From: Asparagopsis taxiformis
Lineage: Eukaryota > Rhodophyta > Florideophyceae > Bonnemaisoniales > Bonnemaisoniaceae
Reading direction: 5' to 3'
Assembly: GCA_030407315.1 (NCBI GenBank)
Contig: JALQPE010001687.1
Span: forward strand, 62,001-126,000
DNA: 64,000 nt
Notes under the pieces: generated by a model
The model's input: the letters and a program-made list of their open reading frames with translations, nothing else
What the model was told of the DNA's origin: nothing
Databases searched by the model: none
Part shown: positions 1-64,000 of the stretch, piece by piece
Numbering within the stretch: the first letter of the stretch is position 1
How the letters are laid out: each line of letters begins with the position of its first letter
Translations under genes and position numbers: made by a program

Positions 1-1
1 G

Positions 2-103
2 CCTGTAGCGAAGGATCTAGTGGACTATGTGAAATCTAACCCCGTAGACTTTGTTCAGGGCAATGAGCTGGTGATTTTACCATTTTGGTCGAATCGGGAT
101 TGA
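2..103 (+). CDS. C-terminal tail of an unidentified protein (partial)
   Basis: Frame 2 is open from the window edge to a TGA at 101-103 and gives about 33 residues of ordinary composition, ending in ILPFWSNRD. There is no start codon because the gene begins upstream of the window. The length is too short to assign a family, and it could be chance, so confidence is low. Confidence 0.28.
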   Translation, partial: PVAKDLVDYVKSNPVDFVQGNELVILPFWSNRD

Positions 104-443
104 CACGTGGATACCGATCCGGATTCGGGCCATCTAGGGTTACGCCGTCGTGTATGCGGCGCGCTGCAGGTTGGAACTCTGAAAATCGGAAATTGTAAAT
201 TCCAGTAGTATAAGTAGTGGTGTTGCGAGGCGATCCGATAGTAAACCAAGTCAAGCGACATCTTTCCTTCTCTTCTCAACCTCTCCAACTGTCTCAACCT
301 TCACACAAAACAATTCTTTCCGAGAGGGAGGAGACCGTTCCAGCTCCAATGGAACGTCGGAAGGTATCGAACGGTGGAGGGCGCGGGGGTATGTGACTAC
401 CGGGACCATTGAGGAGACAATTCGCGGAACGGACTCTGCTCGC
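104..443. other. non-coding stretch upstream of the first gene
   Basis: No ORF, repeat or RNA gene is supported here. The sequence probably holds the 5' flank of the gene at 444. A GTG at 393 is in frame with that gene, but 444 is the first ATG. Confidence 0.4.
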
Positions 444-1148
444 ATGGATGGAATGCATGGGACGTCCGAGGGAAGTGATGGGGCCGCTCGAAAGCAGAAG
501 CGAAGAAAGGTTGGTGACAATGGGCCGTTGCACAGAAAGGAGGTAGGCATCACTGTGACGAAATCGGCACTGACGGCAGTGACCGGGTTTATGAACAAGT
601 CCAGAGATCATGTGCGAAACCGGTTCATCCGAGATCTTGGATTAGTTCTATACAGTGGGTTTCAAGGTTCAGTCCGAATGGAGCATCATTTGCACGACGG
701 TGGGCTGGACATTGAGTCAGTTCCAAGTCTGTACTCGGCGCAGAGGAAAATGAATGCAGCGGAGCGTGCAGCAATGGATGACAAGAATATGAAGATTCTT
801 CGCGACTTCATTGCGTTGCGGAAAGAAATGCTATTCAAAGTCGAGTACGAAGTTCAAATAATTGGAGAACCGGACAAGAGGTTTTTGACTAGGAGGATCA
901 ATTTAGTAGAGGTTGCAATGAACTTTGCAGTCGCCTACACGCAATGTTCTGATAAGAACATGTTCCTGCGACTTTCAGAATACTCCTTGCAATTCATCTA
1001 CATACTTGCATATGGGTTCCGAACGATTTTGAAATTTCAAAGTGGAACAGAGGTGGAAGGAGCGCAAATCCGGGAAATCAATGAAGCGGTGAAACTGCTT
1101 CTTCCCGGGGAGCGGGTGAGTAGTCGGTTCATGAATGAGGAGGTTTGA
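444..1148 (+). CDS. hypothetical protein, 234 aa
   Basis: The ORF begins at the first in-frame ATG; an in-frame GTG lies 51 bases upstream. The N-terminus is basic (RKQKRRK near residue 18), which looks like a nuclear localisation signal. The remainder is mixed alpha-helical with a hydrophobic stretch (FIYILAYGF) near residue 190. I do not recognise a family. The segment KSALTAVTGFMNKSRDHVRNRF loosely resembles part of the coiled-coil protein encoded at 29043-31328 (QKLSDVMSARKRNARDR), so both may be accessory proteins of transposon families. That link is by eye only. It converges on the minus-strand gene at 1575-2936. Confidence 0.5.
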   Translation: MDGMHGTSEGSDGAARKQKRRKVGDNGPLHRKEVGITVTKSALTAVTGFMNKSRDHVRNRFIRDLGLVLYSGFQGSVRMEHHLHDGGLDIESVPSLYSAQRKMNAAERAAMDDKNMKILRDFIALRKEMLFKVEYEVQIIGEPDKRFLTRRINLVEVAMNFAVAYTQCSDKNMFLRLSEYSLQFIYILAYGFRTILKFQSGTEVEGAQIREINEAVKLLLPGERVSSRFMNEEV

Positions 1149-1574
1149 CTATATCGCGTGATAGATATGAAGAACTGAATGTAGACGATGGGGGGAATCA
1201 GTGCTGGAGGAGAGCTTCAGGTCTATGGAAGAAGACGGAGGAGATGCAGAATATGTGAAGGTATTCGTCGATGATGAAATCGAGAATGAAGGGGAGTAGT
1301 ATCGGATGAAACCAGTTTCGGTGTAGTAGACGAAGAATGAAGAAATAAAATTTCTGTTGAGTTGAATTTTGTAATAGATGGAAGTAGATAGATGCGAGAC
1401 ATCAGGAAACCAGTCAGACGATAGTGTCAAGTCGAAGGAAAAGCGCAGAGACAGGTAGTGGAATAGTCGAAGTAAGAAGGGGCGAGGGTATCCGTCTTTA
1501 CTAGAAATTGATGGCCACAGGAGCTCTAGAATGGAATACCCAGGAACAGGATAACTACGGATAGGTGTGCTTTA
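1149..1574. other. intergenic region between convergent genes
   Basis: Purine-rich DNA with no gene or repeat I can support. It presumably contains the 3' ends of the flanking convergent genes. Confidence 0.4.
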
Positions 1575-2936
1575 TCATTTTTGCTCCGGACTGCAGGTGG
1601 CAGGTGGAGGAGAGGGTGGGTGGGTAGTGTCTGAATCCGCATTGAAGCCAAGACGAGAGATAGCCTCATATCCAATGTCTTCAAGCTCCTGGCATATAGT
1701 AGTACCACTGAAAATACAGCAAGGTAAGCGTAGATGTAGTGTACCAAACGTCTCTGCGGTTGATAGAGGCTGGAAAGTGCTGTAACAAGCTCGGCGCTGA
1801 ATACGTCTCCACAGTAACGAAAACGTTGCTCCATAAGTAACAGTAGCCTTATCACGTAGGTGGAAAGAGTCCACGATGCTAGACTGTGATAGTTGGCTAA
1901 GACATAGGGGATGTAAAAATGTATTGTTGACATGGTCAAACTCGTAGGAGTCTCTGCAAAGAACTGTCATACGTTGGTCTGGGCTGGACAGGACGTAAGC
2001 AGATGAGCCGACGAGAAATGCGGAAGAAGGAGCATCATGAGAGCAGTCAACGTCGACTAGATTTCCTAAAATTCGGACAATCGATGAGCTGCCTCCATCG
2101 CGTTCCGCCCTGCTCTTCACCAATATTTTCTGGAACCCGTGTTGCGAGGTACCTATGGAGTCACATAGTGCCTGAAAGGTGGGGAAAATGATGGAAAGAT
2201 CCGACTCATTTCCAGAGGGAAAGGTGATGTCCTCAAAGGACGGCAGGAAGAGAACTTCACGACTCTCTTTCGCCTTGCATTGAATGGCAATAGTGCGGAA
2301 TTGAGCAAGGGAGCAGTCAGCCTGTACTCTGATTTCTTCTTGCGATGTTTGTCGCATTCCCCTGGAGTGCTCGGATTTTGTCATCCGGAGGGAGAGGGGC
2401 TTGTCCGTGTACACACCAAGCTTCTGAAACAGAATGCTACATACAGTCAGAGCAGAGGAGGTCATGGAGCTGTTGGAATCGAATGGAGGGGGAAGAGGAT
2501 GTTTGGCAGCTGACTCCAGCTTTTCCAATCTTGCCAGCATTTCTGCTATGGTCTTCTTCATTTGATCCGCAGTGCAATCTTGAAGGATGCCGCGGTGGCG
2601 GTGGCGAGTGTGGTCAATGCCGTAGTCCGGGTCTCTCTCTGCTGGGGATGCAGGTGAGTCCATACTGCGAAGCTCACCACTTCGCCACGGGAGAACCCTT
2701 CCGGAATCCTTGTCGACGAGCTCGTTACGATCTGAAATCTTGACTTGAGAAAGGGTAGAGTCGAAACCATATTCAGCTTTGTATTCGAGCAATGCATGGA
2801 GGAATGGGTCTGTTTCAGTCTTGACCTGAGTAATTTCCTTGACGATTGCAGACCACCACACAATTTTTCGTTTCCTCCCAAACGGCCGAAGTTCCCATTG
2901 AACTTCTATAACGTCGTTTGGAGCGAGAGGAAGCAT
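1575..2936 (-). CDS. hypothetical protein, 453 aa, with a short predicted coiled coil
   Basis: The ORF starts with ATG at 2936. The N-terminal 60 residues (DVIEVQWELRPFGRKRKIVWW onwards) have the look of a small beta-barrel of the Tudor/chromo-like kind, which is an impression only. A heptad-like helix (MKKTIAEMLARLEKLES) follows near residue 125. The C-terminal two thirds are Ser-rich and unrecognised, with a proline-rich tail (THPPSPPPATCSPEQK). No catalytic motif is visible. The gene is divergent from the ParB-methyltransferase-SET gene at 3450, with about 510 bases between start codons, so the two could share a promoter region. It could be an accessory protein of a mobile element or a lineage-specific gene. 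Confidence 0.55.
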   Translation of the reverse strand: MLPLAPNDVIEVQWELRPFGRKRKIVWWSAIVKEITQVKTETDPFLHALLEYKAEYGFDSTLSQVKISDRNELVDKDSGRVLPWRSGELRSMDSPASPAERDPDYGIDHTRHRHRGILQDCTADQMKKTIAEMLARLEKLESAAKHPLPPPFDSNSSMTSSALTVCSILFQKLGVYTDKPLSLRMTKSEHSRGMRQTSQEEIRVQADCSLAQFRTIAIQCKAKESREVLFLPSFEDITFPSGNESDLSIIFPTFQALCDSIGTSQHGFQKILVKSRAERDGGSSSIVRILGNLVDVDCSHDAPSSAFLVGSSAYVLSSPDQRMTVLCRDSYEFDHVNNTFLHPLCLSQLSQSSIVDSFHLRDKATVTYGATFSLLWRRIQRRACYSTFQPLSTAETFGTLHLRLPCCIFSGTTICQELEDIGYEAISRLGFNADSDTTHPPSPPPATCSPEQK

Positions 2937-3449
2937 GTTGGGATAGCTATGGGATAGAATTGTTGTATTAGTGAAAGCCTAACCGTTACCTTCTGCTAAA
3001 GAGTAGTATATACTAGGAGGATTGGAAAGGTCCAGAAGAGATGTTTAGGTGGTGTAGAAATAGAATGGACAATTGACAAAATTGACACGTCAGTGTGGAT
3101 GATGTCTGCCATGAACTGATTGCAGCATAAAATTTGATGTGAATAATCGTTCTAGAAGTGAATGTCGGATGCATACGATTGGACTACAAAGATACGCTTA
3201 GAGATGTTACGCGGCCCAATAAATTGCATGGAAAAATATTTTGAGTATTACTTTAGTATTACATTGATTATTGAGCTAACAGTCGATGTAGTTATCTTGT
3301 AAAGGTTCGGACAGGGGTGGAAAGGAAACAGCCACCGAAGTGCTACCACTCGCTGACACTTTGTTTTAAACAACCAACTTCTGCTTTGCGCCACCCTGGT
3401 CAAGCAGCAACCAACTATCCCTTTCTTAAAAACTCTACCTTTGTTCGCC
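2937..3449. promoter_or_regulatory. divergent intergenic region, likely bidirectional promoter
   Basis: AT-rich DNA between two start codons facing away from each other (2936 minus, 3450 plus). TA-rich tracts such as TAGTATATACTAG near 3003-3015 are possible core promoter elements. No specific motif can be proven, and the assignment rests on gene orientation. Confidence 0.3.
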
Positions 3450-6400
3450 ATGGAAGGAACGTTCCACAATCACGGTGAAAAGCACGACGGATGGGTGTTC
3501 ATCGACCCCAATCAAGTCAGCAAATTCGTATCGATTCGCGATGTTGATGCAAGTCATGTGGAAGCGCTCATGGAGAGCATTCGCAACAGCGGTTATGACA
3601 CAGCTCATCCCGTGACTGGCAGGTTTCGAGAAGGCGTTCTGGAGATATTGGATGGAGCGCACCGCTGCATGGCAATTGTACGTGGAATGGAGAAGGGCGT
3701 CTTTCCTCCTGGCGTTACGATTCCTATGCGAGAAGAGTCTATCGTGGCGGACACCAACAGCAGTACTGCTGTTGTGCTGGACCGTGTGAGAGCGACGACA
3801 TCCAACGACATTGCAGGCCTGCAAAGGCGCATGATGTTTGTTGAGTATCTGATGATCGCCGTTGATCTCAGAGACGAGTACTGGGTCCAAAACGGAAAGG
3901 ACAAGTACGCTCATATTTCGTCTGTGAGGATGGCTGATGTGTTGGGCTGGATCAAATCCTGCGATCCAAGCGGCCAAATTGCTTCAAGCCTGAGTGGTAA
4001 ACCGCAGTACAGCTCATGCATGTCTATCCTGGCTGTGCTTCGGCCGTATCACCGAGCAGAAGATTCGAGTTCGATTGATTTGCGTCTGTGGCAAATGTTT
4101 TGTCATGCATGGGGACTCAATGCAGAGATGGGTGATTCTCCGAGGATGGTTGAGTTTCCGAAACAGGTGGGGGTGACTAGTTCTCGTGCCGTCGAAATGT
4201 TTGGCAAGACACCCCGCGGAGAATTGTCCTCTCCACTGAACCGCGAACTGCTTTCGAGCAGGTACTTTCTAGACGGCGCTACATCCGACATGCAAGATTC
4301 TTTGCAGGCTAGCCAGAAGCGGTTCAGGAGGCTGATGGTTATGATGTGCCAGTGTATCTTGGCTATTCGCAGTAAGGAGATGGGCAGTGCGCCATTCAGG
4401 CGGGCCAGAGCCACATCCGGGGCCATTGGTGGTGGTGGAATGGTTGGAATTGCAACATCCAGTGCGCAAGCCAACCAGCTTGGATTTGTTGTCGACCGTG
4501 TGTTAGCTGCGTGGGATACCGGGGCAAGAGTGTTGGGGTATGAGGATGTTGAATCGATGTGCTGGCCGTTCATGGTATTCGATCCTGCGAGCCTTTGCTT
4601 CAGGTCACTCCCGAATCGGTCTGATGGCTGCGCGGTCGAGGAGCATCGGAAAAACCTGACCATTGTCCCGAAAACTGTAGACAGTGAAAACGGGTTCTGT
4701 GCCGACCTTCCAGTGGCTGTGGATGCAAGGCTGCGATCATTGACAAGCGCCTTTCTGCTGTCGATACGCCAATGTGTCACTGAGGTGAATGTGTTCGCCG
4801 AGCGTGGTCAGCTGATGCAGAGACTTCGAGCCTTGCTTTTCGACACTCCTGACAAGTTCGGCTTGAACTCGTTCATGCGAGCCAAGTTGAACACGTCTCA
4901 TGCCCTGGATGGTCAGAGGAGGCTGAAGGCTTGGTTATTGCGAACCCGAGAGCAACGAAAGCTTCCTCTGACCATGGATGAGTTGCACAGTCTTGAGGAT
5001 ACGCCCGAGCCTGGCATCCTTGAAGGTGCACCTGCGCAGATGGAAATATCCGCAGCAGTGCCAAACAATGGCAGCGAGGATATAGAAGAGGATAGTCTGG
5101 AGCCACAGAGGAAGAAGGCTAGGCTGGAGCGCGGTGGTGGAGAGGACGATAATGCGGCGGTTGCTAGCGAAACAGCAACAAGAGAAGGTGCGGCCGAGGA
5201 TGACGCTATGGAGGTTGACACTGTATCGCCTACAGAAGCACCGCTCGTTGACGTCGGAAAGGAATCCAAGCCGGAATATGTCACCAAGCTGGAAGCTGTG
5301 ATGGGGCGTTACATTCACACTGTGAATTGTGACGCCACTGATGTAGCCAAAGAGGTGGAGGACAAAATTAGTTTCCTGGAAGATGGCGTGTTGGAGGACA
5401 GTGTTCAGCTTGTGCTCACTGATCCTCCATTCAACACGAGGCGGGAAGGCGGCAGAGAAAACTCGGAGTACGATATTCTGGAGCCGGAAGAGTTGGCGAG
5501 TGTTGCGTGTGAAATAGTTCGAGTTCTTCGGCCTGGCGGTCATGCTCTAATCTATTCCAGCGTGCGCCAACTCGTGGCATGGATGGATGCAATCAGAAAT
5601 GCCGAGCCTGGCAAGATGATTGTGGACAGTGTTCCAGTCGTGCTATCTCGCCGACCACACAGCTTTACGTCCAATCCATCGACGAAAACGTGCACACTGC
5701 ATAATATGCACGATTTCGTTATCCATGCGTATAAGCGGGGGAAGGGTATGGCTGCATACGATATGGTGGATTACAGGTTGCACAATCCGGACATATCGAG
5801 GCAACCTGGGTTCACCAACGCGATTGACAACGTTCCGAGGTTGTCGGCTGGTGAAGCTCAATACGATGGGCAGAACAACCGACTGCGCCATGAGCAGAAG
5901 GCGTTGACCACTCTTCGTGAGCTTCTGGAACGATTTTCGAAGCAGAACGATATCGTGATGGATTTCTTCTCGGGAACATACAGCACAGCCATAGCGTGTA
6001 TGACGTTGAGGGATGGTACGTATCGTCGGTTCATTGGGTGTGAGAAGGAAAAAAGGTGCCACGATGCATCGCAGGAGTGGATACTGCATGCTTTCGTCAG
6101 TGAGGTGAAAGCCGGGCGATATGGGGGGATCTTGCAGCGTGAGGTGGAGAGTATTCTTGGGGACGAGTCGGTACCGGTCACAGGAAAAGCTCCAAGGCTT
6201 CGTCAGAAGCACATCTCAGATGCACCAGAAGGTTTACCTGCTGTGACAGCATTGCCGAACCATCTGCTTGTGTTCGTTGCGTCAATGAAGAAGGACGGTT
6301 CTATGCTTCACAGATTGAGCGGGGTGCCTATGGACCAGTGGCCGGCCGAGGACATGCACTCGTTTTGGAGCATAGACCCGGACGCGATTCTGGCTGCTGA

Positions 6401-6917
6401 TGCCGCATTCTACGGTGTCTATGTTTCGCAATCGGAGGTAAGAGGTGGTGGGTTTGGCGTATTCGCGGCGAAGAAACTGAAGAAGGGGACGGTCATTGGC
6501 TGGTACAACGGGACGATTTTCTATGCGAAGATTCGAGACTCAGAACCGCAGAGATCAGTGATGTACGGCCCGGAAGGATTTGGGTGCACAGGAGAGAGGT
6601 TCCAGGACTACAACATGGAATTGGAAACCACGTACATAGGGAGGGGTGCACCTGTTCGGAAGGTCTGGCTCGTTCCAGCGGTCTATAATTGTACCAGCTA
6701 CCTCAATGATTGTCGGGTCATTGACGGAACGGAGAAAGCGACCGAGGTGAGTCGAACACAGTCAGCCGAGTTTCGACAAGGCGATGCCATAGACAAACCG
6801 GACTTTGCTTCAAATATCAAGAATCCCCATGCTGTCAAGGTCGTTCTGACCAGAGACGTTGAAGCTGATGAGGAGATATTTGCTGACTATGGTAGAAAAT
6901 ATTGGCCAGCTAACTGA
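3450..6917 (+). CDS. ParB-like / N6-N4 DNA methyltransferase / SET fusion protein, 1155 aa
   Basis: The start is ATG 3450 in a strong context (GCCATGG). Three modules are visible. Residues about 10-75 are a ParB/Srx-fold N-terminal domain with the DGAHR motif at 68-72. Residues about 640-870 are a beta-class amino-methyltransferase (N6_N4_Mtase) with DPPF at 658-661 preceding the AdoMet-binding DFFSGT at 838-843. Residues about 988-1150 are a SET domain with GGFGVFA near 1000, YLND ending near residue 1087 and a terminal FADYG. A basic/acidic linker (QRKKARLERGG) probably holds a nuclear localisation signal. Known of the families: ParB-methyltransferase fusions occur in bacteria and phages, and SET domains methylate protein lysines in eukaryotes. 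Inferred: a nuclear protein that binds DNA, methylates adenine or cytosine amino groups and methylates a histone or other protein. The reading frame is intact. A convergent ParB-dioxygenase gene follows after about 1.8 kb of repeats. Confidence 0.85.
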   Translation: MEGTFHNHGEKHDGWVFIDPNQVSKFVSIRDVDASHVEALMESIRNSGYDTAHPVTGRFREGVLEILDGAHRCMAIVRGMEKGVFPPGVTIPMREESIVADTNSSTAVVLDRVRATTSNDIAGLQRRMMFVEYLMIAVDLRDEYWVQNGKDKYAHISSVRMADVLGWIKSCDPSGQIASSLSGKPQYSSCMSILAVLRPYHRAEDSSSIDLRLWQMFCHAWGLNAEMGDSPRMVEFPKQVGVTSSRAVEMFGKTPRGELSSPLNRELLSSRYFLDGATSDMQDSLQASQKRFRRLMVMMCQCILAIRSKEMGSAPFRRARATSGAIGGGGMVGIATSSAQANQLGFVVDRVLAAWDTGARVLGYEDVESMCWPFMVFDPASLCFRSLPNRSDGCAVEEHRKNLTIVPKTVDSENGFCADLPVAVDARLRSLTSAFLLSIRQCVTEVNVFAERGQLMQRLRALLFDTPDKFGLNSFMRAKLNTSHALDGQRRLKAWLLRTREQRKLPLTMDELHSLEDTPEPGILEGAPAQMEISAAVPNNGSEDIEEDSLEPQRKKARLERGGGEDDNAAVASETATREGAAEDDAMEVDTVSPTEAPLVDVGKESKPEYVTKLEAVMGRYIHTVNCDATDVAKEVEDKISFLEDGVLEDSVQLVLTDPPFNTRREGGRENSEYDILEPEELASVACEIVRVLRPGGHALIYSSVRQLVAWMDAIRNAEPGKMIVDSVPVVLSRRPHSFTSNPSTKTCTLHNMHDFVIHAYKRGKGMAAYDMVDYRLHNPDISRQPGFTNAIDNVPRLSAGEAQYDGQNNRLRHEQKALTTLRELLERFSKQNDIVMDFFSGTYSTAIACMTLRDGTYRRFIGCEKEKRCHDASQEWILHAFVSEVKAGRYGGILQREVESILGDESVPVTGKAPRLRQKHISDAPEGLPAVTALPNHLLVFVASMKKDGSMLHRLSGVPMDQWPAEDMHSFWSIDPDAILAADAAFYGVYVSQSEVRGGGFGVFAAKKLKKGTVIGWYNGTIFYAKIRDSEPQRSVMYGPEGFGCTGERFQDYNMELETTYIGRGAPVRKVWLVPAVYNCTSYLNDCRVIDGTEKATEVSRTQSAEFRQGDAIDKPDFASNIKNPHAVKVVLTRDVEADEEIFADYGRKYWPAN

Positions 6918-7192
6918 GCTACTTTGATAGATTTGAGTAAACACGCATTGACAGAGACAATAGACTGTGCATCATCTTCCAAGAGCGCTAGATATTATAG
7001 ACTACACTACAACAATCGTGACATGACTGCAGGAAGGCATCTGCGGCCTGGAGTGCAAACTATCCACTTTTCTACTGCTATACCTATGGATACGAAAAGG
7101 AGAGAAACTAGAAAGATGTGAGTGCGAAATTGTGTAGCAACGCAGCATGTAGAACACCAGTAAGACAGCGATGTAGGAGAAGCAGTCATCCC

Positions 7193-7401
7193 ATTACAGT
7201 GCGGGCCGTTTACCGGGGATGCTGACAGCAAAGTCATCGTTACGATGACTTTGCTGTAAGAAAACAAATCATTACAGCAGCCACGATTTCTTTACCGGGT
7301 AAAAAAATTGTGGCCGCTGTAATGATTTGCTTTCTTACAGCAAAGTCATCGTAACGATGACTTTGCTGTAAGGAACCCTGGTAAACGGCTTCGGCTGTAA
7401 G
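7193..7401. repeat. palindromic-module repeat (MITE-like), locus 1
   Basis: The outer ends are related inverted sequences (ATTACAGTGCGGGCCGTTTACC at left, complement of CTTACAGCCGAAGCCGTTTA at right). Inside are two copies of a 39-bp near-perfect palindrome, with half-site CTTACAGCAAAGTCATC and centre GTTAC or GTAAC, and a second inverted module around ACCCGGTAAAAAA. There is no coding capacity. The same modules recur at 7933, 12603, 16305 and 54415. A non-autonomous DNA transposon or fold-back element is likely. Confidence 0.8.
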
Positions 7402-7479
7402 CAGCAGGGAGTTTCGTCCTTCTCCCATCTTGGTAAAGGTACCTTTACCAAGATCGGAGAAGGAAGAAACTCCCTGCTG
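7402..7479. repeat. 78-bp inverted repeat centred on GGTACC
   Basis: CAGCAGGGAGTTTC at the left is mirrored by GAAACTCCCTGCTG at the right, and TTGGTAAAGGTACCTTTACC forms the centre. It abuts palindromic locus 1. A half copy follows locus 2 at 8282-8321, and related sequence lies left of locus 4, so it is part of a larger repeat unit. Confidence 0.75.
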
Positions 7480-7563
7480 TCTCACATGAGAAGCGAAGTG
7501 TGAAGTAGGGAAGATCACGAGAGGATGGTTTGGACGGCTGTTGGTCGCAAAATCTACTCCTTG

Positions 7564-7653
7564 TGCCGTGAGCCACAGCGACCATATGGTACCTGTGCCT
7601 CACGGCATAAAATATATATTTAACCCGCCCGGGCGGGAACCGGCGCCGGTTCC
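7564..7653. repeat. cluster of perfect palindromes
   Basis: The inverted pair TGCCGTGAG (7564-7572) / CTCACGGCA (7599-7607) is followed by CCCGCCCGGGCGGG (7624-7637) and an 18-bp palindrome centred on GGCGCC (7636-7653), which overlap by two bases. No ORF is present. The cluster lies in the extended flank of the palindromic repeat family. Confidence 0.7.
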
Positions 7654-7932
7654 GGTGCACTATAGTCGTCAATAAGTAGGACTCTAGCTACTCACTATAC
7701 AACTATAATCGTAAGGTAGGATAGCCTAAGATCGTAGTACGGAAGAGACGGATGGGAGGGTGTGTGTAGAGGAAAATTAAGGCGGCAGTACGAGTAGCCT
7801 ATCGTGGTAATAGACGAGTATTTCATTGCGAGAGGGGGCGTGAGGGGGGAAACGAAAGGCGTCAGTCGTCACCAGAGAGGCTGGGATGCTGAAGACGGAG
7901 TAGAGAAATGGGGGAGAGGGTGAAGCCAGACT
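7654..7932. other. intergenic, nothing recognised
   Basis: No ORF, repeat or RNA gene is supported in this stretch between two repeat loci. Confidence 0.4.
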
Positions 7933-8282
7933 GCTTACAGCTTTGGCAGTTCCGGCGGGGTGCTGACAGCAAAGTCATCGTTACGATGACTTTGCTGTAA
8001 GAAAACAAATCATTACAGCAGCCATGATTTCTTTACCGGGTAAAAAAATTGTGGCCGCTGTAATGAAACGTTTTCTTACAGCAAAGTCATCGTAACGATG
8101 ACTTTGCTGTAAGAAAGCAAATCATTACAGCGGCCACAATTTTTTACCCGGTAAAATTTCTTGCTGATTTTTTACCCGGTAAAAAATTCTTTGGCCACTG
8201 CAAGGAAACGGTTCCTTACAGCAAAGTCATCGTTACGATGACTTTGCTGTAAGGAACCCTGGTAAACGGCTTCGGCTGTAAG
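7933..8282. repeat. palindromic-module repeat (MITE-like), locus 2
   Basis: This has the same architecture as locus 1, with three copies of the 39-bp palindrome (near 7966, 8074 and 8215) alternating with GCGGCCACAATTTTTTACCC-type modules. The right end matches locus 1 (GGTAAACGGCTTCGGCTGTA) and runs into a half copy of the GGTACC-centred inverted repeat. Confidence 0.8.
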
Positions 8283-8757
8283 CAGCAGGGAGTTTCGTCC
8301 TTCTCTCATCTTGGTAAAGGTAAGAAGCGAAGTTTGAAGTCGGGTAAATTGCTCAGCAAAGGTCTGTACGGCTGTGAGCAGCTCTCAGGAGTATTTTACC
8401 TCACGTGGTCTCTGTTCAGGTTATACCCTGTATATATATAGGTAGCCTAGTGTAGGTGGGAAGATAGACGAAAATTCTACAAATAATTTATCACAGTGAC
8501 GGCTCTCGTAGTCGAAATCTGCGCGTTGTCAAGGGTTGAAACTAGTCTCCCCCTACGGCCTAGCTAGTAAAATCATATAACGTTGTAGACTAATATTAAA
8601 AAGTAGCAAGCAATCTGCTGAGTAGCACTAAACTATGAGATGAAGGACAGATGTATAGATGAGAACTGAAAAATGGGCTAAGGTAACAATGTTGAGATGA
8701 GAAAGACAAAACTTTATAGCAGGGAACAGTAGTATAGGTTTTAGTACTTCTGATATG
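8283..8757. other. intergenic, nothing recognised
   Basis: The first 40 bases continue the repeat of locus 2. The rest is AT-rich unassigned DNA downstream of the ParB-dioxygenase pseudogene. Confidence 0.4.
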
Positions 8758-10430
8758 CTATCTATTGCTCCTATCGTACTTGTAATATTCGACGGTGTGG
8801 ATGTGGTCCGTGAGGACGTCCTTCTCCGTCTTCAAGTAGATGTGGCCGCGCGTGGGCAGGCCATAGACTAGCTTTTCGCCGTAGGAATATCTCCGCGCTT
8901 GAAGCCGACCCCGTAATGATAAAGGTCACCGCGACCAACCAATACGGAATAGGGTGGCACATACAGCCTATGAATGGGAACCTTCCACATATCGGCGTCC
9001 GGATTGGCCAGGCATACATGACTATAAGGGGCAGCTACTATAGAGAATCCATCTGCTCCGCTCGACATCATGAAATATGATGGAGACTCGGTAGGTCCTG
9101 CAACACGACTCGTTGATACCTTGAAGTCCGTGTGCCCATCCTGGTCCGCAGCCCCATCTGCTGTAAGAAGCAGCCGCAATCCTGTCTTCGGGAAGAAGAC
9201 AGGATCATCACCCTCCATTCCCAACTTCAAGAACTCCGCACAAACACCAAGAGCAAGCTCTGCCACCAACTTGTTCTTGTACATCTCCAAATTCCCCTCC
9301 TCCAACTTGTCGCACAACTCACGCCGCGGCAGAGAGAGGCGCCCACGACCACCATCGATGCGGTCCTTCGCATCACCCAAGTTGTGGATGAACTGCCACG
9401 GCGAAGGATCGAAGCCGGGCTTTGCGAAAGCTGGCGGCTCGTCCTGTGGCTCCCTGTCGTCATCGTTAGAATCAGACTGCTGGGAGGGTTTTTCAACCTC
9501 CTCAACCAGCGGGAACTGCCTAGCGAAGTGACCGAACAACTCATGCGTCGCATTACCAGCCGTGGACGATGCCAACAGGCCTTCCATAACAATAACCCCC
9601 AAGTTTTCCAACAATGCCTTCTTCACCGCAAAGTACCTGTCCACCACCGTATCCTCAGCACCCGGCGATGCAGCTGCCTGGAATGCTGCCGCCCTCATTT
9701 CCGCCCGAACCGTCTCCACCGTCGTACTTTCCATATAGTACTTCATCCGGCTGCCAGACGCAATTGCGCTGGGGAGAACGGCGGCCACATTCTCATCGAC
9801 GATGCTGTCGGGAATGGGATTCTCCTGGGCGTCGTCGAACTGGAGAACCGGCTCCCGAGAGCGACCTCGGGAAGCCGACTTGGATTTCTTTGACGACGAC
9901 TTCGAAGAAGTCTCACCGAGCCTTCTCTTTTTGGTAGAAGGCTCGGGCGTCGCAGAAGCTGCTTCCAAGTTACGCTTCCCGAGGATGGAGTTTTCACCCG
10001 CATCCTCGGGGGCGCTCTCCAGCTCGACGACCTCCACAGCACCACCCGCCGTTCCACCACGACCGGAACGACTCGCTTGCAGGCGGGTACTCCTTCTGGG
10101 CATCACTTTCCTCCCAGAAGTTTCCACTCCGGGCGGTGCAGAATCACTGACTTCAATGACATCTTCGTCAGGATCTGCACCGCCCTTCGCACTGCTGCCC
10201 TCGACCACATTCTCGGGAGTAGGGCCCTCCGTCGAAATCCTCGCAACCGTCTTCTGTCCAACCCCACCGGATGGTGAAGGGACGAAGCTGTCATCGCTGG
10301 AGCTTCCCGAACTGCTAGCAGATGCAGAACGGGAAGCTTCGACAGCGGGGGCCGGAGCAGCAGGGTGCTGCTCGGCAGCCGGAGTCGCAGGCTCAGGCTG
10401 CGAAGCCGGTGAGACCTGCTCCTGCGCGGC
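8758..10430 (-). pseudogene. 2OG-Fe(II) dioxygenase half of a broken ParB-dioxygenase gene
   Basis: This is the same reading frame as the upstream ParB half, beyond an in-frame TAA at 10431-10433. After an acidic/Ser-rich linker with an RRSTRL motif it encodes a dioxygenase fold closely matching the C-terminus of the gene at 50649-53743. Fe ligands HTD lie at 9126-9134, and YFMMSSGADGF and PPYSVLVGRGDLYHYGVGF carry the distal His. The frame then stops at 8868-8870. A +1/-1 shift between about 8885 and 8905 restores an open frame to 8758 with PTRGHIYL, which aligns with RYHTYF (2OG-binding Arg) of the intact gene at 44225. I infer one frameshift plus one nonsense mutation. If transcribed, a GTG at 10208 or an internal ATG could start a shorter protein. 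Confidence 0.75.
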
Positions 10431-12398
10431 TTAGACAGGACGGTTGGGGGTACCAGTCCCGGCGTGGGAAACTGGACCAGAGCGTTCGCTGCCATCCTGG
10501 GGACCACGCGCAGTCGGCTTGACCGGGGTCACCGCAGGGGAGGATGCCGAAACGGCAGGGGTAGAGACAGGAACAGGGGCAACCTCGGAATTGCTGGAAG
10601 ATTCCAGTTGAGGGGGTGGGGGCAAAGGAATGGAGGATGAAGGGATGGGCAAGGAATTGGAAGAGGAAGGGATGGGGGCATCATCACCACATGTGGCTGG
10701 GAGCGCAGCATGTGGGATGTCTGGGTACATCGCGTGAAAGCGTTTCCGCATTTGCATGTCGCGGTACCCAGTGACGCGCAGGAGCATTTTCCTGGCGTCC
10801 TTCCCGAAGACAGACTTCTTACGGGGAAAAATATTTTCGTAACTGTAACCATCGGGGGGGCCTTCCTTGGGACGGAAGTCTGCCCAACACCCCTTCTTGG
10901 GGACCATCTGAGCAAGAACTTCGACAACGCGCGAGCGAATGTCGAAGCTCTTGCTCGGGTCACCCCGGCTGGGAATTGACCCATCCAGCATCCTCAACTC
11001 ATCCGAAACGTTCCAATACTCGGCCACCTCCTTCACGTACCCGAAGATTTCCAACAAACCGGCAATCCATTCCTGCCCAATGGTACCAACCGAGTACGGT
11101 TTCAGCCCGGCCGACCGACGGCTACAAGTGTAGCGCGCCGTCATCTCCAGGATGAAACACTTCTGCACATCCGGAGCACTCCTGAACGACCCATTGAACA
11201 ACAAGTTCACCGTACAACCAGCCAGATCCTCGGTCGAAGAGAACTGCACGAACTCCGGCCTGTTCGGGATGCTCGACCAGTACTTGAAAGCAGGGCTTTC
11301 AATGGTCTTGAACCCTCGCGCGATCGAGACGTAGCGCATGAGCTGTCTCGGACGAATCCAGCTCAGCACTTTCCGTTCTTTTATGTATTGAACGGTCGGC
11401 TCGATCTTCTTCTTTCCCAGGCGGTGGATATTGATGAACTCCATCACAGAGCACACATTGTCAGCAACTGTTACCTCGCTGACATTGTGGGTGTGGAAGT
11501 TCATCAGCCGTGAAAGCGGGAGTACTTCTTCGGAGCAGAAGACATCCCGGCCAAGCCGAGTCGGTGGGAGGAGAAAGTCGACTGGAATAGTTCCAAAGCG
11601 ACGGTAGATGTCAGACTTGACAAACTCCTCCCACTCTGGACTGTCCTTCGCAGGAGCAGGTCCAGCCGACTCGAGAATGGCCTTCAACGCGGTCACTCGG
11701 TGAGATCCATCGACGTATTGCAGTCGGACTTTGGCATTGGAATCAATCACCTCGCAGACGGACACGCGTGAAGCAATCACGGAAAATCCCTGAGTGAGAA
11801 ACGTTTTCTTCAACTCATCAACGCGATGCGGCCTGACCACCCTGGACACGACTGCCGGAGGAGAAACATCCAGGGGGGAAATGAAGACTGGAATGTTTCG
11901 GCAGCTCTCCGGACTTATATCGTAGTCCACATCCACCGGGATGGGCACTGTGCCAGGGTAGGCCAGCCTGGTGCTGCGGAGAGGCTTGTTCGGTACGATG
12001 TCACGAGCGTTGTGATCATCGACCTTCTCCGCATCCTCTGCCAAGTCGCTGCCGGACGCGATGATCATGTCCGGAGCAGGCGAGCTAGGCAGAGGAGCAC
12101 CAGATCCCTCGACGGCTGGCGCCGCTTCGGCAGATTGAGCCGGAAGCGGAGTTGCGGGAACGCCAGCGTCGATTGTCGGGACAACCGCGGGATCGGAAGC
12201 GGAAGGGGGGGAGGGGACGGGCTTAGGTGCTGGGCTGAGCTGGGTCAGCGCTGCAGCAGCTTCGCAAACGTCCATGGGGACAGGGGGGGCCAGAGAAGGA
12301 GAAGGAGAGGGAGAGGGAGAAGGAGAGGGAGAATCGTTGTCACGGCGGCTGGCAGAGCGCACCTGGCGGTCGAAAGCGTTGGGGGATTGTTGAGCCAT
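10431..12398 (-). CDS. ParB-like domain protein, N-terminal half of a broken ParB-dioxygenase gene, 655 aa
   Basis: The start is ATG at 12398 (MAQQSPNAF). Upstream in-frame TTG codons give a hydrophobic extension that I reject. Residues about 20-30 are an SP dipeptide run encoded by a GAGAAGG-type microsatellite. A ParB/Srx-like domain spans about 170-300, with the hallmark DGSHR at 230-234 preceded by VVRPHRVDELKKTFLTQGF. A helical middle region (VADNVCSVMEFINIHRLGKKK, YVSIARGF) is shared with the gene at 50649-53743. The frame ends at TAA 10431-10433 after TGTPNRPV, but the next codons continue in the same frame into a dioxygenase domain. The stop is therefore probably a recent nonsense change (CAA to TAA is possible). 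The protein would bind DNA without the oxygenase. Confidence 0.75.
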   Translation of the reverse strand: MAQQSPNAFDRQVRSASRRDNDSPSPSPSPSPSPSLAPPVPMDVCEAAAALTQLSPAPKPVPSPPSASDPAVVPTIDAGVPATPLPAQSAEAAPAVEGSGAPLPSSPAPDMIIASGSDLAEDAEKVDDHNARDIVPNKPLRSTRLAYPGTVPIPVDVDYDISPESCRNIPVFISPLDVSPPAVVSRVVRPHRVDELKKTFLTQGFSVIASRVSVCEVIDSNAKVRLQYVDGSHRVTALKAILESAGPAPAKDSPEWEEFVKSDIYRRFGTIPVDFLLPPTRLGRDVFCSEEVLPLSRLMNFHTHNVSEVTVADNVCSVMEFINIHRLGKKKIEPTVQYIKERKVLSWIRPRQLMRYVSIARGFKTIESPAFKYWSSIPNRPEFVQFSSTEDLAGCTVNLLFNGSFRSAPDVQKCFILEMTARYTCSRRSAGLKPYSVGTIGQEWIAGLLEIFGYVKEVAEYWNVSDELRMLDGSIPSRGDPSKSFDIRSRVVEVLAQMVPKKGCWADFRPKEGPPDGYSYENIFPRKKSVFGKDARKMLLRVTGYRDMQMRKRFHAMYPDIPHAALPATCGDDAPIPSSSNSLPIPSSSIPLPPPPQLESSSNSEVAPVPVSTPAVSASSPAVTPVKPTARGPQDGSERSGPVSHAGTGTPNRPV

Positions 12399-12602
12399 TG
12401 CTTTGGTGAAGAAATGAGGAAAGAAGAGTGAAAGATTGAGAAAGAGAGAAGAAGATCTGAACGACAAGCTGTTTTGCTGCGTAAGCTGAGTAAGATAGGC
12501 GAAACTTAGAGATCTGACATATTCCTATTAGTATACACCCTGGTAATGATATTCAGCGGTTGACCAATCCGAACCTTCCACATCACTTTTCGTTGTACGA
12601 CA
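12399..12602. promoter_or_regulatory. 5' flank of the ParB-dioxygenase gene
   Basis: A pyrimidine-rich (on the minus strand) leader precedes the ATG at 12398. No specific element can be proven. Confidence 0.25.
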
Positions 12603-12926
12603 ATTACAGCTCAGGCAGTTTACCAAGGATCCTTACAGCAAAGCCATCGTTACGATGACTTTGGTGTAAGGAAACGTTTCATTACAGAGGCCAGGAATTT
12701 TTTTACCGGGTAAAGAAATCATGGCCACTGTAATGTTTTGTTTCCTGACAGCAAAGTCATCGTTACGATGACTTTGCTGTAAGAAAACGTTTTCATTACA
12801 GCGGCCAGGAATTTTTTTACCGGGTAAAGAAATCATGGCCACTGTAATGAAACCTTTCCTTACAGCAAAGTCATCGTAACGATGACTTTGCTGTAAGCAT
12901 CCCTGGTAAACTGCTCCATCTGTAAG
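12603..12926. repeat. palindromic-module repeat (MITE-like), locus 3
   Basis: The clearest complete copy, about 324 bp. The ends are inverted (ATTACAGCTCAGGCAGTTTA at left, complement of CTTACAGATGGAGCAGTTTA at right). It contains three copies of the 39-bp palindrome, the left one diverged, separated by two GGCCAGGAATTTTTTTACC modules. Target duplications are not clear. Confidence 0.8.
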
Positions 12927-13216
12927 CCGTTGGTCTCAACCCTCGCTCTCATTTCTGTTGTCCTCCTTCATCATCTCCACCTACCTTCCCCCTACACACC
13001 ACGTCTCTAATGTCACTCTGCCCACCCTTTGGTGCATGAAATATTTTCTTACCACTGCCATAGTCTACACATACTGCTGCCTTCATACTTCTGCATGCCT
13101 ACCCTTCAATCTTTCTTCCATCTTTCTCTACCGTGCTAGGCTTAGACCATGCTCTGTGCACATCTGACTTACTTAATATCATTGTATAGTTAGAAACTAG
13201 AATAATAATTACATCA
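12927..13216. other. intergenic, nothing recognised
   Basis: AT-rich sequence between palindromic locus 3 and the piggyBac-type element. A short ORF at 12958-13167 looks like chance. Confidence 0.35.
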
Positions 13217-13395
13217 CTAGTGTCTATCGGACATTAAAATTTCCTCATATGAGGTCAACCCTGGCCTCATATGAGGCAGAAAAAAAATCTACTAGAAATT
13301 ATTAGAATTTAGCATTCCCTCTTTATATCGCTTTTATAAAACTTCTAACGCAAGCATTGCATTGTATAAAGCATTGCTTGCCTTTCGGACACATG

Positions 13396-13480
13396 TCCTC
13401 ATATGGCTGAGTGGTTGGCACCTCTCGGGAAAGCCAGAGGGCGGAGGTTCGACTCCTCGCTGAGTTGCTTGGGCAGCTCG
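13396..13480 (+). other. tRNA-like / Pol III box pair inside the piggyBac element
   Basis: An A-box-like TGGCTGAGTGGTTGG (from 13404) and a perfect B-box GGTTCGACTCC (13446-13456) have tRNA spacing. The acceptor stem cannot be paired and the anticodon arm is irregular. This is a tRNA-derived or SINE-like relic rather than a functional tRNA gene. Confidence 0.35.
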
Positions 13481-13731
13481 AAAATTCTCTTCGGAGAACT
13501 CGCCGATTCTTAGTTGCAACTTCTGCTTTAGGATGCTTACGCGCCCACTTGAACATGAGACAGTATAAGGTGACATTTCATAAAGGGGAATTCCGCCATA
13601 AGCAGAAGTTTACTGAGCAAGTCGAGAACGCCAGTCAGAATCGGAGGGGGCTAAAGGAGTATCTCATTTTTCTATTTTGGATATCAATGCGTGACTAAAG
13701 GGCGTTTAAAGCACCCATAGAGAGAGCATAC

Positions 13732-15831
13732 TTAGTAAAAAGGACCTTCGTAGGAAAGATCGTGACACATCTCGACATGCTTTTTAAAGCAATCACGACC
13801 TGTCTGATGGTGACAGATAAAGACGTCCTTTCGGTATAGTCGTTTGCAAGTGGAGCATACGAACTTCGACTTCTTCGTTCCCTTGCAAATATCGCAACGA
13901 CCTTGATAGATAGCATTGCTATCCCTACCATTGGAAGTCCTGCGAGTGCGAGTAGTCGGCGTCAAATGAGTTCCAATGCCACTACCGCTCTCCATCTCTT
14001 CTACATCAGGTGCATCTGATTGTCGCTGACGTAATCCAATTGCATCCATGGAGTTGTCAATCAGTCCTTCAGCCAATTGGGTATAGAACTGATGAGGTGT
14101 CATCCTGCCCCTGTTGTGTATGGCTCCACAGTACAGCTTCCAGGCATCCACGACGCATATGGCCAAAAGTGACGTGTTGACACGTGCCGACCATTCTTTG
14201 ACCTCAAATTTCTTCTCCAGCATAAGGTCATCTTGGCGACATCGGTTGTGACGGTCAACCTGCGAACACGTCGCATAATATGTTTCACATACTTGCGGGA
14301 TCTGAATGTCAATTTCCTCCTTCCATGTCCTTCCATTCCTGCTTCGATAACGCTCTCGGAATATTGGCGTCCCAGGCTGAGTAGTACCGGCTGTACTAAT
14401 AAAGTACCTTCTGTCACGGTCGATCCACATCACTGCCATCAGATCCGGACCATCTCTATCTTTAGCAACCATAGACACGTGTTCACCCTTTCCAGTGACT
14501 TCCAAGTGGGACAAATGCTGGAGCGGGTATCCCTTTGTAGCATTCTTGACGACACCAGTGAAACGTAGCCCATGCTTGAAGAGTATTTCTGCCGTTTCAA
14601 CAGAGGAAAAGTATGAATCGGCACACACGAGGCGATGAGTATAAAACCATGGTTCGACGAGCCTTAATGTGACGGCAGCACCATGCGTCGTTTCGGACTC
14701 GAATGCTTTTCCACGTGTCTCCTCAGCTGACATCACAACATCCATCCTGAGAATGATGCCACTATTGCCACATGATGCAGTTTTCAGCTCACATCCATTC
14801 TCAGGCTTACGGTCCATCGCGACGTAATGTGGGAGTCCGATGTCGATCCAGTCACCTCCCAGACCATACCACCTTGACATACTCTCATCCACACATATAG
14901 AATCTGAAGGGAATACCTGAGAGCTTCTGTGGTCATTGATGGCGGTGATAAACTCAGATATGACACCCCACCTGTCAGTTTCGTCACGAACCTTGGAGTA
15001 TGTCACGTATTGCCTCAGCTCTTCAAACCGTTTGCGTGACATGATGTGCCCGAGCATTGGTGTGGGGATGTATTTAGTCCCGGATTGACTACTCCAGAGA
15101 GAGCGCCTACCACTGAACTCAAATCGTGACATGAGTACAATGACTCCAAAATACTTCAAAATCTCTCCCAGCGAGGTCGATTTGAGATTCCGCTTTTCCA
15201 GTTCGTAATTGGAGTATGACACGATAGTACTTAAAAATCCCATCGGAAACATCCACTGGAAATAGTCATATGGTGTCATATCTGATGGACCGTGCCCCTC
15301 AGATATTATCTCATCCAATGGCCCAATCACCCTCCACGACCGATTGGGGCGCCAACCATTCATTTGCATAGATACATCAGATACAATCCATTCCACGTCA
15401 TTGCATATGACAACCGGCTCATCGGTTGACCCAGTGTCACATGGCTGAGTATTAACACTCGTACTCAAGTCACGCTCTTGCGGCGTGACTGCATCTGATT
15501 TTTCGGCCTCATTCCTGTCACTCCCGGTGTCTTGAGCTTGATCTCCTCCTTCGGTCACATGGTCTTCTTCATCACCTGCAGGTGCCTTCACACTGCAGAG
15601 ACGCAGGGATGTCACCTTGTTACCATCGGCCAGCTCCCACTCAGCCTCGATAGATGTCATCATTCGCTTGTTGCCTCTCTCCTTAATGACTCGAATGACA
15701 GTTCCGGATATCATCTTTGTCTTCCATCCGGCGCCATACATCCTGCGACATTTGGAGATAGATGTCAGTTGTCTGGCAGGGGCGAGAACCCTGTTTCCGA
15801 CAACTTGGCGACAATCAACTGGTTTCACCAT
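13732..15831 (-). CDS. piggyBac-type transposase (DDE_Tnp_1_7), 699 aa
   Basis: The start is ATG 15831. An N-terminal about 75-residue segment (GWKTKMISGTVIRVIKERG) is unassigned. The catalytic core follows piggyBac order, with acidic residues D315 in CVDESMSRWYG, D405 in VCADSYFSSV and D526 in SQVDRHNRC. The C-terminus is a cysteine-rich zinc-binding domain (CDIC, CSTC, CHHQTGRDC, HVEMC), which in piggyBac proteins recognises the transposon ends. It is the only gene of the 2.8-kb element, has an uninterrupted frame, and may be active. Its role is cut-and-paste transposition in the nucleus. Confidence 0.85.
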   Translation of the reverse strand: MVKPVDCRQVVGNRVLAPARQLTSISKCRRMYGAGWKTKMISGTVIRVIKERGNKRMMTSIEAEWELADGNKVTSLRLCSVKAPAGDEEDHVTEGGDQAQDTGSDRNEAEKSDAVTPQERDLSTSVNTQPCDTGSTDEPVVICNDVEWIVSDVSMQMNGWRPNRSWRVIGPLDEIISEGHGPSDMTPYDYFQWMFPMGFLSTIVSYSNYELEKRNLKSTSLGEILKYFGVIVLMSRFEFSGRRSLWSSQSGTKYIPTPMLGHIMSRKRFEELRQYVTYSKVRDETDRWGVISEFITAINDHRSSQVFPSDSICVDESMSRWYGLGGDWIDIGLPHYVAMDRKPENGCELKTASCGNSGIILRMDVVMSAEETRGKAFESETTHGAAVTLRLVEPWFYTHRLVCADSYFSSVETAEILFKHGLRFTGVVKNATKGYPLQHLSHLEVTGKGEHVSMVAKDRDGPDLMAVMWIDRDRRYFISTAGTTQPGTPIFRERYRSRNGRTWKEEIDIQIPQVCETYYATCSQVDRHNRCRQDDLMLEKKFEVKEWSARVNTSLLAICVVDAWKLYCGAIHNRGRMTPHQFYTQLAEGLIDNSMDAIGLRQRQSDAPDVEEMESGSGIGTHLTPTTRTRRTSNGRDSNAIYQGRCDICKGTKKSKFVCSTCKRLYRKDVFICHHQTGRDCFKKHVEMCHDLSYEGPFY

Positions 15832-16057
15832 TTTTTGTGATTTCAGGATCGAGATTGAGTTGAGTAGTTTGCTGATGGAAGGATTAAAATTTCAGCATTC
15901 ACTCTGCCCTGCCATATCATTAATCTCGCCGGCGAGTCTTCTAGTGGTAAAATTGGAGCTATTCGTTTATTTTTTCAATTTAAACTACAGTGGTAAAAAG
16001 TGGCCTCATATGAGGTCATTTGACCTCATATGAGGCCACTTGTCCGATAGACACTAG

Positions 16058-16304
16058 AGTACACTGCAAATGTTAGTAACTATGGTTGGTGTGGTACACA
16101 ACACCCTACCTCCTTCATGAGTAAACTTTGCGCACAGAACCGTTCAATACCAGGTAGTGCAGCCAGCGCAAACCAGGCTTGCACGACGCAGAGTGCTCCC
16201 CAGAGCCGTCAACAGCCGTCCAAACCATCGTTGTACGATGTTCCCGGCTCCACACTTCCCTTCTCACCCTTCCCAGGGTGGGAGACGGACGAAACTCCCA
16301 ACCG
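16058..16304. other. extended left flank of palindromic locus 4
   Basis: From about 16199, sequences such as ACAGCCGTCCAAACCATC and GGGAGACGGACGAAACTCCC match, in inverted orientation, the DNA outside locus 1 (7400-7560). The repeat unit is therefore larger than the palindromes alone. No gene is seen. Confidence 0.5.
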
Positions 16305-16541
16305 GTTACAGCCGAAGCCGTTTACTCGGGATGCTTACAGCAAAGTCATCGTTACGATGACTTTGCTGTAAGGAAAGGTTTGATTACAGTGGTGAGATAA
16401 TTTTACCGGGTAAAAAAATCAGCAAGAATTTTTTACCCGGTAAAAAATTGTGGCCGCTGTAATGATTTGATTTCTTACAGCAAAGTCATCGTAACGATGA
16501 CTTTGCTGTCAGCACCCCAGCGAAACTGCATCATCTGTAAG
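16305..16541. repeat. palindromic-module repeat (MITE-like), locus 4
   Basis: Two copies of the 39-bp palindrome (near 16336 and 16475) flank an ACCCGGTAAAAAATTGTGGCC module. The right end, CTGTCAGCACCCC followed by CATCATCTGTAAG, mirrors the left end of locus 2. Confidence 0.8.
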
Positions 16542-16922
16542 CCTTCCTCACCTCAATGTTGTAACCAAAGACGACTGCGATATTACCTTGTTCTATTCTA
16601 GTAGTGCCCACCATAGTTTCCTCCCCTTCTCATATTAAATTGAGTATTGTATATCTCCCGACCCGTCTACATACGCAAACGTCATGTACTAGCCTAACTT
16701 TCATCGTTTACTTGAAGGCGGCCTTGATGCCTGCCATAGAATGCTATTAAGAACTAATTTCATCAGATATCTAAACGCTCCCAGTAGTTGACATTGAAGG
16801 GAGGCTGTAGCAACTTCTCCCTGGAAGTTCGCAGTGATAGATGGGACCGGATAGGATGCTGGTACCTCACCGAAGAACGACCCTCCGCGAATCCCATTCC
16901 TCCGTGATACACGTCCGTTCGG
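16542..16922. other. intergenic, nothing recognised
   Basis: No ORF or repeat I can support. It forms the left flank of the minisatellite element that begins at about 16923. Confidence 0.35.
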
Positions 16923-17190
16923 CATACGTCTGTGTTTTCGGAAGTGGACGCGGACGTCCAGTCTCTCTAGTACGGGTCCTAGTCGGCCCCGAGATTTACT
17001 AGAACAAATGAACGTCCGCGTCCAAAAAAAAAAAAATTTTTTGGATGCGGACGTCCACTTTCTCTAGTACATATGGCGGAATACTAGGACCCGACATCCA
17101 CTTTCTCTAGTACGTTTGGCGGAATACTAGGACCCGACATCCACTTTCTCTAGTACATATGGCGGAATACTAGGACCCGACATCCAGTAT
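16923..17190. repeat. 43-bp minisatellite, 3 units, at the start of repeat element B (copy 1)
   Basis: The element opens with CGTCTGTGTTTTCGGAAGTG and a hairpin in which GGACGCGGACGTCC and GATGCGGACGTCC flank a poly-A/poly-T centre. Three 43-bp units follow, each containing CACTTTCTCTAGTAC and GCGGAATACTAGGACCCG. A second copy at 60853 has twelve units, so the array is hypervariable. The period is constant with no unique spacers, so this is not a CRISPR array. Confidence 0.85.
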
Positions 17191-17232
17191 ACAATATATC
17201 AGCGAAAACCGGGAGGGAAGAAATTACAGCGG

Positions 17233-17640
17233 ATGGTAAATTCAGGGCCCATATCGGACCGTATTTTATTCTCTCATTTAGGAAACTGCTCGTATACAAT
17301 ACGTCTCTCTAGAATAGGGAATACATATCTGGTCAGAATAGGAAATAAATACCCGGTTAGAATAGGAAATACGTATCCAGCCAGAATACGGAATATGTAT
17401 CCAGCCAGAATACGAAATACGTATCCAGCCAGAATACAAAATACCTGTCAGCATATCGTCGATCATCCATATCCCTCACTATCACGTTCTCCCTACCATC
17501 CGAACGCCATGCACCACCATCCGCACATACTTCAAGAACCCTCACGACCTAGATTACAAAAAATACGCTCCTTCCCAATACCATCCCCGCTTTCCTCGAC
17601 ACCACCCCAGCCCATTAAATCATCAAGACATCAAACATGA
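17233..17640 (+). CDS. small ORF with octapeptide repeats, 135 aa (uncertain)
   Basis: ATG 17233. Six copies of an octapeptide of the form RIGNTYPA are encoded by a 24-bp tandem repeat. A His/Pro-rich tail follows (HPNAMHHHPH). The second copy of the element (61548-61961) keeps the same frame with five repeat units, because a 24-bp unit preserves phase. No family is recognised. It may be a chance ORF in a repeat, but the preserved frame is why it is listed. Confidence 0.3.
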   Translation: MVNSGPISDRILFSHLGNCSYTIRLSRIGNTYLVRIGNKYPVRIGNTYPARIRNMYPARIRNTYPARIQNTCQHIVDHPYPSLSRSPYHPNAMHHHPHILQEPSRPRLQKIRSFPIPSPLSSTPPQPIKSSRHQT

Positions 17641-18890
17641 ACATTGTCAGCAAAATCTTACACCACTTGAAACGCACTCTCACTTCTATCGTATGCCCCA
17701 AAATATACACATACCAGAAACACCTCACAGCTTCATTCCCCATCTTCCTACATCCCTTCTTCACTCTCCTTCAGTCCTGCCGTTCCTGCTTCACCACTCC
17801 TGCATCACATACAAAACATCAACCCCAACAGTCAGATTCAAAAGCAACGCTTACCACGACAGATATCCTAGAAACTCCCTTACTTACCTCTCCGAGAGGA
17901 TGACTGAATCATCCATCCTACACAAAATACAAACCATGATCCAAAAACCTTGCAATGAATAATCAAAGTCAGCAGTCCATATCTTCGCAAAACAAGTCTT
18001 GGTGCTCAGTGAAACTTACCTTCTGTCATCAACATTCCTGCATCATCTACACAACATCGGAATCAACCACAACAGTCAGACTCAAAACCAACCTTCCCTC
18101 ACAGCATACTTTCAAAACTCGCACACTTACCTTCGCTCCACACAATACACACCATGACTCAATAGGCTTCCAATGAAAAATATCGCATCAACGGAAATAG
18201 TCAGACTCAAAACCAACCTTCCCTCGCTGCTTACTTTCAAAACTCGCACACTTACTTTACCTGTTCCATCCTGCACACAATAAAAACCATAAATCACGTA
18301 ATCGTGTAGCCAAGAAAAGTAGTCAGCATTCCGCATCTTCGCACAACCGGTCTGGGCGCCCAATGTGACTTACCTTCCGTCATCACTATTCCTCCATCAC
18401 CTACGCAACATCGGATTCAATCGCAACAGTCAGATTGAAAACCAACGTTTCCCTCGCTACATACCCTGAGAACTCGCAAATGTACCTCTCATCCATCCTA
18501 CACACAATACAAACCATGATCCAAAAACCTTGCAATGAATAATAATCATAGTCAGCAGTCCATATCTTCGCAAAGCACATCTTGGCACTCAATGAAACTT
18601 ACCTTCCGTCATCAACATTCCTGCATCATCTACACAACATCGGAATCGACCACAACAGTCAGACTCAAAACCAACCTTCCCTCACAGCATACTTTCAAAA
18701 CTTCACGTACCTCTCTTCCATCCTCCGCTCAATACACACCATGAGTCAAAAGGCTTGCAAGGAAAAATATCGCATCAACGGAAATAGTCAGACTCAAAAC
18801 CCACGCTTCCCTCAATGCATACCCTCAAGATTCGCGCACGTACCTTCGTCCATCCTCTACACTAAACAAAGCAAAGGCGGTCAAAGAATC
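17641..18890. repeat. degenerate tandem repeats, right part of element B copy 1
   Basis: Imperfect 200-300 bp units recur, recognisable by CAGCAGTCCATATCTTCGC (17960, 18553), CCTGCATCATCTACACAACA (18041, 18620) and CAGTCAGACTCAAAACC. No gene is supported; the ORFs here are fragments reading through repeats. Confidence 0.65.
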
Positions 18891-19058
18891 TCAGTCGGTG
18901 ATGAGGGCGGAGTGGAGCCTGCGGCGTCGACCGGACAGCTTTCAGCGTCCGCTTAAGTCTTGCTGTGCATACTCGAAATCATCGCCGGCAGTGAGATTGA
19001 GTATGGCCCAAGCCATGGTCTCTGATTCCCCGAACAATGAGATCCGGATCGAGAACAA

Positions 19059-19533
19059 TGTGAGAATCAAAATGGTCGCTTACCAGTGTTTACTAAAAAT
19101 TGCGAGCTCACCAGATTATTTCTACTACTGGCGAGATGCGCCAACGGTGAGTCGGACAGCCTGTTCTTGGTTTGTCCAGACAGTCTGTCGTTGCCATCAC
19201 CACCTGCCAATCTGGTACACGTGTGATTTCTATCATGCCATCGCCACGTGTACATATATCATAACATTTTTCCCAGTGCCAGGACCTCAACTCGTCCTAG
19301 CATTTCTAATTACTAATTTGAATTATGACAAACAAATTAAAACTTCTGAGGCTAGTTACTCCGTAATGGAGTGTCGTAAGAGCCCCGGAGAAGTTGCTAC
19401 CCGACTAATTCGGTGACGCTGAATACAATGAGATAGGTTTCGGAGCGCTCAGAGCACTCCTTCATAGAGAAATCGAGAGTCAAAGTTTTCTCACGGAATT
19501 AGGCCTTCGAGGCCTATTCGCAGTGATTCAACA
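19059..19533 (-). repeat. 3' LTR of the minus-strand copia element
   Basis: 475 bp, with TGTTGAATCAC at its 5' end and CTCACA at its 3' end in element orientation (TG...CA termini). It is bounded inside by the polypurine tract and outside by AACAA. Confidence 0.92.
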
Positions 19534-19547
19534 CTCCCCCTCTTTGG
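19534..19547 (-). promoter_or_regulatory. polypurine tract
   Basis: On the minus strand CCAAAGAGGGGGAG directly abuts the 3' LTR. It is the expected primer for plus-strand cDNA synthesis, and the same tract is found in the second copia element. Confidence 0.8.
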
Positions 19548-19548
19548 C

Positions 19549-22500
19549 TTACTCGATTGATGACAGTGCTGACACACCCATAAGTTCTCGGAGCTTCATG
19601 AACTGAACGCGTTGCAGAGGCTTAGTCAGCAGGTCGGCTATCATTTCAGATGTTGGGCAGTAGTCAATTGCAAACATCTCCTTCAGTAGACAATCTCGGA
19701 CGAAATGATATTGGATGTCGATATGTTTGGTTCGAGTTCCCGATGCGTCATTCTTGGCCATCTTGATTGAGCCTTGGTTATCGACATTGATGAGAATCGG
19801 ATCTGCGGAGCTGTTCCCGCTGCCGAAACCAACTATATTGCTGAGCCAAATAGCCTCCTTTACAGCAGCACTCAGGGCCATGTATTCAGCCTCGGAGGAA
19901 GACTGAGCTACACAGCTTTGCTTGCGAGACTTCCAGCTCACAGCTGCGCCAGCCATCATGAAGACGTAGCCGCTGGTAGATTTCCGATTTATTGTGCAGC
20001 CTCCCCAATCTGAGTCGCTAAATCCTACCGGTGATAGATCCTCTGAGGCCTTGTAAAGTACCCCAAAACCTTTAGTACCTGAAACATATCGTAGAACGCG
20101 CTTCACAGCTACCCAGAGAGATTTGGTTGGAGTCTCGACGAACTGAGCAAGTCTTCCGACTGCAAACGCGATGTCAGGACGAGTTCCCACAGCTAGATAC
20201 ATTAGGCTTCCAATGGCTTTGCGGTAGAGTGTGGAGTCAATTGCCTCTGTTTCGGTATCCCCAATCGAGATCTGAGCTTGCATTGGAGTTGTAACAGGGC
20301 TGGAGTTTTCCATTCCGAATCGTTCCAATACCTTTTCGGCGTATCGGGTTTGATTCAAGTGCAACAGCCCTCTGGAAGGGTCTCGTACAATTTATAGTCC
20401 AAGGCACACTCGAGCTCTGCCACAGTCTTTCATCTCGAAGCGTTTGCAGAACTCTTCCTTTAGTTCGTCCAATAAGTCTCTGCTGCTAGAGGCCAGCAAC
20501 AAATCATCCACGTAAAGTGCAATGATCATCATAGAATCCTTACTGTTCCTAACATAGAAGCATGGATCGTACGGGGAGCTCTGGAATGTGAGTTCAGATA
20601 TGAGAAACTCGTCAATTTTAGCGTGCCACTGCCTTGGAGCCTGTTTGAGACCGTAAAGTGCTTTCTGAAGTTTACAGACATGGTTGGGATACGCTGGACT
20701 CACAAACCCCTCAGGCTGCTCCATGTATATTTCTTGTTCGAGGTCACCATAGAGAAAGGCTGTCTTCACATCCATCTGATCGCAGAAAAGATCGTGATGA
20801 ACAGTCAGAGCGAAGAACATGCGTAGAGTGCAGAACTTGACAACAGGTGCGTATGTTTCGGCATAGTCAATGCCATATTTCTGCTCGAATCCTCGCGTTA
20901 CGAGCCGAGCTTTATGCTTTATTGAGTGCTCTCCGTTGTCGTTGATGATATCTTTGCGTTTGAAGACCCATTTTGAAGAAAGAAGGTTGACAGCTTCACT
21001 GCGGGGGACCAGAATCCAAGTGCGATTTGCATGGAGAGAATCCATTTCGGATTGGATTGCTTCGATCCATAGACCTTTCTCCTCCCCCTTGGTCACCTCA
21101 GTGAAGGTGAGGAGGTGTTCTGGAGTGGAATCAGCCGCAGCAGAAACGATGGCAGTGGTTTTCCACCATTCACCCGGAGGTTTTCGAGCACGGGAAGATT
21201 TTCGAGGAGCATTCATAATGGAAACGTCAGGTCCTGAAGCAGATGTGGGTGGAGGAGATTGTGGCTGTGATGTGATATGTTCAGTAGAGGGACTTGAGGG
21301 TGGAGAGGGAGGAGAGTTCTTTTGTGTACGAGAACCTGGAGAGTTCTCAGATGTGTGGTTCTCAAAAGTCTCATAAGAGAAAGTGTCAAATTCTGTGTAG
21401 TCAGACTCCTTAGTCACCGTTTTCGATTTCGTCTCGTCGAAGATCACATCTCGAGACACTACTATTTTCTCATTTGTAAAGTCCCATAACTTGTATGCTT
21501 TCTGTGCTTCTGCGTACCCAAGCATTATCGCTTTGACTGAACGGTAGTCTAGCGTCTGTAGATGTTTATCTGGAATTTTATACCAGCAATTACTGCCGAA
21601 CGTGCGCAAGTGCGCGATGTTTGGTTTTCGGCCGTGCCAGATTTCAAAAGGAGTCGTTCCAGATGGAAGAGAACGACTAGTAACTCGATTACGAATGTAG
21701 GCAGCACAAGAGAGTGCCTCTGCCCAGAACTCCAATGGAGTAGAGTTGTGATGAAGCATGGTTCGAATGTGATCCTTCAGAGTTCGATTCATACGTTCTG
21801 CTACGCCGTTCTGTTGTGGAGTGTATGCACAAGTCGTCTGCCGTTTGATGCCTTTCATTTCAAGGAAAGAGCAGAACTCATTGGAGAAATATTCTCCCCC
21901 TCCGTCGGAGCGTAATTGACGAAGTACTCGCCCTGTTTGTGTTTCAGCCAAGCACAGAAATCGCTGGAATGCATCGAAGCAATCAGACTTCCGATGCAAC
22001 GGATAGACAGTGAGCCAACGAGACTTGTCGTCAATGAAAGTAACGAAATATCGAGCTCCCCCTTTTGAGCGTGGTTCTATAGGCCCTGCTAGGTCTGTGT
22101 GAACTAAATCAAGTATCTCAAAGGCTCTCGTCAGAGAAGATTTCGGGATCGCTACACGAGGCATTTTACCGGTAACGCACCCTTCACACAGATGGGTTTT
22201 CGGGGATGAGTCGTTTTTGATTCTGAGTCCATTCACCGCGGAGATTTGTGCCATTCGAGATATTCCATTTTTGTCGAAGTGGCCTAATCGTTCATGCCAT
22301 AGTTGCAGAGAAGCAACACAAGCAGATTCTATTCCAATATCCCTTTCTTTAATAGGAACATTGAGATCGATAGCATAGAGTCCGTTACGTTTGTGTCCGG
22401 TGGCTATCGCGCCTCCGTCTTTAGTTAAGATGACTCCATTGTTCGTAAACTGTACCGATATTCCACGAGCAGTGAGAGTACTCACTGATATGAGGGAAAA

Positions 22501-23625
22501 AATAAATGACGGAACATGAAGGACATCTTTAAGTAGGTAAACTCTTTCTTTCCCGTTTACTAGGATTGAAAGTTTAACATCGCCACATCCCACAGCTAGT
22601 GCAGTTGATTTGTCTCCTAGAGTCACACTGAAAGGTTTTAATTTCTTGTAGGAAACAAACATTGTTCGATCGAACGTCATATGAGAAGTAGCTGCGGAGT
22701 CGATGTACCAGGTAGATGCGATGTGTATCTCCTTGAGCGACTCAGAATATGATGAGAGTAGACAAACATACTCTTTTCCTTCATCATCTTTGTTCTGTTC
22801 AGTGTCCATCGCTACGGCAGCCATAGAGGTTAAGTTCGACTCTCGTTGAGATATGTGAGCAGAAGTGCGAGGTTTGTTCGAGCGGGAGCGGGGAGGTCGG
22901 CCATACTTCTGCCAACAATACGGCTCTGTATGGTTCGTACGCCCACAGTGGGTACATTTCTTCCTGTTGATGTTTCCAGAAGGCTTTCCACTTGTGGAAA
23001 CCAAAGCAGCTGTATCCGAAGACGACCCTCGAGGTTTCTGGATCGCAGCTCGACGCTCCTCTTGGAGAAGGAGACTGCGTACTTTGTCGAACGTAAAGGT
23101 GGGGTCCTCATCCCCGATAGCATCAAGAGCAGTAATAAGCGTTTGGAAAGACGAGGGAAGTCCATTGAGAACAGCCATGGCCATTTCTTTATCGTCAATG
23201 TTGACACCCATGGAGGTCAATACTGTTGCCATTTGTCGAACCCGGTTGATATAAACCAGCATTTGCTCACCTGGTCTCATCGTAGCAGTATAGAAGTCCC
23301 GCCTCGCGGCTAGTTTGTTGAGCAATGTATGCCTTTGATGCACGTTACAAATCTCTTGCCACATTTCTAGAGCAGTAGTGGTGTGTGCAACATTCTTGAG
23401 CATCTCGTCGGACAACGTGATTCCGATGGCCATTCGGGCAGTTTTATCCTTCCGTAGCCATTTCGAAAGCTCTTCTGGGTCTGTAGGGCGAGGAGGACAA
23501 AGTTCCGAGTCAATCATTTCGTCTACCTCTCGATGACCGAGGATGAGTTCCATCTTTTGTTTCCATGAATGGAAGTTGGAGTAGTCCAGCTTCTCTATTC
23601 GGATCCCAGATGTATTGCTCTCCAT
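19549..23625 (-). pseudogene. copia gag-pol polyprotein with one in-frame stop (about 1359 codons)
   Basis: ATG 23625 (MESNTSGIRIEKLDYSNFHS). The order is gag, zinc knuckle CTHCGRTNHTEPYC, protease DSAATSHM, HHCC and DDE integrase, reverse transcriptase YVDD, RNase H. The frame is continuous with the intact relative except for TAA at 20392-20394, where the relative has GAA just after CLGL, so a single G-to-T change suffices. No frameshift is present. The stop lies between reverse transcriptase and RNase H and would yield an RNase H-less 1077-aa product. Confidence 0.9.
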
Positions 23626-23808
23626 CGCTCTTTAATATATTTTATCTGTTCGACCTTTCCCAAGTAGACGACTGATAGTCGTCGAGGACCAAGCTGGGGT
23701 CTATAGGATAGAAACTTCTAGCTAAGAGCGAAGAAAGAAGGAGAACAAGTGAACAAGGTTTATGGATGCGAAATCAGCTAGATTCCTAGAGTATAGAAAC
23801 GAAATTAT

Positions 23809-24230
23809 CTAATCGGAAGTGGAGGAAGAAGCTTTAGAAGCTTTGGAGATTTTGAGTGCCTTCTCAATTCCTAGATGGCGACGGCCGCGGAGGTGGTTGT
23901 CGAATTCACTTTTCGTGCGGACGATGACTCCACACGGTCGGCAAACCTTTAGACCTCCTTCTTTAAGACGTTCGACTGTCTTTTTATGTCTTGCGCCGTT
24001 GTAATGAGCGACCCTCGACTCGGCAGAATTGAGATAAACGTTGCAATCTTTGCACCTAGAGCGATTCGCGTCCTTGTGCGCAGCGTACTTCGTCTTGTTA
24101 TCTCTCCTCTCGGCAATGCTATAAGCCTTCCGGAAGACGCGATCGCGGAGAGATTCTCCTTCCCGGCGAAGCCTTGGACGAGGTTCTTCAAGTCGTGGCT
24201 GAACACGATCTTCTTCGTCACTGCTAGACA
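23809..24230 (-). CDS. copia-encoded double zinc-finger protein (exon 2)
   Basis: The protein has about 139 residues with an acidic/Arg-rich N-terminus (SSSDEEDRVQ) and two fingers of the C-x2-C-x12-H-x5-H type (CKDCNVYLN...ARH and CRPCGVIVR...RRH), the spacing of U1/matrin-type fingers that often bind double-stranded RNA. No ATG starts this frame. Exon 2 begins TGTCT right after CTCCTGCAG, and an upstream exon ending in A (24327) before GTACGT would create ATG on splicing. It lies between the 5' LTR and gag in sense orientation, and a homologue occupies the same place in the second copia element. Confidence 0.75.
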
Positions 24231-24326
24231 CTGCAGGAGAAGTAAAGGCGAAAGGTTAGGAGTTATACCGATCTTACTAAGGTCTAAACCTTGAAAATGA
24301 CCGAAAGATGAAAGGTATTAACGTAC
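24231..24326 (-). other. 96-nt intron in the copia leader that builds the zinc-finger start codon
   Basis: On the minus strand the donor is A|GTACGT (24326-24321) and the acceptor is a pyrimidine tract ending CTCCTGCAG (24231). Joining gives A+TG, an ATG in frame with the zinc fingers. The matching intron in the second element (35730-35826) has GTAAGT and ATCTCCATAG. Confidence 0.6.
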
Positions 24327-24504
24327 TTTTGATAGAGTTGATGAGACGAAAACCAATGTATTTTAGTTGATGTGTAGTGAAGGCTATAATGCTATACCGA
24401 TCAGGACAAGGTTGCTGACTTACAAGAGCAGAACCGAGTTGAGAAAGGTTTAGACGAGCCAAGATAGAAGCAGCCGGTAGATCCAATAGGTTGGGCAAAA
24501 ACAG

Positions 24505-24591
24505 CCCAGTTGCTCAGTCGTTAATACTGTGCAGACCAAAAATTATTGGTCGTGCGTTCGAGTCCCCAACGGAACGCCGTATTACTTTTTT
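24505..24591 (+). other. antisense tRNA-like Pol III unit in the copia leader
   Basis: Antisense to the element: an A-box-like GTTGCTCAGTCGTTAA, a B-box GCGTTCGAGTCC (24554-24565) and a run of six T about 20 bases downstream, as expected for Pol III termination. The cloverleaf is imperfect. The same arrangement exists in the other copia element. Confidence 0.45.
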
Positions 24592-25011
24592 CTTTGAGTT
24601 GCCTCAAGTGTCTTGAGATATTCCAAGTATGTCGCAAACTGCCAGGATGTCACCTGTAGTGATGACACAGTGTCAATGTGACAGTTATAGTTGACAATTG
24701 ATGTCAAGATGACAGAAAAGTTTTGTCCGGAGTGCGCCGAGCGGAGCGAGGCGTACAGGCGCCGGGGAGCGAGGCGTAGCGAGGCGCCGGGGAGCGAGGC
24801 GGAGTGCAACGCGCAGAAAGAAACGAGTAAGAACGCGCGGGAAGAATGGGCAATACGAGCGAGCGAGCGAGAGGAGAAGCACGCAACGAGCGGAGAGCGT
24901 GGGTACCGAGTAACGCAAAATGAACGAGGAGCGAGGGCTGCTGGAAATATATGTTCGCGCGCGCCGGCGAAATTACTCACCACTGCGCCAAAATAAAATT
25001 GAAACGACCAC

Positions 25012-25034
25012 GAAAGCGTGCTGGGCCCATAACC
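25012..25034 (-). promoter_or_regulatory. primer-binding site for initiator tRNA-Met anticodon arm
   Basis: Directly inside the 5' LTR, the plus strand reads AAGCGTGCTGGGCCCATAAC, which matches the D-arm/anticodon-arm part of eukaryotic initiator tRNA-Met. This implies priming by a 5' half of the tRNA, as described for Drosophila copia. Confidence 0.75.
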
Positions 25035-25509
25035 TGTGAGAATCAAAATGGTCGCTTACCAGTGTTTACTAAAAATTGCGAGCTCACCAGATTATTTCTA
25101 CTACTGGCGAGATGCGCCAACGGTGAGTCGGACAGCCTGTTCTTGGTTTGTCCAGACAGTCTGTCGTTGCCATCACCACCTGCCAATCTGGTACACGTGT
25201 GATTTCTATCATGCCATCGCCACGTGTACATATATCATAACATTTTTCCCAGTGCCAGGACCTCAACTCGTCCTAGCATTTCTAATTACTAATTTGAATT
25301 ATGACAAACAAATTAAAACTTCTGAGGCTAGTTACTCCGTAATGGAGTGTCGTAAGAGCCCCGGAGAAGTTGCTACCCGACTAATTCGGTGACGCTGAAT
25401 ACAATGAGATAGGTTTCGGAGCGCTCAGAGCACTCCTTCATAGAGAAATCGAGAGTCAAAGTTTTCTCACGGAATTAGGCCTTCGAGGCCTATTCGCAGT
25501 GATTCAACA
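25035..25509 (-). repeat. 5' LTR of the minus-strand copia element
   Basis: 475 bp and apparently identical to the 3' LTR. It presumably contains the Pol II promoter. The outer border is followed by the AACAA duplication. Confidence 0.92.
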
Positions 25510-25514
25510 AACAA

Positions 25515-25923
25515 CGAATATAAACATATAATCATATATATGAGAATCCATTTGCTTTCCTTACATGATCCGTGGCATATCCGCTGTAAAGCACATTCAG
25601 ATTCCACGAAGTTCGGAAATAAAAAAGTTTATTATTACAAATGAATTAATTGAAAATTCATGTCCCAAGGCAGTCGTTCGTCCTTCCATGCACACGTTGC
25701 CAGCACGCAATGTGATGTAACAGTTGGAAATGATTGAACTCTCGGTTAAATTCCACCGTTGGGATGTCAGCTGGAGTGAGCACAAAACTACTACCCACAA
25801 AACTACGAACGAACACGTTACATTCCAAGTCTCGAAAGCACCACAAAATAAAATTGGTCGCATCTGGACGGCACAGTCTCCCCTGTTCAGCTCGCAATCC
25901 TCCCTTTTGCGTCAAAACTCGAC
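25515..25923. other. 5' flank of the TNP2-like transposase gene
   Basis: AT-rich DNA between the copia insertion and the transposase ATG. I looked for CACTA-type terminal repeats here and found none with confidence. Confidence 0.35.
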
Positions 25924-28900
25924 ATGGAATGCAAGTATGAAGGATGCTTCTACTACTGCGTAGATGCTTATGCGCTCGCGCTGCATGAGCGAACGTGTCG
26001 CTACCGTTTCAACCCCTCTCCCCAACATTTCAACAACGCTCGTGTCCCTGCCGTCACCCATGAGCCTGCTCGAAACGGCGACCATGATTCCCCGCAACCC
26101 AGCTCCCCAGACCCAGAATCTGGTCGTGCTTCCTCCAGCGACTCACCCTGTGACGCTTCACTGCCACCAACCTCAACCCCCTCCCGCGCAGACCTCCTCG
26201 TGCAATCCCTCGCCGCCAGTCTCACAACCCTCGAGTACAAGGCCGGCGCTGGCCGCGTGAGCGAAGTCATCACCATCCTACAAGACCCCGCATTCTCCCT
26301 AGAAAAGTTCAACAGCGCCGTTCGCACCGTAGAAGAATGTCGCCACGTTACCGCTTCCATGGTCGAAACACATTTCCGCACCGAAGGTTACAAGAGCCAC
26401 ATCATTCCAGACAAAACTGGTAAGTACTCGGCACAGCTGTACCTCCGCGACCCAGTCGACATGCTCCGCAGGCAGTTAGCACTGGCTAACGACCAAAATA
26501 CTCTCTTCCACCCCTCCCCACAGACCGCCCCAGACGGCACCGCAATATTTTCTCATCCCCTACACACAGAATTCGCGAAAACGCTGCACCAGGTTACTAG
26601 ACAGCGCGTGCAGCTCTCGGAAGATCCACAGGTCGTATGGGCAGAGGAAAATGATCCCACCGCTTCCTCCTTTGCCGGCCTCCTCCAAGTGTACTCCGAC
26701 AAGAGCAGCACAAGCCTCAAGAGCTCCGCAATCGTCGCATACCCCATACACGTCACACTGCTCAACTTCTCCGCCCCCCTCCGTCGCCACTGCATCCGTA
26801 CCGGCCTCACCATCGTCGGGTATCTTCCGTACATTGTTAACCCTTCGTCCAACGCCTTGTTCGGTGATGAAATGCCGACAAACTCTAGTTCTGCTAGTCG
26901 CGCTCGCAAAATTGATATTCTTCATAAAGCACTCGAAAAAGTGTTTTCGTCCCTATCCACCGCGTTCTCTTCCGGGTTCCCCTGCACAGACTCCACTGCA
27001 ACTGCCCGCCAATGCTTTCCCATCCTAGCCAATTATTGCTGCGACTTTCCAGAGGCCAAAGAGCTGTCATGCACTCGCAACAGCACTACCACCACACATC
27101 CCTGCCACCGCTGCTACATCCCCGCCACTCAACTTGAATCCAGCGCGCCACACCAGCCCCGCTCCCTCGATGATACACGCTCTGCACGCCAAGAGAGCGC
27201 TCAGGAGCATACAACTGCTCCGCTCGAAGCTCTCTCCCTCCTCGAACAACACTCTGTCCTCGAATCGACCGCTCTTTTACCCACCAACAGTCCCCTAGAC
27301 CCCTACAACATTTTCTCCTTCGAGCCTCTGCACAATCTCCACCTCGGCATCTCAAAGCTCATCAAACAGTGCATTGTCCACCGCCTCAGCTCCCCAGACC
27401 TCACCACCACCACTGCCTCCCATTCCGGGACACCTCGCACCTTCAAGAAGGTGAAAAAATCCATCCTCGCCGGCTCAAACAGCATTCTGGCCGCTATCGA
27501 ACGCGACTACTACATCACCGGTCTTCATGTCGACTTCTCCAAGGGTGAGAAGGGCACCAATTTGAACGGCCTCTTCACGGAGGACGGCATACGCGGCATG
27601 CTCGCAGCCAAAGACTATCACCATGTCGACATGGTGTTCCCTTTCATCGCAGCATTCATTGACACATGCTGTGACGAAGTAGATACAGCCCCCCTCACTT
27701 CCATCTGCACGCAATACTCTGACCTCGTCGCATGGGTCATGAAACGCGGTCGCATCAAGCACTGGACTGCCGCCGAACTAGAAAGCCTCCAGAACTCCAT
27801 TTCCTATTTCAAACAATCAATGCTCTCCACCCTCGGCCCATTCCACACCACAGGTCTCAAAACTTTCAAGTTCCATCTTCTTGACCATCTTCCCGGTGAC
27901 TTGCAGAGATATGGCGCCCTGGAACACATTGATGCAGGCCCCTACGAACACTCGCATCTTCTGTTCAAACAGAGTTATAGGAAAACCTCTCGAAGGCGCT
28001 CCACAGCCATGGAAGAGACTATTCGCCACATGGAATTCTCCTTGGCCACTCCAACTGGTCATACCCCATCGAACACATTGGGAAACCCACGCATGATATC
28101 GCCCACAGACGGTGCAGTACTCGTTCGCGACGGATTCACCGTTGCACTGCACGACTTTGCCTCCCTGCTGCCCGATGCAACCCTCCTCGTTGCAGATATC
28201 GACGGACAGCCCGATCCTGCCACTCTTTTGCCGCTGCACAACTCCTCGTTCCCGTCTGGCACCATAACGCTATTCCAGCAACTCGGTGACACAGCTGCAC
28301 AAGCGTTCCTCACCCTCGCTAGACTGCGTGCCACGGCAGAAGGCCCTCCAATACATGACATGGACATTTCCGTTACCGTGGTAAAGTCCGCCTACGTCAT
28401 GGGAGGGTACGTCCCAGATGCCGACGACTTTGACCCGCACAGTGGCATGCTTCGCCCCACAAACGTGACGAGGCACAAGCAGCAGCGCGTCTTTGCAACT
28501 TCATCGTTCGGCCCCGCAAAGAGATCGCAGTACTCCTTTGTCGTCATCTCCGGAACTGCCGATGACTACAGAACCATATGGGTAGGGCGCGTCCTGGCAC
28601 TGGTACGCCTGCAGTCTCCAAACCTGTTTCAACCTGTAGAACTCGCTTTCGTTCAATATATGACCTGCTTTGCCCCAAAAACCGCTGTGGAAAAATCACT
28701 TGGGTGCATTTGTTTAAAGTGGTCCACATGGGACCCGGACAACGGATCCGTTGACAGCAATGACACTGCATCCCACAGTGCAGGTGGTCCTTGGTTTGAC
28801 CTCATTCCTGCATCTACTATATCTGGCACCGTGCACATCGTACGAAGTAACTTTCCAGTCAAGCCATTTACGAAACAAATGCACTGGTCGGACCACCGTT

Positions 28901-28965
28901 TCTATCTCAACCGCTTCTACACCAACACTGATTACCAATTCACAGATGATAATGAAGAAGAATAA
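25924..28965 (+). CDS. TNP2/Plavaka-like (CACTA superfamily) transposase, 1013 aa
   Basis: ATG 25924. The N-terminus is a C2HC finger (CKYEGCFYYC...HERTC), usual for Plavaka-type transposases. The middle has a DDE-associated block, DFPEAKELSC...HPCHRC, then FEPLHNLHLGISK. Further on, KFHLLDHLPGDLQRYG and AGPYEHSHLLFKQSYRKTSRR match the conserved final block of TNP2 transposases. A 230-residue C-terminal region is unassigned. Pro/Ser-rich spacers lie between the finger and the core. The frame is intact and codon use is C-rich compared with neighbouring genes. It converges on the coiled-coil gene at 29043 with 77 bases between stop codons, so the two may form one two-gene transposon. Terminal repeats were not identified. 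Confidence 0.72.
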   Translation: MECKYEGCFYYCVDAYALALHERTCRYRFNPSPQHFNNARVPAVTHEPARNGDHDSPQPSSPDPESGRASSSDSPCDASLPPTSTPSRADLLVQSLAASLTTLEYKAGAGRVSEVITILQDPAFSLEKFNSAVRTVEECRHVTASMVETHFRTEGYKSHIIPDKTGKYSAQLYLRDPVDMLRRQLALANDQNTLFHPSPQTAPDGTAIFSHPLHTEFAKTLHQVTRQRVQLSEDPQVVWAEENDPTASSFAGLLQVYSDKSSTSLKSSAIVAYPIHVTLLNFSAPLRRHCIRTGLTIVGYLPYIVNPSSNALFGDEMPTNSSSASRARKIDILHKALEKVFSSLSTAFSSGFPCTDSTATARQCFPILANYCCDFPEAKELSCTRNSTTTTHPCHRCYIPATQLESSAPHQPRSLDDTRSARQESAQEHTTAPLEALSLLEQHSVLESTALLPTNSPLDPYNIFSFEPLHNLHLGISKLIKQCIVHRLSSPDLTTTTASHSGTPRTFKKVKKSILAGSNSILAAIERDYYITGLHVDFSKGEKGTNLNGLFTEDGIRGMLAAKDYHHVDMVFPFIAAFIDTCCDEVDTAPLTSICTQYSDLVAWVMKRGRIKHWTAAELESLQNSISYFKQSMLSTLGPFHTTGLKTFKFHLLDHLPGDLQRYGALEHIDAGPYEHSHLLFKQSYRKTSRRRSTAMEETIRHMEFSLATPTGHTPSNTLGNPRMISPTDGAVLVRDGFTVALHDFASLLPDATLLVADIDGQPDPATLLPLHNSSFPSGTITLFQQLGDTAAQAFLTLARLRATAEGPPIHDMDISVTVVKSAYVMGGYVPDADDFDPHSGMLRPTNVTRHKQQRVFATSSFGPAKRSQYSFVVISGTADDYRTIWVGRVLALVRLQSPNLFQPVELAFVQYMTCFAPKTAVEKSLGCICLKWSTWDPDNGSVDSNDTASHSAGGPWFDLIPASTISGTVHIVRSNFPVKPFTKQMHWSDHRFYLNRFYTNTDYQFTDDNEEE

Positions 28966-29042
28966 ATCTAAATCGCAGCACTCTATTGATAATGTACTAC
29001 ATGATAAACCTTCTAGTCAACGTCACATTTACTGCACTAATT

Positions 29043-31328
29043 TCAACCATCCTCCATTACGCCAAAACCGTTATCAGCAGTGGCTGCATGGCGCCGCTCC
29101 ATGCCCCCATACTGTGGGGCATTGATTTCGACATTCAGGTTTGCACTCAGGTGTCCAGCATATGGGTCAACGACGAAAAGTTCTGCGCCAATTAGTCCTT
29201 GCGCAATCACACAATCCATTACAGCACCGAGGTTTGACGTAATATGCGATTGAATCCAATCCTCGGACACTAGAACAAGTGATGAGCAGCGGTTTACATC
29301 ATCAACGACATGAACAATTCCAGACCCCTCTCCGCTTTGCCACACTTCAACAGCCTCTCTCGTCACAGTACGGCTTGCAAACACATGCCGTGACTGTGCA
29401 CTAGTCCGCTGTTCGCTCTCGACAACGTCCGTTTCTTCCCTTGCTTGCGAGCCTTGGAGACAAGACATGCAGTACACCACCATACCAACTAATTGCTGAA
29501 AAGCTACCCCCACATATTGACTGTACCGCCTTGTAAACTCCTTCTGCCGTGCACCTCCTTTCCCCTTCGGTTCATCCAAACACTCCACAGTAGTCACTAG
29601 CCAAGCATCCAGGCGCGCCAGCGTTAGTATGCTCGTCTCTATGTCCATTACTTGTTCTGGTCGTATCGAATAACCCCTGAAGATGTCCAGCACATTCACA
29701 GCTACTCGGTTGTTAAACCATGCATCACCATTCACTTCCATTTCGAAGCTGTCAGGAACCATGCCTTTGCTGTATCGCAGCTCTGAGAACGGTGCCGTTC
29801 GCCACCTCCCCATATCCAAATCACCGTTGCTTTCCCGTTTCAAAAGCTTCTCAGACGCTTCGCGCTTTTGATCCTCTCGCTCGTCCATCTCAGCTCGCGT
29901 CGTCAGCATCGTGCATCTAGACATTAATTTCGTGTACCCCAGCGAACCGAACAATCTGTCCCTCGCATTACGCTTCCGTGCACTCATCACGTCGGACAGT
30001 TTCTGCGTCACCTTCACTTTCAATTCCTTGCTCCCCGCCACAGCCTCTTGACAGCACACACGCTGCTCCTCATCGGAAAACACATCACACCACGGACTTT
30101 GACGCAGTACGTGTCGCACCAAGTCATTCAGCAGATCACTCTCGTCCCTGTACGAAGGTGTATACCACTGCAGATTCTTGATGATATAGCCCGGAGGGGT
30201 AGCAATATATCCTACACCGTTTTCGCTCCAAAGTGTCCCTTCTACCGGCTCTACCTCGATGGTACGTCCAGTCCAACGTCTCTGCGTTTGTTCCGCTATA
30301 GGGTCCAGCTCCATAGTCTCGTTCTTGCACCACTTTGTCAGGTTTTCCTCAACCGCCCTAAGAACTCCAAGGTATTTCACAGGAATGGCTTTCTGTATTT
30401 TCGACTTACCGCCACCGTGATCACTGATTCTACCTGTTCTCGCAATTGCAGTAAGGCTGGCATTTTCCGCCTGCAGAGTCTTCACCTTAGCCTCCAACGC
30501 AACTATCTCCGTGGTGAGCGCCTTGTTTGCTATGTCCTGGCTAAACACTTTTTTTTCCAGCTCCGCGATCTTCTTCTTCTGCGCATTGATGCGACTCGCC
30601 ATTAAATCGATGGATTCCGGCGGATGCAACCTCTCTGCCCTCACCGTCCCCCCATCTCCCACGCTATCGGGATTATGATGTCCTCCATCGCCAATAGCCT
30701 GACGTCGCGGGGGCGTTACGCGCATATTTGGCACCAATGACAGTCTGTTGTGACGAGGCCCGCACTCCGGCTGCTCTCTCCCCTCAGTACCACCTGACCG
30801 CCGATGATAGTTGGCATCCTGTGAACGTTGCTCAGAAACAACATCCCTTGCCGCTATCCTCGGGTCCCTGACTGCATTACCTGCTGGGGCTGATGTACTC
30901 GGCATAGTTGGCGCAGTGGGGGTCACAGCCTCCAGTGTCTCGGGAACCCCCGGCTGGGACTCCGTCTGCAGCACCTCCGCATCTGCCAACCCGGGAGGAA
31001 CTACCTTTGCCATAGCACTCTGCCGCAATTCCAACATGTTTTGAGCCACTATCATGTCATCATCATGATGTTCACTGTCCCTGCGAGCACGCTTGCCTCG
31101 GTCAAGCCCCATCTCTCTCCGCGCCGTTCCTCCTTCCTCACTTTCTCGCTGCGGATCCCCAGTTCTGCGCCGGTCCGTCTTGCGACTACCGGACCGCGGT
31201 TCAATGCTGCCGGTAGGCCCAGACCGCTTCTTCGCACGGGATTGTCGGGCACTCGATACAGCAGCTGCTGACCGGGTTTTCTGGAGGCCCGGAGGCTTTG
31301 GAGCTTTCTTCGCAATACGCGGCGGCAT
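29043..31328 (-). CDS. coiled-coil protein, 761 aa, probable partner of the TNP2-like transposon
   Basis: ATG 31328. The first 200 residues are basic and disordered with nuclear-localisation-like clusters (KKAPKPP, RAKKRS, DRGKRARRD). A strong coiled coil follows near 235-300 (INAQKKKIAELEKKVF, ALEAKVKTLQAENASL). The central region contains a helical segment (QKLSDVMSARKRNARDRLFG) and the C-terminal half is unrecognised. No catalytic motif is seen. Convergent placement against an intact transposase gene suggests a transposon-encoded DNA-binding or regulatory partner, like the second proteins of CACTA elements; that is inference. It could equally be a host gene. Confidence 0.6.
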   Translation of the reverse strand: MPPRIAKKAPKPPGLQKTRSAAAVSSARQSRAKKRSGPTGSIEPRSGSRKTDRRRTGDPQRESEEGGTARREMGLDRGKRARRDSEHHDDDMIVAQNMLELRQSAMAKVVPPGLADAEVLQTESQPGVPETLEAVTPTAPTMPSTSAPAGNAVRDPRIAARDVVSEQRSQDANYHRRSGGTEGREQPECGPRHNRLSLVPNMRVTPPRRQAIGDGGHHNPDSVGDGGTVRAERLHPPESIDLMASRINAQKKKIAELEKKVFSQDIANKALTTEIVALEAKVKTLQAENASLTAIARTGRISDHGGGKSKIQKAIPVKYLGVLRAVEENLTKWCKNETMELDPIAEQTQRRWTGRTIEVEPVEGTLWSENGVGYIATPPGYIIKNLQWYTPSYRDESDLLNDLVRHVLRQSPWCDVFSDEEQRVCCQEAVAGSKELKVKVTQKLSDVMSARKRNARDRLFGSLGYTKLMSRCTMLTTRAEMDEREDQKREASEKLLKRESNGDLDMGRWRTAPFSELRYSKGMVPDSFEMEVNGDAWFNNRVAVNVLDIFRGYSIRPEQVMDIETSILTLARLDAWLVTTVECLDEPKGKGGARQKEFTRRYSQYVGVAFQQLVGMVVYCMSCLQGSQAREETDVVESEQRTSAQSRHVFASRTVTREAVEVWQSGEGSGIVHVVDDVNRCSSLVLVSEDWIQSHITSNLGAVMDCVIAQGLIGAELFVVDPYAGHLSANLNVEINAPQYGGMERRHAATADNGFGVMEDG

Positions 31329-31510
31329 AATGAAGCTTTCCCGGAAGCGATGGAAGGATTGAGTTGCACGAGATACAAAAAAGATTGCTGTATAGTGTCG
31401 GTAACCACAACGGTCTGCGATGAACGTTCAGGTCAGGTCAAGTACCGGATAATACGCCAACAGCCCAGATTGTATACGGTAGGCAGTCATCAACAGTATT
31501 TAATGAGGTA

Positions 31511-31765
31511 CAATTACAGCTGTAGAGCTAGGCCGCGAGCACCCCTATGTCCGGAAGACGTCCTGATTTGAATTAAAATTTGGGCTATTCTCAAAAACAT
31601 GCACATGTGAACATGTTTTTGAGATGGGGGTGTGCCGTACGGCACTTTCGACCGCCCAAATCGATGTTTTCTGCAATATTTTTTCTGCCCTGAATTGTAG
31701 AATTTCTGGGCCGGACAGCAATGCAACTGAGCTGGACATCCACCGGGCGTCCATTTCAACTTGGT
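31511..31765 (-). repeat. KpC-type repeat unit, left inverted copy beside the methyltransferase-SET gene
   Basis: I use KpC as a local label for the repeat containing CCGTACGGCAC and the hairpin CTCAAAAACATG / CATGTTTTTGAG. This copy is inverted relative to those at 41937, 43322, 43680, 48459 and 48849. Its outer part (CAATTACAGCTG...GCGAGCACCCC) matches the outer part of the copy ending near 43940. It therefore forms an inverted pair with the right-hand copies around the methyltransferase and dioxygenase genes. Confidence 0.75.
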
Positions 31766-31986
31766 CGTGTATTTTGCATCTGCACGCATAACAGCATCCA
31801 AGCAGTCAGGTTCACTGCTCGGACGAAGTGCATCTAGAGTGTGAACGATTGGATTTTGACAGGCGAGTACTGCTCAATAGGTTTCACCCTGGAGTAATGG
31901 TGGCTGGACATGCTGCATTATATGATATACTTCAACTCTGGAACGTAGCTTTATTTGTAGTCGAAATGAAAACATCTTTCGTGACC

Positions 31987-34588
31987 CTAATTCCATGCTC
32001 TAAACGCTGTCCCATAATGAACGTAGAGCTCCTGCCCCGGACGGATATCGCGGATTGCACGTACTACAATGATCTTCGGATTTTCTAGGTCCTTCGCCTT
32101 GAGCTTCTTCCCCGTCGAACCGCTGCTGTAGTTCTCGACAAACTCGACGTTGGCCATCCGCCTGGTGTCTTCCGCCGGAGTGTCCTCACCTCGCAAATAC
32201 CGCGGGTCGTTGATGAACTGCGCCGAACAGAACGGAGCCGGAACAATCCAAATTGGATGCTCGATGTTTTCGTCGTCCTCCGCTGTTGCATACAGCTTGA
32301 TGGCATACATCAAGAATGTTTCCTTCGTTATCGCCATGTGACCCTCTCCGTACGCGAACCTCATCGACTCCTTGCTCATATCAGAGTACACAACAGTTCC
32401 GTAGTATGCACATACTTCGTCGCCAACATTAAATGTCTGTTCAGCGAAGAGCCCTCTTCCTGCATTTGGATGCTTAATCAGCGATGGTCGAACGCTCAAT
32501 TTTTTCGCAACACAATCGTGTGCCCGCATCACGCGAGGGTTTTCAGTTTGCAACCAGCGGCGCAGGGAAGGTGGCCAATAATGTACCGGTTTTTCCATGT
32601 GCTCGTGCGACGCAATCGACTCTGGGCACAGCTGCCAGAGGTACTGCCGAATATATTTCGGGAACCTCTGGTACAGGGGAAGGCCAGGTGGGGGTTCGAT
32701 GATCCTGCGTTCCCTCTGCGTACGCATCGTGACAGAGGGGGACGCCAAGAACTTTTCAGCACTCTGTTTCGCTTCTGTCGTGACCCTCATGTCAGTGTTG
32801 TTTGAAAGAATTACACGTGACATGACTGCACACAGCTTTGGAAGCGATCGTGCCACACACAATTTGTCCATGTCACTGCCAACGAAAACACGGTGCTCAG
32901 GCAAGCTCATAGCTGCTTTTCCCGTTGCGAAAGTGCCAGAGAATGGATCGACAACAATATCACCAGGCTGTGAATGCTGGCTGATCAACTCCATCATGAG
33001 AGCGACGCTCTTCTGCTCTGCACGAACTCTGACCGTAGCACCGGTTGTGCTCCTTGTTCGCCACACCATCTCATTCGAATCGATGGCGGGCATATTGATG
33101 GTGACGTTGCACCACGCCGGGTACGTGCCGTCCATGTATCCGTGGTTCCTATAGGCCACCATCTCGCTTCCAGTCTTGAACGGAACACCTCGCTTCCAGA
33201 AGTGGATAGCGACCTCTGCCATGTTCATGCGTTGGTACCTCTTCCGCCCCGGCATTTGATAGAGGTGCCCAGGTAGTCGGACAAACAACAGAGGTACCTC
33301 GTCAACGAAGAAAACTGAATTCCGAACGACGTCCTCCTCCTCCTCGTCCTCCTCATCCGCACTTTCTTCGCCACTGTGCTGCGATGCTTCGGAGTCCGAA
33401 TTCATGGACGTAACCTCTTCTTCATCCGACCCGTCATCACTGGCAGCAGCATCGGTTGGGCCTTCTGACTGCGGTCCTTTGTACGTTTCCAAGTAATAGA
33501 ACCATTCGTAGAACTGCAAAACGGAGCAGAACACGATGCCGTGGCCACCGGGGCGCAACAGCTCGTCAAACACTTCGATGCTAGCCTGCATATCTTCTGC
33601 AGTTAGCCTGTCGTACGAAGAGTTGGAATCGTTCCTCTTACGACGAACATTGTAGGGCGGATCTGTCAGAATGAGCTGAACGTTGCCCGTGATGGGCACG
33701 TGTTCTCGGCTCTCGTCGGCACTGACCAAATCTTCGAAAGGGACGTCATACACCCGGCAATACTGACTCATTTTCGAAAGAAAGTCTTTTGCGAGAGCCT
33801 GCCCTTCACTTTCCTGCTCTTCTGTCGCATGGGGTGACGGTGACGGGGGAGACGGCCCTTGGGCAGTAAGACTGGTCCTCCCAGGTCCAAGTTGAAGCCT
33901 GGTTGTGTGTCTTGTCGACGGAACCAAACCTCTCCCTCCTGTGTTGCGACGAGTGGGAGTGTCATCAACCGGCTTGGGGACCTTTTCTGCGTCCGCGGCT
34001 TGTGGTGCCGGGCGGAGGACAGCCATAACGTCTTCGTCGAGGGTGTCAAAGTACGCTGGCAGCTTGTCCGGATTTCCGCTTGACAAGTATATTTCCAGCG
34101 CCCCCCAGCGGTCGGACTCCGGCCAGGTGTACAGGTCCGGGTTGACGATAAGAAACTGCAACCGGTCGAAGAACTTCCTCACAAGGTCCCTAAATGCACT
34201 GTGCTGCGCACTGGTTCTTGTCTCTACTTTTCCACCATATCCATCAGGATGAGATAGGGGAGCTTTGTCGTGGTAGAGATCTAGCTTCTGCTCTATCGGT
34301 GCGAATAGACCTTCATCGAGCACGTCAAACCAATGCTCACTGCTGTCGAAAATGATGTACGGCGCCATCAACTCTTCGAAGCTGGAAAACTTTGCGGCGA
34401 AGGCCACATCGGTCCAAGCATGGTATAAAACTTGAACCACGTAACAAGCTCGATTAGTGCTTTTCCGATGGGCTGGGACGCGTGCGGCTTCGTTCCCCTC
34501 CTCGGCCGCGTCGCCTATTCGGCGACGCGGCAGGTTCTTGTTGTGATTTCGGATGATAGACAACGCTTGGAAATACATCAATACCTCG
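31987..34588 (-). pseudogene. methyltransferase-SET gene interrupted by copia, downstream part
   Basis: This is the main part of a type A gene, continuing in phase from 40998-41595 once the copia element and one CCTCG duplication are removed. It contains a helical domain homologous to the intact paralogue (ACYVVQVLYHAW against FVVDRVLAAW), motif IV LTDPPYN at 33652-33663, an acidic Glu/Asp tract, AdoMet motif DPFSGTF near 32932-32949, and a C-terminal SET domain (NAGRGLFAEQTF, CAYYGTVVY, FINDPRY, ELYVHYG). Catalytic motifs look intact. Part of it could be expressed from an internal start or from the antisense flank of the LTR. Inferred function: amino-methylation of DNA plus protein-lysine methylation. 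Confidence 0.82.
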
Positions 34589-35084
34589 TGTTGACTCACT
34601 GAGAATGGGCCTGGTAGGCCTAATTCCGTGAGAAAACTTTGACCCTCGATTTCTCTATGAAGGAGTGGTCTGAGCGCTCTGAAACCTATCTCATCGTATT
34701 CAGCGTGCCCGAATTACCGAATTAGTCGGGTAGCAACTTCTCCGGGGCTCCTACGACACTCCATTACGGAGTAACTGGCCTCTGAAGTTTCAATTTGTTT
34801 GTCATAGTTTCAATTAGTAATTAGAAATGCCAGGATGGGTTGCCATCATGGCAGAGGGAAAATGTTATGATAAGTGTACACGTGTGGATGATATGATAGA
34901 GAAGCCCACGTGTACCAGATTGGCAGCGGGTGCTTGCTAGGACAGACTGTCAGTGACAGTCTGTCTGGAGCAGCCTTGAACAGGCTGTCCTTAGCACCGC
35001 CGGCGCACCTCGGCGAGAATACAAATTATGTAGTGAGCTCGCAGATTCAGTAAACGCTCGGTAAGCGACCAAACTTTATCAACA
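34589..35084 (+). repeat. 5' LTR of the plus-strand copia element
   Basis: 496 bp, starting TGTTGACTCACTGAG and ending TTTATCAACA. It contains a tandem 8-bp duplication absent from the 3' LTR. Confidence 0.93.
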
Positions 35085-35111
35085 GGTTATGGGCCCAGTG
35101 CGCTCGCTCGG
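35085..35111 (+). promoter_or_regulatory. primer-binding site for initiator tRNA-Met anticodon arm
   Basis: GGTTATGGGCCCAG immediately follows the LTR and is the complement of the anticodon arm of initiator tRNA-Met, as in Drosophila copia. The same site is in the other element. Confidence 0.75.
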
Positions 35112-35466
35112 GTCGTTTCTTATTCTCTAGCGCTGCGGTGAGTGTCTCTTTCGCGTCGGCGTGTGTCTTACCTTCCTCGCCTTGTTTCTTCTCGTTTTGT
35201 CTTCTTTCCTGCGCGTCCTCCTGCTCTCGTTCTGCGCCTCCGTGCGCTTTCGCTCGCCTGCGCGTCGCGTTCGTCGCGCTCGCTCCTGCGGCGCCGCGGT
35301 CTTCCTCGCCACCCGGCGTCCGTCTCGCCTCCCCTCGGCGTACTATCGTGTCATCTGACTGCCACAGTGACAACATCTACTGCCATCGTGACACAAAAAT
35401 TCTGTCATCAAGTGACATCTCTTGGACACATCGGATCATTCGCTGGAGCTATCTCGCGCCAAATAC

Positions 35467-35556
35467 AAAAATTTCTTCCCGCTCTCGCTGGGACTCGAAC
35501 GCACGACCGCGAGATTCCACGCTGCACAGCACGTCTTAACCGCTGAGCTACTGGCC
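35467..35556 (-). other. antisense tRNA-like Pol III unit in the copia leader
   Basis: On the minus strand, A-box TAGCTCAGCGGTTAAGACG, B-box GCGTTCGAGTCC (35491-35502) and a five-T run at 35467-35471. The acceptor and T stems pair poorly, so a functional tRNA is unlikely. Position and orientation match the first copia element. Confidence 0.45.
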
Positions 35557-35729
35557 CACTTAAGGCCAACATACTGGAATCGACTGCTCCTAATAAAAGA
35601 CTTGTCTATACCTTTCTCAACTCGGTTCTGCTCTTGTAAGTCAGCAACCTTGTCCTGATCGGTATAGCATTAATAAGTCACACAACAATAAACTTCTGCA
35701 TTGGTTAACGTACTCATTCATCTTCAAAA

Positions 35730-35826
35730 GTAAGTTATACCTTTCATCTTTCGGTCAATTTCAAGGTTTAGACCTTAGTACTGATCGGTATAACTGCTAA
35801 CCTCTTCTCTCTCTCTATCTCCATAG
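35730..35826 (+). other. 97-nt intron that builds the zinc-finger start codon
   Basis: Donor AAAA|GTAAGT at 35730 and acceptor TCTCTATCTCCATAG ending at 35826. The last exon base A (35729) joined to TGTCT (35827) gives an ATG in frame with the zinc-finger ORF. A second strong GTAAGT at about 35635 would not create an ATG. Confidence 0.6.
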
Positions 35827-36245
35827 TGTCTAGTAGTGACGAGGATCGCATCGAGCCGAATAACGAGCAGCCAGCTCCGAGGCTTCGACGCGACGGTGAA
35901 TCTCTTCGCGACCGTGTTTTCCGAAAGGCGTATAGCATCGCCGAAAGAAGGGACAATAAGAAGAAATACGCCGCTCACAAGGCTGCAAACCGTTCCAGGT
36001 GCTCTCACTGCAACGTATATCTCAATTCCGCTGAGTCCAGAGCTGCTCATCTCAACGGATCCAGACACAAGAAAACCATCGAGCGCCTCAAGGAGGGTCC
36101 TCTAAAAGTTTGCAGGCCCTGTGGTGTCATCGTCCGGACTCAGAGTGAGTTCGACAACCATCTTCGCGGCAACCGCCATCGCAGTATTGCGAAGGCCCTG
36201 GAAATCACCAAAGCTTCCAAAGCTTCTTCTTCCTCCGATAAGTAG
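35827..36245 (+). CDS. copia-encoded double zinc-finger protein (exon 2), 139 aa
   Basis: Ser/Asp/Glu-rich start (SSSDEDRIEP), a basic helical segment (RDRVFRKAYSIAERR), then two C-x2-C-x12-H-x5-H fingers (CSHCNVYLN...SRH, CRPCGVIVR...NRH) and a Ser/Lys tail. Finger spacing is that of U1/matrin-type zinc fingers, known for RNA or structured nucleic acid binding. It is conserved at most positions with the protein at 23809-24230. It precedes gag by about 185 bases. The role is unknown; candidates are RNA packaging, export, or interference with host silencing. Confidence 0.75.
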
Positions 36246-36430
36246 TTTCTCTCTCTCCTCTAGACACTAGAAATCTAGCTGATTTCGTATCGTTAAACCT
36301 TGCTTTCTTGTTCTCCATCCACTTCGCTCTTAGCTAGACAGTCTCTATCCTATAGATCCCAGCTTGGTCCTCGACGACTATCGGTTGTCCACTTGGGAAG
36401 GGTCGAACAGATAAGACTTACTGCAGAGCC

Positions 36431-39400
36431 ATGGAGAGCAATACTTCCGGCATCCGCATCGAGAAGCTGGATTATTCAAACTTCCACTCATGGAAGCAGA
36501 AGATGGAACTCATCCTTGGCCACCGCGAGGTGGACGACATGATTGATCCTAATCTTCGCCCTAGACGTCCGACAGACCAAGAAGAGCTCTTAAAATGGCT
36601 CCGCAAAGACAAGTCAGCTCGAATGGCCATCGGAATTACCTTGTCGGATGAAATGCTCAAAAATGTTGCACACACCACGACTGCCTTAGAAATGTGGCAA
36701 GAGATCTGCAACGTGCATCAAAGGCACACTCTCCTAAACAAACTCGCTGCAAGGCGCGACTTTTACACAGCGACTATGAAGCCAGGTGAACAGATGCTCG
36801 TATACATCAACCGTGTTCGACAAATGGCAACGGTACTATCAGCAATGGGCGTCGACATTGATGATAAAGAAATGGCTATGGCTGTTCTCAATGGCCTCCC
36901 ATCTTCCTTCCAGACGCTGATAACCGCTCTTGATGCAATTGGAGATGAAGATCCTACCTTCACATTCGACAAAGTTCGCAGTCTCCTCCTTCAGGAAGAA
37001 CGCAGGGCAGCTATTTTAAAACCGGGAAGTTCCTCAACAGACACAGCCGCTCTACTTTCCAAGTCTGGAAAACAGTTTGGGAACAACCGGAAGAAGTGTA
37101 CCCATTGCGGTCGAACAAATCACACCGAGCCATATTGCTGGCAGAAGTATGGAAGACCATCTCGCTCCCGCTCGAATAATAAACCACGCAGTTCTCCGAA
37201 CTTGTCTCTGGCGCAGGGGAATATTGGCTCTATGGCAGCCGTAGCCACTGAGACTGAACTGAGCAATGATGAAGAAAAGGAGTACGTCTGCCTTTTATCA
37301 GCCTGTTCGGATTCAGCTAAGTCGGTACAAATCACATCTACATGGTACATCGACTCCGCTGCTACCTCACACATGACCTTCGATCGTTCAATGTTTGTCT
37401 CGTACCGTTCCGTGACTCCGTTCCAAGTGATTCTCGGAGACAAATCCACTTCTGTAGCAGTAGGATGTGGCGATGTCAAACTGTCACTCCTTGTCAATGG
37501 GAAGGCAAGAATCTGCGTACTTCGGGACGTTCTCCACGTCCCCTCTTTCGTGTTCTCACTCATATCCGTTAGTACTCTCACAGCTCGAGGCATTGGAGTT
37601 CAGTTCACGAACAATGCAGTCCTCTTAACCCAAAACGGGGAATCAATAGCTACTGGCCATAGACGCCACGGGCTCTATGCAATTGACCTCTACATGCCCT
37701 CCAGAAATAAACAACAGCCCTTCGAGTTAGCTTGCATCGCGTCACTGCAGCTGTGGCATGAGCGACTTGGGCATGTTCACAAAAACGGAATCTCTCGTAT
37801 GGCAAAGACATCAGCGGTCAAAGGACTCCGAATCAAACCTGAGCAGTCCCCACCTGAAAATCTATGTGAAGGGTGTGTTACTGGTAAAATGCCTCGTGCT
37901 GCTATCCCAAAATTCTCCGAGACAAGAGCCTCCGAGCTTCTCCAACTGATCCACACAGATCTGGCAGGGCCAATGGAAATACGTTCGAAAGGGGGAGCTC
38001 GATACTTCGTGACCTTCATCGATGATAAGTCTCGCTGGCTAACTGTGTATCCGCTCCACCGTAAGTCGGATTGTTTCGATGCATTCCAACGATTTCTGCG
38101 CCTCACTGAAACTCAAACAGGATGCAAACTTCGTCAACTACGCTCAGACGGAGGGGGAGAGTACTTCTCAAACGAATTCAGCTCTTTCCTTGAAGACAGG
38201 GGTATCCAACGTCAAACTACCTGTGCCTACACTCCCCAACAAAACGGAGTTGCGGAACGCATGAATCGCACCCTTAAGGAACATATGCGGGCCATGCTTC
38301 TCCACAATTCCACTCCATTGGAGTTCTGGGCGGAAGCACTTTCTTGTGCTGCCTACATTCGCAATCGTCTCACCAGCCGTGCTCTCCCCGCTGGAACCAC
38401 TCCATATGAGCTATGGTATGGGCGGAAGCCAAACATTGCACACCTGCGAACATTTGGAAGCATTTGTTGGTACAAACTCCCGAACACACATCTCCAAGCG
38501 CTCGATTCTCGTGCTGTTCAGGCTATCATGCTAGGGTATGCAACATCACAGAAGGCATATAAACTGTGGGATCTAACGAATGAGAAAATAGTTGTCTCTC
38601 GCGATGTCGTTTTCGAGGAGACGAGGTCGAGGAAACTACCGTCACATCTAGACATTACTGGAGCTGATGTCAGTCTAGAAGATACCTCACAAGACCCAAT
38701 GAGGGAAAAACCTTATGGAGGAACTCCCAGAAATGAATCCTCTTCCTCCCATTCAGGTTCAGATTCGGACCATATTTCACCTCAATCACCTCCGCCAACG
38801 CCATCCTACAGTCAAGATGCCTCGTTACTCAATGCTCCCCGTAAATCGTCTCGCACCCGCAAACCTCCGAGTGAGTGGTGTAAAACCACTGCACTCGTCA
38901 CTACCGCGCCCGATCCTACTCCAGAACACCTCCTCACCTTCACTGAGGTGACCAAGGGGGAGGAGAAAGACCTTTGGATCGGTGCCATTCAGTCTGAAAT
39001 GAATTCCCTTTATACAAACCGCACCTGGATTTTGGTCCCTCGCAGTGAAGCTGTCAACCTACTTTCATCCAAATGGGTGTTCAAACGCAAAGATGTTGTC
39101 AGTGAAACTGGTGAGCACTCGGTCAAACATAAAGCTCGCCTGGTAACTCGGGGATTCCAGCAGAAGTACGGTGTTGACTATGCTGAAACATATGCACCGG
39201 TTGTCAAGTTCTGCACTATTCGCATGTTCTTCGCTCTCACTGTCCATCACGACCTCCATTGCGATCAAATGGACGTCAAGACAGCTTTCCTCTACGGAGA
39301 CCTCGAACAAGACATATACATGGAACAACCGGAGGGCTTTGTCGACCCGAAGTATCCTAATCATGTTTGCAAACTGCAGAAAGCTTTGTATGGACTAAAA

Positions 39401-40516
39401 CAGGCTCCGAGGCAATGGCACGCAAAGATCGACGAGTTTCTCATTTCAGAACTAGAATTCCAGAGTTCTCCGTACGACCCATGTTTCTATGTGAGGTACC
39501 GTAAAGATTCGATGATAGTCATTGCCCTCTACGTTGATGACCTCCTTATCGCTTCAAGCAGCAGAGACAAGTTGAACGAGCTGAAGGCTGAGTTCAGTAG
39601 ACGCTTCGAAATGAAAGATTGTGGGAAAGCTAGAGTGTGCCTCGGGCTGGAAATCGTAAGGGACTCACCTAGAGGACTACTTCATTTGAATCAAACTCGG
39701 TACGCTGAAAAGGTATTGGAACGATTCGGCATGGAGAACTCAAGCCCTGCTGCAACCCCTATGCAGGCTCAGATTTCCATCAGTGATACTGAAACAGAGG
39801 CCATCGACTCTACATTATACCGCAAAGCCATTGGAAGCTTGATGTATCTCGCAGTGGGAACTCGCCCCGACATCGCATTTGCTGTTGGAAGACTTGCCCA
39901 ATTCGTGGAGACTCCAACCAAATCTCTCTGGGTTGCTGTCAAGCGTGTTCTAAGATACATTTCTGGTACTCGAAGCCTTGGTGTGCTGTACAGGGCATCG
40001 AAGCCTCTGTCACCTGTCGGATATAGTGACTCAGATTGGGGTGGTTGTACGATCAATCGGAAATCCACCAGCGGATACGTGTTCATGATGGCTGGAGCAG
40101 CGGTGAGCTGGAAATCTCACAAACAGAGCTGTGTAGCGCAATCCTCCTCCGAAGCTGAATATATGGCTCTCAGCGCTGCGGTGAAGGAAGCTATTTGGTT
40201 GAGTAATATTGTTGGGTTTGGCTGTGGAAGCAGCTCGGCGGATCCGATCCTAATCAATGTCGACAACCAAGGTTCCATCAAGATGGCTAGGAACGATGCC
40301 TCAGGAACTCGTACCAAACACATCGACATTCGGTATCACTTCGTCCGAGACAGCTTACTCAAGACGTTGTTCGGCATTGACTACTGTCCCACATCAGATA
40401 TGGCGGCAGATCTGTTAACCAAGCCTCTGCAACGAGTTCAATTTATCAAGCTCCGGGAAATGATCGGCTTGTCAGATATTTCATCCATCGAGCAGGTCAA
40501 AGAGGGGGAGTGTTGA
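36431..40516 (+). CDS. copia gag-pol polyprotein, 1361 aa, intact
   Basis: ATG 36431. Gag with zinc knuckle C-x2-C-x4-H-x4-C at 223-236; aspartic protease D308 in YIDSAATSHM; integrase HHCC zinc domain (LWHERLGHVH...CEGC) and catalytic D510, D573, E609 (D-62-D-35-E); reverse transcriptase YVDD at 1034-1037; RNase H with SDSDWGG and SSSEAEYMAL. This is the copia order with integrase before reverse transcriptase. A single frame with no stop, so gag and pol are made as one product. It acts in cytoplasmic particles and, for integration, in the nucleus. Confidence 0.95.
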   Translation: MESNTSGIRIEKLDYSNFHSWKQKMELILGHREVDDMIDPNLRPRRPTDQEELLKWLRKDKSARMAIGITLSDEMLKNVAHTTTALEMWQEICNVHQRHTLLNKLAARRDFYTATMKPGEQMLVYINRVRQMATVLSAMGVDIDDKEMAMAVLNGLPSSFQTLITALDAIGDEDPTFTFDKVRSLLLQEERRAAILKPGSSSTDTAALLSKSGKQFGNNRKKCTHCGRTNHTEPYCWQKYGRPSRSRSNNKPRSSPNLSLAQGNIGSMAAVATETELSNDEEKEYVCLLSACSDSAKSVQITSTWYIDSAATSHMTFDRSMFVSYRSVTPFQVILGDKSTSVAVGCGDVKLSLLVNGKARICVLRDVLHVPSFVFSLISVSTLTARGIGVQFTNNAVLLTQNGESIATGHRRHGLYAIDLYMPSRNKQQPFELACIASLQLWHERLGHVHKNGISRMAKTSAVKGLRIKPEQSPPENLCEGCVTGKMPRAAIPKFSETRASELLQLIHTDLAGPMEIRSKGGARYFVTFIDDKSRWLTVYPLHRKSDCFDAFQRFLRLTETQTGCKLRQLRSDGGGEYFSNEFSSFLEDRGIQRQTTCAYTPQQNGVAERMNRTLKEHMRAMLLHNSTPLEFWAEALSCAAYIRNRLTSRALPAGTTPYELWYGRKPNIAHLRTFGSICWYKLPNTHLQALDSRAVQAIMLGYATSQKAYKLWDLTNEKIVVSRDVVFEETRSRKLPSHLDITGADVSLEDTSQDPMREKPYGGTPRNESSSSHSGSDSDHISPQSPPPTPSYSQDASLLNAPRKSSRTRKPPSEWCKTTALVTTAPDPTPEHLLTFTEVTKGEEKDLWIGAIQSEMNSLYTNRTWILVPRSEAVNLLSSKWVFKRKDVVSETGEHSVKHKARLVTRGFQQKYGVDYAETYAPVVKFCTIRMFFALTVHHDLHCDQMDVKTAFLYGDLEQDIYMEQPEGFVDPKYPNHVCKLQKALYGLKQAPRQWHAKIDEFLISELEFQSSPYDPCFYVRYRKDSMIVIALYVDDLLIASSSRDKLNELKAEFSRRFEMKDCGKARVCLGLEIVRDSPRGLLHLNQTRYAEKVLERFGMENSSPAATPMQAQISISDTETEAIDSTLYRKAIGSLMYLAVGTRPDIAFAVGRLAQFVETPTKSLWVAVKRVLRYISGTRSLGVLYRASKPLSPVGYSDSDWGGCTINRKSTSGYVFMMAGAAVSWKSHKQSCVAQSSSEAEYMALSAAVKEAIWLSNIVGFGCGSSSADPILINVDNQGSIKMARNDASGTRTKHIDIRYHFVRDSLLKTLFGIDYCPTSDMAADLLTKPLQRVQFIKLREMIGLSDISSIEQVKEGEC
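40499..40510 (+). promoter_or_regulatory. polypurine tract
   Basis: AAAGAGGGGGAG lies directly before the 3' LTR and overlaps the last codons of gag-pol. Confidence 0.8.
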
Positions 40517-40997
40517 CTCACTGAGAATGGGCCTGGTAGGCCTAATTCCGTGAGAAAACTTTGACCCTCGATTTCTCTATGAAGGAGTGGTCTGAGCGCT
40601 CTGAAACCTATCTCATCGTATTCAGCGTGCCCGAATTAGTCGGGTAGCAACTTCTCCGGGGCTCCTACGACACTCCATTACGGAGTAACTGGCCTCTGAA
40701 GTTTCAATTTGTTTGTCATAGTTTCAATTAGTAATTAGAAATGCCAGGATGGGTTGCCATCATGGCAGAGGGAAAATGTTATGATAAGTGTACACGTGTG
40801 GATGATATGATAGAGAAGCCCACGTGTACCAGATTGGCAGCGGGTGCTTGCTAGGACAGACTGTCAGTGACAGTCTGTCTGGAGCAGCCTTGAAAGGCTG
40901 TCCTTAGCACCGCCGGCGCACCTCGGCGAGAATACAAATTATGTAGTGAGCTCGCAGATTCAGTAAACGCTCGGTAAGCGACCAAACTTTATCAACA
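40511..40997 (+). repeat. 3' LTR of the plus-strand copia element
   Basis: 487 bp, TGTTGACTC to ATCAACA, followed by target duplication CCTCG. The gag-pol stop codon TGA is formed inside the first LTR bases. Confidence 0.93.
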
Positions 40998-41595
40998 CCT
41001 CGAACGTTTCCGGTGGAGCAAGAACGAAGGCGCTTGGTTCCCCGCGCTGCGGCGCCTGTAGTGGCGAAGGAAGCATGTTACATCCAATAAGGAAGGTCTG
41101 CGGCACGATCCCAGAAAGGATGCAGTGCTCAACCCATTGCCCGATACGCTCATCCTGTCTTGAAAACTCGGCAATCGGTAATGCCAGACGAACAATCTGC
41201 TTGGCTCGCTCAACGTTCATCTCTGCCATGACGATTTCGGCAACATCCGCCTCGACTCCAGCATTCTTCGAACGACCGCTGAAGGCCATGCTGAGTCGAC
41301 CTTGCAGCGCCAGAAATTGTTCTTCTGTGCCCTGCGCAACCCAAGCGCCAAGGTCCGCGTATGTGAAACCTCCCGGCTTGTTCGTCAAGTCTGCGAAACT
41401 TGAGTGGGCGAACAAATCCAGCAAGAGGCGGAGGAAGTCTTTGCCAGCGAGAGTAGTTTCGCGGGCGGCGCGACCTACGTTTCGACGTGTACCCATGCCA
41501 CTAGAATCCTCCCAAGGGCTAGCGGGTTCGCGCAGAATTGGCACGGTTGCGTCGTCAACGATCGGATTGCTGTTGCGCCTGCGCTTATTCGTCAT
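40998..41595 (-). pseudogene. methyltransferase-SET gene interrupted by copia, upstream part
   Basis: ATG 41595 (MTNKRRRNSNP, a probable nuclear localisation signal). About 200 residues run to the CCTCG duplication, where the frame enters the LTR; the last residues LIKFGRLPSVY of the raw ORF belong to the LTR. No ParB DGxHR motif is visible, so this paralogue seems to lack the ParB-like domain, or it lies upstream and is diverged. The region corresponds to the helical domain between ParB and methyltransferase in the intact paralogue at 3450. Its start codon is 2.6 kb from, and divergent to, that of the dioxygenase gene at 44225. Confidence 0.7.
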
Positions 41596-41936
41596 AATGG
41601 AATGAGTGGAAATTCGGTACAGGATGGCGACCGCTCGGCGAGACAGTCAAATTTGACGACGTATCTCGTGACGTTTGCACTCTTTCGTGAGGAACACTGG
41701 TTGATATCGAACGGAACAGAGTATACGGGTACACAGCACTGGAAAGGTCTTGAAACCCGTAACCGGTGTAGGTAATAAGTTGTGACGGATACGTGGTAGA
41801 CAAAAATTTTAAAAGATTGTGATTCCCTGTCTTTGAGGGTTGTACTGCACGGCCGCCATGGCGGCTGTGACTGCAGTCACATAGGTTGTCACAGGTGCAT
41901 CACGCTTACCAGGTGAGCGACATCCGGACGGCCACT
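41596..41936. promoter_or_regulatory. 5' flank of the interrupted methyltransferase-SET gene
   Basis: No ORF is supported. It lies between the start codon and a KpC-type repeat copy and presumably contains the promoter. Confidence 0.3.
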
Positions 41937-42123
41937 GGACATGGGGATGTCCAGCTCAGATGCATTGCTGGCCAGACCAGAAATTCTACAATTTCGGGCA
42001 GCAAAAATATTGCAAAAAACATCGATTTGGGCGGTCGATTGTGCCGTACGGCACACCCCCATCTCAAAAACATGTTCACATGTGCATGTTTTTGAGAATA
42101 GCCCAAATTTTAATTCAAATCAG
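41937..42123 (+). repeat. KpC-type repeat unit, internal copy
   Basis: GATGTCCAGCTCAGATGC, then CCGTACGGCACACCCCCATC, the CTCAAAAACATG hairpin and CCCAAATTTTAATTCAAATC. It is inverted relative to the copy at 31511, so the pair encloses the methyltransferase-SET gene like terminal inverted repeats about 190 bp long. Confidence 0.75.
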
Positions 42124-42429
42124 GATGCAGATATTCGTCTTCTAGCATTGTCAGAACACATTCGTATAACCACATTTGGAGAACCTGAGCCCAGAGCTAT
42201 CGGTTTTGGCGGGAGCTAAGCCATATCTCATATAATCAGTAACTACTTCCCGCCAGCTGAGTGGTGGAACCCCTGCTATTTCTACCAACGAGACATACGG
42301 GGTGTCAACTCGGCAATCGTATATGATTTGGGTGCTAAATTTATTCAAGAGACGAATGGGCTTCGAAAAGGAGCCCAACAACGTCTTCTTGTGATCCATG
42401 GGTATAGGACTACTCTATTCTTCTCCACG

Positions 42430-42775
42430 CTTCCACCATAGCCTCCTCCACCACCTCCGTTAATGGATCGAATATCCGAACCGCACCTCAACATGCTTTT
42501 CTTCTCATCCATGGGTACTGACATCTGCGAGATGTGAGTCACATGTTCTCCAGGCTTGCACCATAGCCTCCTCCACCACCTCCGGTAATGGATCGATTAT
42601 CCGAACCGCACATCAACATGCTTTTCTTCTCATCCATGGGTACTGACATCTGCGAGATGTGAGTCACATGTTCTCCAGGCTTGCACCATAGCCTCCTCCA
42701 CCACCTCCGTTAATGGCAACATGTGAGATGTCAGTACCGGACAAGTTCTCCAGGCTTCCTCCGTAGCCACCTCCT
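42430..42775. repeat. 125-bp tandem repeat, about 2.8 units
   Basis: Units begin near 42430, 42555 and 42680 (CACCATAGCCTCCTCCACCA) and contain CATGCTTTTCTTCTCATCC. On the minus strand each unit encodes a Gly-rich run (GGGGGGYG), but 125 is not a multiple of three, so no continuous protein results. Confidence 0.75.
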
Positions 42776-43004
42776 CCACCTCCGTCTGTGGGAATCAACA
42801 CAACATCACCACTGCGTCTTACCTCACATCCACATCTCTCCGGGATGAAAACGGACGGACGACATAGGGTTTGTAGACGTTTAGAATCTTGTTAGAAAAA
42901 AGTAAACGAAAGAGAAGTTCTCTTTCATTGAATGATATCTCCTCCCTGTCTCAATATGTTCCATTTTCATTTTCTCGGGTTGCACACCCATCATGGGTGA
43001 TCAA

Positions 43005-43092
43005 GGCCTGGATCGAACCCTCCGAGGGTCTTCGATGGATAGGACAGATAGTGGAAGGCTTTTAAGCCTGTGACCAAGCGGCTATTGATTGG
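43005..43092 (-). other. tRNA-like segment
   Basis: On the minus strand, TAGCCGCTTGG resembles an A-box, AGGCTTAAAAGCCT could be an anticodon arm, and GGGTTCGATCC (43010-43020) is a perfect B-box. The spacer is long and the acceptor stem is not convincing. It could be a Leu/Ser-type pseudo-tRNA. Confidence 0.3.
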
Positions 43093-43321
43093 TTGGAGGA
43101 AGGAAATTACAGAGGAAATATAGCTGAGTACGGTGCTCGCGATAGCTGTTAGGTTAAAGTCAAATATGTTTTTCGATTATTTTTCGTACGGAAATGGCTT
43201 CGAAAAGACGATGCTTTGTCGTTCTCTCGGAGGGAGTCCGTTCCATTGCACTCAATTCGAGAGCATCGTCATGAAGGAGAGGATTCTTTCTGCTAGTTAG
43301 AATCGGTTTAGAGGAGATAGC

Positions 43322-43940
43322 TAATGCATTACTGGCCAGCCCAGAACTTGTAGAATTTCGGGCAGGAAACAAATTGCAAAATTTTATCGATTTAGGCGGT
43401 CGAAAGTGCCGTACGGCACACCCCCATCTCAAAAACATGTTCACATGTGCATGTTTTTGAGAATAGCCCAAATTTTAATTCAAATCAAGGTGTCTAATTT
43501 GGCCAGAACGGCCCCAGGCACCGGCCGCCGCCCCGAGTGGGGTTGTCACTGGCTTCTGTAGGCACTAACTGTAAGGCTAAATGGCGTCTGACGAAGGGTC
43601 AATTTCAGGCTCAATACGCCAGGGACAGGTCTTGGTCCTTGTTCCATCATGGTCCCGCCTCACTGTCTCACGACCAACCTGAAATGGACGTCCGGTGGAT
43701 GTCCAGCTCAGATGCACTGCTGGCCAGCCCAGAAATTCTAAAATTTCGGGCACAAAAAATCTTGCAAAAATCAACGATTTGGGCGGGTCGATTGTGCCGT
43801 ACGGCACACCCCCATCTCAAAAACATGTTCACATGTGCATGTTTTTGAGAATAGCCCAAATTTTAACTCAAATCAGGGTGTTCCCCGGATAAAGGGGTGC
43901 TCGCAGCCGCCCCAAAAGCCGCCTAGCTTGACAGCTGTAA
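43322..43940 (+). repeat. two KpC-type repeat units with a 190-bp linker, left of the dioxygenase gene
   Basis: Unit 1 is 43322-43488 and unit 2 about 43680-43940. The linker (TTTGGCCAGAACGGCCCC, TAAGGCTAAATGGCGTCT) recurs between the two units at 48459-48918, in the same orientation. The composite therefore forms direct repeats on both sides of the gene at 44225. Unit 2 extends to GGGGTGCTCGCAGCC and CAGCTGTAATT, matching the outer end of the copy at 31511. Confidence 0.75.
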
Positions 43941-44224
43941 TTTTAACACATTACACATCAAGGACACTGCCTGCTTCACGCCACCTCGTCAGGTTTCGAG
44001 AGCCCGACTCGGGCCCGTTCCGAACGGACACTCACATCTCGATTGCCTGTCTTGCATTCCAGCGGTCACGATAGGTGTGTACCTAACAAAATTTCGGTTG
44101 TATTGTGTTATTATTTCCAGCGATTGGCGTTCACGACCGTTCTTCAAGCAACGTGAAACCTACCATCCACATCACTCGAATACGTCAACGTCAACCATCT
44201 CTTTTACTTTCCAACTCAACAATC

Positions 44225-47200
44225 ATGGCGGATACGCATTTCAGCAGTTTGTTTTCAACGGTTTGCGGCGATCAAGTGAGCGCATCAGCGGAGTCGCGCG
44301 GACTCAAGCGCGGCGTCGATGTCAATTTGTTTGCGGACGTGGACGGTGCGGCTGTGCATATTGGGACGGCTTCGGTGAGCACTGCTGGTGGCGATGTTGG
44401 CCTTCCGCGCACGCTGCACAACCACCAGCTGCCGGAAACCGACGAGGCGGACTATATCGTCGTGCGCAACATTGCGACTAAGGACAAGTTCAAGGACCTC
44501 CCGTTCCCGTACATGTTTGATGGCGCCGAGGGACCGCCGGAGACGATGGGTGGAGCATACGCCGCGGCGTTTTACCCTTGGGATACTCGGATGATGCGCC
44601 CCGCTGCGGAGGATGGCCCTAGCGACATTCGTACCCCTGCTGCAGCGTCAAACTTCAACGCAGCGACGAACCAGGCCAGCTCGGGACGGATGCCCAGTAC
44701 CGGTCCGGCAGGCGAAATCACTGGTTCGGGGGGTACGAAGCATCCAGCACGCTCCGTCCCGGTTTCGGGAGGCACGAAGCGCCCTGCTCGCTCTGCAAAA
44801 CCCTCCAGTGGAGGCACGAAGCACCCTGCTCGCTCCAACGTCACCGAAGCTACTACGCAGGACGTAACCGAAGTGGACGACGAACCGGAGGTGGCGGAAA
44901 GCATTCGTGAGCAGCAGGGGACGCAAATTACGGTGCCCAAGTTTGTGACGTCGGATTACGTCGGAGAAGGAGCGACTGTGCTGGTGAGGCAGCTAGTGGA
45001 ACCGGCCGTGACCCTTCGGGATGTGAAAGAAGACCACGTGGAGGACCTGCGCAACAATATGTTGGCTGTGGGGTATGTGAGCTCTTCGCGTATCACTGTG
45101 ACGGTGCTGAGGTCGCAGAACACGCATCTGCCCGCCGACACGCGTCTGTTCCAGAATGGCAAATTCCATGCCAATGCGAACGTGACCGTGATCGACGGAC
45201 TGCATCGTCTCAATGCTATGCATAGCATTGCCGATGACTTCACTCGCCTCACCCGTATGCACAGAACCAAGCTGCCACAGGACGCAAACCGCTTGCGCTG
45301 GGTTACTCAGCCTCTGGATGTGTACTACCTTCGCCGCAAGGACAACAGTGATCTTCAGCCTCATGAGATCATCCACAAGAGTGCAGAGTCGAACCATACG
45401 ACTGGGACGCAACTGACGGAGCGCTCCCTGGTTCGAATCTTGTCGTCCATCCAGCAGTTCATCCGTACGATTGCTGTTGCAAATAACGTGGAAAACGCTG
45501 GCGACTTGCGTGAGTCTGATGTCATCCGAACATTGTTCGAGGCGCAGTTCATGGGGATGATGAATTCAACGAACACGGCCCGGCGGTGGACGCGTTTGGC
45601 TATAGCAACGCTGAAGCATCCTGTTCTCGACGAAGTGTTGCGTGAGCTGAACAATTCCGAGCGCCGCAACGAGATTGGGATAACGCACCTGGACCACAAG
45701 ATAGTGCGCGAGTTGCTGGAAGAAAACTTTGTCTTCGTCTTGCGTGGTCTTTCGGAGTACTTGAACCCTGCTCATGGTGGACGTCCGGATGGACGCTTTG
45801 ACGTGAACGACTTCTATACATACGTCCGTCGCGTGACTGCAATAGCAAATTCTCTGTACGCTGCGTTTGGGCGCCCAAAGAGTATTATGCGCAAGTCATT
45901 TCTGAGCACAGAGATGGCAATTGGGTCGGTTAAGCAGCCGAAGGAGTTGCAATGGCATCTCACCAATGCCATTGCAATGTATAGAGGGGACGACCGGAGC
46001 AGTGAGGTTCGAATGCGACGGAGAGCCACGCGTTTACAGGATTTGGAAACGAACTTGAAAGAGTTTTTCAATCCGACATTGAAGAAGAAGACTAAGGCTC
46101 GACGCAAACGCCGCCCTTCTGCTGCCAATGTGAGACTCACTCACAAGAAGCAGCGGAATGTCGAACATGAGCCTGCTTCGCATGGCATCCGCCGCCGTTC
46201 ACAGCGACTTCGCTCGACGGGGAGCACACGCCTCGAGGAAGAAGAGCCGGTTGTGGTACAACAATCCGCCGGGGAAGAAGAACAGGCCGTTGTTGATAAA
46301 CCCACCGATCAACAACAAGCCACTGCTTCCGGTGATGAGGTTGACGAAGACTCCGCCCGTTCCCCCGATTCTGCCGTTGAGATTGTCCCCCAAGATAACC
46401 AACGTGCTGGTGCGACTCCCTCCAACCAAGAATCTGTCCATAACGTTTCGGACGAGGAAGAAAACAACAGTGCAGACGAGGGCCAAGTCGAAAGCAAGGG
46501 GGTCCGCGAAGTGACAATTACACTCACTGTTCCGGAAGGAGTCGAAGTCGATGAAGACGGTTACATCGTTCGTGACTCTCCTTCTGAACACGACCTCCTG
46601 TTCGACGACCGGATGCCATCTCTTCCCGACGATTTCGAAGTCAAAGACCGAGCTGAAGGGCATCATCTGGCGCAGCGTCCCGCGGACGTCATCGCATCGG
46701 TGAGGGTTGGTTGTCTGCCCCCGATTGAGCTCAGGTTGTTATTGGAGGGTGTGGAAATCGATGAGGAGGGCAGAGAGGTGAGGTATTTGAAGCAAGTGGC
46801 GATGGACCCTGTGTTTGAGGGGCTGCATATTCCGGAACAACATCGGGCTCGTCATCTTGTTTTCGAGATCGACACCATCTATCCGATGTTTTTCGCAGCG
46901 TGGAAGATGGCTGCCAAGGCGATGTGTGAGCCTACATCGACGTTTCTACCCTCGAGGCTGGACTTCGCCCAGGTTGCGCGAATGTCTACAAGCTGGAAGG
47001 ATTCGTATGAGGCCGGCACTGGTATGGCGTACTTCCACAATTGCCGAACGGAAATCAACGAGCGAGGGTATACGGTGATGCACAATTTCGCGGATGTAAG
47101 CTACCTCGATGCGTCGGACAAGTTCCCATTTGACTTGGGTCTCATGGAAGAAATTCCTATCCAGGAATTGTTTCGGTACTTTTTGGGAACGTGGGAGGGG

Positions 47201-48181
47201 GAGGAGGTGCACAAGGACCCTGGGAACCGGCAGCTGTGGAGTCCCATTGTCAATACGGGGGACGATGAAACAGATGAGAAGAACCGGAATGAGGGGAGGG
47301 CTCGCTTCACGTCTACGCGCCACTGCCTGGTTGACTATGCCGAGAACGATGAGACGCATATCGACCGGTTCAAGTTTGTGACGCGGCGAGCCCTGCTGGA
47401 TGTGTGGTTGGGAATCCTTGTCCGGCTGATAGGGCTGGAGGAGTGCGGTTTACCGGGAGAAAAACTTGTCATGCCGGCATCTGGGGGACGGTTTTTGATA
47501 ACGGGAAAGGGGTGTCCTCGGCAGGTCCCACACAATGATTTCCCTGTTCCTCCTCGCGACCGCAAAGATCAACTTCCGGGTTACTTTGTTATTGCCAACG
47601 GAGATGACCCATTCCCTATCTGGGTGTGTCCAGGGTCCCACAAGTACGTCTTTTCCAAAGCGCTGGAATTAGATATGTACGCCAAGACGATGAAGCTGAA
47701 GAAGGAAATCGTTCCGCCACGTTCAGTCTTCATCGGTCACGGCTATGTACAACATGCCGGGGCAGGGCATGTCGACAGAGTTGTGTCACACACGACAACG
47801 AGGTATCACACGTATTTCAGGAATGCGTCGTATCCGATTCCCGACAATGTTTCGTTTGGTTTCATCAGGCGGTTGGGATTCGAAGAAGAAATAATCCCCA
47901 ATGCTCCGCGCCGGTCTGCCAGGCAAAGTCAACCGGGACCTGTCAATGTTCGCCACAAGACAGTTGTTCCCATCCCGGTCAAGAAAGATCGTAGGCCGAA
48001 GACAGGGCAACTCGGAATCATGCGGATGAAGACGACAGAAGCTCCCAAGAAGAGAACCCTCACACCGGGTCAAAAATTCATCTTGAGCAGATCAACTCCA
48101 CAGTTGCCGATAACGCCTATTCTGCCGGGAGATCCTGAATATAGTGAGGACGAAGACGAAGAAGAATTTTCCGACGGCTAG
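44225..48181 (+). CDS. ParB-like / 2OG-Fe(II) dioxygenase fusion protein, 1318 aa, intact
   Basis: ATG 44225 (AATCATGGCG); a GTG 120 bases upstream is in frame but unlikely. Three direct repeats of SGGTKHPARS lie near 165-205. A ParB/Srx-like domain spans about 245-345 with DGLHR at 324-328. A middle basic region has clustered Lys/Arg (KKKTKARRKRRPS) and RRSQRL, followed by long acidic linkers. The C-terminal domain (about 880-1220) resembles phytanoyl-CoA-type 2OG dioxygenases. It has Fe ligands HND (H1103, D1105), WVCPGSH, a distal His in VQHAGAGH (H1177 or H1182) and RYHTYF as the likely 2OG-binding Arg. Inferred role: nuclear oxidation of a DNA base or protein methyl group at ParB-bound DNA. 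It is divergent from a methyltransferase-SET gene. Confidence 0.78.
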   Translation: MADTHFSSLFSTVCGDQVSASAESRGLKRGVDVNLFADVDGAAVHIGTASVSTAGGDVGLPRTLHNHQLPETDEADYIVVRNIATKDKFKDLPFPYMFDGAEGPPETMGGAYAAAFYPWDTRMMRPAAEDGPSDIRTPAAASNFNAATNQASSGRMPSTGPAGEITGSGGTKHPARSVPVSGGTKRPARSAKPSSGGTKHPARSNVTEATTQDVTEVDDEPEVAESIREQQGTQITVPKFVTSDYVGEGATVLVRQLVEPAVTLRDVKEDHVEDLRNNMLAVGYVSSSRITVTVLRSQNTHLPADTRLFQNGKFHANANVTVIDGLHRLNAMHSIADDFTRLTRMHRTKLPQDANRLRWVTQPLDVYYLRRKDNSDLQPHEIIHKSAESNHTTGTQLTERSLVRILSSIQQFIRTIAVANNVENAGDLRESDVIRTLFEAQFMGMMNSTNTARRWTRLAIATLKHPVLDEVLRELNNSERRNEIGITHLDHKIVRELLEENFVFVLRGLSEYLNPAHGGRPDGRFDVNDFYTYVRRVTAIANSLYAAFGRPKSIMRKSFLSTEMAIGSVKQPKELQWHLTNAIAMYRGDDRSSEVRMRRRATRLQDLETNLKEFFNPTLKKKTKARRKRRPSAANVRLTHKKQRNVEHEPASHGIRRRSQRLRSTGSTRLEEEEPVVVQQSAGEEEQAVVDKPTDQQQATASGDEVDEDSARSPDSAVEIVPQDNQRAGATPSNQESVHNVSDEEENNSADEGQVESKGVREVTITLTVPEGVEVDEDGYIVRDSPSEHDLLFDDRMPSLPDDFEVKDRAEGHHLAQRPADVIASVRVGCLPPIELRLLLEGVEIDEEGREVRYLKQVAMDPVFEGLHIPEQHRARHLVFEIDTIYPMFFAAWKMAAKAMCEPTSTFLPSRLDFAQVARMSTSWKDSYEAGTGMAYFHNCRTEINERGYTVMHNFADVSYLDASDKFPFDLGLMEEIPIQELFRYFLGTWEGEEVHKDPGNRQLWSPIVNTGDDETDEKNRNEGRARFTSTRHCLVDYAENDETHIDRFKFVTRRALLDVWLGILVRLIGLEECGLPGEKLVMPASGGRFLITGKGCPRQVPHNDFPVPPRDRKDQLPGYFVIANGDDPFPIWVCPGSHKYVFSKALELDMYAKTMKLKKEIVPPRSVFIGHGYVQHAGAGHVDRVVSHTTTRYHTYFRNASYPIPDNVSFGFIRRLGFEEEIIPNAPRRSARQSQPGPVNVRHKTVVPIPVKKDRRPKTGQLGIMRMKTTEAPKKRTLTPGQKFILSRSTPQLPITPILPGDPEYSEDEDEEEFSDG

Positions 48182-48458
48182 ATAGCTTAACAACTACTAC
48201 TTTGGTAAACAATTATCGAGAATATAATCATCTCCTTTATCACTTCCAATCTATGAACCTAGTATAATGTACTTCCGTTCCATGCTTTCAAACTAGATTG
48301 TCCATTCCCTCGTGGGTTGGAGCATGATTTCCAGGACGATTCCCTCACATCTCTAGACTCGATGGTCTATGCTAGAAATAGCAGAACAATTGGGTATGTA
48401 CGTGCTTCATCGCCTACTTGCTTCCGGTAATGTGTGGACGTGCACGATACACGATCAA

Positions 48459-48918
48459 CCTGAAATGGACGTCCGGTGGATGTCCAGCTCAGATGCATTG
48501 CTGGCCAGCCCAGAAATTCTACAATTTCGGGCACAAAAAAATATTGCAAAAAACATCGATTTCAGCGGGTCGATTGTGCCGTACGGCACACCCCCATCTC
48601 AAAAACATGTTCACATGTGCATGTTTTTGAGAATAGCCCAAATTTTAATTCAAATCAGGGTGTCTAATTTGGCCACAACGGCCCCAGGAACCGGCCGCCG
48701 CCCCGAGTGGGGCTATCACTGGCTTCTGTAAGCACTAACTGTAAGGCTAAATGGCGTCTCACGACGGGTCGATTTCAGGCTCAACACGTCAGGGACAGGT
48801 CTTGGTCCTTGTTTCATCATGGTCCCGCCCCACTCTCTCACGACCAACCTGAAATGGACGTCCGGTGGATGTCCAGCTCGATTGCGTTGCTGGCCAGCCC
48901 AGAAATTCTAAAATTTCC
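48459..48918 (+). repeat. KpC-type repeat units with linker, right of the dioxygenase gene
   Basis: Unit 1 is 48459-48662, the linker 48663-48848, and unit 2 is truncated at 48918 after CCCAGAAATTCTAAAATTTC. Orientation and order match 43322-43940. Unit 1 is the outermost right partner of the inverted copy at 31511. Confidence 0.75.
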
Positions 48919-49048
48919 GAAAAATCAATTTGGTGGCCCAGCATCTCCTGTGCCGAAAATTCCCGCACTCACTTCTGATATACGTCTAGACGTGTTTCGC
49001 ACTTGTACGCATCAGGGAAGGCGTCACGGAAGGTTGAGACTCAGTCTC

Positions 49049-49103
49049 AGACAACGCGGTACACAAGTAGCATAGCCTATGCTACTTGTGTACCGCGTCG
49101 TCT
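49049..49103. repeat. 55-bp near-perfect palindrome
   Basis: Arms of 27 bp (AGACAACGCGGTACACAAGT... and its complement) with one mismatch around a 1-base centre. A second small palindrome GAGACTCAGTCTC sits just to the left. No gene. It could extrude as a cruciform or be a fold-back insertion footprint. Confidence 0.75.
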
Positions 49104-49335
49104 GAAATAGCGAGTAGTGTTTGTTGTATAGTTGTGGAGTATGCGTCTGGTGGTTTGTAAAGCTTGCAGAACGGGATAGGGATGTGGGTGGCCCTATTTT
49201 ATGAATACATGAATACAAATATTCAGGGTTGACAAAGCGGAAAGGCATACGCTCATACATGTTTGAGATTGCATAGTGGAGAAAATATTTACATCGAAAT
49301 TTACATGGAGCTGATGGAGGTTTTAAGGATGATGT

Positions 49336-49776
49336 ATGGGAGGAAGAAAATTCTTCTTTGGTATGAGGATGTGTTCTGTGGGGGGGTTGGATGGAATCTT
49401 GGGATGGTACAGGGGGAGGTGGAAATGTACGGAGTGCGGGTTTAGACTGGAATGTGATTCGGAGAGGAGTGCTGACGAGCATATTATGGGGATTAGGGAG
49501 ACGCTGCGGGGTGTTGGGGTAGTGAGGGCGGAGGAGGTGTTTAGGTGGGACCGTAGGAGGCTGTGGTTGAAGGCGCCGAGAGGAGGGGGTTTTAGGAAAG
49601 TGAGGAGAAAGAGGGGGAGGGGGGTGGCGTCTGTTCTGGCTGTGGTGAGTGGGGATGTGATGGAGAAGAAGGGGGTTATTGTATTTGGGGAGGGAGGGGA
49701 GTGGGAGGAAGGGTGCGAAGTGGGGGGTTCAACCCTTATCAAGTTGATATGTGGCTCAGAGAGAGGATGTTTCTGA
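49336..49776 (+). CDS. uncertain ORF, 146 aa, with a zinc-finger-like CTEC segment
   Basis: ATG 49336 in a strongly G-rich plus strand (about 49370-50250). The protein is Gly/Arg-rich with one WKCTECGFRLECDSERSADE segment that could bind zinc. No homologue is seen in the window. The base skew alone can keep such frames open, so the ORF may not be real. Confidence 0.25.
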   Translation: MGGRKFFFGMRMCSVGGLDGILGWYRGRWKCTECGFRLECDSERSADEHIMGIRETLRGVGVVRAEEVFRWDRRRLWLKAPRGGGFRKVRRKRGRGVASVLAVVSGDVMEKKGVIVFGEGGEWEEGCEVGGSTLIKLICGSERGCF

Positions 49777-50296
49777 GGAGACGGCGGGGGAGCGGGAGCG
49801 TGGGCCGTGGTGGTGGTGTATACGGTATCGAAGATGCGGATGGCGTGGGGGCATGGAGCAGCTGAGGGAGGGAGGGGATGGAGCAGGTTGGGCACGGGAT
49901 GGGGAGTGAGAGGTTTTCGAAGAGTAAGCTGCAGGGGAAGTTTGTGGAGAGGGCGAAGGAGAGGGGTTGAAGGTAGAGGAGAGAGGTATTGAAGAACAAT
50001 ACGTTGCAAAGGTGATGGGGGAGAGCATGGTCGAGGAGTTAGGGGTGTTTTTCCTTATTCTGAGGTAGTATGAGGACTGGTTATACGAAATCTGTACGGT
50101 AAAGCCGAAAAGTAGGTATGGAATGGAGGTGTGCACCGTGGAAGCGGGGACAGGTAGCTGAAAATGCGCGCTAGAGTGGTATTGGGGGTGTTTGAGGTAC
50201 AGTACGGGGGAGGTGAGCACCAACAGGAAGGGGGTGTGAGCGAGAGGATGAAAAAATTAAAGACGAAATTGGAGTCGACCGACAAGGAAAATTAGA

Positions 50297-50648
50297 GTGG
50301 TCGCCGTGATGGATGCGGACATCCATGTCGAGCACGGCGGCAGAAATTTCTGGGGTCGAAATTTTTGAATTTCTGAACCGGCGCCCGTCCTAGGTGGACA
50401 TAGACATGGTGGAAGTCCATCCCGAGGAGGACATCCGTGGTACTAGAAACAATGAATGTCGTCCTAGTAATACTAGACGTACTAGACCGCATGGACGTCC
50501 GGTTCTAGGCGGACATCCAAAAATACTGGACAACATGGACGTCCGCCTAGTAATACTAGGTGTACTAGAGGTTGTGGACGTCCGCCTAGTAATACTAGGT
50601 GTACTAGAGGTTGTGGACGTCCGCGTCCATTTCCGAGAACACAGACGT
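50297..50648 (-). repeat. diverged copy of repeat element B truncating the third ParB-dioxygenase gene
   Basis: In minus orientation it opens CGTCTGTGTTCTCGGAAATG, as do the copies at 16923 and 60853. It has a 39-bp repeat (GTCCGCCTAGTAATACTAGG, two units) and ends near ATGGATGCGGACATCC, which imperfectly mirrors its start (ATGGACGCGGACGTCC). It adjoins coding sequence at 50648/50649. Confidence 0.7.
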
Positions 50649-53600
50649 ACAAGCAGGGAATACGGTGGGATGCGCACGTTCGTCACTGGCACGCGGTACT
50701 TGTCTTTCGCTGGATGACTTAGGCACACATGGCTGAACTTGGCGATACGAATGATGAACCCATCCGCACCAGCAGCCATCATGAAATATGATGGCGAGTT
50801 GAGAGGACCAGTTACAGTTCCCTCACGGACGGGAACATCGGTATGCATAAGTTGCTCCTGACTACCTTCTGCGGTCAAAATCAGACGAAGACCCGTTTCT
50901 GGAAAGACCACCGCTTCTTCTCTTCCAAACCCGAGCTTCAGGTTCTCCGCACAAATCGCCTTACCTAGCTCCAGAATCAGCTTGTTCCTGTACTGCCGTG
51001 CGCTTTCTTGCTCAAGGTCATCGCAGATGCTTTTCCGGTCCGTCTTGAATACACCAGTGCTGTCTTTCGGTCGAAGTGGTTTCCACGGGTTCTTCTGACT
51101 TGCACTTGAGCCACTTGTAGTACCTTGGAATGTGCTGGCCATCTGTGTGAATAACTCGTGCGTAGCTGCTCCCACTGTAGTAGAAGAAAAAATGTCTTGC
51201 AACACCACGTAACCAAGCTCGTCGATCATTCTTCTCTGGTAGCTGAAGTATTGTTGGCTTTCACAAGAACCGAGGGGACATACCAAAGTAGAGTAGCCTG
51301 CAGCTGCTTCCATTATCTCCGTCCGGATTGTATCAATGTCTTCTTCTGTGATATAATACTTCATTCTCGAGTTGGAAGGAACGCATAAAGGCAGCTTCTC
51401 AGGTATGTCCTCTGCGAATGTGCGGTCTGGAAGGGAGTTTTCTTGCTCGTCAGTGAAGAGTGGTGCTTCTTCTCCAGTCGTTCGTTTTCTTGCATTGACT
51501 CTACTCTTCTTTTCCCGGGGAGGCCCAATCTCAATGTTGTCATCCGGCGTATTGGGCTCAGAAAACTTCGCGCTAGTATCTTCCCTTCTTCGCTTCTTAA
51601 ACCTGGACTCGTTTTCATCGCCGCTTCCACCAGAACTCCTGCTTCTTCCCGAATTCTCCTTGTCCACTTCGGCCGGGCTAGTGCTGTAAGTTTCTGGTGT
51701 CCTGATTCGAAGTTTCAATATCACAGAGCGGTTCTGCGCATCTCCAGCTTGTTGTCCAGGCGTGTCTATGTCCATACGACCACTATTGTCCAAGTTGATA
51801 TCCAGACTTTGCGTATCGCCGCTTTGTTTCCTTCCCTGAGGAAGATCTTCTCTGACAATCCTTCCCGGCGAATTATCCCTGGCACGACTTTCCCGCTCTG
51901 CCCTTGAAGCTGAAAGACGTTCCTGTTCTTTTTGGAGAACAGCAAGACGTTCTGCTTCCCTCTTCTCAGCTGCTGCAAGACGCGTGGCAGGACGTTCCTG
52001 TCCTCCCTCTTTTGCTGCGGCAGGACGGTCTTCTGCTTCTTTCGGGGTGCTCAGAGGTGCCTCTTCTATTGCTTTCGTCGCGACAGCAGGAATCACTTCT
52101 TCAGCCAACACATTTGGAGTAATTTCCTGTTCTTCCTCCACAACAGCAGAAACTTCCTGCTCTGCTTGGGCTTCAGCAGATACTCCTTCTTCTGCTTGAA
52201 CAGGACCAGAAGTTTCCACAGTTTCCTTCTCTGTAGAATTATTTCCCTGTTCTGCGGCAGTAGGTGCTTCTTCGTCTTCTGCTTTGGCGCCATCAACAAG
52301 TGCTTTTTCTATTTCTCCGGGGGTCATGCGATTCCGTTCCCTCTCCTCCTCCGCTTTCGTCTCCTGCATTGCCTTTGTCCCGGTAGCATATTCCAGTTTG
52401 TCGTAAAAACTGTTTGTAAACATCCCGTTCTTGGTTCTCAGACTGCTACTGTCTACCACGTCGTCATGAAAGTCGACAAGGACGAATACAATGCGCTCTC
52501 CAATGCGATGATCATTATCCCCGACCTCCTTCGCGTTTTCTGCTGCCAAATCCGTTCGCACGAATTCCTCCATCGTTGCAGAGTTCAACCATTTGCGGAC
52601 GACCTCTGCCATATCATAGATGGCCAACAGAGCCAGTAGCCAAGTGCGCATCGTGAACGGGCTTCCGCTTCCGATATTTCTGATAAGTCCTCTCTTCCTC
52701 CTCATCCTTGTCCACGACGCTGTCATCTCGAGCACAAACCATTGGAACCACTCCTTATCGCGCGTCCCGCGTCCGTCCGTGCCATTGCGGAATATTGCGT
52801 TATTGACAAGATCGAGCACGCACCCGTACATATCGGCAGAGTCAATTCGAGAAAAGTCCGGATCTCTTCCCTCGGTTCTTGCATCCTCGATTTCTCTGTT
52901 CCTATCCAAAGCATTGTAAACGCTAGGGATAGAGCTCCAGTACACGAAAGCAACGCTGTCTATGCGATTGAACCCCTTCGCAATGTTGATGTACTGCCTA
53001 TACGAGTTCTCCGAACGGTTCCTGTCGGACGGCAGAATATAGCTCACTTCTTTCAGAATAGGAATAAGCCGGACAACAGGAAGATCCATCTGGTTGGAAA
53101 ACCTGAGAAACTCTATGACCGCACACACATTGTCGGCAATGCTCACAGAAGCGACATCGTGAGTTTGTATATTGGCTTCGAGAGACAGTTTCAGAACCTC
53201 CAGCGCATCGAAAATTAGACGCCCGTTCGGCGCAATCAACTGTTGTACCCAAACCAATTCCAAGGAATCCCTGTGCTTTCCTGAGTACTTCTCCAGGCAT
53301 AGTTGCAGAGCAGCTATGCGATGAGAGCCATCGATGCAGTAAAACTCGTCTCCTTCGTTATCTTCCATTTTGCAGACTGTAATCATAGTTCCAGTGGTAG
53401 AGAAACCTCTATCCATGAAAATGCTGGCCAGTTCGTTTACACGACCCGGTCGCACCAAACGGGAGGTCACTGTCGGAAACTTCACTTTGCGAGGATCAAC
53501 TTGCACTTTAGAAGAGCTGTACTGAGCAATAGTGATGCTTTTCTCTTCAGCAGAAGGAGAATTGCTCTTCTCCGCTGTAGTATTCATGATACTATTGTCT

Positions 53601-53743
53601 CCCATTGTAATCCCTGCAATCTCAGTTCGTTCAATCGGTTCTCTGTTCAAATGTTGTGTAGACGATGAAATCCACAATTGTGGTACCTCCGAGTGCGCTT
53701 CCCGTCTCTCAGCTTCCTCTCTTATACTGTCCGGACAAGACAT
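50649..53743 (-). pseudogene. ParB-like / 2OG dioxygenase gene truncated by repeat element B
   Basis: ATG 53743. About 1031 native residues, then about 86 residues read from the repeat to a stop at 50390. The ParB-like domain has DGSHR at 138-142. The middle helical region (VADNVCAVIEFLRFSNQ) is shared with the 10431 gene. A long Glu/Ala-rich low-complexity region (residues about 480-640) and a basic KKRRRED cluster follow. The dioxygenase core has HTD (H967, D969), YFMMAAGADGF and PPYSLLV, where the native frame ends. The distal Fe-binding His and the 2OG Arg are lost and are not found in the next few kb, so this is truncation rather than simple insertion. The product cannot be an active oxygenase but could still bind DNA. 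Confidence 0.8.
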
Positions 53744-54414
53744 TCCCTACCTACCTTCAGTCCTGATGAACCTTACGCTGCACCCGCTCAGCACCTCTGA
53801 CTCTACCTGATCCTGATACCTCCAGAAAGCGTTTAGCCCTTTCCATCAATCTACACCTAATAGTATGTACCTCTAGCGCATATAATGCAATCGAACCCGT
53901 TTACCTCACCACGTCAATTATCATTCATATTCCAACAACCTATTTCATCCACACTCTCCACCTCGCTTCTTCTTCCGTACCATTGATTCCTATCAATCGA
54001 TTCTACGTGAGTTTTATACATTTACTACGATCCACCTCTCCTACAAGTCTGAAAAATTCATTTCTACACTAACTTTTGCTACTCACAAATAAACGGTTCC
54101 CGTGCAGGCCACTGCTTGAATTTCTTCCTATTGGCGTACTCGGCTGCAAAGGATTCATAGACTATTTAAACGGTGATCAAATAAATGGTTTTCAATGTGC
54201 TCCAATGGACAATACACCAAAGAACATCAATATGAATTCATTTCAACTACCTATTCACTACTGCGATTCAGTTTTCTTGCATACCAAATCTCATTGCGTT
54301 CCTACCCTAGTCGATTCAAAATGCTTCCTCTTCGTCAGTTGATCAATATTCCTTACAACGAGCAGGTCCTCTGGACATCCTAAAGTTGGTTACTTAACCT
54401 TAACTATCGATGAA
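53744..54414. other. 5' flank of the third ParB-dioxygenase gene; otherwise nothing recognised
   Basis: AT-rich. An 88-codon ORF (54076-54342, plus) has no features that set it apart from chance. No repeat or RNA gene was identified. Confidence 0.35.
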
Positions 54415-54693
54415 TTTGCTGTAATGAAACGTTTTCTTACAGCAAAGTCATCGTTACGATGACTTTGCTGTAAGAAAACAAATCATTACAGCGGCCACAA
54501 TTTTTTTACCCGGTAAAATTTCTTGCTGATTTTTTACCCGGTAAAAAATTCTTCGGCCACTGCAAGGAAACGGTTCCTTACAGCAAATCATTACAGCTGC
54601 CACGATTTTTTTACCCGGTAAAAAATTCTTGGCCACTGTAATGGAAACGTTTTCTTACAGCAAAATCATCGTAACGATGACTTTGCTGTAAGC
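54415..54693. repeat. palindromic-module repeat (MITE-like), locus 5
   Basis: 39-bp palindromes near 54446 and 54655 (the second has one change), with three ACCCGGTAAAA modules between them. It has the same family structure as loci 1-4, some 38 kb away. The ends are less complete. Confidence 0.75.
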
Positions 54694-54812
54694 ATACCTC
54701 CCTCCATCCTCTCAGATCCTCTCCCCACTACTTTGCACCAATCCACCACCGCCCTAGAGTGTACAATTCATATGTGATGCATCTGGTTATTCATTTTATT
54801 CTTCCCTAAAAA

Positions 54813-57800
54813 TCATGCAGCCCTCGGTGGAAATCCGTCTCGCCTACATAGTGCATATATCTCTCCACCCTCCAGCAGTCCGGGTCCGTGCCTTACCTCC
54901 CTCATGTTCTCATCATATTCGCATACACTCCCATTGCAATAGTGCATACCAAACACCTCAGTGACTCCCTCACTCATCTCCACAATTACTGTTCGTCGCC
55001 TCTCTTCGACCTTGAACACTCCTTCATAGTTTTTTGCAAACCCAGGCAAACTCCATAAGCTGTACCTTGCTCATCTCTCGCACTCTCGTTCCTCAGGATA
55101 AAGAACGCTAGAACAATAAAAAAACCGCGGTTCATAATTAATTCTTCCCCGCATTATCTCTGATGTGAGACGAGACGCCGGGTACAGAATCGCTTGTGAA
55201 GTTGCACCATCCTCACATATCCTCTGTTCAGGGCAAACAGCATGGATGATAGCTCCTGATTCTAGAGAGCCAGACCTCTGCACTGTTTTCCTTCCCCACT
55301 CTGTCGTAGTGCTTCTAGAAACTCTTCTCACCCATTCGGCATACTTTCCACACCCACTTGTTCCGCTTCCGTACCTTTCGGTAAAGAACCGTTTGAAAAC
55401 ACCTACAGCACCCTCTGCCATATCACATTTTCCATTCATGTACTCCCTGACCTCGTCAATAGATATACCTCCATGCCCTCTCCACGTCACAATTTCACCA
55501 TCCGCCGACAATATCTTTCCTCGACGCTGGGAGAGAAGCTGGAGAACCGGTTCCTGGAAGCAGTTTTTCACTACCTCGTCTTCCACATCTATTTCTCTCC
55601 CTAGCTCCTGTGAAAGAACGTTGACCATTTGAGAGCATTCGGATGAGGACCAATGTTGTGGCTCCATGCCGATTTCGCGCAAAACAATGGCCACTCTCGT
55701 CTGCCAGTCATCCGCAAGAACTAATTCCAGCGCTGAAAGCTGTTCGCTTTGGTGATTGGACATTCTCACACCTTTCTTCAGCGGCTGATGAATCCGTTCG
55801 AATATAAGCTCCTGCACGTGTTTCACAGAGCCGTAGGCAGGAAGCGTATGAACACAAAACTCGACAAGACGATGAACATTAGGCTTGTCTAAATGTGCTC
55901 CTGCTCCCTTCACTTTCCGACAATACTCATTCAACGTCTCCACGTAGTCTACAGTTCTTCCCAGAATGTATTCATTCCTGCCACCTTCTCCGTCAGCCGT
56001 CTCTACTTCATGTGGACCGTCTTTCCACCATACGGGCATGAAACTAATACACGAAACCAGCTTCTGAAACATCACTACTAGTTTGACGGCCCCATCAAAT
56101 TTTTCACGATGACCTTCCCCTTTCCCATCCATCATTCGAGCTGCGTTTTCGAATGCCATAGGTGCTATCAGCAGCACACTGAATATGTCACTCATGTTCA
56201 TGGAAAGCAGATTGTTGGTTCCAAATAAACGGTTCTGCCTTCCCATCCTGAACTTCTTCAGAGCGCCCAGAATTTGCAATTCAGCTACCTCTCGAATTCA
56301 TGGGCTGGCAGCTGAAATACAAGCGTTCAGTACATCTTGTGCCAGTCCAGACAATAGATGGTCAGGTGCTATCACTGCGGAACGGTACGGGTCAAAAATT
56401 GCTGGGACAACTGAAACTCCGTTTTCCGTCTTCGGTACTTCTTCCTGCACTGCTTCCAAGGAAGTGCTCAGGACATGAAATGGTAAATCTTCCCCTTCTT
56501 CTGCAGCCAGTCCGAGAGTGCGAAGCTGGGTTTCTGTGGCATCCTTACGTGTCGATGCATTCCGATACTTGCTTCTGGCATGCGTCGATGTTTGCCCGTT
56601 CACTACCGAAGTGTATGCATTCTTCGTGCCACCAGTACTGCTCAGGTCATATTTGCGGAAACTGCAGATGTGGCACGGAGAGTTTGATGTGTGTCCAAGA
56701 ACATCCAGGGTATGTGAAACTGCAGGATAGTCTCCAATGCTCCCCACTGGGTCTAGAAATACCACAACATCTTCTCCCTCTTCATTTTTCGTTGGGAAAC
56801 CCTCTGTGCTTCCTCGCACTATATCTTGAACGATATATCGCAATACACAATTTGTGGACACTCCCGGAGGTGGCAAACCAATCACTCGAACCGCTTGGTA
56901 GCTTCCCCTTTTCCGAGGCGGTAGATTGAGAGGTAACATATAGCATCCACCAAAACTTCCCTTCCTGCTTGTGAATGGTTCAAAGTCATCCGTGTAAAGG
57001 AGAAATCGGTAAACAAAGTAGTTTCGACCATCCTCCAGCTTTCCCCAACATGGTGCATCTTCTCGCGGAGACGCTGGGTGCCATTGCGACCTGTGGTCTC
57101 CGAAACCATCCGAGAACACCCCTGAAACACGAATTTCTTCATAGTTGGGGCTTCCTAGTCTATCGGGCGGGTTTCTGGCTTCAGCAAAGCTCGCGCCCGG
57201 TGAAAAGCAAAGTAACATGGTGGATGCTTCTCCGACCTGCTCTTTCAAATACCTGTTCACCAATACGACGTGTGGAACAATATCACCCTCTTCCATTCCA
57301 ATTGGTAATAGAACGGTTATCACGTCCCCAGCTCGTGTTCCTTTTCCCTTGGCTCCTGCTCCGATTACACATTGCGATATCGCTCGCAGAGCATGCTGCC
57401 TCTCCCATTCCAATAGATGTGACATTCGCGGCTGCAGATATTTTTCGACATGCACATCATGCTCACCGTCGTGTCGAGCCTCATAGGTAACTATGGTCCT
57501 AGCATGAAGTTCCCACAACGACGTAACCGCCACTCTTCTCCTCTTCGGTTTCCCACCATCTCTGTCATTCTTCCTGAACCCTTTTGCTCTTTCGATGACG
57601 GCAACCTGACGAGCTCCTGGATGACATCGGATTCGAATTGCTGTTCCATCAGGTACATAAATGTGCTTCAAACCCTTTTTCCCATCGCTGTCAATGGGAA
57701 CAACTGCTGTGCGAACGAATGGGTCGCTCAAAACACCCCTCCTGCACTTTGCAATGAACGAATCTTCAATGCTGCACTCTGCGGTTGATTTTTCTCCTTC

Positions 57801-58616
57801 CGAGCTTCGATTGTTCGCATCACTGCGGAATGCTTCAAAGATTGGTCGAGTCTGGACATCTTTCAGAGCCCATGTGCTTGGGAGTACAATACGAACTTTC
57901 GCCATTCCTCCACAATTGTCTCTGTCATCTGTTGTTCCACGGGTTCCTACTGCACCTCGACGCTGTGCAGCTCTTGCTCCGCTCTTTCGAAGGTCTATCG
58001 GAAACTCGATGTCACAGCTCTTTGCATAGCAGTGTTTCCTCAAGAATGGTAGTATCTTCTGTCGCATCACAGAGTCCGACGGGACGTGCTCACTTGGATC
58101 TCTGCGGAAATTCATTCCGAACAGGGTACCTTCATAGTGGGCTCTTGTCATTCTTTGAGTTCCACTCAGCTGAAGAGCCCCATACATCGCAGGCCATTGT
58201 AGTAATGCCTTGAAATCACCACATGCTTCATCCCCAGCATTTCGGTCTATCGGGCCTCCAGTTGAAATGGAATCAGAACCTCGTCCGGTTGCTTCTTCCG
58301 ATTCCATTAGCGTGCTCTATGCTACGTAGATGTCACTTCCAGCTTCATCGTTGTTGCTGTACACATCAATACAACCTTCTATTGTGTCACCCATAGGGAT
58401 TGGGGACTCCAATAGGTCATCTGTGGTACACTCACGTCGTAGCTCATTACCTCTCGGGATTTCTTTGTTCATGCAGGCTGCATCACTGCTGCGGATTTCT
58501 CCCTGCAGTTTCCCAGGAAGCTGTTTACTGGGACTGGCCACATTGAGTGAATCGAATCTCGCCTTTGTCCTACGACTTGTGGTTTTCTTTCGAATAGGAG
58601 TCCGTCTCGGAGCCAT
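54813..58616 (-). pseudogene. TNP2/CACTA-like transposase gene with three in-frame stops (about 1268 codons)
   Basis: ATG 58616 (MAPRRTPIRKKTTSRRTK, basic). One frame stays open for 3.8 kb apart from TAG at 58317-58319, TGA at 56298-56300 and TGA at 55071-55073. Recognisable blocks are GDYPAVSHTLDVLGHTSNSP followed by CHIC (compare DFPEAKEL...CHRC in the intact gene), PDHLLSGLAQDVLNA in the position of the PLHNLHLG block, and PNVHRLVEFCVHTLPAYGSV followed by HVQELIFERIHQPLKKGVR, the family's final block. It belongs to a different subfamily from the gene at 25924. Three stops without any frameshift suggest recent decay by point mutation; recoding or unspliced introns are less likely. Confidence 0.75.
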
Positions 58617-58718
58617 CTTGATGTTTTTGTTCTTTTCTTCTTCGCTCAGTTTTGTTGCATAGAATACAACTCTAAACTTCTATGACATGACTACTATCTC
58701 AATACAGTACTACTACTT

Positions 58719-58964
58719 TTAACCGTTACGAAACCTTTCCAGGCTTTCATTCGATCCAATGAACTGGTTCACCACAATGCTTTGCCCTATGCTCATTGCT
58801 TTATGCACATTGATTGCTATTTCATCCGGACTCAACATCGTTTTGCTATCTTGTATCGCATTCCCTAACCACAAAAAACCAGCCAAGATGTATCCATTTC
58901 CGGAAAACGGCCGTTTATTTCGCAGTGATGCTCTAGGCACTAATACTGAATCTGATTTTCTCAT
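58719..58964 (-). CDS. uncertain small ORF, 81 aa
   Basis: ATG 58964, amphipathic sequence (GYILAGFLWLGNAIQDSK, SIGQSIVVNQFIGSNESLER), 100 bases upstream of and in the same direction as the decayed transposase. It might be a small transposon gene or an exon. No family is recognised. Confidence 0.3.
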   Translation of the reverse strand: MRKSDSVLVPRASLRNKRPFSGNGYILAGFLWLGNAIQDSKTMLSPDEIAINVHKAMSIGQSIVVNQFIGSNESLERFRNG

Positions 58965-59577
58965 ACACGTACTTCCTACTCGTATACTCTACCATTTTCG
59001 GCCCTATTTACAAGTTGAAAGCACAATCTCTCGTTGAATCGTACTCGGTGTGATATCTTAAATTAGCATAAATTTATATATTGCAATGCAGATTCACTGC
59101 TCGCTTGCAACATGAAAATTATAAAATTTCTCCCACACTGCTGTTTCCTAGCCGCCCACATCCACGTGGCCCGCTTTGACTGCCTGCCAAGTGTGCTCAG
59201 AGCATGCAATGACGTCATCGATATATACCGTCCAAATCATCACTGGAAGCGCGGACTCCTCGTCCAGGAAAGTGCGCCATTTTTCCTACTCCTCGCCTCC
59301 CCCTTTCCAGTAGGCCCCATATGCTAGTGTTTTTCCTATATTTCTGTAGTGATGACGTCATTATAGACTAGAGAAGGCGGTAGAAGATACAATAATTTTG
59401 CGCCTGTTCTGCCAGGTCATGTGCTTCAAAGCGTAATTCGCACCCTAGGTATCGTTTTTCTGGGCCTCCCATCGCACCGCTCCGTTTCAAATTCATCCCT
59501 CTATTGTTCTCCTACACGTCATTTCCGCCCGCAGAGTGCTACTTAAACAACAGATTCTGGAAATCCCTGTTTCCATC
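58965..59577. other. intergenic, nothing recognised
   Basis: AT-rich DNA without a supported gene or repeat. It contains two TGACGTCAT-like palindromic sites (near 59210 and 59350) of unknown meaning. Confidence 0.35.
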
Positions 59578-59718
59578 TTCATATCCGTCGGAAACAAAGC
59601 AACAACCTTAGCCGTGGAAGCAGTATAGATCATCTAAACTGCTTCCAAAGCGTAAGTTGTAGATCATCAATACTGCTTCCAAGGCCAAAGTTGTTGCTTT
59701 GTCTCCGACGGATATGAA
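59578..59718. ncRNA. long imperfect hairpin, small-RNA-precursor-like or fold-back repeat
   Basis: Two 59-nt arms (59578-59636 and 59660-59718) pair with about six mismatches around a 23-nt loop. The arms begin TTCATATCCGTCGGAAACAA and TAGATCATCAATACTGCTTC. Size, arm length and scattered mismatches suit a plant-type miRNA precursor. A small fold-back transposon is equally possible. No coding potential. Confidence 0.45.
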
Positions 59719-59851
59719 CCATGATGGTACGTTTCCACAACTCACGCCACTAACCCAGTTTTCTATTCGTTTTCTCTTTCTCAGGTTTCCAGTCGGTGAG
59801 TGTTCCACTTCTACTTTCATTTATCTTTCTCTCTTACCACTTCTCCACTAC

Positions 59852-60852
59852 TTTTCTTTTCTGCCTGTGGGTACATATCTCAATTTGGGATGCAATGGTA
59901 TTTGTTAAGGTACGTTAGTCTCCTAATCACCATCAATTTCCCTCTCCAATTCAACGTCACTAACTTGTTTCCTTTCTCTACATCATTTTTTCTTCTTCTC
60001 TTCATTTCCTAGCTTATTCATGCAGCTCAATCAGTTGATAGATTTCTAGACTTTTCTAGTAGTTTTAGTTTTACTCGTCGGAATAGTGTTAGTTGTAGTA
60101 GCATTTTTAACATAGGGATTGTTTATTCTCAATGTAGCCTGCGCAAATAAACAAATCCAGAGTGAAGCTTCCCATATCGCACCCTCTTAGATTGCTACCT
60201 ATCCTACCGCGTATACCTCTCGCTAGCTCATAGTCACTACGAAATAAAAATTCCTAGCCGTACTATTCTGTCCATTCCCATATGAATACCATCCATGCCC
60301 CATCCTCATAGCGCTAGAACTGCCTTCCTCTACCCCAGAAAGATGCCCACGACAGCGTGACGCTCCATCTCATCCACCACTCCCAGACACCGAATTTTAC
60401 TATATCAGGACACTACTTTTACTGTCTCCAGGTGCTGCCCAGGGCAGCACGAAATACTGTCTCCAGGTGCTGCCCAGGGCAGCACGAAATACTGTCTCCA
60501 GGTGCTGCCCAGGGCAGCACGAAATACTGTCTACAGGTGCTGCCCAGGGCAGCACGAAATACTATCTACAGGTGCTGCCCAGGGCAGCACAAAGTACTGT
60601 CTACAGGTACTGCACAGGGCAGCACAAAGTACTGTCTACAGGTACTGCCCAGGACAATGAAAATCACTGTCTCCAGGTACTGCCCAGGACAGTGAAAATC
60701 ACTGTCTCCAGGTATTGCCCAGGACAGTGAAAATCACTGTCTCCAGGTATTGCCCAGGACAGTGAAAATCACTGTCTCCAGGTACTGCCCAGGACAGTGC
60801 ACCGTGTTGGTTCCATCTATTGTCCCAGGCAGCGTATTTCACTATCCGGCCA
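59852..60852 (+). repeat. direct repeat A, copy 1 (1001 bp)
   Basis: Starts TTTTCTTTTCTGCCTGTG and ends CACTATCCGGCCA. It is matched over its whole length by 62138-63138, with equal length and few changes. Its right third is the 35-bp minisatellite listed separately. No gene; it contains only short ORFs. Confidence 0.85.
60424..60800. repeat. 35-bp minisatellite with internal hairpins
   Basis: About eleven units of the type ACTGTCTCCAGGTGCTGCCC. Early units contain the perfect hairpin GTGCTGCCC-A-GGGCAGCAC; later units change gradually to GTACTGCCCAGGACAGTG and pair ACAGTGAAAATCACTGT across unit borders. ORFs reading through it are artefacts of the period. Confidence 0.85.
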
Positions 60853-62137
60853 CGTCTGTGTTTTCGGAAGTGGACGCGGACGTCCAGTCTCTCTAGTACG
60901 GGTCCTAGTCGGCCCCGAGATTTACTAGAACAAATGAACGTCCGCGTCCAAAAAAAAATAAAAATTTTTTGGATGCGGACGTCCACTTTCTCTAGTACAT
61001 ATGGCGGAATACTAGGGCCCGACATCCACTTTCTCTAGTACATATGGCGGAATACTAGGACCCGACATCCACTTTCTCTAGTACGTTTGGCGGAATACTA
61101 GGACCCGACATCCACTTTCTCTAGTACGTTTGGCGGAATACTAGGACCCGACATCCACTTTCTCTAGTACGTTTGGCGGAATACTAGGACCCGACATCCA
61201 CTTTCTCTAGTACATATGGCGGAATACTAGGACCCGACATCCACTTTCTCTAGTACATATGGCGGAATACTAGGACCCGACATCCACTTTCTCTAGTACA
61301 TATGGCGGAATACTAGGACCCGACATCCACTTTCTCTAGTACGTTTGGCGGAATACTAGGACCCGACATCCACTTTCTCTAGTACATATGGCGGAATACT
61401 AGGACCCGACATCCACTTTCTCTAGTACATATGGCGGAATACTAGGACCCGACATCCACTTTCTCTAGTACATATGGCGGAATACTAGGACCCGACATCC
61501 AGTATACAATATATCAGCGAAAACCGGGAGGGAAGAAATTACAGCGGATGGTAAATTCAGGGCCCATATCGGACCGTATTTTATTCTCTCATTTAGGAAA
61601 CTGCTCGTATACAATACGTCTCTCTAGAATAGGGAATACATATCTGGTCAGAATAGGAAATAAATACCCGGTTAGAATAGGAAATAAATACCCGGTTAGA
61701 ATAGGAAATACGTATCCAGCCAGAATACAAAATACCTGTCAGCATATCGTCGATCACCCATCTCCCTCACTATCGCGTTCTCCCTACCATCCGAACGCCA
61801 TGCACCACCATCCGCACATACTGCAAGAACCCTCACGACCTAGATTACAAAAAATACGCTCCTTCCCAATACCATCCCCGCTTTCCTCGACACCACCCCA
61901 GCCCATTAAATCATCAAGACATCAAACACGAACATGGTCAGCAAAATCTTACACCACTTGAAACGCACTCTCACTTCTATCGTATGCCCCAAAATATACA
62001 CATACCAGAAACACCTCACAGCTTCATTCCCCATCTTCCTACATCCCTTCTTCACTCTCCTTCAGTCCTGCCGTTCCTGCTTCACCACTCCTGCATCACA
62101 TACACAACATCAGAATCAACCACAACAGTCAGACTAA
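60853..62137. repeat. repeat element B, copy 2, with a 12-unit 43-bp minisatellite
   Basis: Homologous to 16923-17830. The 43-bp array runs from about 60977 to 61502 with twelve units against three in the other copy. Beyond it the copies agree closely down to CATCACATACA near 62104, and this copy breaks off at CAGTCAGACTA next to repeat A. It lies exactly between the two A copies. Confidence 0.85.
61548..61961 (+). CDS. small ORF with octapeptide repeats, 137 aa (uncertain)
   Basis: Counterpart of the ORF at 17233, with five RIGNKYPV-type octapeptides instead of six and a slightly different C-terminus caused by a changed stop. Reading frame preserved in both copies; function unknown. Confidence 0.3.
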   Translation: MVNSGPISDRILFSHLGNCSYTIRLSRIGNTYLVRIGNKYPVRIGNKYPVRIGNTYPARIQNTCQHIVDHPSPSLSRSPYHPNAMHHHPHILQEPSRPRLQKIRSFPIPSPLSSTPPQPIKSSRHQTRTWSAKSYTT

Positions 62138-63138
62138 TTTTCTTTTCTGCCTGTGAGTACATATCTCAATTTGGGATGCAATGGTATTTGTTAAGGTACG
62201 TTAGTCTCCTAATCACCATCAATTTCCCTCTCCAATTCAACGTCACTAACTTGTTTCCTTTCTATACATCATTTTTTCTTCTTCTCTTCATTTCCTAGCT
62301 TATTCATGCAGCTCAATCAGTTGATAGATTTCTAGACTTTTCTAGTAGTTTTAGTTTTACTCGTCGGAATAGTGTTAGTTGTAGTAGCATTTTTAACATA
62401 GGGATTGTTTATTCTCAATGTAGCCTGCGCAAATAAACAAATCCAGAGTGAAGCTTCCCATATCGCACCCTCTTAGATTGCTACCTATCCTACCGCGTAT
62501 ACCTCTCGCTAGCTCATAGTCACTACGAAATAAAAATTCCTAGCCGTACTATTCTGTCCATTCCCATATGAATACCGTCCATGCCCCATCCTCATAGCGC
62601 TAGAACTGCCTTCCTCTACCCCAGAAAGATGCCCACGACAGCGTGACGCTCCATCTCATCCACCACTCCCAGACACCGAATTTTACTATATCAGGACACT
62701 ACTTTTACTGTCTCCAGGTGCTGCCCAGGGCAGCACGAAATACTGTCTCCAGGTGCTGCCCAGGACAGCACAAAGTACTATCTCCAGGTGCTGCCCAGGG
62801 CAGCACAAAGTACTGTCTACAGGTGCTGCCCAGGGCAGCACAAAGTACTGTCTACAGGTGCTGCCCAGGGCAGCACGAAATACTGTCTACAGGTACTGCC
62901 CAGGGCAGCACAAAGTACTGTCTACAGGTACTGCCCAGGACAGTGAAAATCACTGTCTCCAGGTATTGCCCAGGACAGTGAAAATCACTGTCTCCAGGTA
63001 CTGCCCAGGACAGTGAAAATCACTGTCTCCAGGTATTGCCCAGGACAGTGAAAATCACTGTCTCCAGGTACTGCCCAGGACAGTGCACCGTGTTGGTTCC
63101 ATCTATTGTCCCAGGCAGCGTATTTCACTATCCGGCCA
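62138..63138 (+). repeat. direct repeat A, copy 2 (1001 bp)
   Basis: Same start and end as copy 1, in the same orientation, 2286 bases downstream. Minisatellite units (about 62706-63085) differ in sequence order from copy 1 although the total length is equal. Confidence 0.85.
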
Positions 63139-63433
63139 TGTTGCCTTGGCCAATACAAAACACTATCCGCCAACACTGCCCAGTACAGTAAATTACATCA
63201 TATCCAACTATTGAATAAATCATTAATTTTACTGTCTCCATTCACTGCCTCAGACAGTACTGTGAGACAGTGTTTTTTTACTGTCTGCAGACAGTGTTCC
63301 GTACTGTCTGCCAGACAGTGCAAATCACTGTCTCCAAGTGTGGCATTAATTTTCATTTGCCGCATAGTGATTTTTACTGTCTCAGACAGTAAAAATCACT
63401 GTCTCGCAGTACTGTCTGAGGCCCCCTTTTCAA
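63139..63433. repeat. cluster of ACTGTCT/AGACAGT inverted motifs
   Basis: Contains ACTGTCTGCAGACAGT, ACTGTCTGCCAGACAGT and TTTTTACTGTCTCAGACAGT followed by AAAAA, each a palindrome or nearly so. The heptamer also opens every minisatellite unit to the left. It ends at the truncated gypsy fragment. Confidence 0.65.
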
Positions 63434-63444
63434 CACCGTAGTGG

Positions 63445-64000
63445 GATGGACAAACAGAGATACTTAATCGAAAGATTGAGGAAATGATTAGAGCCTTCGC
63501 TAACTACAACAAAACCAACTGGGACGAATACTTAGTCCACTTTGAAGTAGCTTACAACTCTTCAATACATGCTGCCACTAGTTTCACACCCTTCTTCCTC
63601 ACATATGGGCAACACCCTAGGACCCTTCCCATAGAAACCTTAGAAACAGAAAACTCGACTGCAGAAAAATTCATATCCACCATAGGAAAAGCTACCAAAC
63701 AAGCCATCGAAAACATAAAGAAAGCAAATGAATCAATGGCAAAGCAAGCCAATAGGAAGCGTTTACCGACTCCATTCAAGGTCAATGACAAGGTTATGCT
63801 GTCCACAGCAAACCTAACCCTTGAAGATGGATCGTGTACAAGAAAGCTTCACCCAAAGTTTTGTGGACCATTTGAAATCACTGAGAAGATCAATGAAGTT
63901 ACTTTTCGATTGAACCTTCCCCAACTAATGATCGATCGCAAAATCCACAATGCATTTCACTCTAGCCTCCTCAAACCTTACGTAGAGGACACATTCGAGC
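63445..64000 (+). pseudogene. Ty3/gypsy integrase C-terminal fragment (partial at both ends)
   Basis: One open frame runs from 63445 to the window end and lacks a start codon. DGQTEILNRKIEEM carries the catalytic Glu of the integrase core. YNSSIHAATSFTPFFLTYGQ, PTPFKVNDKVML and KLHPKFCGPFEITEKI are the core end and the GPF/Y-type C-terminal module of gypsy integrases. A TAG precedes DGQTE at 63439-63441, where the frame meets the palindrome-rich repeat, so the 5' part of the element has been cut off there. The element may continue intact to the right, beyond the window. Confidence 0.85.

What the first reader, a model, noticed from the sequence alone, without database searches (positions are those of the whole stretch)
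3450..48181. Two neighbouring methyltransferase-SET / ParB-dioxygenase gene pairs: a possible writer-eraser cassette
Type A (methyltransferase-SET) and type B (ParB-dioxygenase) genes are adjacent twice: 3450-6917 with 8758-12398 (convergent) and 31987-41595 with 44225-48181 (divergent). Recurrent pairing in different relative orientation suggests functional linkage rather than one duplicated block. The second pair is bracketed by one repeat family, suggesting mobility. It recalls the association of TET/JBP dioxygenases with KDZ transposons in fungi, but with different enzymes.
Basis: partly seen in the sequence, partly recalled or inferred. Interest (0 to 1): 0.93.

Follow-up and report, generated by a model that had tools for sequence, protein, structure and literature searches.

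The report
Giant algal transposons carrying chromatin-modifying enzymes
The two gene pairs are cargo of two different giant jumping-DNA families, one inserted inside the other, in what is very probably a red alga; both families carry a predicted DNA-and-protein methylating enzyme and an iron-dependent oxygenase that may help them control how the host silences or expresses them.

Summary
The window shows two nested giant DNA transposons in a 141-Mb genome, very probably a red alga. E1 (about 25.3 kb intact, CACTA...TAGTG ends) carries A1 (ParB-like/amino-methyltransferase/SET), B1 and a third gene B3 (ParB-like/dioxygenase), a transposase-like gene and two unknown genes. E2 (33.7 kb here, about 20.9 kb without two nested Copia elements; 2-bp target duplication; empty site in three other E1 copies) sits inside B3 and carries a Plavaka transposase, A2 and B2. 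Near-exact motif counts: 424 A1, 685 B1, 986 A2, 919 B2. In partial lists A1 lies within 10 kb of B1 in 81 of 100 (all convergent) and A2 of B2 in 40 of 80; mismatched pairings give 2 of 44 and 0 of 80. B3's C-terminal domain folds as a 2-oxoglutarate/Fe(II) dioxygenase, closest to small-molecule oxygenases; 'eraser' is inference. ParB-methyltransferase genes on algal transposons, SET genes on oomycete transposons and TET oxygenases on fungal ones are already in print; all three activities in one element I did not find in the papers I could search. Likeliest role: self-targeted chromatin modification that keeps the element expressed.

The parts
306..63443 (+). E1, CACTA-ended giant transposon copy; 5' end truncated at 306, right terminus CTTTTCAACACCGTAGTG at 63426-63443; interrupted by a piggyBac-like element and by E2
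   Evidence: alignment to copies in C92, C1830 and C2260; termini; end-to-end copies 25,292 bp in C1830 and 25,264 bp in C74 (one search list)
393..1148 (+). 3' part of g1 (508 aa in C92, coiled-coil-like N terminus by eye, unknown function), truncated here at 306
1575..2936 (-). g2, 453 aa, unknown function
   Evidence: 332 codons read, open in 27 of 30 copies at a fixed offset
3450..6917 (+). A1: ParB-like N terminus, amino-methyltransferase (DPPF ... DFFSGT), C-terminal SET
7226..8249 (.). 5 copies of the 31-bp palindrome CAGCAAAGTCATCGTWACGATGACTTTGCTG between the 3' ends of A1 and B1
8758..12467 (-). B1: ParB-like / 2OG-Fe(II) dioxygenase gene; broken in this copy
12636..12893 (.). 3 palindromes (one with 2 mismatches) upstream of the B1 start
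13221..16053 (-). nested piggyBac-like transposon (DDE_Tnp_1_7), duplication CTAG at 13217-13220 and 16054-16057; empty site in C92
16338..16508 (.). 2 palindromes between B1 and B3
16927..50647 (+). E2, 33,721 bp, inverted ends CGTCTGTGTTYTCGGAARTGGACGC, duplication TA at 16925-16926 and 50648-50649
19059..25509 (-). nested Copia element in E2, duplication AACAA (300-nt LTR stretch 100% identical)
25924..28965 (+). Plavaka transposase of E2, 1013 aa
   Evidence: PF18759 1.1e-24; 1037 near-exact motif matches genome-wide
29043..31328 (-). 761-aa protein of E2, unknown function
   Evidence: no Pfam match over a cut-off
31987..41595 (-). A2: amino-methyltransferase (DPPY ... DPFSGT) and SET; split by Copia
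34589..40997 (+). Copia element inside A2, duplication CCTCG, compared LTR stretches identical
44225..48181 (+). B2: ParB-like / 2OG-Fe(II) dioxygenase, open reading frame intact
50648..53743 (-). B3: ParB-like / dioxygenase gene of E1; E2 has cut off its C-terminal end (the ORF call 50390-53743 runs on into E2), so the distal His and the Arg are missing in this copy
54440..54688 (.). 2 palindromes (one with 1 mismatch) between B3 and the transposase-like gene
55071..58307 (-). E1 transposase-like gene in two frames here (669 and 402 aa; 870 and 405 aa, overlapping, in C2260)
   Evidence: related to an 860-aa protein in C92

Best explanation
A and B are accessory genes of two giant transposon families (E1, CACTA-ended; E2, Plavaka) that multiplied recently in a probable red alga. 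SHOWN by sequence: the elements, their ends, the copy numbers and the pairing in both families; the catalytic-type domains; a shared ParB-like N-terminal region in A1 and the B proteins. INFERRED: the ParB-like domain brings both enzymes to the element's own DNA (in E1 perhaps to the 31-bp palindromes); A methylates adenine (or N4 of cytosine) there and its SET domain methylates a histone or another protein, setting an accessible chromatin state; the oxygenase B removes or alters a silencing mark, or another substrate, at the same sites. The pair thus works as an anti-silencing and self-regulation module.
For: Transposon ends, target duplications and empty site; copies hundreds-fold and very young; specific pairing; Plavaka at 6.5 kb in 34 of the 49 A2 that have one within 10 kb. 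Domains. A1 and a B relative share the ParB-like region, 30% over 71 aa, E 2e-5 in a single comparison. Twelve 31-bp palindromes (10 exact, 2 with 1-2 mismatches), all in E1 intergenic DNA, none in E2. Context in print: 6mA tracks H3K4me3 chromatin in the lineages surveyed (PMC12695648, passages); algal ParB-methyltransferase proteins were proposed to modify their own element (PMC12477816, passage); plant Vandal transposons encode a sequence-specific anti-silencing protein (stated in PMC12730594, passage).
Against: No methylation, binding or expression data. The ParB-like call has no Pfam support and that region of the model has pLDDT 27-40. The dioxygenase's listed fold matches act on small molecules or proteins. 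A2 shows no DGxHR box. PMC12695648 does not mention red algae and found H3K4me3 not needed for 6mA in Acanthamoeba. The A1 pN/pS of 0.14 is biased because copies were chosen by protein similarity; for g2, distinct variants are 6 synonymous to 7 nonsynonymous, so constraint is only modestly supported. 19 of 100 A1 and 40 of 80 A2 places lack an exact-match partner within 10 kb.
Confidence: 0.5

Rival explanations
1. A and B jointly make a protective or signalling DNA hypermodification: one starts, the other finishes, and the product marks element DNA for its own transposase or against host nucleases. B is then a second writer, not an eraser.
For: Phages combine a methyltransferase with a 2OG oxygenase to modify DNA (stated in PMC12730594 section 4.2); A and B occur together in two transposon families.
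Against: No glycosyltransferase or other finishing enzyme among the E1/E2 ORFs that were scanned; the methylated amino group of adenine is not the usual carbon substrate of TET/JBP enzymes (recalled).
Confidence: 0.2
2. A and B act on proteins or on timing rather than as a pair on the same mark: SET and the oxygenase modify the transposase or histones, and the methyltransferase domain gates transposition, as adenine methylation does for bacterial Tn10/IS50 (recalled).
Against: ParB-like regions fused to both enzymes argue for DNA targeting.
Confidence: 0.2
3. The genes are passengers, copied along with no role in transposition.
For: Many copies lack one partner; shorter derivatives with both ends but no exact A or B match exist (E1: C19, C104; E2: C11, C14, C90; lists).
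Against: Pairing in two separate families; two arrangements of A2/B2 both retained; A1 open over 1158 codons in the 30 fetched copies (selected copies); proteins with the same two-part build from two other public sources.
Confidence: 0.1

Closest known systems
ParB-like/DNA-methyltransferase accessory protein of Sola1-1_Ec32 (Ectocarpus; [quoted passage not shown] Petroll 2025; neither seen)
   Same: 1104-aa protein with ParB-like and N4C/N6A methyltransferase domains, on a 21.5-kb DNA transposon; self-modification proposed
   Different: The passage mentions no SET domain and no dioxygenase partner; the superfamily is Sola-1 rather than CACTA or Plavaka
Enlarged En/Spm (CACTA) families of Chondrus crispus, 16-20 kb with 4-5 ORFs (Kojima 2013, cited in PMC6431247, passage seen; original not seen)
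   Same: Red algal giant CACTA elements with extra ORFs
   Different: Identity of those ORFs not given in the passage; E1 is about 25 kb
SET histone-methyltransferase genes on HarbingerS and MuDR transposons of Phytophthora (Kojima and Jurka 2014, stated in PMC12730594 introduction, passage seen; originals not seen)
   Same: SET domain carried by a DNA transposon
   Different: No DNA-methyltransferase fusion or oxygenase partner mentioned in the passage; other superfamilies
Fungal DNA transposons with TET/JBP dioxygenases, including Plavaka and EnSpm (PMC12730594: abstract, sections 3.2 and 4.2, passages)
   Same: Oxygenase cargo, recurrent capture by several superfamilies, proposed escape from silencing
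   Different: Section 4.2 says these elements encode no additional protein for further modification; B here matches other oxygenase folds and carries a ParB-like part
Amoebidium giant repeats flanked by a Plavaka transposase (PMC11244446, passages seen)
   Same: Plavaka-associated repeats up to 50 kb with extra genes
   Different: Many of the extra genes described as tyrosine recombinases
Anti-silencing proteins of plant Vandal (MuDR) elements (PMC12730594 passage) and TnpA of En/Spm (recalled)
   Same: Element-coded, sequence-specific relief of silencing
   Different: No enzymatic modification domains (recalled)

Membership tests
CACTA/EnSpm superfamily (E1) | CACTA...TAGTG termini | tested here: met
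   CACTACGGTGTTGA.../...TCAACACCGTAGTG; 1408 exact 17-mer ends, 0 in control
CACTA/EnSpm superfamily (E1) | 2-3 bp target duplication | tested here: inconclusive
   2-bp match in 3 of 6 sampled facing pairs (C19 AG, C74 GC, C104 GA); none at the C1830 copy
CACTA/EnSpm superfamily (E1) | CACTA-type DDE transposase | tested here: inconclusive
   no Pfam match over a cut-off for the 870/405-aa gene; no structure made
Plavaka (E2) | Plavaka transposase | tested here: met
   PF18759, E 1.1e-24
Plavaka (E2) | 2-bp target duplication | tested here: met
   exact in 6 of 10 sampled facing pairs (4 without) plus the window copy, whose empty site is seen in three contigs
Plavaka sub-lineages PlavakaA/PlavakaB as defined in fungi | termini TGT..ACA or CATCA..TGATG | tested here: not met
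   E2 ends are CGTCTGTG...CACAGACG; so E2 is not filed under either sub-lineage
ParB-methyltransferase transposon accessory proteins (A) | ParB-like domain plus amino-methyltransferase on a transposon | tested here: met
   A1; for A2 the ParB-like part was not recognised
2OG-Fe(II) dioxygenases (B) | double-stranded beta-helix fold with HxD...H...R | tested here: met
TET/JBP dioxygenases (B) | closest relationship to TET/JBP | tested here: inconclusive
   no such title among the 50 rows listed or the 50; sequence searches of the PDB gave no oxygenase
Writer-eraser pair | A and B act on the same mark | not testable with these tools
   no substrate or modification data

The most novel reading that the evidence does not exclude
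Giant transposons of two superfamilies carry a complete self-addressed chromatin circuit: a ParB-like domain reads element-specific palindromes (a parS-like code) and brings a dual DNA-and-histone methylating enzyme and an opposing oxygenase to the element, so that each family writes and edits its own chromatin state independently of the host.
Probability: 0.2. Interest if true: 0.9.

Novelty: new variant of a known kind. Interest (0 to 1): 0.62.

Why it matters
If the reading is right, transposons here do not only evade silencing but bring their own double writer (DNA base and protein) and an oxygenase, in hundreds to about a thousand near-identical copies per genome. The question whether element-coded enzymes reshape host 6mA and histone marks becomes directly testable by long-read sequencing of one alga. 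It also widens the fungal TET-transposon theme to another lineage, other enzymes and a shared targeting domain.

Tried and rejected
Rejected: one tandemly duplicated cassette (A1/A2 23% identical over 936 columns; B1/B2 31% over 181; transposases without BLASTP similarity). Rejected: the repeat family around pair 2 as the element ends. g1 and the 761-aa gene as homologues: no BLASTP support. Relatives of A1 and of B2 in IMG/VR viral contigs: none confirmed (2 pattern matches for A1 failed tblastn). Relatives of A1 in 5.8 billion proteins: 1 at E<=0.001, 100% identical, among the 7988 candidates that were scored. B3 oxygenase region: 3 at E<=1 among 3060 candidates (one 100% identical, P0003, P0004); the profile search returned only the identical one among 7994 scored. 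First structure job (3 sequences) had mean pLDDT 33.9 and was not used. Second job had mean pLDDT 38.9; in the oxygenase part (about 831-1070) ten-residue means run from 34 to 85; the ParB-like part is not interpretable. TET/AlkB titles are absent from the listed fold matches; this does not exclude them. Paper searches did not list a methyltransferase-SET fusion or a ParB-dioxygenase on a transposon; I saw listings and the passages named in the report, not the other listed papers. The Bostrychia paper that might report them is not held.
Full report
What the window is. The genome is 141.5 Mb in 3156 contigs and holds 13 phycobilisome-linker matches (PF00427), some on contigs that also carry A2 or B2 places (C38, C216, C235). 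It is therefore most likely a red alga; no name was available. Of the 17 ORFs scanned with Pfam, those with a match over its cut-off are A1, A2 and transposon genes: two Copia polyproteins, a piggyBac-like DDE_Tnp_1_7 and a Plavaka transposase.

E1. Thirty loci of A1 with 1.5-kb flanks were fetched; of the 29 other than the window's own, 28 align with it from the first base (98.6-99.7% in the leading piece) and one from base 721. Comparison with copies in C92, C1830 and C2260 shows that window segments 306-13220, 16052-16927 and 50648-59313 are parts of one element, broken here by two insertions. Its ends are CACTACGGTGTTGAGAATG and CTTTTCAACACCGTAGTG, 25,292 bp from end to end in C1830 and 25,264 bp in C74 (one search list). 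The 17-base end motif occurs 1408 times, control 0. Facing ends show a 2-bp duplication in 3 of 6 sampled pairs and none at C1830. Gene order in the A orientation: g1 (+), g2 (-), A1 (+), B1 (-), B3 (-), transposase-like gene (-). CACTA ends and a red algal host fit the enlarged En/Spm families of Chondrus crispus (PMC6431247, passage).

E2. The stretch 16927-50647 is a second element inserted into E1's B3. Three other E1 copies (C92, C1830, C2260) read straight through the insertion point. Its ends are inverted repeats (CGTCTGTGTTTTCGGAAGTGGACGC and CGTCTGTGTTCTCGGAAATGGACGC) with TA on both sides. The end motif occurs 2475 times, control 0; 6 of 10 sampled facing pairs have an exact 2-bp duplication, 4 do not. 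It carries a Plavaka transposase, a 761-aa gene, A2 and B2, plus two Copia insertions whose compared LTR stretches are identical and which have 5-bp duplications AACAA and CCTCG. The 10 sampled pairs span about 20.0 and 20.8 kb (C52, C88), 11-12 kb (five), and 10.0, 15.6 and 29.1 kb: full-length-like, deleted and enlarged forms.

Abundance and pairing. With up to 3 mismatches, motif counts are A1 424, B1 685, A2 986, B2 919, Plavaka 1037, E1 transposase-like 479; all controls 0. Positions are listed only for the first 100 exact matches of each, so the pairing test uses those. A1 has B1 within 10 kb in 81 of 100 (B1 has A1 in 81 of 100), all convergent, 1.3-3.3 kb apart. A2 has B2 in 40 of 80 and B2 has A2 in 40 of 100 (contigs up to C256): 24 divergent, 15 same-strand, 1 convergent. 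Mismatched pairings: A1 with B2 2 of 44, A2 with B1 0 of 80. Uniform scatter would give about 9-12%. A2 has Plavaka within 10 kb in 49 of 86, 37 convergent, 34 of the 49 at 6.5 kb; B1 has the E1 transposase-like gene within 15 kb in 39 of 89 and A1 in 32 of 88; crossed, A1 with Plavaka 5 of 47, B1 with Plavaka 4 of 49, A2 with the E1 gene 4 of 86, all within 15 kb. Copies without a partner may be truncated, diverged or at contig ends; this was not separated. The same-strand class suggests a second E2 arrangement with an inverted A2 module.

Age and constraint. In 30 copies A1 differs by 0.19% on average and is open over 1158 codons in all 30, but these were the best protein matches, so the low pN/pS (0.14) is biased. 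The neighbouring g2 gives 0.21 over 332 codons in 27 copies, with 6 distinct synonymous and 7 nonsynonymous variants; 3 copies were dropped because the fixed-offset frame was not open.

A candidate target. A 31-bp palindrome, CAGCAAAGTCATCGTWACGATGACTTTGCTG, occurs 12 times in the window (10 exact, 2 with 1-2 mismatches), all in E1 and all between genes: 5 between A1 and B1, 3 upstream of B1, 2 between B1 and B3, 2 between B3 and the transposase-like gene. It recurs in the corresponding parts of other E1 copies (9 in L036, 5 in L038, 9 in L033; none in the left parts L032, L035). E2 has none, but has 10 GGACGTCC sites where about 0.5 is expected from base counts: 6 near its ends, 3 in the repeats around B2 and 1 inside B2; 4 more lie outside E2. 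Binding is not shown; hairpin or terminator roles are possible.

Comparison with what is known. [quoted passage not shown] SET histone-methyltransferase genes on HarbingerS and MuDR transposons of Phytophthora, and a sequence-specific anti-silencing protein of plant Vandal elements, are stated in PMC12730594 (passage). The same paper describes fungal DNA transposons with TET/JBP oxygenases, Plavaka and EnSpm among the carriers (abstract and two sections). What I did not find in the searches is the methyltransferase-SET fusion, the ParB-oxygenase, and both in one element. The most relevant paper, Petroll 2025, is not held, so novelty is uncertain. On re-checking I lowered interest from 0.64 to 0.62, because transposon-borne SET genes turned out to be in print.

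Verdict. Ordinary part: these are transposon genes. Unusual part: two separate transposon families in one genome keep the same pair of chromatin-type enzymes at very high copy number. I rate the transposon assignment near certain, the shared targeting as likely, and the eraser role as open.

Noticed in passing
13221-16053: piggyBac-like DDE_Tnp_1_7 element with a clean CTAG duplication and an empty site in C92 (piggyBac usually uses TTAA, recalled)
   Followed up: partly
C2260 67001-76000 (L037): The left part of E1 (g1 and the start of g2, about 2.96 kb) is repeated three times in tandem next to the element
   Followed up: no
16921-17634 and 60892-61925: 43-bp tandem repeats shared between the left end of E2 and the right part of E1, 35-bp repeats near the E1 right end (60315-63250), and a direct duplication there spaced 2,286 bp
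   Followed up: no
C19, C104 (E1, 14.44 kb) and C11, C12, C14, C49, C90 (E2, 11-12 kb): Recurring shorter forms with both ends, possibly moved in trans
   Followed up: partly
L034 1150-3732: A further 860-aa transposase-like protein in C92, 28% identical to that of E1
   Followed up: no
genome-wide A2/B2 places: Two arrangements of A2 and B2 (divergent, often near 7.8 kb; same strand, mostly 6.6 kb), suggesting an inversion within E2
   Followed up: partly
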